Below, in pieces: positions 1 to 64,000 of a DNA stretch of 64,000 nt. Origin of the DNA: Watersipora subatra (Eukaryota > Bryozoa > Gymnolaemata > Cheilostomatida > Watersiporidae); the NCBI RefSeq assembly GCF_963576615.1, contig NC_088711.1, positions 56,772,248 through 56,836,247 on the forward strand, in the 5' to 3' direction. The notes under the pieces are model-generated. The model ran no database searches. It saw nothing but the letters and a program-made list of their open reading frames with translations, and had not been told where the DNA came from. Every line of letters starts with the position of its first letter. Positions within the stretch are counted from its first letter, which is position 1. The position numbers and the translations under genes are program-made.

Positions 1-735
1 GAGCCCTGTTCAGATTGTGCTAGCCTGGGTTCCGAGGCTAACACAGTTTTCGTGGGGCGGTCGCGTTGCCTTATCAGATTTTGGAAAACACGACTCGTTG
101 TTATCGTGTCATTAGCTCATTCGTTCAGTAGATCCCGTGGTTCACAATAGCAAACCTTGAATTTCTACAATGTAGGGGTAACACCTAACAAAAAACATGG
201 ATCCATGGAAAACAAAACATTTCAAATTACCTACTTTTATTAATTTTGAAATTGGTAGGGGTCGTAGTATATGCTTAAAGTTAAATATAATTTACCCAAA
301 ATCACCTGAACAACGGCCTTTTTTCCTAGTTTTTGATTAATATTTTGCCACCCCTAATATAAAATGACAAAGTCTTTTATTGTTGTCACATTTTTTTATC
401 TGGCCAATAAGATGTGACAACAGACAAAGTTGTGCAGTGTAGTTTTCATACTCAAAATCTAAATATAAAACCGAATTTGGGCAATTTTACGATTGCGACT
501 ATTAATATCGTGAATGCTTGCGAATGGCAACTGACTGATCATAACAGTAACAATATTGGGCAACTGTATTTATTTGACAACAAAATGAAATCAAAAGATC
601 AGTAAAATAACCACTATTGTTCATAATATTTGTAAATTTACAGGGGCCCTTATTCAGCATATTTTTTGTTCTAGTGCTATGTTCGGGTTCATCCAACAGA
701 GCTTGATCATTAAACCTTGCCCATATAATGGCCGT
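1..735. repeat. Interspersed repeat, copy a (internally deleted)
   Basis: Three blocks here match, in the same order and orientation, blocks near 36.2-37.4 kb: about 12-90, 190-270 and 398-735. The copy at 36-37 kb has roughly 500 extra bases between the second and third blocks, so this copy looks internally deleted. A 60-odd codon minus-strand ORF (502-696) is paralogous to one at 37150-37341; both contain the words KFTNIM and YFTDLL. I do not recognise the family and see no terminal repeats, as the left end may lie outside the window. Confidence 0.7.
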
Positions 736-1286
736 CGCCTATACTGTGGGGGTTTATATCATTGATTTAACATATAACGACAGTTACCATTCTAACTTTC
801 AAACTACATATCATGAGAAAAGTGTTTTGTGTAGTTCAAATAAATTAAAAGAGAAAATAAAAACAACTGTAAAAGTTTTCAAACTTTGTTAAACAACTTT
901 TAAACTTAATATCTTATCATATTTGAAACTTCATATTTTAAACATAATTATATCATTGGTAATAGTGTACATATTCATAGGTCTTTAATAGCCTTTAAGA
1001 AGCAGTAACTATATAAAAGCATTTTAAGGGCTCTAATGCAAAATATAGCACCTTTACAGGCATAAGAATATCTTTGTAGTCCATTGTAGTGTCTTAACAG
1101 ACACAATTGTCATTTTTTTATAAGTTTTTCCTTAAAAAATGACAAAACTTTCCAGAGATTGTAATCTTTTTCCACAAATCCCAAATCCAAACTACTCCAG
1201 GTCTGTGTGACTAACTTATTTTAGTTTGCACCTGATTAGACTTCACAGTTCAGGTTGAAATGGACACATAATAAATTATTTACGTT

Positions 1287-1350
1287 ATCTGGAATTTACG
1301 TTATAGGAGGTATACGTTATAGGAGGTATACGTTATAGGAGCGTCTACTG
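1287..1350. repeat. 16-bp tandem repeat ending in a transposon-like terminus
   Basis: A 16-bp unit containing TACGTTATAGGAGG is repeated about three times. The array ends in GCGTCTACTG followed by TA, which resembles the right end of a TA-inserting MITE. I did not find a matching left end, so this may be a solo terminus. Confidence 0.5.
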
Positions 1351-1381
1351 TAATAAAATAAAACAGCACAGGGCAGCCCAC

Positions 1382-3793
1382 CTCACTGACGTCCACGTAA
1401 AAGTTGCTATGGATTACTCCTTCTACTAGCATTGGTGCTTCATCATTCTCATTGTCAACTCTCACCTCCCACTAAAACATCAGGAAAAAGTGTTATAGAT
1501 GAATCACTAAGCTCCTAGGTACAACCATCAAATTATCTTACAGATAAAAGCCAGCAAAGACTAGAAGATATACCTATATATAGTTGTATATAGCTATAAA
1601 TACTTGAATATACTTGTATAAATCTATATATACTTGTATATACCTGTATATACTTCTATATACCTATATATACTTGTATATACTTGTATATACCTATAAA
1701 TATGTGTATATACTTATAAATATGTGTATATGCCTATATATACATTTGTATACACCTATATATACTTCTATATACCTATATATACTTGTATATACCTGTA
1801 TATACTTCTATATACTTATATACACTTGTATATATATATATATATATATATGTATAGGCTTCTATATACCTATATATACTGGTATATACCTGTATATACT
1901 TGCATATATCTATATATACTTGTATATACCTATATATACTTGTATATACCTGTATATATCTACATGTATATATACTTCTATATACCTGTATATACTTGTA
2001 TATACTTATATATAGTTGTATATACCTATTATATATACTTGTATATACCTGTATATACTTCTATATACCTATATATACTTGTATATACCTGTATATAGTT
2101 GTATATATCAATATATACTTGTATATACCTATATATACTTGTATATACCTGTATATACTTGTATATATCAATATATACTTGTATATACCTATATATACTT
2201 GTATATACCTGTATATACCTGTATATACTTGTATATACCTGTATATACTTCTATATACCTATATATACTTGTATATACCTGTATATAGTTGTATATATCA
2301 ATATATACTTGTATATACCTATATATACTTGTATATACCTGTATATACTTGTATATACCTGGAAAAATAGTTGTATGTACCGATGACTACAAGATTCAAA
2401 TGATGGTTTGCAGGTACTTTAGGTACATAGAGCCTTTTTACCCGAGGCATGATCAGTGTATAGCATGTGGTTGGTTACATGTAATGTAACCAACCGTAAT
2501 GATGTATAGCATGAGGAAACATAAAGAAACCTTCAATTCATTGGTTGCATGTAATCATGCAGAAAGTTTTTGCAATACCTCCTAACATAAATTTATACAT
2601 GCTTTTAACCTTGAAAAATGTTCTGCAAACTGCAGTATCTTCCATACGCTGCCAGCTTATCAATATTGACCTTCACTCTGTGTTATGAGCACATAAATCC
2701 TCTAGGTTTTGCTCAACTCAATCATGAATTATGAACCAATAAATCCATAACATCCAGTATAGGCGGTCTAAGTGTATCATAAATTGGGCAAAAGAAGTTG
2801 CCTTTCCGGTATCCATCTCACTGACCTATGTGACCCAGGTCAATATGATAAGAACCACAGATCAGTATATGCACTATGCTTACCAACGCCGTAAATCCGC
2901 CACTCTCACAGATTATCTGGTAGCGAAACTTGATCACCTCTAAACCCTGGAAATATAAAAAACGTGTAACATATTTTACAAAGCTTTCCAAAAGTTTTAC
3001 AAAAAAACACAAAAACTATAAAATGTGAATTAACATGTTGCTCACCTTGGTATAAGTATGCCTGTCCATATCAAATGAATTGGTGATAGAAAACTCCCGC
3101 CCATCATATCCCAGTATATCAACATTCAAGGCCTGAGGTTCTGTTGCCACTAGCTGAGGAGCTGAGAAACCTGGGTAATCACTTGCTATGACCTGCCCTA
3201 ATATGTTAATAAAAAATCATCGGCTATTGCAGTAGCCAAGCAGCTATTTTTGTGTAGCAAACAAAAAAGTATTAGTAACAATGTGAAAATTCACTAAAAG
3301 GTCAGTTAGCGATTCGTCAAAAAGTGTTTGATACATTTATACTATAAGTGTTAACACTTGCCTAGGCCATCCTAATTATCAACTCACAAAACAACATGAA
3401 GGGCTACTTAATACTAGATCTTTAATAAAAACATATTTGGTAAAGGTTTGATTGAATCTGATACACAAACCTTGCACCGCAGGTCGATACTGTATATCTA
3501 CATCTAAGAAAGAGATAGTCTAGCTTGACCACTTCTCTATCTGATTATCCGCAGAACAAAGGCTCTCAAATCATTCAGCGATTATAAAAATAATAACTCA
3601 ACCCACCATCGATAAAATATGATTCTGGAATGACGATAATCCTTTGACGATCGGCATTTCTACAGCTTTCTAATCTCCCCACAGTCAGCAACAGTATTGC
3701 TAAAAATAGGTAGATTCTACATTTGCAACTGTCATCAGTATAAAGATATTGACTTATCAAGTAGTCCTTCCTTAACAACGGCAATTCGATCAT
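1382..3793 (-). CDS. Probable cadherin-like protein, 5' part (four exons; 3' end outside window)
   Basis: Exons in coding order are 3793-3607, 3197-3046, 2946-2884 and 1471-1382. Each is bounded by GT/AG and phase is kept throughout, giving 164 residues that stay open at the last donor (GTGGGC, ending at 1376). Residues ~25-40 (CRIYLFLAILLLTVGRLES) are a hydrophobic signal sequence after a charged start, so the protein is probably secreted or membrane-bound. The fourth exon contains VRVDNENDEAPML, which fits the VxVxDxNDNAP linker that closes cadherin repeats; the preceding FDMDRHTYTKGLE fits the FxIDxxTGxIxTxxxLD part of the same fold. The assignment rests on these two motifs. The first ATG (3793) was taken as start; no upstream exon was sought. 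It could be another Ig-like adhesion protein. Confidence 0.55.
1569..2363. repeat. TATATAC(T/C)TG minisatellite, ~10-bp period
   Basis: About 790 bases are built almost entirely from 10-bp units TATATACTTG or TATATACCTG/A, with a pure (TA)n run near 1828-1850. The repeat opens several long frames rich in Ile, Tyr, Leu and Cys, which are artefacts of the repeat. It lies just upstream (minus-strand sense) of the fourth exon of the cadherin-like gene, within its third intron. Confidence 0.95.
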
Positions 3794-4520
3794 CGATTTC
3801 CTTGTTAACTAGGTTAGGCCATTTCATCATCATTCGCATCATCTTTATGCTTTATTTACGGTTTTGGTAGTTATTAAAGTATTATTTAAGATTTCAAACA
3901 TAAATTTCAAGAGTTTAAAAATCTAGGCTAGACTAAAATAACAGAAGTGAATCAGCCTAACAAATTCACCATCATTGACCATGACTAGGATATTGCACTA
4001 TCGTAGGTCATAGGTCAATCATGCAATAGTGCACTATAATACATGCAGTATTTTATTACCTTTATTATTTCTCATTTTATTATATAGAGTGTAAATGAAT
4101 TACAAATTGAAGACCAGTGAATCGAATGAAGTGTAATTTGATTGCATTTGGGTGAAATATACCATGTGGATACAGTAGACATAAAGTCATGATACACAAA
4201 CTTGGATGTTACCAGCAATAGTAATAGATGTCAGACTATTTGCTTCAAGCTCAACACAGTAGCCGCTATGAGCGTTTGTGGGCTACAGCTTTGTACAGGC
4301 AACATTTAATTCACTTCTAAAAAACTTTATGGCCCGGGTGAAACAAAACTAAGCTGCCATTGGTTTATTAAATTTAGGGTCAGCTCAAACATTCAGATTG
4401 TGAAAAAAATGTTTACACCAATAAAAATGACTACTGAGAAAGTGCCAGTGCTGAGGAAGAAAACACGTGAGGGATTAAAGCTGATTATAGTAGACAAAAG
4501 AGGTATGAAATTAACTTGAC

Positions 4521-5400
4521 AAACACAGATGTGAAGTTGTTTCAAGGTTTAGGGAAGCTGACACACGAGTGCACAATCAAACTGACTGAATCTGCTAAAC
4601 CCCTTGCAAAAAAAAGAATGCTTGTATCATTCGCGGACCAGCTGTTACAACCACACAATGAGAAAAAAACTCTTCTGTCAGTAAATTAAGGTTTTTTTAT
4701 GTTGGAGAGCCAATTCGCCATAGTTCTCAATCTAAGAATAAAGGTCTTAAAGGACAAACATAATGATCATCTAAGAATTAAAGAGTGCCAAACAAGAACA
4801 CAAAATAGCCTTTGATGGCCTGCTAGGGGAATAGCTATAGAGGAGATGATAATTCAGTGTGAAACTTGAAAGAGGGAATCCCATAAGACAGCAGAGCTCC
4901 TAACCCATACAGCAAACCGGCCAAGGCCCTAACAAACTCTTGGCTCAGACCTGTTGCAGAGGACAGGTTTACTTACTGGTCATAGATTATTACTCCATAT
5001 TCCCCGTAATCGCATTAATGAGAACAACACAACATCTAGGAACATCATTACACATTTGAAGAGCAGTTTTACATCATGGAATACCAGATTGTATAATTTT
5101 GGACAATGGACCCAATATGCAACACAGAAAATCGAGGTGTTCTCCAATGAGGATGGCTTCACTCACTTGACCAACAGCCCTCTGCCTCTCCAAAAAATGG
5201 CCAAATGGAGCTCCAGAGAAAGCTGTGCAGACAATAAATATGATTCGCAAAAAGGAGCCCGATCCTTATCTTACATTGTTATCATATAGGTCTGCTTCAA
5301 AACTAGGCCAGAGCTCTTTTGCAGACCTAGTAATGGGAGGAAAACTTCGAACTACTGTTGTTACCTACCCAGACAATGTTATACAAATTGTCTCATCACG
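4521..5400 (+). mobile_element. Degraded Ty3/Gypsy-type pol fragment
   Basis: Two pieces of a Gypsy-class polyprotein can be read through stops and frame changes. At 4527-4689 the frame gives FQGLGKLTHECTIKL and SAKPLAKKR, matching the segment just before the reverse-transcriptase core of Gypsy elements. At 4945-5400 integrase motifs appear in order: YLLVIDYYS, HGIPDCIILDNGPNMQ, then KAVQTINMIRKKEPDPYLTL and MGGKLRTTV. The RT palm, RNase H and most of the integrase N-terminus are missing, and there are several stops. No LTRs were found. This is a dead copy. Confidence 0.75.
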
Positions 5401-6547
5401 AAAGTTTCAATGCAAAAAATGATTTATATAAAGATAATATGACAAACAATATAAGTAATCCAAAAGTAAAGACAACTTTGTTTCGAGTTGGAGAGATGGT
5501 GTATCTGCGCTAATTTCTGAGTTATCTTCTCTTTTAATGATTTACGAAACAACGTTCCTGTACTTATCGTACTTAGTGGTTTGTAAAGGATTAGAATAAA
5601 ACAGTGTTCCCTTCCGTCAAGTCAAAGTAACATGTACCAAAGTTGTTTGTCCTATTGACCACGATCTAAATAAAGGCCAATAAAAGACGATTCCGTTGAA
5701 AGTTAAAATGTTGATTCAAGTGCTAAAAAATAACGGCGCGTCTATCTTCGCTCAGAAGAAGCTCGAGTGTTCTGAGCACAATACCTACGTCTATGCATTC
5801 ATGCGACCGGCATGAGCATGGCTAGGTAATTTTGGAATATATACAATCAAGTTTAATTAGGTAACTGTGCAAAACTTGCAGTTTAATACTACAATAAAGT
5901 TTTACTACCTCATGAAATTAGATATGTATGTGATGCAATTACATATTTACTTCATTATTGGGGCTATACGACAGCCTGTTCTTCTTACTATGTGCGGCGA
6001 TCGTCGGCTACGCATTTTTTACGTATAGTCTACGGTTCTGGATTTTACACACATTGATGATAGGTTTGAGTTGAGGCGAATATAGTGTTTCTTCATAATT
6101 ACGGCTTTATGAAAAAGGCTTGCACTAATGTGAAGGACAACCTTCCAAGCCGACTGTGTTAGCAGTGTTACCCATTCACTTTTTTAATGAATACATATTA
6201 TTATCAGATGCATAAGTCTGCTGTTATATATTACGATAAATATATTATAGGTAGATGATTATAGGTAGATCATAGTGTTTTCAATTTGGAACAAAAAATT
6301 TGGGTTTCATTATTCATAAAAGATTTTCTGCTTCCATGAGCCACGAAATTGTCATTTGCCGGTAAACCATTGTGTTAGTGTACGTTATTTGTGTGTGTTA
6401 CTTTGCAAATTAGCTCTTTGTGGTTGGCCTTTTGAAATATTATTTTGTTGAGATATGTTACGTCTTATATAGTTGTAGGATTAGCTTTCGGTGGAATAGG
6501 TAGCATGGTTAGATCTATAATTCTTTGGTTTGTTGTAGTTCTCTCTT

Positions 6548-6896
6548 TGTAAACAATTTAATTTATAAGCTTGTTCAGTTAGGGTGAACATTTGCTAAAC
6601 AAGATATGTAATGTTCTTAGTGTTGAAATCATGAACTCCTGTCTCATTAGAACTTGCTATCATTAAATTTAATGTGTTTTAAACTAAGAAGGCATTGATT
6701 GTGTTGATGGATCCTCTTAGGCCTATATGGCACTTCGTAAAATGCAGTTTGGAATAACCAAACTAGTATCTCATAGTAGATAACCATAAAAACATATATT
6801 AATATGAAAAAATGGTAAGAAGTTACAATATCCAAAATGTTCTCGTGGCTTGTCCCATCAGCTTGACCTTGCGGTTGCTAGCAATTCAGTTCAAGA
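6548..6896. repeat. Duplicated block, copy 1
   Basis: This ~340-bp block aligns over its length with 7429-7753 in the same orientation, with scattered substitutions and small indels. The shared end reads CTTGTCCCATCAGCTTGACC followed by TTGCGGTTGCT. The two copies are offset by about 885 bases. No coding potential is evident. Confidence 0.8.
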
Positions 6897-7428
6897 GACT
6901 CGCTCTTTATGTTATGGTTTTTTCAATGTTATTTTCTTAGTCATAAGTTTTCCAGTTGATCTAGCTGTCATAATTTAAATATATATAGGATTATTTAACA
7001 TTTATGGAGACACCTAGATTGTACCAAAATAACTTTTTAGTAGATTTTCTTGCAGGCTCAGGCAACACTAGATCACTGTTCAAAGTTTGGTAATTTCTAT
7101 CTAAAACACTATGTTAGACCTGTTGGCTTAAAATGGGAGCCATATGATATGGCCCATATCTTTGAAGAGTGTAGGAACGGGGTCAAATTAGGAGAGCAAG
7201 GATTGCTCAGAAATTGTTGAAGTGGGCAAACTAGCTTTTATAGTTTTCTAGCCAATAATGCATCTTGGTAAATTGGCCGTGAGAAGAAATTATGCCTCAT
7301 GATAGTACACAATAATCTTGTTGCTGCTACTCAGTTCAAAATTGCCAGCTTCCATTTAATTGCTTACTATTTACCAAATTAAACATTTTAGCGTCACGAT
7401 TATAAAATGACACGCTGCTTATTCGTTG

Positions 7429-7753
7429 TGAACAATTTAATTTATAAGCCTGTTTAGTTTGAGTGAACAATTGCTGAACAAAATATGTAATGTTTTTAGT
7501 GTTGGTATCATTAGCTTCTGTCTCATTAGTCCCTGCTATCATTAATTTTAATGTGTTTTTAAACTACAAAGGCATAGCTTGTGTTGATGGGTCCTCCTAC
7601 ATGGCACTTCATGAAGTGCAGTTTGGAATTACTAAACTAGTATCTCATAGTAGATAACCATAAAAACATATATTAAAGTATGAAAAAATGGTAGGAAGTT
7701 ACAATCTCCAAAATGTTTTCGCTGCTTGTCCCATCAGCTTGACCTTGCGGTTG
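7429..7753. repeat. Duplicated block, copy 2, ending in a hairpin
   Basis: Second copy of the block at 6548-6896. Only this copy is followed by CTGATGGGACAAG, which pairs with CTTGTCCCATCAG at the block end to give a ~13-bp stem around a 15-16 base loop (about 7726-7768). This may be the end of a transposon, although no CTRR-type Helitron tail follows. Confidence 0.75.
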
Positions 7754-8697
7754 CTGATGGGACAAGAAGTATGTCACGATTCAGTATATCATTTTTTTGC
7801 TATCCATGATCACTGGGTTTCCATCCTTCGAATGGCTTTGGAGTTGACCTCTGCCGATGAATCCGCACCTTACCTTTCCAACGATTCAAAGTTGCACTTT
7901 CTCAATTTTTCCCAAACTAGCGATTTACTCCTCAAGACCGAAATCGTTAAACTAGACTCGCTTTTGGGTCACGGCTGCTTTTTAATTCATGTTTCATACA
8001 TTTGTTGCACTAACGATGCCTGATGCGTATTTTCTTTTTGTCTTTTTCATAGCTACCCCCTATATTACAAAACGGCAACAGGATTTACTACTTGCTATAC
8101 AGTTATTATTTCAGAGCTGGCATGATAATCTCTTTTATGATGATGACGATTTCGATATTAAATTGAATAAGAAGAAAATTTCTATTTTTAAACAAGATGA
8201 AAGTGTTATATTAACAACATAGATAATGTAATCAAAACAAATGATATTACAAGAAATTGTACCCATAAACCATAATACAATAAATAAAAATAGAATTATC
8301 TTGTTGTCGTTGTATAAGCGACCCATCCCTTGCGATAGTAGTTAGAAGAGACCCGTGTGGTTAGTGTGATGAAATGCACTGAAACTTTTTACCTCCACTG
8401 GGGAGAGCTTAGCCGGTTATTATCGATTCGAATCCATACGCACTGAGCATTTCTGTGACATCAAATAGTAGTCTCACTGCGAATTCCTCCGTACCAATTT
8501 AGCAAAGTGAAATGGCATCGAGTCCATTCGGATTTCACCATTTCTATGATTCAGAGTAGAAGAAACTCTAAATCCATTCGAGCATGGCAACCCAGTAAAC
8601 ATAAGCTGTTCTTAAATTTGAACAATATCTGGCTTTTTAAGTTCTGAAATTAAAATGCTCCGCTTATGTATTTATTCACCTATATTTTTAGTGAACG

Positions 8698-9561
8698 ATG
8701 AGGACATATTTCTTATCCCGATGTATCGCTACCCTACAATTATCGACTGTGCCTAAAGTAATCCGTACTCCTCGCTATTGTATTACAAGTTCAGCGCAGT
8801 TTGTTCAATGTCGTCTCGCTGGCCACAGTCATTGGGCTAATATACGTCACATTAAAGGAGCAAAGGACCATGAAAAAATGCTTGTAACTCAAAATATAGC
8901 TGCCAAGGTCCGCATAGCACTAAGAGAAACAGGTGGTTCGAATCCCAAGATGAATGCTGCATTAGCTAAAGTCATTGAGCTGGCTGAAAAAAACAACATC
9001 CCAGCTAAGGCTATACAAGCAATAATCACAAAAGCAGAAACCCAAAAATGCGAACAGACTGTCATAGAAGCTAAAGGTCCTAGCGGAAGTTTGATCATTT
9101 TAGAACTTTCCTCACCAAACTTTCGCAAGACCCGAAATGATGTGTCAAGGATAGTTGCAAAACGTCTCGGCGTTGGAGCTCTTATGAGTGAAGGAGGTTC
9201 AAGGCATTTCTTTCAAACTAAGGGAATTATAACAGTCATTCCAGAGAGTTCTGATCCAGTTACACTAGAAGAAGCAACCGATATTGCTATCATGGTGAAT
9301 GCAGAAGATGTACAACCCGCAGTATCAGAAGACGAAAAAGAATGTTTTGAAGTTGTCTGTGAGCCCGCTATGCTTTATCAAGTGCTGGGTGGTTTGAGAA
9401 GCTCAGTTTTAAAAGTGGAAGACTATGGTGTTAAACGGATTCCAAATGAACTAGTTGATTTATCTGAGGCAGAGAAGGAAATAATTGATGATGTAATGCA
9501 GGCTATAGGTAAAAAAGATGATATCACTATTGAAAATGTATTTGACAACATCCGCTGGTGA
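8698..9561 (+). CDS. TACO1: TACO1, YebC-family mitochondrial translational activator (intronless)
   Basis: The single ORF encodes 287 residues, close to the usual ~300 of animal TACO1. Residues 1-40 are rich in Arg, Ser and Thr with almost no acidic residues, as expected for a mitochondrial presequence. The YebC/PmpR core begins at residue 41 with AGHSHWANIRHIKGAKD, continues with GGSNPKMNAALAKVIELA (79-96) and IPAKAIQAIITKA (101-113), and reaches LMSEGGSRHFFQTKG (162-176), equivalent to the family's central strand and turn. In the family, TACO1 binds mitochondrial COX1 mRNA and supports its translation in the matrix. The start is the only in-frame Met that leaves a full presequence. Vertebrate TACO1 is interrupted by introns, whereas this copy has none and no stops. 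The neighbours are unrelated. No AATAAA is obvious right after the stop. Confidence 0.93.
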   Translation: MRTYFLSRCIATLQLSTVPKVIRTPRYCITSSAQFVQCRLAGHSHWANIRHIKGAKDHEKMLVTQNIAAKVRIALRETGGSNPKMNAALAKVIELAEKNNIPAKAIQAIITKAETQKCEQTVIEAKGPSGSLIILELSSPNFRKTRNDVSRIVAKRLGVGALMSEGGSRHFFQTKGIITVIPESSDPVTLEEATDIAIMVNAEDVQPAVSEDEKECFEVVCEPAMLYQVLGGLRSSVLKVEDYGVKRIPNELVDLSEAEKEIIDDVMQAIGKKDDITIENVFDNIRW

Positions 9562-9563
9562 AA

Positions 9564-10012
9564 ATATGTGAGAGCTTGTTTTGTAGTGTATTTTTTTTGC
9601 ATATTCTGTATTTACATGAATTGTATAAATTTATACTTATTGACATGATAGCTACAGGCAATTTTAAATATAAAACAGTTTCTATATTCATCTCAGTTGA
9701 CTCGTGTTTATCAGTCTGCTATAACTGCCAAAGTCTGCTTGTGATCAGAATGAAAAATGGTGGATGTTTTCTTCAGATATGTTAAAAAGAAGGAATTACA
9801 CTTCTCGCTGGCAGCTCTATACAAACATGCATAAGCTATTTGGATGATAGTAGCCACACTTCTAAAAAATATGTGAGAGGCCGCATAGTATTGTAATTTT
9901 GTTCCATATTTTATGTTTGTGTAAGTTATATGAATTTTCACATATTGACATGACAGTTACAGACAATTTTATATAGAACAGTTGCTGTATCCATCGCAGT
10001 TGACTCATTTCG
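9564..10012. repeat. Tandem-like duplication downstream of TACO1
   Basis: Segment 9564-9712 (from GTGAGAGC just after the TACO1 stop to GTTGACTCG) recurs at about 9866-10012 with moderate divergence; shared words include TATTGACATGA, CAATTTTA and CAGTTGACTC. The spacer (9715-9850) itself recurs at about 12335-12470 (shared CAAAGTCTG, ATATGTTAAAAA). The pattern suggests a composite interspersed repeat whose parts were copied more than once, possibly overlapping the TACO1 3' UTR. Confidence 0.6.
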
Positions 10013-13000
10013 ATCACAAAGGACTAATCATTGGCTGAGCATTACTACTAACAGATGTGTCTCAAGCTAGGATCACCTACGGTATGCTATGTACATAACA
10101 AAGGCCGCAGGTATTACAGCTTAATTAATGCTTTTACATTTTAAAGACAAACGACTAACAGTGTTCCTTTTGAACTGCTTTTAGGAAGTATTTCCATTGA
10201 ACATAAATAGAATAATTCGACTATGTTATAAAAACACCAGCTCATGGGCAATAACATCATCTCCAATATTTATTTGTGAAGAAATCCCCCACAATCTTCT
10301 TAAAACTAATGAATTATTAACTGCAATTTTGGCACATCACCAATCAACTATCTTGATTTCATGATCAGAAACATCTAAAATATGAACGCGTATAAAATCC
10401 TAGATTACAATTATGCAAATCATTTAGGAAACGTTGGATTCTTACTTGCACACACTAATCCTCACACTAAATACTATTATGCCTACTTGTCTAGACAATG
10501 TGGCAATTCATAAAACTACTTTTATGGTATTATATTAGGTGAGTGCTCAAATAATTACAATAGGCATCTTTATAGTGTTTGTAACTCCCAAGCTGCATAA
10601 AATGTATTGGTTTAAACAAGTCTGTCTAAGCTTGCCGACTTTTTATCTACTGGTCCAACAAAATGAGTCCAGTAAGCTAGAGTGGCTAGCTTATACAGAC
10701 ATTATTTTGTTGTGATCACACATAGTAGTAACATTGAGGCAATGCAAGTTGTGTTTCAATGTCTCTTTTTCTACTGAGCTCTATATGCCTTTCCTCAATA
10801 CAGTTGAGAAATTAGATGACCTCTATCAATTAGAGTGTTCAAGTGCTATTGATCATCTTTTACCTGCAATATTGAAAATTGTCTTCTGATTTTTAGTCAT
10901 CCAAACAGAGTAGTGTGTCTGAGGCATATCGTCTGATTTCAAGCAGTTAGTGGTCAGTCAGCATTCTGATCTCCAAAGAAAACTACAACCATGGATTTAC
11001 AATTTGCGCATCAAAATTCCATAAACCTTGTTACCAGTTTCCTAAAACGGCTTCACTTTTCATATCATATATTGATATAAAAATCACCAGAAGTATCTCA
11101 ACATGGTTAACAAACTAAGTTTTTAACAAAGCACAAGGTTTATGCATGGTAACAGATAGTAGCATCATATAATAAGTCATTTTTTATTCGTATCAAACTG
11201 GTGTCGTTTTTCAATTATTTTAAACACGGGTAGAGTATGCCAATAAATCATGAGCAGAAAGTTTCACAAGCGAGACTGAATTTAAACATAAAGAAAGCAA
11301 AAGATTTTACCTTATTCAACTGTCCTATAGATATCGTCATCAGTAAGTGCATCGATAACACACTAAGTATATTCAATAAACTCTGGAAGAATGCAGTATA
11401 CTTACGCAACTGTATTACAGTTGTTATTCCCAGGAGGTCGGAGAGAAAACAAAGGGGTCCTTAAGGACTGAGTCATGGGACTGCGTCATCTTTGAACAAA
11501 TCTTTTGATAGTTACTGATCAATAACCTTTGCACAAACAGCATAATAGTCTACTCATCATGGTAGCTATTAGTAGAACAATAAGTAAAATAGTAATAATA
11601 AGTAATAATAATAATCCTCACTTTATGGTCAAACTTCTATCACGATTAGGTTTTGATACCTTTAGTAATTTATTTACTGATATTGAAATTTGGGCTAATG
11701 TAGTGTCGAATTAGTGAAAGAGTTGTCTTCTTTTATACTGGCAATGTTTAGGATTTACAGGTAATGAATGCTTTGTAACCTTGAAATGATTAGTGTATTA
11801 AATCACAGGTGAGGAATACATGTGGAATCTGAAACCTTACCATTTGGCTAAATATCTGGAAGGTAAAATTTGCTTCTGATAGTACAACATTGGAATTATA
11901 AGCAACCAAAAGCTTGTTTGACTACATTGATCTCTTCTGATGATAGCATGTAGACATATCTTGGCATGACTTTTTTTATCTTTGCATTCTGGCAAAGAGT
12001 AAGTGTAGCGGAAATGATGCAAACTGTACTTCATGCTTACAAACCTTCCCAAAGCAAAGTAAGATTGTTAACCATGGCCGGGCTGAAGCATGGCAGCGGG
12101 ATGAAAGCGACACCAGAAATAAGTATGAGCACTTTGTCAAGGGTTGTCACTCAGAAGAAAAAAAAACAAATTGTATGTTTGTTGTGAAACTGGCAAAAGA
12201 CATGCTCATCCAATAGCAGCTGGTGCATTTATACACTACTACATGTAATCTGTTGAGTGAGTCAGAGTGACACAGATGGTAGAGTAGCTTGGCAGGCCTC
12301 TGTTCAATTCTAACAAGAAGTCTTTAGCAGGCTTTACCTCATAACTGTCAAAGTCTGTTTGGGATTAGAACGAAAAATGGTTAATGTTTCCATCAAATAT
12401 GTTAAAAAATTGATTTCACTACTGGCTGTGCCAGCTCTAGACATATATGCATGAACTATTTAGATGACCAACAGTGATTTTCTGCTGCAAATTGTAGCAA
12501 ACATATCAATGAGTGCAATGAGCTTTTAATCAACATTGTTGAAAATAAATATAAAATAAAAATGTCTTAAAATTTAGAATGAACTAAAAATTGAAAGCTC
12601 CAACAATTTGCAAAGCAGGGCACAGGCTATAACATTGCAGGTTAATTGCAAGCAATAGATATCAACTGGTAGTAATATTTCTCGGATTCCCAATGCATAT
12701 TTATTTACATATCTACAATAAGTTGGAAGTAAGTTGGCAGATTTATAGCAGCCAAAAGAGCTAATATCGCTCCGCCCAAAGGAGAGTGCAAAATAAAGGC
12801 GACATTAGCTTCGCTGTAAACGGTTAAATTTAACTTCCCAAAAACTCTGATGAGCTATTTGAAAAATACAATGCCTGCCTCTATTTGAGCCCCACCTCTA
12901 TTTGACTGTCACTATTAGGAAAGCATTGAAAAATTAGAGCGCCATGGTGTTCAAATAGAGGTTTTACCGTAACCATTTATTGTACTTGGAGTTGTCTACA

Positions 13001-14005
13001 TATATTTTGTGTAGCATTGGGTACAGTTATAGGGCACTTCCTTCAGAGTCTAACTGAAAAAATATGAGCGGTTTATCAACTGGATATCGGACAAAAAGCT
13101 TGAGCTGAAGACACCGTATTCCAAAAACATTGCATAACTCATGTTGCATAAATATGTTCAGGGGAAGAGAGTAGGCCATTTTTATACATTCACCTAACCC
13201 AGATTAGACAACCAGAAACCACTGAGCTCCATTGAAACAGATAAATCAATATGAAACTACCATAAACATAGATGTATGCATATAAATAGTAGTATATGAT
13301 AAATACGATCAAAAGTACTACCAACCGGATCAGGTTAACTTGCGACGAGGCATCTGCTTACAACCGATGCTTGCAGAGTTTAAACATTTTACTAGAACGG
13401 ATTGATTACAGGTATACCTTGCATAATTTAAAAATTCATCAGCCTTAAGTATTATTATCACATATAGAGTGATACTGTGACAAGTCACCTGACAAAGAAT
13501 TCAGCTGTGGTAACTATTTTCTTAGCGACTAGTTTTGTTGGTCCGATGGACATGGAACTGTATAATAACATAAGCTAACATAAGGAAAGTAACATAAGGA
13601 TTGGCAGGAATTCATAAATTAGTGCTCACCTATAGCCACTGTACAGTTTATACATGTATATTGATTTGAACCATATATCTACATATATGTTTCGAATCCC
13701 AGATCAAATCACGCACAGGCAGTGAGATTTATATATATATCTTATATTTATATATATAAATCTCAATGTTTCTCATTCATCTGTCTTTAGCTTGTCTGTC
13801 CAGCTATAGCGATAAAGTTTTACCAACGGAAAATCAACTTCGTTCTCTATTAGAACTCATGAATTTTCAAATTGCAGGTTGAATAAGCGCGCATAGCCGC
13901 AAGTCTGAGCCGTTCTTACTATTACACCCATCACTCTTATCATATACCATATAGCCTTTCCGTGATTGCACACACTGAATGTGCACTATTTATTATTAAT
14001 TGATA

Positions 14006-14805
14006 CAGTGTGCCCTCAGGTCACGATGCCCCTATTATGAGATTTTTTTCTCCTTACTGTATAGATTACGATGTTTTTTTCTGTCGTATCCATATGAATA
14101 TAAGTTTCTTTTTCGACTTTTCTCACCATACGATAACGAAACTTTCTCTCAAAATTAAAATTTAGCAGTCGGTGAACTGATTAAGACAAAACAACAAAAA
14201 TGCCGATAAACTATTTGCCAAAATCTTTTCTACAGCCTGAAAAAGATATACGGTGCTCGCTATCCAAGTTCTTTATAAGATATAGTAAAAGTCTGTCTCA
14301 GTTACACCTGTTTGAGACAGCAAGTTTTACTTGCTCAGTTCAGTGTTATTCATTATAAGTCATAGCAAAATCGAATTCGAAACAGAGAAGTAATAAAATT
14401 TTAATGTATAACAAAGTTGAAGTTTAGTAAAATACATTCTAAAACTTACCTTTAAGTATGTGCGTAGTAAACTAATTTCATTTAAATTACACTCAACGTT
14501 TATGTCATACGCCTGTCTTGAAGGTAAGTATTTCTCACAGTACGCACTGCACGTAATACATTGTAATGTTATATTTTCTTGCAGATCATAACCACTAAAT
14601 ACACTAAAATTACTGCAGGTTACTATAGTTACTAAGGTTAATTTTAGTTACTAATTTTTAATATGTATGGTATCGTATATACAATTTTGATAGTTTTTAC
14701 CAGGGGCTGTCTGTATTATATAATTACTATTGGTTCCTATCCCGCTCTAAGGAATATTTTCACCTTACAATGCCAACACTGAAACGAATCATATACATGT
14801 AATTG
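14006..14805. mobile_element. Decayed pogo-like non-autonomous element (copy D)
   Basis: The left end CAGTGTGCCCTCAGGTCACG follows TA and resembles the CAGTGCACCCTCGAGATACG termini of copies A and B. Internal stretches such as TTTTTCTCC..TACTG and the far end near 14760-14805 follow the same plan, but are strongly mutated. The right boundary is approximate. It has no coding capacity. Confidence 0.45.
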
Positions 14806-15966
14806 TACACCAAATAATTTTCCATTGTAATCGTATCAAAACAGATTTTATTTAGCCATTGCTTGCAATTATTTCAAATTTACATTTAAGCACATTTACA
14901 ATTGTTTTATCGTTCTCTTAATTCATTTCAACATAACACAATTTTAATGATATAAAATTCAAGTTATAGTTGTCTGAAAAAGTTTGAAAGTTTCCTGCTA
15001 CTTCATAGTAAATAACTCCTATTATATGTGCTAAATTGTCTTAGCTAAATTGTGTTTACTTGTAATTTCACTACTTTAGGCCTCCAAACAAACAATTTAA
15101 TGTATTCACAATGATAATTATATTTATAAGACCATCACTTGTCAATTTTTTTGTTCTTAGTAGTTATAAACAGGCTTGTTTTATGCAAATTAATGAACAA
15201 CTGCAAATTTATTACAGGCAATGGTTGTAACTGACAGTGCAAAAAGTATGTGGTACAACATCAAAATTAAACAACTTTCCATAATAAAAAATGAATACTA
15301 AAAGAGCATATTGTACTTTTACTACATAGAAAATCCTTCATAGTAACGTTACAATAAAAATTATGAACTTGGAATAAATAAATCAAAAAAGCTAAGCTGT
15401 ACTAGTACTATAGCAAGCTACGCCAGAGTAGAGTTTTGTGTGCAATGGCTGATCTACACATGTTTATAACATATATACATATTATAATAGCCAACAAGCA
15501 TGAGTGCAGTAAGAATACAGAATTTCAACAACACTAAATGTATATTCTTAGCTAGTGTTTGTGTGGCCATGCTACCTAGCTGCACTGACTGTGAGGTGGA
15601 TATATGGTTTTTACATAAAACATGAAGTCTAACATTCACCAACCTTCTCACTAGTTTCTGTAATATAAGATGACAAGTAGGCAGTTAATGTGGCATACCA
15701 ATATTCTCCATGCATTTAGAAGCTATCAAAGTACCTATATGGTTATTGTTAAAATGAGTTTCAAAGCCTCTCATGACTGACTCTCACTTTTTGAGCAGAG
15801 CAAATGTGTCACCAGAAACCTCACACAAAGCACCCTCTTTAAAGTTTTTTAATTGCAGAAGACCTGACCTACAATGTGGAATACTAAATGTGTGAGATAG
15901 GCTGATGCAACAACTTTCATGTACTTACTTCAACTTTAGCAAACTCTGTAGACAATAGCCCGCTAG

Positions 15967-16055
15967 TTAATATAGTGAATCTTCTTCAGTTGCGCTGATT
16001 TCCGCACGTGAAGCCAGAGGTATATCTATGACCTGAGGCTTTGCAGTTGGTACTT
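15967..16055 (-). CDS. Possible terminal exon of an unrecognised minus-strand gene
   Basis: After an AG (bases 16057-16056 read on minus), a 29-codon frame (PTAKPQVIDIPLASRAEIS and a short acidic tail) runs to TAA at 15967-15969. The composition looks protein-like, but the acceptor is ordinary and I found no upstream exon with matching phase. It may be chance. Confidence 0.2.
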
Positions 16056-16229
16056 CTATGGTAGATAGCAATAATACTCTCGTTCATTTTCTACATAGTT
16101 AGAAGTTTGAGTCGGTTTGAGATACTGTGCCACAGTGATCAGTTTTAGAGCATAATGAAATTCTGTAGCTGTTGGCACAGGACTTTTAGCCTCGTGTAAA
16201 TTTAACTAACCAAGGATAAGATACTAGTG

Positions 16230-16671
16230 TTATACATAGGGTGTCAGGGTGGTTTAGTGGTATCATCTTTGCCTATCAACCATGGGGTTGGTGGTTCGAG
16301 CCCTGCTTAATGCCAATTTGACAAAAAGCTCTCAGCAAGCTTTCAACCCTAAATTGCTGGGTCTTTTGGATCTAGACCTTAATTTGGAGGCCCCATGTAC
16401 CAAACCTACAATGTGGGCACGTTAATGATCCATCTCTGTCCTTCGCACATTGGACAAGTGACATGGCTACCTGGCTCTGTCAGACTGGACGTGTTGCAAA
16501 ATGAATCCCTTCAGGTTAATCTAACAGTTCCAGAAGCAGCCCTTGATAAGTGTTAGGACCACCCAAGGTAGCTTACAAAAACCTAGTCCTGGTGGTGTGT
16601 TTCTCTACTAGAGAACACTACCAAGCATTGTCACTACATGACAGAAGCATGCCATTATTATTTTATACATA
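16230..16671 (+). mobile_element. tRNA-derived SINE with 9-bp target-site duplication
   Basis: The element body is 16239-16662. It is flanked on both sides by the direct repeat TTATACATA (16230-16238 and 16663-16671), the expected result of LINE-mediated insertion. The 5' part contains RNA polymerase III promoter boxes: box A TGGTTTAGTGG (~16250) and box B GGTTCGAGCCC (~16292). The first ~75 bases can be drawn as a tRNA-Gly-like cloverleaf with CAGGG/CCCTG acceptor pairing. The remaining ~350 bases are non-tRNA body ending in a short ATT-rich tail. It is ~430 bases upstream of the unrecognised 11-exon gene. Confidence 0.85.
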
Positions 16672-17091
16672 AAAAAAATCAGAACTTTCTGAAAATTTCT
16701 GTGGTATATAAAAAGGTTAGAAAATAGTGATTTTGTTTGTGTTCAAGTAGTATTTCTGATGCAGTACCTCAATTTACAACAGAACTTTGTATGGCAACGT
16801 GAGTTTGCTTGGAACTCTTAGAAATATGTAAACTTCCGGTAACGTAACCTTTTTCTAAACAGCATTGGGTAAAACGTGATACATTTTACGGGTGGCTACA
16901 ACAATGGCTCGACCATGCTATAAAAATAGGTGCGCTTGCGCAGAAAACCCAACGGGCATATCCGTCAACTGCTTTTCACGTCAACAATGGGATGGTTTCG
17001 TGATGCCATTGCAGTAATAATATTAATACGAGTAAGCTATTGCGTCTATGCTGTCTCGCTATTTGTTGGTTTTTATTACTCACAAAAAACA

Positions 17092-20000
17092 ATGTCTCGT
17101 GTAAGTAATAAGTTATTTGTTTTATATTGAACTTTGCGTACGTCCTTTAATATTGGTCTGGAAGCTTTGCTTGTAGCTATAAGGAAGTTTGTCTTGTAGC
17201 GCCTAAGATTTTCAAGAAGCTGTTGTAATGTATTTACTGGCTTACTGATGCCAATGGAATGTTGTCCCGTTGTAAGTGTTTCTCTCATTTATTCGTTATT
17301 TTGTTGCTTCAGCTTATTTAACTCGGGGTATTGTCCAGAAGTTTATTGTTCGCCTAATAACTACGCCTACACATTGGTATAGTTACATACCTGCCAACTC
17401 TCACGCATTGGGCGTGAGACTCACGCAATCGCCCCAAAGAAAAAATGAAAATGCGTGAGAAATGCGTGAGATTTTTGCCCCCATTTCCAAAATTTTATAT
17501 ATGCTGTCATTGATACATCAATTGCCCCAAAATTAAATCTCACGCATTGCCCCACTCTTGGGTTGGCAAGTCTGTATAGTTATTGTAGAGGAAAGCCTAT
17601 ACATTGCATTTTTACGTTGACTGCTGGACATTAGGTACAATTTGGATTAATTGCAAAACACATTGAAAAGTTTTTTTAATAAATAAAAAGTTGTTCATTC
17701 TGATGGGTTACCTCCGAATTACTTCGTGCTTGTTTTTAGATTAAAGGCTGTGTGACTATTTGAATTATATCAAATGTTTCTATGATTTGTATGCATTATT
17801 TAGTTGAGAGTGTAAAAGTATTTTAGCTTTTACGTACATTTTGTTCTGCTCTTGTTCTAGTACATTCTATAGGCCTACCTGTATAATTGCAGCGACTGTC
17901 TAAAAGTCAGACCTCCATTGCCAATGCTTACCCCCAATTTCCAACTGATTTATTAATGGAGTCGGTTGTGGACCCCAGTATAAGAAAGATTTTGGTATGT
18001 TGGTCATTGTCATTTTAAGTTTCATACTAATTCTTTTAGCTGCAGTTTTCGGTGTTGTACGATTTTGGTATTGTTATGTTTCCGTCATTGTTATACTATT
18101 CTCTTAACATTGTTGCATTTATATTATGTTGCTGATATTATTGTTCTATTATGTTGTTGGTACATGTCGCTGTTAATGTTGTTACATTATGATGTTATGT
18201 TATCAGTATTTTACATTTTGTTGGTAATGTTGTTAACACTTTAACAATAGCTACATCCCTTCTTGCTTTTATTCCTTTGTGCGCACACAAAGCTTTACCA
18301 CAAGAGTTGCATGAAGTGATTTTTTTAGCAAACTTCTGGAGAAGAGGCCATTCGATCACAGCGCCTCATCAGAGATGATCTTATTAAATGCAACGAAGAT
18401 CGCCTCATAAAGACCATAATAGTTGTACAAAGTCTGACTGCGGTGAGTATTATTTCAGTTTTGCCATAACTACACTATAATGATGATGGCTGTACAAATT
18501 CATTACACACTTTGCTTGGTTGATAAACCAGAAATATGTTCCCTCGTTGTTGTTTGTGTCATATAAACTTTGTACTAATTTATGTAAATACATAAAAACA
18601 ACTTTTAGCAGAATTAAAAATGCCTTCCCTTTGCCTTTGTACTTTTTAGTCTTTTAAATTAGCTCTCTCAATTGATGTAGATAAACTGGCTAATGAACAT
18701 GGACATAAATACATGAAATATGAAAAACATGAAATACGAACTATTGTAGGCTGCGTTAAACCTTGGAAAGGCAAGTCTGTCTACAACTGGTCTGTTGATG
18801 ACCATGAACTTGTTGTGTAGAGTTGTCCTCTATCGCCTTGCAAATTTTGACAATTTGATGACCATCTCAATGAAGCAGCTTCTCCAGATGAGACTCATCT
18901 TTGATTCAAGGTGCTTGAAATTTAAAATCTCTCAAGTAAAAGTATGTGTTATAGCAGACAAGACTTTGTTAAGATGTACACCTATGCTTGGAATTGTTCA
19001 TCAGGTGTTGTATTTCTATCATATGAATATTTAACTCTCTCTCTTGACCTCCCGTGTTGCTGAGAGACAACTCCTTTTATTTTCCTCAGATAATCATGGT
19101 ACACTGGCTATAGAATAGCTCAAGTTGAAGATATCTCGATAAGTTTGTTATTACTTGTGGAAATGAAGTTGTTTTATTCTTACTTTTTAGAACAAAAGAT
19201 ATAGTCAATTTCTATGAAGGCAATGCCGGGCATTCAGTAGTAATTTTATAAAGCCCCTTCATCCAGAGCACAAACACATTTTTAGCACTAAGTTCTGCGT
19301 TTACCCCAGAACCTGAGAACTATTTTAGGCTTTCAACTTTGATTCATCCTTCTTCTATCACAATGTATAGGTTTTTCCACTAACTCATTTTTACCTGCAT
19401 CTGAGTATTGTATTGTAGCCGACCCGTGGAGAAGATTTCATGGAGGAGAAATGAGTGGACAGGGAACCCGAGTGAGTCTGTAGAAGACTTGATTCATGGC
19501 ATTCCATTACAACTCAAAGAGATACGACGGCAGGTAGAGTCAGGTATGTACACTATCATAGAGTCATTGTAGGGTACATTCATTTTTTCTTTCTAACTCT
19601 CGGGTTAGTGTGAAGAGCAAGTTTACTCTTCTTACCGTAATTTTTGCTAAACTGCGTTGTTGTCTGTCAGTAGAGGGCTCAAAGCTTTAACGAAGATAGT
19701 GTAGTAGGGTTTTTAGGTATTTGGGGCCTGAATATGTACAAAATAGACCGAGTCACCTGCGGAGACATTTAAGTTATGGCGCATTTGTATATTCACTTCT
19801 ATAGGTGAGGTGAAGGTCAGGTCAGCTCGAGTAAGGGCTAGAGTGAAATGTCGTGTGCTGCCTCCTGCTGATGGCTATACAAGCGGCGATCACATGGGGT
19901 TGCTCAGGCATTTGACGAGGTGTGACAAACGGTCAACTCCTAGGCTGCTCAAGAGGAGCAATACTTCAGCTTCGGAGTTGTCGGCTGATGAAGAGCAGAG

Positions 20001-23000
20001 TGGGCCAAGCTCTAGGAAGTACAGAAAAATGGCTGATGTTAGAAGAGTCGTACGCAATAAACTCAGAAAGAGGGTCTTGTCTGCTGATGAAGCTGAGAAT
20101 TTAGAGTCATTGGTGAGGGAACAGGCGGAGGAGGCCGTAAAAAATAATAACGTCGGCTCAAAACAGCTCTTCTACACCGATAGAGAGGAGAGTTCAGGCA
20201 GTTCCAGCGGTAAGCACTAGAATTTACTTCATGGCAACAACTTTCATGTTCCCCTTGTGTTTAATCATTTTTCTCCAGCCTCCTGTCCGCATTCAACCTT
20301 CTGTTATTTTTTGTTATTATTCTGGTATTACTTTATATCATTCCTTTGTTACTTCCTTCAACTATATTCTGCCTGTGTTCTATACTGTCTTACTCTTTTT
20401 CTGCAACTTCTCCCTCATTTCTTATCAGCATGTTTTTTATCTATATTCATTTCCTGCTTAGTTTTGCCTGTAATTACTTCGGTCCCGTTTTCTGTTAGTA
20501 ACTATTCCCTTTTTTACAACGTGTATCTACTATTTTCTGTCTTCATCTGCTTTTGCTCCATACCCTGTTTTGCATCTAATCTTATAGTCCCTGTCTGTAT
20601 CCACTCTTGTATTCTCTGTCTTTGTCCATGTTATAATTCAATGTCTGTATCCACTCCTCTATTACTCCCTGTTTGTATCCACTCCTCTATTATTTCCTGT
20701 CTGTTTCCACTTCTCTATTATTCCCTGTCTGTTTCCACTCTATTATTCCCTGTCTCTTTCCACTCTATTATTCCCTGTCTGTTTCCACTCTATTATTCCC
20801 TGTCTGTTTCCACTCTATTATTCCCTGTCTGTTTCCACTCTATTATTCCCTGTCTGTTTCCACTTCTCTATTATTCCCTGTCTGTCTCCACTTCTCTATT
20901 ATTCCGTGTCTGTTTTCACTCTATTATTCCCTGTCTGTTTCCACTTCTCTATTATTCCCTGTCTGTTTCCACTCTATTATTCTCTGTCTGTTTCCACTCT
21001 ATTATTCTCTTCTGTTTCCAATTCTCTATTATTCATTGTCTGTTTCCACTTCTCTATTATTCCCTGCCTGTATCCACTTCTCTATTATTCCCTGTCTGTA
21101 TCCACCCCTCTATTATTCCCTGTCTGTATCCACCCCTCTATTATTCCCCGTCTGTTTCTATTCCTTTGTTATTCCCTGTCCTTGTGTATTCTTCTACTGT
21201 TTCTTGTCTTTATCGATTTTTACCTTCCTACTTTTAGCATTCATCCTTTTAATTCTTGTCTATATTTATTATTTCTATCGTACTTCATGATTATATTTAC
21301 ACGCTATCATCTCATGCTCCTGTCTATTATTTTATTGAATTGTAATACATAGCTGATGACAATGATGCTAATACGCCTACCAGAGGATGCCAGAATTTAA
21401 AAAGGCCGATGGCTGCTGGAGCTGAGGCAGAAAATGCAAAACGTATCAGAATTAATGACATACCAACCGCTGCCAATCCGATTGAAGGGACATCACGTAA
21501 GTTAATCCTACGTAGATGAGGGCGCCTCTTCATGTAGCTACAGATCCTTTCCTTGTCACAAATCTACTAGCTAGTCGTGGTCTGTAACCTAGCACTCTGC
21601 CACTTAGGAGCAGTTCTTGGAAACAAGTCTAAAGCAAAATAAACTTTGTACATAAATATATCTATAGATATATGTAAATCTCAGTGTCTGTTTGTCTTTT
21701 TGTTTTCATCCCTGTGTCTAGTTACATTTCTGTGTCTAGTTACACCCTTGTGTCTAGTTACATCCCTATGTCTAGTTACATCCCTGTGTCTAGTTGCATC
21801 CCTGTGTCTAGTTACATCCCTGTGTCTAGTTACATCCCTGTGTCTAGTTGCATCCCTGTGTCTAGTTACATCCCTGTGTCTAGTTACATCCCTGTGTCTA
21901 GTTACATCCCTGTGTCTAGTTACATCCCTGTGTCTAGTTACATCCCTGTGTCTAGTTACATCCCTGTGTCTAGTTGCATCCCTGTGTCTAGTTACATCCC
22001 TGTGTCTAGTTACATCCCTGTGTCTAGTTACACCCCTGTGTCTAGTTACATCCCTGTGTCTAGTTACATCCCTGTGTCTAGTTACATCCCTGTGTCTAGT
22101 TACAGCCCTGTGTCTAGTTACACCCCTGTGTCTAGTTACATTCCTGTGTCTAGTTACATCCCTGTGTCTAGTTACATCCCTGTGTCTAGTTACACCCCTG
22201 TGTCTAGTTACATCCCTGTGTCTAGTTACATCCCTGTGTCTAGTTACACCCCTGTGTCTAGTTACATCCCTGTGTCTAGTTACATCCCTGTGTTCAGTTA
22301 CATCCCTGTGTCTAGTTACATCCCTGTGTCTAGTTACATCCCTGTGTCTAGTTACATCCCTGTGTCTAGTTACATCCCTGTGTCTAGTTACATCCCTGTG
22401 TCTAGTTACACCACTGTGTCTAGTTACAGTGATTAAAAGTCTAGCAATTAAAAATCTGCTTTCCAGGGATTTCAAATCGCAACATTCAAATACCGTAGTG
22501 AGTATAACTATAACGTTATATATAACTATAACATAAGTATAAATTCAAACAACTATAACTATAGACTAAGCTGTTCTTATCAGTACTAACCCTCATACAT
22601 ATTGGTATATCCTTATCGCGGTTGCACACGCTAAATATGCACTTATTATTGTTAATTGATATTACCTTTTACTATTGCTTTTTAGAAAAACATTTTAAAG
22701 CAAGCTTTTTCAACCTGATCCCACTACATACATATTTTTTTATTTGGGATTTGAAAATGTGCCATTTCAATTTTTTGTGATCCGTTACACTCCTATTTTT
22801 TGTTTGGACAAATCTTTAAAAGCTAAATACTCTTAGGGACAAATGTATTATCTGGAGTCGGAATTACATCTACATTCTATTTTCGTTTGGTCAGACAAAG
22901 ACAATCTGATATCTCATTTTTCCATTTGTACCAGTAGCGAGAGGTACCAGTACCATCCATCAAAACTTTGAATACAACGAGCTTCTGTTGCAACAGGAAC

Positions 23001-23182
23001 ATTCTTTATACACACAATGTACTGATGGTTTATTTTTTATCTTAATTTATTTGAACTGCACAAAAACATTTTTCTCGTGATATGAAGTTTAAAAGTTAGA
23101 ATGAAAATTTTGTTTATCATAAATAAAAATCGGTTTTCTGCGCAGACTTCTTATTACCCAGGCAATGTCAAGCATTCATCTA

Positions 23183-23230
<48 letters not shown>

Positions 23231-26200
23231 TGAAACTCGGATAACTCGCCCTCGGATAACTCGAAAACACGGTTAACTCAACGTATTTATTTGGTCCATT
23301 CCCACGCAATGATAAATGGCTTTAGATAACTCGACCGAAACTCCGTTAACTCGAACAGTTTTTTGCCAAACGGCTACCGAGACGGTTGTTACTATCGCTT
23401 TAGAATATCACTTTATTCCAAGCCATAGAGATAAACATCGACTTTTAGTAGTTCTTAGGCCTCGTTATTATCAACATCGGCAAAATATTTTCATTAACGA
23501 CTTTTCTAAAGGATTGCAAAAATCAATTTTTACCAAACATCCGCTTAGCGATAACCCTCCAAAAGCAAGAAAAGCGAGGTAAAATTCGGATAAATTTAAA
23601 GTAAAATCGGCAAAATTGATAATGGGTTTTTAATAGTAAAGCAGTTTTGTAATAACTGACTTACTGGAAAATTGATCTTGGTTAAAACGCTCGGTAGAAA
23701 AATACGTATGTATTTTTTCTGAGCGTTTTAACCGCGATCAAGTTTTGCCAATTTTAATCTGAGAACGTCCTGGCAGTCACATCACCTAAAATAACAAACA
23801 AATCTCAAGTGATAGAAAAATATCTATACTTTCTGATTAAAAGTATTTAAAACTTCACACGAGAGACCCTTTAAATTGCAACAAGCAATCTATGCTTTTG
23901 GTTTATATATAGTTTGTATATGTACATATATCTACTGATATACGTACACTTATGACGGTCCTGATAACTTGAACGCTCTAATAACTCGAACACTTTTGCT
24001 CGGTCCCTTGAAGTTTGAGTTATCCGAGTTTCACTGTGTATACATGTATGTATAAATGTATACATTTATACATATAAACATGTATACATATATCTTTATA
24101 CATACAGTGAAACATGGATAACTCGCCCTCGGATATAGCGAACACATGGTTAACTCGACTGGATTTGCTTGGTCCGTTCCCACGCAATGATAAATGGCTC
24201 TATATAACTCGAACTCAACACTGTTATAACGAACTGTTTTTTGCCCAACGGCTACCGAAACGGTTGCTATTGCTTTAGAAAATCACTTTATTCCAAGCCA
24301 TAGAGGTAAACCTTAACTTTTCGTAATTCATAAGCGTCGTTATTACCTCCATCGGCAAAATATTTTTGTCAACGACTGTTCTAAAGGTTTGGTGAAATTT
24401 GATTTATACTGCTATACGATGAGTAGCACGGGCTAGCCGAGTCACGGGCGCAAGAATTTTCGCCACGCACATACAAAACAAAAACAGCATGTTGTTTTTG
24501 TTTTGTATTTGCGTGGCAAAAATCCTTGAGTGCGTGACCCGGCTAGCCCGTGATGAATAGTTTTCCGACGTTGATTCCGTGTTGAATTAACGTCGAAATG
24601 TTGAATGTTTAAAACGTCTTAAAAATTGTTGGAAATTAAACGTAGGCTATACGTTGTCTTAGCTAAAAAAAACTATTCATCGTTTGACCTAAACACAAAA
24701 TACGTGTGTACATTCAATAAGTATCCATTCAAAAAGCGTGAGTGATATACAATGTACCATAAAACCTCGTAAAACTTTTAATTGGACTGCCTCGGAGTGT
24801 TGCTCTTAACGAATCCCAGATAAAGTAAGGTAATCTTTGCATAAACTTCAAGAAAGATCGGCAAAATTGATCGTGGGTAAAACGCTCAAAAGAAAAAGAT
24901 GTCTTTTCTTTGAGCATTTCAGCAACGATCAAGTTTTGCCAATGTCAATCTAAAAAACGTCCTGGCAATAACATCACCTCAAACAACAAACCAATCTCAA
25001 GTGATAGAAAAATCTCTATAATTTTTGATAAAAACGTTTTAAACTTTACATTAGAAGCATTTAATTTGAAACAAGCCATTTGTGCTTTTGATTTATATTA
25101 TAGTTTGTATATGTTCATGTATCTACTAATAAATAAGTAAATACATGGACTTGTGACAGTGCTCTGATAACTTGAACACTCTGATAATTCGAACACTTTT
25201 GCTCGGTCCCTTGAAGTTTGAGTTATCCGAGTTTCACTGTATATACATGTATAAAGATATATGAATATATAAATGTATTGATATATATATTTGTTTTTCA
25301 AATTATTTTTGAGAAAAAACTGGCAGGTTAAATAAATAGCAGACTGTTAAAATCAAAAAAGGGGAGGTTAACATCGCTGGGTCCACATATTATATATCTC
25401 TTAAAAATGCACGGAGTTCGCTATAAGCTATGGTTAACAAAGCTGGGTAAGCTGCAAAAGTCGTTATGCAAGGGTTATAGTTATCACGACCTTTTAACAT
25501 TGTATCTTTGTTAGCGTGTGGATCACAAGAGGCTCACAAAAACTGAGCGTGTTTTTATTGGACACTCAGAGAACTTTACCAGGATGATTTTATATCAAAG
25601 GTTTTCAAACTCACCAAATAAGGCTAACAGTACTACATGTGAAAGGGTTTGTGCTATTATTCTGCTTCTGTACACACATATCTAAAATGGGTCTCACGCT
25701 TGGTTGACACTATATTTATATATCATGTCTTCCTGGCAATGCATTATGTCAAAAGGTATATGTTTTCTCAGTTATAGCTTTATGATCTACATTTTCATTT
25801 AGGAGGGACAGCGACCTCGTACCCCGGCTATTGCTTGTTTAGGACTGAGGAGAGAGACAAAGTGCTCTATGTCTACCTCTCCAGGCACACGCCACCTCGC
25901 CATTACCATCACCTGGAAATTCTGCTCGGCTTACGAGCGAGAAGGGACAATCTCTGCTGTACTGTGCCTCTTCGTAGTTTAACCCCCGCTGAAGTCTCCT
26001 CTGTTGTTGGCTTCTTCGCTCCTCAGGTGAGCCTCTCATTGAGCATCAGGTGTTATCAAATGCCAGCAGTCAACTCTGGTTTCTTTATAAACACTCTCCG
26101 TAGGCTGTCAACATAACTAATAAACTCAGGTGTTAAGGAGATGTAAGCTTACTTGGGATGAAAACTCAGCCTTTGTACGACCCTTCTTGCATAGTCTGTT

Positions 26201-28576
26201 TCAAGAACCAAGGCACCACTCTGTGTTGATTTTCAGATTTATTGACTGCAAGATCTGATGAGGCACCCACACAGGTGCTAAACCTTCATACTGATGTCGA
26301 TGCTGGTATCAGAACCGGGATCAGGTGTATGGCTGGAAAATCAGTTTTTTTGCTGCCAGCACTTATCAGCGACGAATCATATCGTAGTGGACTTAAACAA
26401 CAGCATATCTGATTACATAGATTTGTATTTCTCTTTTATTTTACAGAATCCTTGGTGTAGATCCACTTACACGGAGACGAGGGTTCCACACTGCGCTTGC
26501 TGTCCGCCATTTTTAGAGTGGTGCGGGAGAGTTATGGACCGGGAGGCTTTAAGGCTGGTCAGCCGCAACATGATACCCTGGGGCTGGAGTGAAGGTATAC
26601 ATGTAATATCTATCTGTTCACGAATAGCTTAGCTTACCATGAGACTCGTGTGTCACGCCTGTATTCTAGAAAAGCAAAATGCTTCACTGTAACATCATAT
26701 GAAGGATTTCTGGTTTCTATTAGCCTCTCACCTTCCTTTTCATTCTTTTATCTTTTCAATGGATGGAATATGATTACTTGTGCCTTGGTAAACACATCTT
26801 TAGTTTGCACTTCCACACCTTTCCCAGTGCCTACCGGCTCATTTGAGCAGCATATACATGTATTTGTAAGGATGTGAAATGGTTGTATAGCATTGCTTCA
26901 TATATTAATAGTAAATTGACAGAATTTACAAAAGACACATAAAATAATAACGGTATGTTTGATAATAGTACATAAGAATGAAATTTCACAAAATTTTATC
27001 AGAAAATATCAGTATATTTTCCTCGTTTGAGGTGATCTGGATGCCAGGCTGTTTCGAGATTAAAATTGATAAAACTTGATGACCGTTAAAATGCTCAGAT
27101 GAAGTAAAAGTGCTATTATGACGTCTATAATAGTCGCAGAGAGACCAGCAGAATAGAGACACGTAATGCTACAACTTCAATACAATAGCCGATATAACTA
27201 TCACATCTATAACAACTCGTGATGTCATTTCAAACGTTTTTTTTCTGAGTGTTTTAATAACAATGAAGTCTTATCGATTTTAATGGTAAAATATCCTGGC
27301 AGTCAGATCACCTCAAACATCAAATTCATTGAATACCAGTTAATCACTCTTTTTGCAAAAAGTGACTAACTAGTATTCAAGGACATTAACACGTAGGCTC
27401 AGCATAGTGTAGGTTCAAGAGTAGAAATAGGATGAAAATGTGTGATATTATTCACACTACAGTATTATCTTGAGATACGAGTGTCTTGACATAGGAGAAA
27501 TTTAAAATATGAGAAAGCTTCTGAGCAAATTTTTGCCTTTTGATACGAGACAAATTTGAGCCATCAGCATAGGAGACGGTTTCTGATACGGCCATTAGGT
27601 GATGAGTATGCCCGAGACTGACAACAGCGTCGCTTGGCTTTTCTTGTAATAGAAAAAAGAATTAAAAAAGGCCAGGTAAACGTGAAAGCGAGTTTTAAAG
27701 CAACGCAAAAAGAGTCAAGCTGGAAAATAATAAAAGAGAAAATGAAAGCGAAAGTCGGATTAAGTTTAGCGTAAGAGTAAAACGTATTTTTATGTGTTTG
27801 CGTACTAAGCTAAGGTCATTCAAGTTAACTTTAAAGTTTATGTGACAAGTGTGGCCGTGTAGTCTCTTATACTGCCGTTAGAAGCTGTCTGTCTCGAAGA
27901 TAAAAATGCTATAATGTACTGTACATAATATCACATTTTATTCCAGATCATAAGCGTTAGATATGTATTTGTTACTTTGTGAGGGCAGCTGGTGAATTAG
28001 ATCAACCAAAACGTGTCTTCTTCGTAATATCCTGTTTGTATGTGTATTTCTTACAAAATTGGAACAGATGAGTTTTTATTTAGTTATTTTATATAAGGAA
28101 AATCGATTTGAGATACGAGTAAATTGACATACGAACTCGGTCCTGGAAACTCGTATCTCAAGGTATTACTATAGATATACATGTATAAGTATTTTTTATT
28201 TTCTTAGTGTTTTACCTCTAACCATTGCCAGCTTTTTACTAATAAAACTCTGTTTCGACAGATGTTGAGTGTCATATTTGGTAAATTTTTTCATATGCAG
28301 AGACAAACTTTAGTTCAAATTTTTTATTATATGTCAAAATATGGATATGTAGAGGTGACTGTAATATGGATATGCAGACTTGACCTTATGTCTAGGTGAA
28401 ATACGTTGTACTGCGATCTCTGTACCTATGAGCTCAGCATGGTTTTATTATCTACATATTTTCATTGTTCTGTTGTAGAAGGTTTCCGCAGCTACCAAAA
28501 TTACCTTGAAGAGCTTACTAGGGCCTATGAGAGACCTCCTACTAGGCAACCTAATAAATATTTTCACTGCCGATAG
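17092..28576 (+). CDS. Unrecognised 11-exon gene, basic Ser- and Cys-rich protein (~525 aa)
   Basis: Exons: 17092-17100, 17893-17994, 18329-18442, 18650-18770, 18823-18910, 19419-19543, 19805-20209, 21353-21496, 25803-26026, 26447-26594, 28479-28576 (TAG 28574-28576). All eleven keep phase, totalling 1578 bases. The N-terminal ~170 residues look helical and globular. Exon 7 encodes a charged middle with SNTSASELSADEE and the basic KYRKMADVRRVVRNKLRKR, and exon 8 adds KRPMA..AKRIRI, both like nuclear localisation signals. Exons 9-10 encode a compact C-terminal part with clustered cysteines (CRSTYTETRVPHCACC then FLEWC) that could bind zinc. I recognise no family; nuclear location is inferred from the basic clusters only. 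Exon 1 gives just Met-Ser-Arg before GTAAGT; an ATG at 16987 that reads MGWFRDAIAVIILIR is an alternative. The intron at 18771-18822 is GC-AG and only 52 bases; without it the frame ends at TAG 18818-18820, so this could be two transcripts. Confidence 0.7.
20636..21190. repeat. 25-28-bp C/T-rich minisatellite in intron 7 of the unrecognised gene
   Basis: About twenty units containing TATTATTCCCTGTCTGTTTC are arranged head to tail; units differ mainly by a CTT insertion. The strong pyrimidine bias on the plus strand opens frames rich in Ser, Leu, Phe and Cys that are not genes. Confidence 0.95.
21700..22432. repeat. 18-bp minisatellite, ~40 copies
   Basis: Very regular head-to-tail copies of CCCTGTGTCTAGTTACAT. 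Because the unit is a multiple of three and lacks stops in several frames, long ORFs open on both strands (SLCLVT and HRDVTR repeats). Units differ by single substitutions, suggesting recent expansion. The array lies in intron 8 of the unrecognised gene. Confidence 0.97.
23184..23227. repeat. (TA)n microsatellite
   Basis: About 22 uninterrupted TA dinucleotides abut the left end of the terminal-inverted-repeat element at 23228, an obvious target for a TA-inserting transposon. Confidence 0.95.
23228..24036. mobile_element. TIR element F (CAGTGAAACTCGGATAACTCG family)
   Basis: The left terminus CAGTGAAACTCGGATAACTC is matched in inverse by GAGTTATCCGAGTTTCACTG at 24017-24036; the subterminal GATAACTCGAAC motifs recur several times. 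Insertion at TA and these ends are typical of Tc1/mariner-pogo type non-autonomous elements. It carries an internal hairpin around 23685-23755 (arms containing AAAACGCTC and GAGCGTTTT). An 88-codon ORF (23316-23582) shows no transposase motif and is probably chance. Confidence 0.85.
24105..25239. mobile_element. TIR element G, second copy of the same family, with insertion
   Basis: Begins CAGTGAAACATGGATAACTC after TA and ends GAGTTATCCGAGTTTCACTG before TA (25240-25241). It aligns with element F in the same orientation, including the internal hairpin (24860-24945), but carries ~330 extra bases (about 24400-24830) that include a 126-bp foldback. The two copies are only 68 bases apart. Confidence 0.85.
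24427..24552. mobile_element. 126-bp foldback (near-perfect hairpin) inside element G
   Basis: The left arm starts CACGGGCTAGCCGAGTCACG and the right arm ends with the inverse GGCTAGCCCGTG; the arms also share TTTGCCACGC and TACAAAACAAAAAC. Arms of ~60 bases meet at a ~6-base centre near CAGCATGTTG. It is absent from element F, so it looks like a small MITE inserted into G. Confidence 0.75.
27025..27318. mobile_element. MITE H, ~294 bp with GTTTGAGGTGATCTG ends
   Basis: The left end GTTTGAGGTGATCTGGATGC and the right end GCAGTCAGATCACCTCAAAC are inverted repeats; further in, TTAAAATTGATAAAACTTGA pairs with CTTATCGATTTTAA. The right half also matches the interior of elements F and G (CTGGCAGTCACATCACCT), so H-like sequence exists both alone and embedded in other elements. 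Confidence 0.7.
27460..28171. mobile_element. Pogo/Tigger-like TIR element E
   Basis: Left terminus CAGTATTATCTTGAGATACG after TA; right terminus CTCGTATCTCAAGGTATTAC with the last bases mutated. The GATACGAG motif is repeated subterminally. About 710 bases long, without a transposase frame. It lies in intron 10 of the unrecognised gene. Confidence 0.75.
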
Positions 28577-29846
28577 TTGACAGTTGCTGTTTGTTGTATT
28601 TTGTTTTTGTTTATAATACATTTATTGTTTTGTTTCCTCAAACAAAAAGTTGTTTTCTCAAATTTTGAAATGCAGATAATTGTAATAATGGAATCATGAC
28701 AACTCTTGACAATAGGATTGAGTAAAGATATTATGTAGTATAAAATCACACACTTATTCATATAAGCATGTTCTTGGTAAGCATGAGTAACCCAAATAGT
28801 TGTAGTTTCTCGAATCATGGCATGGGCACTATTTGTAAATGAAACTGCAAGCCTCACAAATAATATAGATCCACTTGTCCTATGTGGATCTTATTTGTCA
28901 AAAGACAAAATAATCCATGACTAATTTCTGTATAACCAACTTGTCAGCAAGTGTTTGTAGGTGCCTGCATTTAGTGTTAGTAAACAACTACTCACAATTG
29001 AAATGAAGCAAACTTATTACAGACAGCAAGTAGCTAAAATGTGATAGCATGGATCTATTTAGCATAAATAGTATCTTAGTGTATTGTTGTACATTGAATA
29101 TGAGTTATTTAAGGAAAGTTTTGTGATCTGGTGAGACATCCATCTAAATACTAAACCTTCATTATGATGTTGATATCAGTACATATAAGGATCAGGGCAT
29201 CTCTAACTCAATAAGCAAGTCTTTCTGCAGCCAGCTGTTTGCAGCCAAAAACATTTTGCACTGGACCTATACAAAAACATGTGTAGATACACAATAGTGT
29301 ATTTCTGTATGTCTTTACAGAATCTTTCATGTAGGTCAACATACACAGAGCAGAGGGAGCCATACACTACACGTACATGGGAAACCTACTATGAGTGTTT
29401 TTATATTAAAACTAATGTTGATGTTACTAACAATATGCGTAAGCAGGACTTTTATGCACAAACCAAAATGTGATGAAAAATTAACCAATTTTTTCTGTTA
29501 TGTTAAAAATTTGCTCACATATGTTTTTGATTTGAAACGAGACACTCTAGCAATAGATGCAACGTCATGATTTTGGATTGTCTGAACATACGAGAGTGGA
29601 AACGTTACATGCGGGAAACCAGGAGAGAAAGGATAGAAAAGCAGGAACCGTGAAGGAAATCATTGAGGGAGTATTTCATATAAATCAGAAATTCAAATCA
29701 AGCATTTACTAGAACTGGAAAAGAGGGACCTACAGCATCATTGAAAAGAAACCAGAGCAAGTGAAGACAACTCTTTGATGAGGCCGACATGACTACCTTC
29801 CAAGCAGGTATTTTAAAATTGTATAGCTTTAGTGATGTCCGTCTGC
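28577..29846. other. Short convergent intergenic space
   Basis: Lies between the stop of the unrecognised plus-strand gene and the stop of minus-strand CHTF8, so both 3' UTRs must be here. It contains the decayed copy of exon 10 (29122-29385). The rest (29500-29840) has no recognisable content. Confidence 0.6.
29122..29385 (+). pseudogene. Decayed duplicate of exon 10 and its upstream intron
   Basis: The segment matches 26245-26510: the intron part shares CTAAACCTTCAT, GGATCAGG and the splice acceptor CTTTACAGAATC; the coding part keeps CRSTYTE but then reads into different sequence and a stop. It lies downstream of the real last exon, so it is not used in the gene model and is best explained as a partial segmental duplication. 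Confidence 0.7.
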
Positions 29847-32800
29847 CTACAATGTCTTTGGAACACTAGCTATAATGGGCTTGGGAAGGCTATTAAAAAT
29901 TATCTTTCGCCTGATGATAGTATTAATATCATAGTAGTTATCTTCTCTGTTGTTTCGACATGACTCACTGTCAGTTTTTGCTTTTGTTGATTTAGTCATG
30001 ACAGCCAGTGGTTTCTCTAAACTCTCAACTTTACCATGGAGGATGTGGTGGCCTATGATCATGATAGGCTTATTCTGTAAAGAAAAACATGTGTTTAGAC
30101 GGAGAATTGGTCGGCATCTGTAGAGAAAACAACTAACAAGAACAATAAGTTGTTGTTCTTATCAAGTTTTGCTCACATTAGTATGTTCAAACAAAATTTA
30201 AAACCAAGGTAGGCGGAAGAGATAAAGAATTGATTAATATTTGTAAACTAATTCAGTAAAGTAGTAAATAGTCCATGTGATCTTAGCTATGAAATAATAA
30301 ATCAAGCTTCTTTAAATCAAAATCACTACCAAATTATTTGACACAAACAAAAATTATTTTAATCACGATGTAAATCAAAATTTTTTTGGAAAACAATTTT
30401 AAATTTTTATGATTTTTTCGGTTTTCATCATTTCACATGAATCAGTGTTTCTTGACAAACAATCTTGCGTTGATGTGTATGTAACAAGTCTGTAAACACT
30501 CTTCTATCAAGAATTAGCAAGTGTGATTGAGATAATTGAATGCATGTGTAATACAATGCTATAGAAGAACCCTTGAAGTTAGTACATGTGAGTTTATTTA
30601 GTAAACCTGAAAGCAGTAACAACTGTAACAGGTACAGTTTTCCCTCACTACTCTGTTTAATAAATGACATGGCATCAAACTCTTTACTGCAATCAGCTCA
30701 AATGCATCGCAAGGGTATTCTTAAGCTCTGGCTTCATTCATTTCAAAATAAAAAACAGCTAAATACTGAAAAAGTGGAAAACTAGAATATTTATACTTTG
30801 CATGATCAATTTAATTGGTCACCCTGATAAAAAAATGAACTTAAATATTTCATATCACCTTTTTGTCTTTGGTTTTCATTAGTACTTCGTATGAAGCTGC
30901 TAGTAGCTCTACTCTACTAACTTATATATAGTTTGCACATAATAATTTTATATTAAAGCATGTAAGTCGCTAATACTGAAGAAAGGATTCACAGAGATCC
31001 TGATGTCTGTGTGCAGCATAGACCTATCAACTATACTAGCATAGTTAATAGTATAGTATAGTTGGTGATAATAGTATAGTTAATAGGTCTATGGTGAGCA
31101 GTCTCTAAAAGATCGAGTATAATGTCTTAGCTTACAGCAACCAGAGGCCGTGGCATTTTTTTAAAGCCATTGTCGCACAAATTTAAATTGAAAAAGTAAT
31201 AATCTGTTCCAATCACGGGTCAATTTTCTTCAACAAGTTTGGTGAAATATAGGCAGAAGAGTTAATGCTTGAAGACTTCCTTAGCTTCTCATGACAAACT
31301 TGACCAGAAAGCCTACCAGAGGCAATAAAGAACAAATGACTACACTTGCCTTTTCATGGCAAAAATACAATTGATTGTCACTGAAACCATAGTATACAGC
31401 AGGTCTCAGTTAGCACTGAACAACATGTGTCATTCTTGAACAAACCTAACAAGCACTGAACATCATGTGCCAGGCTTAAACAAACCTACAAAACACTGAG
31501 CATTGCATGGTAGACCTCATCACATTTATTAGACACTAGAGCTGCACAACGATTATAAAAATTGATCGCGATTAATAACTGGTCTGAACCAGTTAATCTT
31601 CGATTAATCTTCAAATTAATCTAGCAAAAACCTGCATATTCAAAAACAAATAATACAGCTACATATAGATTAATTATATTTTAAACAATTGTTAGCAGTA
31701 GTACATGTTATGTGCAATATACATAAGTTAAAATGTAATAATTAATATGAGTATGAAAACTGTCTATGAAAGTCTAGAGCCAAGAGTTGAGACAGCACAG
31801 TTTATTCACATTATCTGAATAAAGAGATGCCCTCTTCCTACATACGATATTGCCAGCTTTAGAGAATAGCCGCTCACAGGGGACAGCAGTGCCGGTAGTC
31901 AGTAGTACAGTGCACCCCCGAGATACGATGTTAATTCGTTCCAGGGTTGGCATCGTATGGTGAAAAATTCGTATATCGGAGTATAGAGACCATTGTAATT
32001 AAACAATGCAAACACTCCCTGGTGAAAATCGTCAAATTTTTTTCATAAAAATGTGTACATATTGACAATTAGCAACAAAATAGTATGTTAACTTTAGTAA
32101 TTATAGTTACCTACAGTAACTGTATTGTATTTAGTGTATTTTAATGGTTATGATCTGCAATAAAACGCAAAATTATAATGTGTGTACCAAATGCATAACG
32201 TACGGTAAGGAGTTCTTGCCTTCAAAAGGTACGCATAACATAAACTTTGAATTCACTTCAAGTAAGTTTAGCTTGCTAAACCTACACTTGAAACTAAGTT
32301 TTAGTATGTATCAACTTTTTATCACGAAATTTTATCCTTCAGCAGTTCATATCTTCACTTTCACTACAAACTTTAGCCTATCTGTTTGAAACCTGTTTCA
32401 ACCTAAATCAATAAGGCCGAGCGATGCAGTTATAGAAAGCGGCCCCTCGCACACTTGACCATTTAATGGCTACCGAAAAGAAAAATAAAATTTTATTTTC
32501 TATACAGGACGTACATACCTTTGGAGTAACGTGGCTTTAGCTGGTACATGTAGCGAGTAAAGCAGAGATGAGGCAAAAGCGTATCAATGCTAATTATGGT
32601 GCTGTGCACTTGAAAATAAATTTAAAACGTAATGAATTGGAATTTTTTAGTAGGCTAAAAGAAGTTGTCCATTCCTGTCCAATTCTTCTACCTTTTCTAC
32701 GAAAAAAATTGATGGTGCAATGCAGAAAATTTCTAGCTAGCGCTTGTAAAAGGATCCAGAGAATGTGGTACAGTAGTTTGTCTTGTATGAAATGTGCAAA

Positions 32801-35800
32801 AGAATCAATGTAACTATACATACAAAGTTTGTACGTATTTATACCCTAGGGGGGACAGGGCTTTAGCAAGTTTCAGAAAGTAATGTGGATGCTTCAACTA
32901 TCCTGAGTAGCTAGTTATATGAGTTACATACATACATACGATGAATTGTATTCACGTAGAAGATAACAAGCCCATATGCAAAGACATGGTTAAACAAGAG
33001 AATAAAACATAAAACCAAAAGGAAACAAATAAAATGACTAAAATATGAAAAACATGCCACACAAGAGATAAATAATATATATTATACATGCATTGTTTTA
33101 ATGTACCAGTCCACATCAGTAAATTAAACACTTAAAATATTTCTGCGAATGTGGGGCTTTCCGTATCTTCTACATCCTTGCCTTTACTAAATGGTTGCTC
33201 CTTTTGAATGCTGATCGCGTGCATGACCTAGCTCATTCAAATCTTCTGTCGGAAGCTCTTTCTTGTGCTTGCTTTAATGGAGTTCTTGTTTTAATAATAA
33301 TTGCATAATAATTGCAAATGCTGATTGGTTGCGATCATATTCCTTGACAATGTTAATAATACGGGTCCCTTCTTATTTACGACATCCAACTTCGTTGACA
33401 TAGAAATCAATTTTCCTTCGTTTTGTAACGTTTGGATCGGTCTCAGATTCCATAGATAACGAATTAAATGTAGATACTTGTAGTTATATACGTATGCTGA
33501 CTTGAAAGTTTATAGCAAAAGCTATAATAACGCTACAAATGAATATTTGCTCTCGCTTGTGCATTTTACACGAAATTTTTCACGCGGATATGAGAGAAGT
33601 CGATCATCGTGTCTCTTCTAAACGTTCTAAGAATGTTTTCGGCAAACTATATTTCGGTGTCTTTTTTATTTCGACGTGTGTTATGAGCACACCGACGGCC
33701 AAATTTTAACTCGGGCGAAACTTTTCTCAAATTCGTATGGTGAAATAAAATTCGTATAGCGAGGTGAAGATATCACGATGTTTGACTTCGTAAAGTGAAA
33801 AAATCGTATATCAGGGTAATCGTATCTCGAGGGTGCACTGTATTAGTTATAGTCTGCGACAGCTGGTGATGATTTCTGCGCGGTAGGATGAGAATTAGTT
33901 AAAATATATCTTAATGATGATGTGCTATGGTGGTAAGCAAATTCTTTTTGGCATATACTGCGCTTCGCTTTTTTGTTTACGCTTCCAACAACTTACAGAA
34001 GTGCGCTACCTAGGGTGGAAGACATATTTCTGCTTTCATGTTCCAAAAAAGTGTTAATCTTATTTTACTAATATTCTGAAGCTGAAATATGATTGTGATT
34101 TTTTTGAAAAATGAAAATACATGTATAATTTACTTAAAGAAGTTTTTAAAAATAAACAAAAATAAACTGTAAGGTGTTAAATAATACTGAAATCACTTTT
34201 GTTGTTGTTACCTAGAAACATGTTCAAACAACTAACAACATGGCCACTTACAGCTAGATCTGCATGGCGCTTGTGCATTGTATTGTATAAACAAGTTTAA
34301 TGTTAGCGACTCACTGTGTTTTCATAGTCGAGTGCAAAATAATTGTGGTTTAATTTATTGGTAAGAAAGTGTTGCTTGTCATAATATTTGTTAGTAAATT
34401 AAATGGTAGTAACCTGCTACGTTAATATAACGTATGGTACTAAACAGTACAAAGGAAAGGAACCGCATCAAGATCATCACCTCGGTTGCATTTTAATTGA
34501 AGATTAATTGGCCCAACTCAGTTAATCGTTTATTTGTATTAGTTGCGTTAATCGTTTAATTAACGCGATCATTGTGCAGCTCTATTAGACACCAAACAGA
34601 AAATCTACAGCAAGACTCTACTTCATATAGCAAGTACCACGCAGCGCGTGTCATAATTACCTCATTTGTAAAGATCAGGTTGCCAATAAACTTTCCATCC
34701 AAGCTACCATCTACACGGCACTGTAACTCCCCTTGTAGTTCTATTATCACAGTTTCCTGTTTGTCAGGATTGGCCGCACTGTAATGAGTCCACTGAATTC
34801 AGTTCTTTTAATCACAACACAAACTGCAGCCATTACCCATGTAACCATACAAACTTAAGGATGTAACATTGATTTTTCAAATTTTCCGCATATGATCTCA
34901 TCAGGAAATCTTTGTGGTAAAGCAGGTGTGCAAAGTAGCCACATTTGTTCTGATTTACTGTATGTCTTTTGTGTCTATTAAACTGGCCACCAGAGTTTCC
35001 GAAGTCTTTATAAGACAGCGCTTGTAATAGGCAGGATATTGCCTTACTTGACCATGTCAAATTGAACAGTACTGAAAAAATGGTAAAACTTGTGCAACTA
35101 GACTAAACCTAATGAAGCTAAACAGCCACATTGAATGAATTAGCTTTTGTGAGCTTCTTATCGACTAACAACAATTCAGGCGATGTTCGAATTTCCTAAC
35201 ATATAATCAGATGGCTCGCAACTCTCAAAAACCAGATTGGGTTTTGAAACTCAATACTTTTAGCAACCTGACATATGCATGTGAAGTTTGGATAAAATTG
35301 GCCCGAAAAATGTGGAAATGCAGGTTAACAGACACTCATGACATTTGAGATTTATTATTATCAATATACTATGTAAATAGCTCACATCCATCCTCGACGT
35401 TTATTGCGGTATATTGCAAACTAGATATTTTTTACATGGAAGATTCTAGATTAATATATTCTAGGTTAGCTTAGGATATATTGGCAATAGTGTCAGCAAA
35501 CTCAATTAACTCATAGTTAAACAAAAGACAGAAAACTCCATCAACCTAATTTGTTGCACCTCTGAAAAAGAAAATCAAGCCTAACTACTACTTCAAGCGG
35601 GTATGACGAAACTGCAGCATATCAGAGAATAAGAAACATTTTGAACAGAAAAAACAATTCCAACAGTGCTCTAAATCTGCTGATCTCAGGTCAAAATAAT
35701 GTAGGCCTATCAGTTATTAATAGTGCATACAAATATTCCTATAAAATCTGTAGTTGGTGGTCCAATTTCTTTGCACTCTCAGTGCGATTCGTAGAAGAGT

Positions 35801-37609
35801 AATATTGTACAGCTCTTTAGTTGGTTAAACAAATCTTGCTGTTCCTGATTAGCAGATGCTAAATTCTGCACTTGCTATAACTAGTTTATTATACTGCATA
35901 TCTAGTCACAGCAGTTCAATGTGGCAATGAGATCCGCGCTAGATTTAAAGTCCTTTATGTCATGTACTCAGTTTGGCACTCAACTTGCTATCAATGCAAT
36001 GTAGGAACAACATTTTAAATAATATTTGTCACCGATGTATTACATTTCCGCATTAATTCCAAACAACTCAAACATGATATGTTGAGAGATTTTGAAAATT
36101 TGTCATGCAAATTGGAAAGATAAAAGAATAATAGAAAAACTGTTAATTCCGTCAATGATATACAACACCCACAACATGAGTTACGGCCATGACATGGGCG
36201 GGGTTCAATGATCGAGATCTGTTAGGATTGTGCTAGCCTAGGTTTTGGGGCTAACACAGTTCGCGCAGGTGACCGAGTTGCCTTGTTAGGTCTTTTGGTC
36301 TAGATTTGTATCACCTATATGCGTCGATCGCGGATAATACCTGATTTCCGGTTAATAGTACAAAACAACAAAACCTGTAACCAGCAAACATGTAATTCTC
36401 TCATTTCCTCTTCAATTTTAGCTACATGTATATACTAGGATCCATGAAAAATAAAACATTTCAAATTACCTGTTTTTACCAATTTTGAGACTGGTAGGGG
36501 TAGTAGTATATGCTTAAAGGTTGACTTGCAACAAAATTCACATTACAGTTATTTGGTATCAAAAGATACACTATGTCTTACTCTGTTGTGTTGTAGGTGC
36601 CAAATATGTGGAAATGTGATTACAAGCACTTAAAAGTTCAAAAACGAAAAGCCGCCGTAGATTGGAATCTGTTTATTTCTCTGACGTAGTCATTACAGTT
36701 TGGTTATCGTCTTGTCACGTGATGTTCGCACGTAAATTGAAAGGCTAATAAAAGGCTCAATATAAAACTTCTCGTAGCACCAGTTTATGACAAACACTTT
36801 GGGTTTTACCGAAGAGCCTTTACCGAATATAGATGCTTGCTACTTTACAGTTTTGCTTCGGCATTATTCAATCGTCAAGTTGTAATCTGATCACGTGACC
36901 CAATACTTCGCAAAGAATTTTTGCAGCACTTTTCGATTATCACAGGTAACCAACAGGCTCGTCATGATTATCAGACAATGATATGTACTCCTTCGAGCTC
37001 AGTTTAAAAAGTTTAACGATTTTTTACGGTATACAAAAAATATACTGGCCTGGCCAATAAGATGAAACAGCAGGCAAAGCGGTAGTGTAGTTTTCATACT
37101 CAAAATCTAAATCTAAAACCAAATTTGTGCCATTTCACAATGGCAACTATTAATACCACGAATGCTTGTGAATGGCAACTGACTGATCATAGCGGTGACT
37201 ATATTGGGCAACTTTATTTATTTGACAACAAAATGAAACCAACAGATCAGTAAAATAAACATTGTCGTTCATAATATTTGTAAATTTACAAAGGGCTTTA
37301 TTGAGCATGTTTCTTTGTTCTGGTGCCATGTTCGGGTTCATCCTAATAAAGCTCGATCATTAAACCTCACCCATATGATTGCTGTAATCTATCCTGTAGA
37401 GGTTGTATATCATTGTTTCCATTAGATCATTCCAGATATTATAGGAATGTCCATAATTTGTAAAGATAGTACTGTAGGTGTCGTTTTCCAAAAGCTGATT
37501 AATAAAAAGAAATCCCATGATTGAAATTTATAAAATAGTCTATGTTGGAAATCACTGAGCTAATTGTAATAGACAAGCATAAAACTCACTTGCCGATTGT
37601 TATCAGCAT
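29847..37609 (-). CDS. CHTF8: CHTF8 (CTF8), subunit of the CTF18-RFC clamp loader; complete, three exons
   Basis: Coding exons are 37609-37590, 34778-34661 and 30074-29847 (stop TAG at 29849-29847); phases agree and the product is 121 residues, the usual length. Recognition rests on ELQGELQCRVDGSL in exon 2 and IIGHHILHGKVESLEKPLAV plus FNSLPKPIIASVPKTL in exon 3, in family order. CTF8 joins DSCC1 and CHTF18 in an alternative replication-factor-C complex that loads PCNA at forks and promotes sister-chromatid cohesion in the nucleus. Start choice: the ATG at 37609 yields MLITIGN, matching the short N-terminus of relatives and the phase of exon 2; the neighbouring ATG at 37616 gives the wrong phase. 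The donor is GTGAGT after only 20 coding bases. UTP4 diverges from the same 5' side. Intron 2 (4.6 kb) is mostly nested transposons. Confidence 0.93.
31017..31093. repeat. Imperfect 77-bp palindrome
   Basis: CATAGACCTAT at the left is inverted as ATAGGTCTATG at the right, and the centre is made of ACTATACTA/TAGTATAGT repeats that can pair in several registers. It is in intron 2 of CHTF8. Confidence 0.8.
31537..34584 (-). mobile_element. hAT element with 8-bp target duplication and transposase remnant
   Basis: The termini TAGAGCTGCACAACGAT and (inverse) TAGAGCTGCACAATGAT are flanked by TTAGACAC on both sides (31529-31536 and 34585-34592), the 8-bp duplication typical of hAT insertion. On the minus strand at ~31808-31902 the frame reads GTAVPCERLFSKAGNIV followed by CRKRASLYSDNVNK, the C-terminal dimerisation motif of hAT transposases. 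The rest of the transposase is missing, so this is a deletion derivative. A pogo-like element (31908-33840) is inserted directly upstream of the motif. It sits in CHTF8 intron 2. Confidence 0.9.
31908..33840 (-). mobile_element. Pogo/Tigger-like element A nested in the hAT element
   Basis: Termini CAGTGCACCCCCGAGATACG and (inverse) CAGTGCACCCTCGAGATACG, with TA on both sides (31906-31907, 33841-33842). The minus strand near 33470-33270 shows KRRKIDFYV and IVKEYDRNQSAFAIIM around a stop, like the N-terminal helix-turn-helix of pogo/CENP-B type transposases. An 81-codon ORF at 32568-32813 has no catalytic motif. The length of 1933 bases and the lack of a DDE frame make it a decayed or non-autonomous copy. 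Confidence 0.85.
36200..37380. repeat. Interspersed repeat, copy b
   Basis: Longer relative of the repeat at 1-735. Shared words include GATTGTGCTAGCCT, AAAACATTTCAAATTACCT and GTTCGGGTTCATCC. The middle (36530-37047), absent from copy a, contains CTTGTCACGTGATGTTCGCA and another TCACGTGACC. It ends ~210 bases downstream (in transcript sense) of CHTF8 exon 1, inside intron 1. Confidence 0.75.
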
Positions 37610-38888
37610 CTCGCATGCGTACAGCCCTCACAGCGCCTCTCAAGCTTGTTTACTGGCCTGCAAAAATACAAAATGTCTAACCAGTATTGTTAACAGAAAT
37701 TAAACTATTTTGTGTTACGTACATGCATTTTGTTAAATAAGTTGAGGCAAAAATACAAAGCTAAACATTGTGAAAGTTTGGTCTCTTCTTTAGACACTTT
37801 TTTATTTCGATAGAGTACATCTAGATGGAATGAGTGGATCTAATAGAAAATGCAAAAGTATATGTGAGGTAAGTGGAATCAAATCAGAAAGTGAGCTTAA
37901 ACTAAGGCGATCTTTATGTATCTTAGTAGGTAGATAGTAATCTCCCTTCGACTTATTGTGCTCTGGTCAATGTAGTAATGCTCATCTAAGTTAAAAGTCG
38001 TGATAAATGAATTCGTTATGTGTTGTGCTACAAAATATCCTTGAGTGATCACGATTTTTCTATTGTCTAAATACAAAAAGAAATTTACACCAGCAGGGTA
38101 GACGAATATTAATGTGAAAATCTGCTACGTAAAAAGTACTTGACAGTGTCGAGCACCTATTACTTGTCCTAAAAATGTTTCTCATTTCACAATTTGCTCT
38201 ATGGATAAAAGTTTATCAATATACCTGAAAACGTAAACGCAACATTTAAAGACGTTTCGCGTTAGGTAATGTGTGTTTTTTTATTTTTTTTTACAGCATG
38301 GATACAATAAGTCGAGCGCGTACAAAGATAACTAACCAATCCACGTGCTTCGGTTTCGCGCCACCACTGTATAACCAACCAGCGAATGTTTACTAGCGAA
38401 CCCATCTAATCAGTTGTATAATAATAGTTTGAACAAGCAAGTGATAGGTAAAAGTTTTAGGGACTGTAATAAAGAAGATATTAGCGAATTGCCCAACAGT
38501 TACAGCGAACCATGTGTGGGAGCATTTATGTTGAAACTTGAATATACGTAATTTTTTTTGTTACTATTCCGATATCTAATTTTGAGTGTGTTTACATAGA
38601 GAAAATTTGAACTGAACTTGGGTAAACACCAAGTTAACCTTGTGTTACTTTGCATATATGTGAGCATCGGTAGTTATCGTTTTAGATTCATTTATCAGTT
38701 TTTAAGAGGAGGCTTATAAATGTCACAATCAGGTTAGAGCTAACAATTATTGAATATTTAGCTGCTTCTAACTGATGAAGGGTTCGTTCAATTTTGCCGT
38801 CATTCTTTCTGGCTTTTACCGAAGTTGTAGCCTATATCATGAATGATGAGGTTTTGTATTTTATTTGTGCATACTCTTTGTTTGGCAG
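37610..38888. promoter_or_regulatory. Divergent promoter region between CHTF8 and UTP4
   Basis: The CHTF8 start codon (37609, minus) and the first UTP4 exon I can support (38889, plus) are ~1.3 kb apart with no intervening gene. CCAAT at 38336-38340 directly followed by the E-box CACGTG at 38342-38347 is the clearest candidate element; CACGTG is the Myc/Max-type site common near ribosome-biogenesis genes. A GGTAAAAG donor near 38447 and the strong acceptor before 38889 suggest a non-coding or short first UTP4 exon around 38300-38446. Transcription starts cannot be read from sequence alone. Confidence 0.55.
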
Positions 38889-41800
38889 AGAGACCGCGAA
38901 GACAGCGTAAACCTTCAGGTGGATTAAAGTCTCCAAAAGTGGAAAGAAAAAGAACAGTTTCTCAAACATCTAACAAAGCTAATAAAAACCTTACGGATCC
39001 TTCACATTTAAACAGTGTTTCTAAAGTTGAAAGAAGGCGCTCCACATCAGTCGGTGAAGGCAAACATCAATCTCAAGATGATGTCGTTATGTCACATCAT
39101 TCTTATCGTATGCACAGAGTCAAGTTCTTTGAATATGAGCCTCAATCCATAAATTGCATAGCTTGTGATAATGCAAACAACAGACTGGCATTGTCTCGGT
39201 AAAAATATTTACTACTTATCACATTGCGAATATAACAATCAGAACTGCACTGCCTTGCTGTATATTTAAAAGTTGTGGATGGTTAAAGCATTCATATTAT
39301 TTAAATACATTGTTATAAATATTGTCAGCCTCTCTTGCATGTTAAATTAAATCATATTCTGCGATAAACCTGAATTTTAAAAGTTTGAAACATCAATTTA
39401 GAAACAGTTTTTAAAAAAAGAATAACTTTAAAAAGTCCCTAAATGTGATGCTATTTTACTGATGCTCGATCCATTAAAACTGTTTTATTTATTAAAATTC
39501 ATGTATACATATATTGCTGCAGGTCTGATGGCTCCATAGAGATCTGGACTGTTGGATTATCATCTGCAGACCTTTGTCAGCAATATGTGAGTCTGTTCGC
39601 TAGCCCATGTATAGTCCATGTATAGTACAATGAGATTATATTCTGTAACCATACTTTGTAACTAACTTCATATTTCTCTGGGTGATATTTTGGCTCTATC
39701 ATTCCATTACAGCAGAGTGATGTCATCAACATAAAGTTTTTTTCTCCCTTGCAGGTTCTTGCAGCTTGCTAAACATTCATTATGAATCTTTCAACATGAA
39801 GAGTTACGATTAATTTACATGCTTTTGGTTCTTGATAGCATTGATAGATCTTGCAAACTGTTCCTTTGTATTTTCACAGGCATTTTTGAATGTTGATAGA
39901 CTAGGCTGCAGGTTAAATTGTATTTCAATAAATTGAATCATTCTAAAATAGATGTTATCATTTAGGGTTCCAAGCGCAACTTTAGTATGTGGTGTATTGT
40001 AGGTTATAAGGAATGAGAGTGGGACATCTATAGAGGCTCTCCTCTGGCACAACTCCATCCTCTTTAGAGCAGGACTCGATGGAGACCTTGTAGAATATGA
40101 TATGCAGACCTTGAACTCAAAAGTATATCCTTACTTTTCTTTTTATAGCTTCTTTCTCAATGATAGCTGTTGTATTGCGTTTGTCAGCGTGCTCTACACG
40201 AGCTGCAATTTTAAAAAATCATTGATTCATGTATTGAGCTGTTCATTCAGTCTGCGAATGGTATGTATATGTTAAGCTAACTCTATGTGTAAGTAACTCT
40301 ATGTATATGTAAGCTAACTCTATGTGTAAGTAACTCTATGTATATGTAAGCTAGATATTTATCAAGGTGTGTTTACACTCGTTAATGGCTTATTAATTAG
40401 TGCACAAAAGTGGCTGTGAACAATAGATTGGAGTTGTCCATTATTGCCAGGTATTAGCAGTTGGTAGTTATTTTTATTAAAAATCACACTGATGGTGAAT
40501 ATTGTTGGTACACCCTAGACCCGATAGGACGAGGACAAGAGAGAGAAAAAGTCGACTGGTTAGAGAGGCTAACCAGAACAAGTTTTTTTTGGGTTGTCAA
40601 AGTTTTCCTTTTTTAGTTAACATTATTTCAAACTTCACATATTTTATTATTTATTTCAATAATAAAAATAAGTCCATTTCATACTAGCCTGACAGTCTTT
40701 CTACTGATCGTCGAGGCCTTGCAGTACATCAAGTTGTTGTTTCTGAACTGTCCTTTTACCCACATTATCTTTCCTGTGATATTGGTGTTCCTTCTACCCG
40801 TTCCTCAGCAAACCATAGTATCACGACTTTGTTGAGTGGTGTTTGCTCTGCTTCCTTTAATTATTTTCCTTTTAAACCTTCACTTTCATCAAACGAAGTA
40901 GTTGGCTGCATCTCTCACAAAGAATACTCACTACTCACAAAGAATAGATTCACTGCTTCCAAAATCTTTAGACACTTGCTTGCGGCTTCCCTGTTTTTAC
41001 CATATAAAGAGTCTCTAAATTTTCTTTTCCATGCTCTGCATTGTTTTAACTTCCATTTTTTCTGACTGTATTATATCCAGTTCCTCATCTTGTATCGCTA
41101 TATCGTACCGCGTTGTACCATGTCTAGTTCCTCAGTCTAGGGTGTAATTTATTTGCATTAACTATTAATGCTGGCGCAGATAATTTTTAACAGGTTAAAT
41201 TGTTATCCATTTTTATTAATGTTTTTAACACGCGTCGAGGCAACAATATTTTTTGTCACTTTGGAATCAAAAGGAAATATTTTTTAACTTTGTGACAAAA
41301 GAGTTAATACAGCGATTTTTTGCTTCTTAACATTCAATGTCATTATTTAAAGCTCTAAAACAAATGTTTGTCTATTAGATCCTTCTGCACTCTCTGGGTA
41401 GAGATTATAATTATAATAAGGTCTAAAATATCGTCTAAGTTTCTGCTATAAATGATTAGGGTATAATATTATACTAATAGAAATTATTATATGTAAATTA
41501 ATTACATTTAATTAAATGTATTCTTTTGTATCAAATTCAACCTTTTGTGCTGATAGTACTCTATAAAATATTCGTTGTATTCTCAATATATAAAGCAACA
41601 TTGCTATGTACCATGGCTATCCCCATATTAAGTTAGCACTGATTAATAACGTCAGAAAACATAGAAACATTTGCATTCAAATAAAATATGCATGTTTTTA
41701 TTAAATTACCGGTAAAGTTGATTTATTACTTTGATTTTTGTGTACGATTTTACATTACTAGTATTTGTTGTCTTTCATGTTGATCGTAGTTACTGCGCTT

Positions 41801-44800
41801 GATGTTACAGTAGCGCACGCACATGTCACCCTAGTTTGAGTTTACCGTATATACTGGATGCTAAACAGGGTAGAAAGAAGCTCGTAACAGTTTAATGCAG
41901 CTTTTTGTGTTGGGTTCAGCCAGGTGTATACTCTACAAGTCTTAACTTGTAGAGTATACGCATTTGCAAATGCGTATACTCTACAATTTGCATTCATACT
42001 CTTTATAGTATATGGGTGTATAGGTTTTTATACACTAGTGACTTCTTTGCACAATTTGTAGAGATGCGTACCTTGTCATGCTGGAGCAATCTGGTGTCTC
42101 TCATTGAGTGCAGACAACTCTTATATTGCCGTAAGTTCCTTATATAAAGACTAATCAATTTGCTGAATAGCAAATAGGTTTTAGACGCATTGTAAAAGGT
42201 TTTTGTGTGTTGGTTAGAGTAGGTAGAATAGAGTATCTATAAAAATATAGAAACTCTATATTTTTATAAAAGAAACATATAGAAAGTGGAGGGAAGCCTG
42301 ATCGCCCCTCCTTTGAGCCTACGAGATAAGCCTGATACACAGGGTACTTTGTGTTTTAAAATGTGTTTAGTTCAAAAGATTAACAGGTACTATTAAAGCA
42401 TTGATTAATTGATACGTAATGGGGTCTTGTGATGTTCAATTCGAATGCACTGCTGTCCCTACATACAGTATTGCTAGTTTTTAATAATTCAAGAAGCTTA
42501 GTTGTGTTCTCTTGATCAGGTGATTGTAGCACCACCACAACTCCATTTTTGAGGCAGGTTACACAATCAAAAACTGTAGAACAACTTGTCCTGTAATAAA
42601 TAATGAGATAAGCTCGAAAGATTTAAAAAAACATTTGATTTTGGCAAATCTTTGTGTGAATCGCCGGCAGCATACGGTTATTTACTTACACTTTCATTTG
42701 TACAGGCTGGAACAGAGGAAGGCTGCATTGTCATATTTGAGTACACAGGGGAAGGCTTTCAATATATGAAAAGTTTACAGAAGCAGGAAGGTATGTTCCC
42801 TCTTATGTATTATAGGACTAATTGGGGTAAAAGTTATCAGCAAATAAATGTTTTGCTTTTATCAAAAACTTTTTTTTTAAGTCTTAATATAATGCATAAT
42901 TAAACAAATCTTGGATAAATGCACTTGGGTCAGCAAAATAAAAAAAATTTGGAAAATAGAATTGCTAACGAAAAGTATAGCGCTGTGCACTTTCTATACG
43001 GCATCGCTATCCTGCCTTGTTGCTCCTGTAAGCATAGAGAACTTTTCATACTAGTTATGTTATGTGGACTGTTTTTGTATTTTATATTAAAAAGAGAGAA
43101 ATCAATTTTGAGACTAATTTAATTTATGAAAAAATTATTTGGGATTATTTCACACTATTGATAGGATGTGTAACATACATGTAGTTGATGAAGGACTTAC
43201 ACTCTGTTTACATAGCGTAGATAATCTTGTTTGTTGCTTCTTTAAAACTCTCGGAACTGACCCAGCATTATTAATGCTTTTGATGCCTTGACATCATAAA
43301 TATATTCTTCTCCAAATCAAAGTTTCTGATGATGTCATCAATTTTACATCATACAGTTACAGGACCAACAACATGTTAGTTTGTCAGAGTTCTTGTAACA
43401 TGAGGATTTTATTGGTATGCAACACGATATTATCATCACATTACAGTTAAATATTAACTTATGATCACTTCAACTTTTAACCTTTTTAATATCTAATGTA
43501 AAGTTTGAGTAAGTATTCTCCTCTAAACTTGTCATTTCCAGTATTGCTGTCATAAGTGAAAATATAGACACGCATGAAAATTACAAGGTCAAAGGTCAAA
43601 AACAGGAACATAAACATACTGTATAAGCTGAGGTAGTTCAAACTTCACCATAGTTTAAGTTGGAGTATGGAGTATTGCAATCAGTATTTCTAGCGGTGAG
43701 CCTATGCGCCGCTGAGCCTGTATTTTCATTCAGGCTCAATAAAAATTAAATCCTTTTTATTGATTATTAGTAGTTTAGACCTGTCTATGTAGTGTTTTGT
43801 ACAAGGTTTTATATAATATATTTGTTCTAATCATATGTGTCATAATTACCAGCAGTATTTATTAAGAAGTTATTGTGAGGTTTTGAACTGTGTATGTTTA
43901 GGATAACATGTCATACAAGGTTTTTAACATATGAAACTTTACCTAGTCTAGGTTAGAGTGAACTCCACTGTGTTTACCATATTTATGACTTCAAATCAAT
44001 GATGTTATAGCAGATAAGGTTGTCTGTTCATATGGAATTTGTATTATGCCGCCATGCTTGATAATCGCTTTGCTGTTTCATGCAAAGCATTTTGAAGGAG
44101 TTGTCCTCTCCAACACACTGTTATCCGTCTGCTGCAGACATATGGCTGTGATTGTATCACTCTTTCATTTAACTACTGTATTTACAATTGCATTAACGTC
44201 TGTTCTTTAATACAGAGAGAATGCTCTGCTTGGACTGGCACATCTCTGGAGATGTGATAGTGACCGGCGGTATAGACAACATTAGGCTCTGGTCTGTTGA
44301 ATCGGGCCATGCTCTACAAAGAATAACAATTGCTCGGCAATCTCCCCAAAAACCAACCATTGTTTGGGCTATTGCTATACTCAGGGTAAAGCGTTAGCTT
44401 TGTGTAGAGTTGTCTTCTTCACGCTTTCAAGAATGTATAACTCCTATTGCCTGACATTTGTTAAAAGCAGTAGCATAATTATTTTAGCATAATATGTCAC
44501 TGACTAGTTCATCGTTGTAACCATTTTTTTGTTGTCTTGCAATTTAAATAACTTCCAGCTTGCATTGAGTATTTTATGCTTTTACACTTGATAATCCGTC
44601 CAACTTTGATGTATGTCCAATGTATCAGAGCTTTCAAATGTCACTTATTACAGTTCATGTCACATAGTGTTTGATCTTCTCGGTAATTTTAACCACTCAA
44701 CGAAGGTGTTATTTTCCAGTAGGTGACTAAGTTGCATGAACTTAAAAAACTGTTTCCTAAAATGTCTTTTGATTGGACTACCATTATACATATCATTATA

Positions 44801-47800
44801 TGCTATCTAATATATATATAATATATATGGTACGAAATATAATATATATTGTATTATATATGTAATATATAACAAATATTAAATATATATAATATATATG
44901 TGGTATATATGTAATAATATATATTATATATCATCATATTTATACTATTATACATATCATTACAATTTCTTAATGATTTGAAAATTTAAAAGTTTTTTGA
45001 AAGTTCAATAAACTTTCATGCAATGAAATTTTTTTGAACTTTGAAAAGTTAAGAATTAATTTATTTAAAGTTGCTGAAGAAGTTAGTTTCTTTTTTAATA
45101 AAAAGTAATTTATATTAAGCAGCACACTCGGCCTGTAAGGAACTGCCGAGGCCTGAGTATTGTTAGTATCAAATAGAGCATCTATTCTGTCAGCACTACA
45201 AAATACCCACAGCTGCTGCTAGTCTCTGGAGTTTAGTAGCAAAAATAAAAAACGTTTTTTAGAGCATTGAGAGCCTTAAGCAACAGGCCCCTATCCCTGT
45301 CTGTATAATTTACAAGTACAGGCAGTTTCTACCATAATATTCTAATAAAAAATAGAATTTTTGTTAAATATTTTGTTTCGTGTTTCTCTCAAAATATAAA
45401 AAGTACCTAGACATGCATGAAAGTAAAAGAAGTCATCTTTGTTCTTGTTATCTGTACTTGGTGCCAGAAAATGATTTGTAGTCTGCTTGTAGGACAGAAC
45501 CATAGTGAGTGGAGACTCAAGTGGAAAACTAACCTTCTGGAATGGCAAGCATGGCACTCAGATAAAGGTGCCATTTTCACCTTTTGACCTTTGTTATTGT
45601 GACTAACATTTGACTTGTTCTCTTTCTCTCTTTGCCATTTATTCACATACTTGCCTCTCAGTAGATAAAGTAAGAGCAATTTCTCTGGAGGGAGACAGTT
45701 TTCAAGTTGGTTTTTCCTGAAGGTTTTTTAACTCTTTGAATCCTGGCCATCCTTGTCAATGTGTGTCAAACTTTTATTAGATATATCTAAATATGATCAT
45801 AATCCAAGGATATTTGGTAAAACACTGGTAAAAAGTGCAGCAACACGCAGCAAACATCACCAAATAGAAAAAAGTGTTTCACAGTTGTTCGGGCTGAAAC
45901 CATAAAAATTCGTACGATTTTGAAAACTTCTAAAAATAGTTACAGTAGCATGATATCCATCGAGCACACGTTCATCATCGTTTTATGACTCACAATAATC
46001 TGTAAAATTACGGCTAGTATCATATAATTCTTCATCTGCATCACAATCATCCATAACGTACCAACAAACGAGTTGTATCAATTCTTTTCGCGGTATCGTC
46101 CCAGTAAAATTGTTGTTATGGCGAAGGAAGTAGATTAAGATATTCGAAAACGGTTACAAAGGAAAGTAAAGTTTCGGGTCTAACGCCCTGTGCAAAAATT
46201 AATTTGATTGGTTTACGCTGTTACATACGATTATTAAGTATTCGTAAAATAGATTTCTTCAAATATAATCGTCAGGTTTCATATTTTAAAATTTCGCTCA
46301 CTCACATTTCTTTATAACTTGTTTTTAATTTCTTTCGCATTATACTATTATATCATGTATTTATGTTTACTTATCTATATATATTGATTAATAGATAATT
46401 TAGTTAAATTGTGTTTTTTTATTATTGTAAAACTGTTTGGTAATTATTCACATAACAATCGACACACGGACATGTATTGTACATAGAAAACTTGTACTGG
46501 TATATACTGTTTTATATTACTTCAGCTGTTTAAACTTTTTCATTCGTAAGTTTTTGCTGTTTATCTTTGACTTATCCAAGTGATTAATGACAAGTATTGA
46601 CAGGTAACTACACTGAAGGCAGAATGGCCTTGGCTCCTGTAGTAAACACAGAAACTGTTAATGTTACATAACTTTAGGCATACAGAAGTGCTCTATAAAA
46701 CGTGGTTCCCGTATTAATTGACCCGGTGGTGATCCTGCGCAGACAAAAGACAGCCTATGTTCACATAAAGCTGGGTCGCTGATGATTGCATAAAAATGGT
46801 CACCATTTCGAAAGGGCTGACTTTCACCTGTACAGTGCATTTTGGGAAGGTTTTGCCTGCAGCTTTTTGCGAAAGTTGAACAGCGCTGAACTCTTGTGTT
46901 GACTGCTGGTAATTACCGGCAGTACTCGACGCGTAGGCTCCCATTCTCCCATTCACTGTTGATAACCCGGTGATCCTGTCACCGCTGCGTGCTGTGTATA
47001 TGGTAACCAGACTGTAGATCTTAGTCTTCTTGTCTCCACTTGCCGGGAAGTTTTAAAATGAACCACCATTCATACAATTGTTTTTCTGGTTATTTCCAGC
47101 TTCTAGATTTCTGTCTTTCTATGATATAGCTATCTAATATTTATAATAACCTATAAACTGTTTTTAGATGTTTAATTGCCACAGAGCAGACATCCTGAGC
47201 ATCGCTGTCAGTCAAGATGAGACTCAAGTCTACGCAGCCGGTATAGACTCAGTCTTGGTGCAATTTGTTCTATCTCCCGTCAGCGCATCTTCCGATTGGT
47301 TGGTGTGGCAACGAAGTACGGTACGAGCGCATCATTCACATGATGTACGGGCAGTAGTTGTTATGGATAGGTTCGTCATATCCGGCGGTGAGTTTCCTCT
47401 ATTTCACTCCAACGTTATTCTGTGGTGTCTATGGGAGTATACCTTGGTAGCTAGTAATTTGTGTTTTACTCATGGTACGTAGAGAGTACAAAGGGGATGT
47501 TACGCGCTCATTTAACTTTCACAATTCTGACCAAATTAATTCAAACAGATTTTCGCAAATTCGATATACCGCTAGTAATCATGCAATATCTTGAAAATCA
47601 ATACAGATATTGTTTTACTGTAAAACGCATGTTAATCAGAACAAAATTCGCTACAAGATAAGAATAAAATTGTTCAGTGAATACCACTCGCAAAATTTCT
47701 GACGCTTTCTTTGCGTTGAACGAACGCGGTGAATTTCTTTTTGCCATGACGATAGCGATCTGGTTGTCTCGTTTTGAAAAATAAGTAGAAATGGAAGTGT

Positions 47801-50800
47801 CTAGCAAAAAAACTTTCGATTGGCTGCAGGTGATTGGTAACAAGGTTGTTTCGTTGGAGAAAAAATTTGATTGGTCTAGCTAATGTGTAGGCTTTGTAAT
47901 GAAAAGAAAAGTGAAACCCTATTGATTAGCCGATACATCTGCTGATGGTCTGTACTTCTATTATCGCGAATGCCGATAGGTCGGCTTACGGTAGCGAAAG
48001 AATTAACAACAAGTATCGAGTTGTGTGATCAGTAGCGCTGTCGCTAGATCTAAACAAGTAGTTCAACTGTCAGTTAATCACTGAACTTACTGACATTAAT
48101 CTCGGCTTTTGATAACATGGCTAGTTGTGTTATACATCGATTGTTAATGCGTATCGGTATCCGGCTGAAAACCACATACCATTTTCACGGGATTGTCAGT
48201 CGCTCAACCATCACAGACCATTAATTAACACAATCTTATATTACTTGGGCTACTGTTAAATTTCTATGTGATTGACATAGAGTCATACAGTTTAGGTACT
48301 GCAAAGGTCGATACACTTTACTTTGTTTTCTGTAGCAAGAATGTAGAGTCATTGTTTTTGTAATTTGTTTTGCTTACTGGGAACCCTGTTTTTTAATCGT
48401 TATTGTTAATTAAACATTACCTATCATTACTAACAAAACTGCACTAGAAACTCAAAAGCGCTGCGCCACTTTCATTTTTTTACATGAAGCAGCCGTTTAG
48501 TGTTTTGCCCGCTTCGAAGTGCGTCAGATGTTCGGCAATCATTAAGAATGCTTTAGAAAAAAGTTCTTTCTTCGTGACGCTGTTGGTGTCACCCCCCCAA
48601 TCTGGCTTCACATCAAGTAGTCACATCAGTAATTATTAGTAAAATAATCTGTTGTCTGTGGTGTTGTTAATAAATTGTGACCTTTTTTTAATTCTTCGGT
48701 TTGATACGCTGACCTAAGAAAGAGGAATTGTTTGCTCATGGCAATTCTTCATCAGCCGCCTCATCACCCATTTATCTTGTGTCTGGCAAGCTCGTAAGAA
48801 CAGTTTGCTGCAAGTTCACTGCTAAATATATCGGAGTAGCATAGCTAAAGGCCTTTCCAATCTCTCATTATTTGTTGTTTGCTAGTGCCTCGTTAATATG
48901 AGATAGTTTCTCACATGCAAAGATACTTCAGAGGCCAACAAGTTTCAAGTTACGGTATATTAAATCGTAAGAACTATGCCAGAAACCAATGGGTGGTTTC
49001 CTAGTGGGTGACCACGCTATCACATGATATAAATGTCTATAGAAGGAAGCAAATTCGGCCTTGTCTTGAAGGTCCATCATGTCTGTGCATTACTCCCCAG
49101 TACTTCTAGTTTTTAACAAATGTTCAGTAATTATTAATACAGTGTACTCTCGAGATACGATTACCTTAATATACGATTTTTCACCTTACGAAGTCAAACA
49201 TTGTGAGATCTTCACCTCGCTATACGAATTTTATTTCACCATACGATTGTGAGAAAAGTTTCGCCCGAGTTAAAATTTGGCGGTCGGTGTGCTCATAACG
49301 CACGTCGAAATAAAAGGAGACACCGAAACATAGTACGCCGAAAACATTTTCCGAACGTTTAGAAGAGACACGATGATCGATTTCTCTATGTCAGAATTCC
49401 GCGTGGAAAATTTCGTGTAAAATACTCAAGGCAGAGGAAATATTCATTTGTAGCGTTATAATATCTTTTACTATAAACTTTTAGTCAGCATACGTATATA
49501 ACTACGAGTATCTACACCTAATTCGTTAGCTATGGAATCTGAGACTGATACAAAACGAAGGCAAAATGATTTCTATGTCAACGAAGTTGGATGTCGTAAA
49601 TAAGAAGAAGGCATCCGTATTATAAACATTGCCAAGGAATATGATTGCAACCAATCAGCATTTGCAATTATTATTAAAAAAGAACTCCATTAAAGCAAGC
49701 ACAAGAAGAAGCTTACGACTGAAGATTTGAAGGAGTTAGAAGGCCATGCACGCTGATATGTTAGAATTTCAGAGTTTTCAATTATCCTTAACCGAAATAC
49801 TACGGTGTTTAAATTCTTTTCATATCACAATTAGTTGATAACTCGCTAAGCATGCGAGAGAATTAGCTGATGGCTGTTATTATTATTATTATTACATAAT
49901 ATTATTAAGCAAAGCTTAATAATATTACGGCGTGAATTCAGTAGCTATTACATTATGGCGTAATCGATAATTAACAAAATATAGAATTGATTATGAAAAT
50001 AGATTATAATAGGAATTCACCTTTTTATTAGTGATCGTCCACTGCAGACTGGTCACTCCTTCTTGGATGTACGCAGCCTGCCGTGACAAGCACGGGTTTT
50101 GATAATAAACGTAGGACAATCACTGTCTCGTTGAAGTAGTCTTCGCCGGTCGAGAGCTCATCCCAAAAGAAAGAGGAATCATTCAAAATCTCCCGGTTAG
50201 ATGTAACATCTGAAGACCAACGAGTGTAAGAACTGTGACGGAGGGAGGTTATCAGTACTGCCCCTATTAAGAGAAATAACTCACGCTATACCAATGTGAC
50301 GTAGGCCAGCTACGTAATATTATTGGTCGTACTAATCGTGCCTAATACACTATTGCGAACGCCGACGTGGAACTACAAGATGGCGGATCCAAACCACAAT
50401 GCAATTCTTTTACGCAGTTCCGACTTAGATAATGTAAAGGTCGAATTTCTCAGCAATGAGGAGATAACTCTTTTTCGGGTAGGCAGAAACTGACAAAACG
50501 AGATATAACAACGCGATAGGCATTCAAAAGGAGCAACCAATTAATAAGGTCGAGGAGATAGAAGATACAGAAAACCCCCACATTGGCAGAAATGTTTCAA
50601 GTGTTTAATTTACTGATGTGGAATGGTACATTAAAACAATACATGTATAATATATATTATTTATCTCTTGTGTGGCACGTTTTCATATTTTATTCATTTT
50701 ATTTGTTTCCTTTTGATTTTGTTTTATTTTCTTGTTTAACCATGTTTTTGCAGATGGGCTTGTTATCTCCTATGTGAATACAATTCATCGTATGTATGTA

Positions 50801-53800
50801 ACTCATAGAACTAGCTACTCAAGATAGTTGATGCATTCACATTACTTTCTGAAACTTGTTAGAGCCTTGTCCTCTAGTGTATAAATACGTACAAACTTTG
50901 TACGTATGGTTACATTGATTCTTGTGCACGTTTCATACAAGAAAAACTAAAGTAACACCTTCTTTGGATCCTTCTACAAGCTTTAGCTAGCTAGCAGTTT
51001 TCTGCATTGCACCAGCATTTTTTTTTTTAAATCAGAAGAAAAATTGGACAGGACTAGACAACTTTCTTTCGCCTGCTAAAAATTCCATTTTATTACGTAT
51101 TAAATTAACCTTCAAGTGTACAGCAACATAATTAACATTGATACGTTTTACCTCCTCTCTGCTTTATTCGCAACATGTACCAACTCAAGTCACGTTACTC
51201 CGAAGGTATGTACATCCTGTATAATAGTAAATAAAATTTCATTTTTCTTTTCGGTAGCCATTAAATGGTTGGGTGTGTGCGAGGCCGCTTTCGATAACTG
51301 CATCGCTCGGCCTTTCGTATTGAACTCTTGTTGAAAAAGGTTTCAACCAGACACGCTAAATTTTATAATGAAAGTGAAGATAGAAACTTATGAAGGATAA
51401 AATTTCGTGATAATAAGTTGAAATTCAGTAAATTAATTCAAAATACATACTAAAACATAAATTAACATACTATTTTGTTACTAATTTTCAATATGTATCG
51501 CATTTTTATAAAAATTTGGACGATTTTTACCTTGCATTTTTCCATTGTATAATTACAATGGTTTCTATACCCGGACATACGATTTTTTCGCCATACGATG
51601 CTAGCCGTGGAACGGATTAACATCGTATCTCGAGGGTGCACTGTACATGTTGAATACTAAGTATATTGTCTGGTCATTCCCAGACAATATAGAATTAAAA
51701 TTGTGTGCTCTTGCTAATAGTACTAACATCTTACAGTACCAATTGGAAAGTTACAAGTTTTGTTTTATCAGACTTGGTAGTTTACGGGTATGTGAAGAAC
51801 GAAGTGCATCGCCACAGATGCAGGGCTTATTGTTATGTAGTTTAATTGTTATCATTGCTATTAGCCCCAAAACATCCAGTTGAAAAGTTCAACAACGTAG
51901 CTGAGCTCTCACGTTGTCAAAACCACACAAAATAATAACTTTTAATTTTACACTATGTACAATATTTTTTGTTCATCTTGTCAAATATAGCTAGGAGACT
52001 TTCTAAGGCATTTGAATTCTATTTTAGTAGTTTTATTTGATTTCAATCAATTTAATTTGTTTTGCAAGTTTTTAATCTGTAGAGTGAATGAGCTATAACA
52101 CTGTCTAATGATCGTCTAAGAATAGAGCAACAATCTGTGGTCTTGTAATTAACCTGATTGGGCAGAGCTTGTTATTGTGTGACAAGTAATCTGCTATGAC
52201 TATACTGAACCTGTGACCTCATACTGTCTTATAGGAGTTGACTGCTCGCTGGTTGTTGCTGACTTTGAAGAGAAGCTCAAATATAAGACGATTCCACTTC
52301 CTCAGGTGGGAAAGATATTCACATATCTCACATTCAAATTGAATCCTTTTGCTATGAGTCATCCCGTATCCTCCATGCTTTATTTCTTAAAGACTAGTTA
52401 ATCATTCTTTTAGCTGAGTTGAATTATTCTATTCTTGTTGTTTGGAAAAAAGCATCACGATTCTGATTTGTAACTTTTACCAAACACTCTCTGCTACAAG
52501 ATGTTAGTATCAACAAATGACTGGATAATATCAAGTTGATCAACTCTGATGTCGCCATCACCGCTATTCGAATCTCAAAATAATAATGATGATGTAACAC
52601 TTGTCTCAGCCACTAAAACACTCACAGTTTGCAAAGAAAATACAATTTTGGAAGCAGTAAATTTAAGAGTTTTTTCAGTTTAACTGACTGCTACAAATTC
52701 CGAGTTATTTTGTTTAAATCTATTAAATCATTAAATTGATGTAATTTAATGATTTATTAAATTTAGGTATTCCAGTCGTTTAGTCCTGAGTTGGATGATA
52801 ATGTTGTTTAATTAGTAAAAATTTGAGGACGCGTAGCAGGATGCTGTTGTCATTACATATGATTATTAGATTTACTATGATGACTGTCAGAGCAGATGAT
52901 TCTTATTGTTTAGTTATACAGCTGTTTGATCATTGTTCTATTTATTCTAATTTGTTGCAACTACTGTATATTTTGGGCTAGGTTAGAAAGGTTTCTTGAG
53001 AATCTGCTGATAGCTTTATGGTTTCTGTTCCTTTGTAGCAACGACTTGTGCATGTAGCCAAGGGAGCACAACTCCTTTTGCTCCAGTACACCAATTACCT
53101 CCAGCTGTGGACACTCGGGGTTACCAATACACTGCTGGCTGACAGAGGTAAACATTCATACTCGTGTTATGTTATTCATGCTTATTAGTTTGATTCTATG
53201 GACGGATAAGATTTTTGTTTGAAGCGCATTTTCATCGTATTGGCTAATCATTTTAGTGACGAGCTGTTTTGTTAACTGCGGAAAAATTGTTACAAACTTG
53301 TAATAAACCCACTATTTCTTTGTTCGATTAATAAAAATAGATAAGTTGAAAATGACCTTGAACTTCTAACTTCATTCGTCAGAATTCCTTCAGCATATAT
53401 GCATTACTGAGCAAAATAATGATTTCATAAAAAGCACTGTGAAGAAAGCATCAACTATTCCGTAAAAAGAACTGTGAAGAAAGCATCAACTATTCCGTAA
53501 AAAGAACTGTGAAGAAAGCATCAACTATTCCGTAAAAAGAACTGTGAAGAAAGCATCAACTAGATCAGTAATTCACTGTAGGTGATGTACATAGGTTCAG
53601 TGTGAATGTCATCATTATGAAACACCTGCCTCTGCTGCCAGGCCTTTGCTGAAACAAAAACGTTGACTTCACCTAATCACGGTTTCACTGTTGTCCATCA
53701 AATCATTGAGGCATATATTACCACTGCTATAAGGCACTCTCTGAACTGCATCAATGCACAGATACGTGGTTGTTTTACCAATTAGAAACATTTTATATAA

Positions 53801-56800
53801 TGCAGGCCACTATTAATATTTGTAGCCAGTCATGTGACAGTCATCAGGCTCTTCTCGTTGTAAATATATATATATATATTAAGAGTTATGTGAACACGCA
53901 AAAACCTGTTTTCTGTCGTCAACAAGTAGCATTATAATTTTTATTATTTTTTTGCTTCCTAAAATTCGATCTTTTGATAGTGATTAAGGATAAAAATTTC
54001 TTGTAGCTGTCGACAAATCCGCCTTACAAATTAAAGAGGCAACCACTTATTTTTTTGTGTAGCGGGCGGCAACTACCGAACCTGTTTTGGGGTGAGCCAA
54101 TGGTTCGCTCTAGGAACATTCCCGGTTAATTTTCTCCTCACACGGCATCCCCAGTGGTTTCTGTCAACCTGGCTCAACCACAAACAAGGAATATAACAGC
54201 AGTATACAATAACGGACACTCGTTAGCCTCCCCCTCCCCTTTCAAAATTAAGAGCACATTTTAAGATTCATTATATATATCTATTTGTAGAAGAAGGTAG
54301 TTGTGAGCTGCCATTGAGCTCTTCCCCTGTGAATCTTCTTGAACTGAGGAGCAAGAGTGAAGAGCATATTGTTTGCTCTGCAATCTCTCACAGCGCCTGC
54401 TGGCTTGCCTATTGTGACCGGACTTCTCTGCGTCTCTTCAACCTGACACTGGTGTGTATCTTTGCTCATCTTTTGCTTAGTCAACAAAACTAGATCGTGG
54501 GGGAGGCAAGTCATCTGAATTTATGTTTGTAATCATGAAATACTGGTTATACATTCACCCGCTTTACTCGGTTTACATGCAGTAGAGTTTCATTGTTCAA
54601 TTTGAATGAAAAGTAAAGAAAATTACAATGTGCAAATTGCTGACTTCCATGGATACTGTGGATAAAACTAGTCACTCAAGTATCATTTGAGAGAATTACT
54701 CAGCGTAGTTTCGCAGTCACTAAATTGATTGTAAATATGAAGTGGTGGGGAATGTTTCAAACAGTAAATCATGTTTTCAACTCTGATAAAACAGCATTAT
54801 CACTTTACTATCTGTCTTTAACAAAATAATGTCTAAATTCTTTTCAAGATTCTAAGGAACCTTTTGCTGTACTCGGATTACAGTTCTATTGACCTTTGCC
54901 TGGCATGTTTTCTAGCAATCAGAGGTTTGCAGTGATATGTAGCATGCTTTTCATTGGCATCATCAGAATCGCTGCCAGCTCAGTACTTCCTGTTATAAAG
55001 AACTTTGTTCAAGTTCTGAACATTTGTGTCTTCCCCTTTATTCAATCTGCAATCATCACCATTCTTCGAGTTAGTATTTCTCATCTATTTTCGGTCTGTG
55101 TACAGTTTTCATACATATGTTTACAGAGTCAAGGTGAGATGTTGGCCCCGAAGCTGTCTGCCAGCAGGTTCAGAGGCCTGCCTACGACCATATCCCACCT
55201 TCCTATTAGGGCTATGCAGTTTAGTGGAGATGGTAAGCTCATCCTCGGCTACGTCGACTGCAGTCTCAAGGTGCTCATGCTGAAGGAGACCAATTCACTG
55301 CCGCAGATCACTAACATTATCAATAGCCCTGCTCCTCACAAAGGTTGGACGGTCGATGATGCTTCATAGTTGTTTTAGGGTTTTATGCCATACTGAAAGC
55401 TATCGAATAGCCTGTGGATATTACGCAATCTGCAATGTTTTATCTAATGTGTTAACTTCTATGTACTGATGGAGTGCGATCACTACGCAGGCAGTGTCAC
55501 TGCATGCCCAGAGGCGTTTGCATGTTACTACTGCAACATACTTCAGTTGTGATAAACACCAAGGAAGATTACATAATACGTAACTGGGGATTTAGAGAGT
55601 TGCAACACTCAGTACTATTTACAATATAAATTAATTAATTTAATTATTTTGATTTAATTAATTAATTATAATATAAATTAGCTTTTATGTTGTCATGACG
55701 CAAAAGGTATTCTGTGTTGTATTGAAAGAGGAATTATATACTGTGTGTCTGGTTCACTCCAACCAGACATGTTGTAGTGGACTGTTTTTACTATAACAAG
55801 ATTCACTATAACATTCCTTCTTACTCAGGTTATTTCTACATAGCGTAAAGGTCAAGGAGAATCAGATTTATAGTGCAGCATCTATTGATATGATTCATGA
55901 TAAGAAATGGTTTTCTGCTTTTTACAAATCACATGCTATTTTTATAGCCTGTCTGTATTGATGATTTGTTATAGAGTTGATAATTCTCAAATGGCAAACT
56001 TGTTTGCTTTATTTTTTTATGGCGACATTAGCATCTTCATAGAGGATGCTTGTTTTATAACAGGTGTAGAGCATGGAATATTGCGCCTCATTCAGACATC
56101 CCAGGATGGAGAAAGGATTGTTACTTCTGATAGTCTGTTTAACCTGCTGGTTTATGAGTTCTGCGCTGGGGAACTGAAGGTATGTGTTTACTTTCTTTGG
56201 TTCTCATATGGATATATCTCTCTCTCTCAGCAAGGTTAAGCTACTTCATTGTTACTCATTGACTAGCTGTTGCTAAAAGTGTTAGGGGACGGATGCTAAT
56301 TTGTCCTGACAATAGTTTGGAATTTCAGTGCACTGCACGATTTTATTAAAATACGGGGATCGTCAGTATTTTATGCCTCGTTTTTCTAATCTTTGGTGCG
56401 ACGCGAATTTGTCAATAGCTGCTTGTCTATCATAGAGAGGAGTGGAGGGTCAACATAAGATTGACAATAATTCAAACTAGTTGAACAAGCGAGCTGTTAA
56501 TGTGTGATGCTCTGATTCAGGAAACAAACATTGTTGGACGAGCGCGTTGTTTCTCAATGGCTACATAAGCGAAAATCACTCACAAAACCACTTTGGTTGC
56601 AGGTTCTCTGCGCACCATTTTTCTTGCCTTCAAAAAGATGAACTTGTAGACTAGTTTAGACTTGTTTTCAGAAGATGCTAAATATTTTAATAAGAAACCA
56701 AATAATTAATAATGGTTTTAATTTATGAATATTTAATAAAATACATGTTGTATTAAATAATAATCATATTATTAAAATTAATATTTTTATTTTAAAATAA

Positions 56801-59800
56801 TTATAAAATATTTTCATTAAGAAATATTGTTGTTTTATTAACATTTTCTTCTTAAAATAACATTTTAATTTTGTTATTTTAATGATAAATGATTTTTACA
56901 GTCTATAATTTATGGCTGTTTTTGTGGTTAGTGCTGGTTCCTATTACTGCAATAAGTAAGGAATCACTGGATTGCTCTTATTTTTTGAGCCCCCATCTCA
57001 TAGCTAAACTATTGACAGAATATTGGCTATCTTAAAGCAGCTTTATGTCATGTTCTCAGCTAATGGACCACATATACTTTATGAACATTATTCGTCTTTT
57101 CTCACTTCATGTCATTTCTACATTCTGCTTGGTATTACATATTATATAATTTATACCTGACTTCATTTCTAGGCGTATGTACAACATATTTTAAGACTCA
57201 TATTTAGATGATAGAACTAATCGGTGTAAGAGAATTTATTATGCTACTTGTCTTTAAATTTCAAATTTGAAATTTCAAGACTGCTATATGTTCAGGAGTT
57301 GTTATCTTTTTATTCCCACAGATGCTCTGTAGACTGCCAAGAGAAGATATTCTCGTGACAGCCCTGGCCTTTTCTCCTAGTGCTGACTGTCTCTCCTACA
57401 CCCTTTCTTCGCACAAGGTGCCTCTTTTTGTTTTCCTTTTATATCTACGTATTATACATGTATGTTGCTGCTGCTTCGTCGTCTCTTTCCCTTCAAACAT
57501 TCGCTGTAGTTTGCTGTACAGTGCGCCATGTGCATAACCATGTTCCTGTTATACGACTTTTTTGCCTAATGAAGTCAAACATGACGATTTTTTGTTCTCG
57601 ACAAACGAATCCTATTTCGCCATACGAATTCAACAAATTTTGCTCGAAATTCAAATTTGGCAGTCTGTGTGCTTACTACATCGAAATAATAAAGATGTTG
57701 ATATGCTGTTCGCTGTAAACTTTCTCACTACACATGGAAGAGATGCGATCACCGGTTTCTTTCAGTTCAGCATACCTCGTGTGAAAAGTAGTAATATTTT
57801 CCCTTTGAAACCAGAAACAAGGTTTGAGTTGCGATCTTTTCGAGCATTGGGTCAGGGAGTCCCACACCTTCCCTTAGCCTGTTAACAAAAACCCATTTCA
57901 TTGCGTAGTAAATTTATTTTCAAGTGTGCAGTATCATAATTATCATTGATATTATTTTTCTTTCTCTCTGTTTTACCCACTACATGTACTATCTCAAGTA
58001 ACGTCACTCCAAAGGTGTGGTAAAAAAAAAATTTTTCATTTTTCCTTTCGAGACCATTAAATGTTCAAGTATGCGAGAGGCCGCATTTGAGAACAGCATC
58101 ACTCAGGCTTTCTTGTCAAATAAGGTTGAAAAAGGTTTTAATGAGGTGGGTGACAGTTATTATAGTACAAACGAAGCCAGAGATCGATAGGTGATAAATT
58201 TTAGGTTGTAATAAAATTGGAAGTTTAGTAAAATACATACTAAAACTTAGCTTCAAGTGTCTGTTTAGTAAGCTAAATTCAAAGTTTATGTCAGACGTCC
58301 GTCATGAAGGTAAGAACTCCTATGGTACGTACTGCTGCTACTGCACATACGCGTTTTACATTGTATTATTACATTTTATTGCAGATAATAACCACTAAAT
58401 ACACTAAATGCTAAATAGTGACCTAAATACACTAAAGGTATTGTTGGTAACTATAGTTACATGTAGTTAGGAAGGTTAGCATACCATTTTGTTGCTAATT
58501 TTTAATATGTCCATACCTATATAAAATTTTGTTAATTTTTACCGGGGTGCTTGCATTATACATGTAGGCCTATATATAATTATTATGGGTTTCTATACCT
58601 CTTTATACGTCATTTTCGCTATTCGATGCTAACCCTGGAATGGATTAAAATCGTTTGGCAAGAGCGCATTGTATTTGGTAGAGTTTTGTCTTTTTATTAA
58701 ATAATGCATTTGGTTCTTTTCAACAAAAACCTAGTAGAATTAATAAGCAAGCCTTGAGATTGTAATATATTTTTATTATTCTACATAGAGATGATAATAT
58801 AATATATTGTTATTATTCTACATAGAGAGGATATTATAATATATTGTTATTATTCTACATAGAGATGATAATATAATATATTGTTATTATTCTACATAGA
58901 GAGGATATTGTAATATATTGTTATTATTCTACATAGAGATAATATTAACGTATATTGTTATCATTCTACATAGAGACGATATTATAATATATTGTTATTA
59001 TTCTACATAGAGATGATATTGTAATATATTGTTATTATTCTACATAGAGATAATATTAACGTATATTGTTATCATTCTACATAGAGACGATATTATAATA
59101 TATTGTTATTATTCTACATAGAGATGATATTGTAATATATTGTTATTATTCTACATAGAGATAATATTGTAATATATTGTTATTATTCTACATAAAGAAG
59201 ATATTATAATATATTGTTATTATTCTACATAGAGATGATATTATAATATATTGTTATTATTCTACATAGAGATAATATTGTAATATATTGTTATTATTCT
59301 ACATAGAGATGATACTTGGCAGGCTTTTAGTGATCAGCTCTGAAGCTGCAGTGACTGACCTTTTTTATAAATTTTCATAATATTGTTTTATAGAAACTTA
59401 GAGGCAGCAGTGGTTAGTACGCTGGCATAGAACCAGTAGGTCAGTGGTTCAAATCACAGAAGGACCATTGGTGGTGTTAGAAAAGGCATCCAGCTACATT
59501 TGCTCTTGTGTCAAATTTTCATGAGCAAAGGTTAATAATATACTCTGTACCAGGATATACCTTTTGCGGCACTTACTGGGCTTTTCCCCTTAATGGGAAA
59601 AGCCGAAAGAAGATTTTATAGACATTCTTACTAGAAACGAAAAGAAGTTATTTATATAGGTCAAACATAGAGTGATTTTACAGGTCATAGAGTACAACCT
59701 AGTTCGACGTTGCTACACCACTCCTCCGAGCGTATCTATTAAACAGAAGAGTAAAAGTCGAGTGTTCAACATTGTTACCAAAGTGCTGAACCTGCAGTAC

Positions 59801-59869
59801 GCACGGCACGACTCAACACTTATTCTCATCCAGGACGCACTCGGCCTGCGAGTCTATGATACCAAGTCT
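38889..59869 (+). CDS. UTP4: UTP4 (cirhin), WD40 protein of the small-subunit processome; 3' end outside window
   Basis: Fifteen exons keep phase: 38889-39198, 39523-39586, 40003-40122, 42062-42130, 42706-42790, 44216-44385, 45493-45567, 47168-47387, 52235-52305, 53039-53147, 54291-54451, 55127-55343, 56064-56179, 57322-57417, 59684-59869. From MHRVKFFEYEPQSINCIA (Met at 39110) this gives 616 residues; the family is ~690, so ~60 residues lie to the right of the window. WD40 blade ends are visible (GSIEIW, GDLVEYD, NIRLW, GKLTFW, YLQLW), as is HHSHDVRAVVV before VISGG, a family hallmark. UTP4 acts in the nucleolar UTP-A complex needed for early pre-18S rRNA processing. The first exon also holds ~65 upstream in-frame codons rich in Lys, Arg and Ser: either an extension or 5' UTR. 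Introns contain elements B and C, a 37-bp array and a SINE-like sequence. Confidence 0.93.
40275..40348. repeat. 37-bp tandem repeat, two copies
   Basis: Two exact head-to-tail copies of a unit starting AGCTAACTCTATGTGTAAGT, in UTP4 intron 3. Confidence 0.85.
41926..41984. repeat. Perfect 36-bp palindrome with an overlapping third arm
   Basis: Bases 41949-41984 form an exact palindrome with half-site GTAGAGTATACGCATTTG. The segment just before it (GTATACTCTACAAGT, 41926-41940) can pair with the same left half through ACTTGTAGAGTATAC, so two mutually exclusive hairpins are possible. It lies ~80 bases upstream of a UTP4 exon. Confidence 0.9.
44805..44940. repeat. AT-only palindromic tract
   Basis: TATATATAATATATAT-type sequence with many self-complementary stretches, in UTP4 intron 6. 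Probably a degenerate microsatellite. Confidence 0.8.
45728..46200 (-). mobile_element. Possible piggyBac-like remnant
   Basis: The left end reads TTAA then CTCTTTGAATCCTGG, like the CCCTTTGAATCCTGG-type ends of some piggyBac-class elements, and another TTAA lies near 46198. A minus-strand ATG (~46055) opens an acidic peptide (MDDCDADEELYDTSRNF) of the sort that begins such transposases, then stops. The right terminus does not mirror the left. Weak assignment. Confidence 0.3.
49140..51643 (+). mobile_element. Pogo/Tigger-like element B in UTP4 intron 8
   Basis: Termini CAGTGTACTCTCGAGATACG and (inverse) CAGTGCACCCTCGAGATACG, TA on both sides (49138-49139, 51644-51645). It is element A in opposite orientation with extra internal sequence; the plus strand at 49530-49700 carries the same decayed KRRQ..FYVNEVGCRK and NQSAFAII region. 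No intact transposase frame. Confidence 0.85.
52713..52765. repeat. AT-rich hairpin
   Basis: Arms containing TTAAATCATTAAATT and AATTTAATGATTTA face each other across a ~5-base loop; UTP4 intron 9. Confidence 0.7.
53428..53562. repeat. 35-bp tandem repeat, ~4 copies
   Basis: Nearly identical units containing AACTGTGAAGAAAGCATCAA; UTP4 intron 10. No sign of function. Confidence 0.92.
57519..58671 (+). mobile_element. Decayed pogo-like element C in UTP4 intron 14
   Basis: Begins CAGTGCGCCATGTGCATAAC after TA; ends GAGCGCATTG before TA. The interior follows element B (GAAGTCAAACATG, CGCCATACGAATTC, then AACCCTGGAATGGATTAAAA), but with many changes. Much older than A and B by this measure. It starts ~100 bases after the exon 14 donor. 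Confidence 0.75.
58760..59314. repeat. 37-bp tandem repeat, ~15 copies
   Basis: AT-rich units around TATTCTACATAGAGATGATA and TTATAATATATTGTTAT, with sub-patterns of variants repeated in order, suggesting expansion of multi-unit blocks. In UTP4 intron 14. Confidence 0.95.
59400..59480 (+). mobile_element. SINE-like tRNA-derived head
   Basis: Box A TGGTTAGTACGC and box B GGTTCAAATCA are ~35 bases apart, as in tRNA-derived SINEs; the sequence does not fold as a complete tRNA. The non-tRNA body probably continues to about 59570 and no target duplication was seen. Confidence 0.5.
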
Positions 59870-60052
59870 GTGAGTACTACTCGTTAGGTTTCTCTTTGTG
59901 CCTTCAATAGAACCATTCTGTTTGTCTAATGAACGATTTTAGTAGAATTCATGATATGACTTGCAAAACAAGGAACCGGGGCTTTGTTTCATGCTTTTCA
60001 GGTACTGAGCTATACATATCTCATAACGTATAAATAATTATCTATCTATATA

Positions 60053-60924
60053 CAGTCATACCTTGACATGCGAGTTTAATGTATTCGTGGACTGAGCTTG
60101 TATGTCAATGGGCTTGTAAGTCAATGCAATATTTCCTCTATTAAGTAACTACCATAACTTCCGGCATATAAGTCTAAATTTTGACACCAAATTCCAAGTT
60201 TGAAAATTCATCATTGACTTCTACTGTGGTCACATTTTTCATAAAAAAAGTTCTAGTGAAAATCAACTTCAAAAAACCATCGCAAGTCAAAATTACTTGA
60301 TATGACATATTGGGATTTATTTATAGAATAGTGAAATACTAGTAATCCTACTCAACATGACTGGATTAAACACAAAGTCCCATTCTTCACAATTCCAATT
60401 GTCATCGCTAGGATTCTCCTACGGAATAACGCGCTTTTTTCTAATTTAATGCTTTTTTCGAAGTATCTACCTACAAGCCTACTCTTTGGTAATTCATTCG
60501 ACATATCTACTATCGTCTATCCATTCTTTTTCTCATACATGAATCGCGACTCCTGACAGAAATCTGTTCTGCAGCATTGATTTTCTGTTGAAAATGTACC
60601 TATTATCAAAGGTGGCAGTTTCGTTTTATTGTTCACGGGGGCCAATACGATGGTGAAGTATTGCTTTGTTGCTTTGTGGTCTCCGCTTGAACTAGCGTCA
60701 TTCTTTTTAAAATGTTTTACAATTATTAATCGTATTGCTGATGGCACGAAAAACAGGGGCATTTTGCTGATGGCGTTTTTTAATGCCATTCCTTCAACAA
60801 TGCATCGCCCTTCTCTGTTGACTGAACTATTGGCAATCAAACGATTTGAGTCAGAGAAGAGGGTCGACCTATACGGCAGGTACATGTCAAAACCAGGATC
60901 TTTAAAGCAGACGTTAAACCTCAA
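60053..60924 (-). mobile_element. Pogo/Tigger-like element J with transposase fragment
   Basis: The left terminus CAGTCATACCTTGACATGCG follows TA and is of the same type as element E. The minus-strand ORF 60924-60517 (135 codons) includes QYFTIVLAPVNNKTKLPPLI, resembling the LTVLLxxNxxGxxKLPPLVIGK segment between the first and second catalytic Asp of pogo-class DDE transposases. The right terminus may be the degenerate GGCTCGTATTCTCATATTTC at ~63696-63715, in which case K and L are nested inside J. Confidence 0.5.
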
Positions 60925-61339
60925 CGTATACGCCGGGTTGATTTGTTTGTCCGAATTTACGGTACATACAAATTAATTCGTTCCTATATTACAAAAAAAC
61001 CACCTAAACTCTACCTAACTAAGAATATTACATTGGAAAACCATGTTTTTAATTGTGGCTATTTGGTACCTATGCTGCTAGAGTGAAACACTTGCTTATT
61101 CACTGGTTATGAACTTATGATCTGCAATAAAATGTAGCATTAATATGTACAGTGCTGTATGGTGTTCTTACTTGTGGGACAGACTTACTGGCTAACAACG
61201 ATGTAGGAGAGACTTGACAGCAACACATTCGGTAAACTAAACTTGTTGTGACGCTACATAACATAAACTTTGAATTTATATTAAATGAATTTAGCCCATT
61301 AAACGCACAATTAAAGTTAAATTTTAATCTTTTACTATA

Positions 61340-63495
61340 TAGTGGAACCTCCGTTCTCAAACATAATCCGTTCCAGATGGTTGTTCGAATACCGAGTTGT
61401 TCGAGATCCAAAACAATTATTCCCATTAGAATTAATGTATATAAGTTTTAATCCGTACCAAGCCGAGATAATAACTTTGGTAAAGTATTTTTTTAACATT
61501 TTACACTATAAACTACTGTATACTACATACTATAAATAAAAACGGGTAGTTATAGATTGTGTTTATTTTTAATAAAATATTTTTTATTTTATGATGATGA
61601 AAACAGAAAACAAAAAGTAAACAATTCGTATCTTTTGCTCTCAAAACATCGAAAACATTCTAGGTTAAGATACAATACCACAAATTGCAGAAATTGATAA
61701 TGAAACAGCCAAAAATACGACAGATCAGTTACATCAGAAATCGTGTGAAAAAGAAAATATAAACAGCAATGGCACATTTACTTCACATCGTTGAAGGAGA
61801 ATTCTCCTCCGAAACAATTTAGGGTAACTCGACTTGAGGAGTTGTCTCTCTAGCGAATCTCTTCGGTAGAGGAACGTCATCCCAGATGGTTTATTCCTTT
61901 TTGTAAAGAATTTATGAAGCTTAAAGAATAGAGAAAGCATAATATTATTATGCTTTATTATTCATCTTGAGGTGTTGACTGATGTTCTAAAAAAAGAATC
62001 ACGGAGATTGACCAACCAGAAGCTGAGATATAGTCAGCCAAACACAGGTCTACCAAAAAACAAAAGTGTTTTGGTAATCATCAATATATGACGTATGAAA
62101 TCGACTTGTGTGCCATTGGTCAATTAAGCCAACTAATGCGCTCTCCTATAACAATCACGGCGTTTTAATTGGTTTAATCCCTGGAAGTATAGAACAATCA
62201 AATTGGGCCTAACAAGCATCGTTCCTAGAATTCCGAACTAGTCCCTCTGACGTGTAGATTAGTTTTAGCATAAAATAATTACACGCATCTATTATTTCGC
62301 AACATTTCGCTATCTTGCTAGTTCAGCTCAGTTTTGTTGTTCTCCTACTTAGCTTCCCTATTCAGACTCATCTTTAGCGTTGTTCAGATTTTTTAACTAT
62401 AGCTAATAAATAGAATCAATTAAATCAATCATCAATCTCGGTTATCATTTGGAATTTTCTACAAATTATATTAGTTACATCATTTATTCTATACGCAGTT
62501 ATATTATTATTTTGTATAATATGCATTATGAATATTATATAAATCATAAAAAATAATCATAGATAAGATAATAGATCAATAGAAAAATCAAAGCAAAAGT
62601 TATCGTTTTCTTTTCTTATAGCAAGAGCAGCACGGTCAAGTTAGTCTTTTTAAGATTATGGCTGTAGTGAACTTCCAGTCTGTTAATAGTGACGATAATC
62701 ATGAAAATCAACTGAATGCTGCAGTAGATACACAGTAGAAGAATGCTGCAGTAGATACACAGTAGAAAAATGATGAAGGAACAAAAAGTCCCATTCCTAT
62801 ATCTTATTGTAAACAAACTGCAACTCGCGGATATCGCATATAGACTATACACGCGCCGTTCGTTGAACAGATGATCTTCGGAGCATATCCGTGGAGATCG
62901 AGATAAAATTTGAAGCACAATAGTCAAAATCTGCTCTTCTGCTTTAAAAAATCATGGTGAGGAGTTGTGGGCAAATGCCTTTACCACACAATGTTTGCTT
63001 GATTTTCCTGAGAAACCAGAGCTAGTATGTAAATTATTTACTATCGCGAGAAGCGTTTCACATCTCGTAGCCAAAACAATCATTATACATAACGGCGGTA
63101 AGGGTGCGCAACTCCGGCACATGACAATTAAGTCGATTTTATACGTCACAGTTTTCGGGATTTTCGAAGGGTTTTCCTCTGATTCTTTATTAGGTAGACC
63201 TGTGTTTGGCTGTCTATATCTCAGCTTCTAGTCGGTCAATCTCCTTGATTCTTTTTTTAGAACATCAGTCAACACCTCAAGATAACTAATAAAGCATAAT
63301 AATATTATGCTTTCTCTATTCTTTAACTGTCTTCTCCCTTTGTTAACGAATGTTTCCAGAGCTGTTCCGGATGTTTAATTCTAATGCGTATGCTCCGGTT
63401 AGATCGAGAACTGGTTTTATTTTCGAGATCTGAGACTAACAAATCTCAATTTTTTTGGTCGAGAGCCGAAGCGTTCGAGAACCGAGGGTCCACTG
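61340..63495. mobile_element. TIR element K (AGTGGAACCTCCGTTCTC ends)
   Basis: Left end TAGTGGAACCTCCGTTCTC and right end GAGAACCGAGGGTCCACTG, the latter followed by TA. Subterminal TTCGAGA motifs occur near both ends. Without the nested element L it is ~750 bases and has no transposase frame. Confidence 0.8.
61921..63326. mobile_element. Element L with ~130-bp terminal inverted repeats, nested in K
   Basis: About 130 bases from 61921 (TTAAAGAATAGAGAAAGCAT) reappear inverted at ~63192-63326 with high identity, including GGTGTTGACTGATGTTCTAA and CAAACACAGGTCTACC. Each end itself contains a near-palindrome, AAAGCATAATATTATTATGC TTT. The 1.1 kb centre includes an 88-codon plus-strand ORF (62965-63231) with no motif I recognise. 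Superfamily unknown. Confidence 0.8.
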
Positions 63496-63795
63496 TACTT
63501 ACTTTTAATTTCGCAATCATCCTAATTTTTTATTATCCGTTTCCGGCTTGGTCCTTTTTGCCTCTCTTTAACTATAATTTTAACCGACCTTATTAAAACT
63601 TTTTTTTCAAATTGATGTGACGAGAAAGACTGATTGATGCTGTTCTCGAATGAGGCTACTCGTATACTTGGCCAATTAATGGCCATCGAGAACCGGCTCG
63701 TATTCTCATATTTCAAGGTAGTAACTTGCTAAAAAGATTTGTCCATATCTCGATTTTGTCATATGTTTGGCATGACTGTACATTGTATATGTGCC

Positions 63796-63872
63796 CATGC
63801 ATAATCAGTTGGTGTTGTATATAAATTTATATTTCTTTTAGGCCTATATACAACACCGACTTATTATGCATG
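63796..63872. repeat. Inverted repeat with 28-bp arms
   Basis: CATGCATAAT..GGTGTTGTATATA is mirrored by TATATACAACACC..ATTATGCATG across a ~21-base spacer; 26 of 28 positions pair. Confidence 0.85.
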
Positions 63873-64000
63873 ACTATGGCATCGTCAAAAATTTAATCTT
63901 AGCGGATGACGATTGTAAAAGCAAGAAATAAATTGCACTGCGGATTCCAAAATCTTATTAACTAGCTCTGTACATTGTAGAGGTCTTTGTAGAGTTTGAC

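Follow-up and report, generated by a model that had tools for sequence, protein, structure and literature searches.

A head-to-head CHTF8-UTP4 gene pair in Watersipora subatra and a candidate bidirectional promoter between its two members

The stretch of Watersipora subatra DNA that we analysed (64,000 nucleotides, hereafter the window) carries CHTF8 and UTP4 as adjacent, divergent protein-coding genes, the CHTF8 exons lying on the minus strand and the UTP4 exons on the plus strand, and thus as a head-to-head pair (Table 1). On balance we slightly favour the view that this pair was inherited from an ancestor common with vertebrates and would be served by one central bidirectional promoter. The identities of both genes and their head-to-head layout agree with the original prediction; the two genes also diverge as predicted, from an interval that had been put at about 1.3 kb and that measures 1,479 bases between the two start codons. 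No gene was recognised inside this gap.

Table 1. Position of the CHTF8 and UTP4 features and of the candidate regulatory elements in the window
Feature	Position	Strand	Remarks
CHTF8 exon 3, including the stop codon	29847..30074	-	tblastn 2.5e-17 against a working human CHTF8 sequence
CHTF8 exon 2	34661..34778	-	AG acceptor, GTAATT donor
CHTF8 first coding exon	37590..37609	-	ATG at 37609; MLITIG plus a split codon; donor GTGAGT; in-frame splice to exon 2
Interval between the two start codons	37610..39088	.	1,479 bases
Acceptor TTTTGTATTTTTGCAG 5′ of the CHTF8 ATG	37658..37673	-	score 5.0; exon would begin at 37657
CCAAT + CACGTG + TTTCGCGC cluster	38336..38361 (26 bases)	.	candidate bidirectional promoter core
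Acceptor CTCTTTGTTTGGCAG 5′ of the UTP4 ATG	38874..38888	+	score 4.3; exon would begin at 38889
In-phase ORF before the conserved UTP4 ATG	38889..39088	+	
UTP4	39089..57417	+	conserved ATG through the last exon with firm support
Further UTP4 exon, probable	59684..59869	+	collinearity at the end of the joined match only; followed by a GTGAGT donor

Three minus-strand exons with GT/AG borders splice into an uninterrupted CHTF8 ORF of 121 amino acids with a stop codon, in which Pfam recognises the Ctf8 domain (PF09696) over residues 44-113 with 52.8 bits (cutoff 22; E 6.9e-14), nearly all of the match being carried by exon 3. With this domain and a short, complete ORF, the gene falls in the CHTF8 (Ctf8) family. 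The protein is 42% identical to a working human CHTF8 sequence, and an ELQGEL block in exon 2 is common to both (tblastn 7.8e-05, with the same query). Among solved structures, CHTF8 had no match at E<=0.001 (phmmer), and pattern searches of the prokaryotic and viral collections gave 35 and 94 hits, respectively, none of which was confirmed as a relative. The 5′ exons of CHTF8, like the UTP4 exons beyond 57.4 kb, were placed by hand in regions where spliced alignment is unreliable.

For UTP4, the eight 5′ exons (39089-47387) join into one open frame, and the first 416 residues of its product, compared with solved structures, match human UTP4 best (3.4e-86) and yeast Utp4 next (3.5e-41), the best protein not named UTP4 following at 3.6e-14. 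Other WD40 proteins are thus more distant than UTP4, and the gene belongs to the UTP4 family. Five downstream exon peptides (54308-59869), once joined, are collinear with residues 373-566 of human UTP4 (9.4e-11). When each of these exons was scored singly against a working human UTP4 sequence with 500 shuffles, 54308-54451 and 57322-57417 both stood above 500 of 500, while the scores of 55127-55343, 56064-56179 and 59684-59869 were reached by 81, 113 and 177 of the 500 shuffles, respectively. With two of the five downstream exons above the shuffles and the other three not, UTP4 is firmly supported as far as 57417 and, judging from the sequence comparison, probable to 59869. The latter position had been taken for the end of the gene, a claim that does not hold, because a GTGAGT donor follows directly and makes it an exon border. 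The C-terminal ~75 residues of human UTP4 were not found by a gap-free scan of 59870-64000, which reaches the window end; the best score of 32 is at background (six shuffled maxima, 26-34), and therefore either the gene continues or its end has diverged beyond recognition. At the other end of the gene, the ORF that precedes the conserved ATG in phase with UTP4 could possibly be an N-terminal extension or a 5′ UTR. In the window, 431 of 9114 stretches of similar length (4.7%) are free of stops in a given frame, and Pfam gave no match on 38843-39202.

Both genes lie in repeat-rich surroundings. Two copies of a repeat in opposite orientation (31905-33845 and 49135-51646), of which the main pieces are 85-87% identical, sit one in a CHTF8 intron and the other in a UTP4 intron; the first overlaps the remnant of a hAT dimerisation (C-terminal) domain at 31774-31998 on the minus strand, and weaker relatives occur at 14396-14789 and 57545-58654. 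Another dispersed repeat (400-768 and 37050-37418, 85% identity) has its second copy downstream of CHTF8 coding exon 1, at a distance of ~170 bases. Three minisatellite arrays (20588-21180, 21707-22428 and 58755-59314) have units of ~28, 18 and 37 bases, respectively; the 18-base array (40 copies, 95% matches) is open in three frames, and the 37-base array lies in UTP4, between the exon that ends at 57417 and the one that starts at 59684. A coding-like ORF of 157 residues (RKYRKMADVRRVVRNKLRKRVLSADEAENLESLV...) is present at 19747-20217 on the plus strand, the last 110 residues of which have no Pfam match. A tRNA scan and an Rfam search at gathering scores gave no match in the window. Pfam was run on a selection of ten window proteins, CHTF8 and UTP4 included, and the only further cellular gene recognised among these ten is a member of the TACO1/YebC family. 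It consists of a single uninterrupted ORF of 286 residues (8698-9555, plus strand; TACO1_YebC_N 3.8e-17, Transcrip_reg 5.8e-24) and, being intronless, is perhaps a retrocopy.

No repeat in the region 37584-39091, which spans the gap, recurs in the window at a distance of more than 2 kb; such repeats occupy 6,857 of the 64,000 bases, and for so short a stretch their absence is not telling by itself. Short repeats within the gap are of the size expected by chance, and the G+C content around it (36001-40000) is only 35%. Near the middle of the gap, CCAAT (38336), CACGTG (38342) and TTTCGCGC (38354) follow one another closely; these we take to be sites of the NF-Y, Myc/USF and E2F types, respectively. 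As a sequence match this is the sole cluster in the window with all three within 100 bases, against an expected 0.05 per window (60 shuffles) or 0.0025 when the interval alone is considered (2,000 shuffles), figures to be read in the light of the three motifs having been noticed by eye before they were counted and so chosen post hoc. Taken one by one, the three classes are not in excess in the window, with counts of 116, 5 and 2 against 145, 6.4 and 2.4 in shuffles. The scan covered 11 motif classes; the interval has no GABPA, YY1, CRE, DRE or TCTCGCGAGA site, an NRF1-like CGCATGCG site is present in the leader of CHTF8 (37612), and one TATA-like site lies at 38715. A CpG peak at 38228 (12 per 150 bp) falls in the top 0.8% of windows of that size, four other places in the 64 kb being higher (e.g. 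49262 with 16) and three equal.

According to the model that we favour, both genes would be transcribed in opposite directions from a single central promoter at ~38.2-38.45 kb. In each gene a short noncoding exon would come first, with an intron of the 5′ UTR after it, and the actual start-to-start distance is predicted to be much below 1.3 kb. The CCAAT, E-box and E2F-type sites could then tie CHTF8 and UTP4 to cell growth and S phase, and the pair would have been kept because breaking the shared promoter would harm one of the two genes. The main rival to a shared promoter is inertia, in which the inherited pair was never split by rearrangement and each gene has its own promoter. The 1,479 bases between the start codons, to be compared with a gene-to-gene gap of 19 bp in chicken, leave room for two promoters. 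However, a single motif cluster and a CpG peak are situated in the middle of the interval, and the absence of TACO1 from the sheep list given below is a hint, from one gene, of a neighbourhood that was reshuffled while the pair stayed together. We consider inertia a credible explanation, if a somewhat doubtful one.

The noncoding first exons that the shared promoter calls for are suggested by splice acceptors, again seen as sequence matches, which precede both first coding exons and would place such exons nearer to the motif cluster; the distance between the two transcription starts would in that case be well below the gap between the start codons. With scores of 5.0 and 4.3, the two sites exceed seven of the nine UTP4 acceptors scored alongside (-1.6 to 4.9). 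On the UTP4 side, the acceptor of the exon that would begin at 38889 is the sole plus-strand one above 2 in 38450-39094. On the CHTF8 side such sites are not rare, since six minus-strand acceptors exceed 2 in 38300-37601, the 5.0 site being the highest and the next (4.9) lying at 38224. No donor above 3 was found for the proposed 5′ UTR intron of either gene, and among the UTP4 donors scored alongside just three of nine exceed that value. Both messages might alternatively receive a spliced leader by trans-splicing, the acceptors then being the ends of outrons and not of 5′ UTR introns. A good acceptor before each coding start, with no donor above 3 on either side, speaks for trans-splicing, which accounts for the acceptors equally well; ordinary 5′ UTR introns are common, however, and we hold the spliced-leader explanation to be unlikely.

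Returning to the shared promoter, a link between cohesion and ribosome assembly would be a reasonable idea. A far more specific version, which we put forward as a speculation with a low prospect of being right, is that one bidirectional promoter has, since before vertebrates and this lineage parted, joined two inputs through the 26-base CCAAT/E-box/E2F module: a Myc-type input for growth, concerning ribosome building (UTP4), and an E2F-type input for S phase, concerning PCNA loading and cohesion (CHTF8). Should the pair prove to be kept across animals, it would offer a compact test of whether a shared promoter holds head-to-head pairs together, and the promoter in question would be one that joins chromosome cohesion and ribosome assembly. 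The case also illustrates how, in a repeat-rich genome, the gap between start codons may hide transcription starts that are far closer.

In humans, CHTF8 and UTP4 (CIRH1A) are presumably divergent neighbours at 16q22.1, and we assume the same orientation for vertebrates in general. That the two genes are also neighbours in vertebrates, as had been predicted, is supported as far as adjacency goes by chicken, where CHTF8 (11:19157119-19158772) and UTP4 (11:19158792-19163525) are 19 bp apart and are followed by SNTB2 at 19163629 (PMC6339939). Entries for two other species are consistent with this: a sheep region has TANGO6, PDF, an unnamed gene, CHTF8, UTP4 and SNTB2 side by side, in a list that does not state the map order (PMC8085236), and in humans both a differentially methylated region (DMR; chr16:69131682-69134198) and a CpG-island probe are assigned to UTP4, DERPC and CHTF8 (PMC13207186). 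The orientation of the two genes is not given in these chicken, sheep and human entries (PMC6339939, PMC8085236, PMC13207186). A zebrafish entry places cirh1a on chromosome 18 and does not mention chtf8 (PMC3795688), and CHTF8 and CIRH1A are each listed as human R-loop genes in an entry where a shared promoter goes unmentioned (PMC4489302). Among the passages that we consulted, none treats CHTF8-UTP4 as a bidirectional or syntenic pair.

An adjacency that arose by chance, independently of vertebrates, is highly improbable, given that a pre-named neighbour in the right orientation would be met about once in 40,000 cases (our own arithmetic, for 20,000 genes in random order), and common descent is therefore much likelier. 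The bryozoan and vertebrate loci have the same two neighbouring genes, on the chicken coordinates, and differ in their setting. The gap of 1,479 bases between start codons contrasts with the 19 bp between the chicken genes, and the human locus carries a CpG-island probe whereas the G+C content around the bryozoan gap is low. The sheep neighbour list is without TACO1, the sole further cellular gene recognised in the window, which leaves the CHTF8-UTP4 pair alone as the conserved unit here.

Apart from this locus, conserved divergent pairs of housekeeping genes are a well-described class. NF-Y and E2F motifs are reported as common in human bidirectional promoters (PMC11676430), and in amphioxus the genes associated with bidirectional promoters are enriched in housekeeping functions; the same study inferred 372 putatively ancestral bidirectional promoters among chordates, with vertebrates having lost the majority (PMC6292497). 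CHTF8 and UTP4 resemble the conserved animal pairs described there in being likewise two housekeeping genes, arranged 5′ to 5′ and long retained, and differ from the amphioxus-study pairs in being known here from sequence (PMC6292497). The CHTF8-UTP4 pair would accordingly be one more member of this class.
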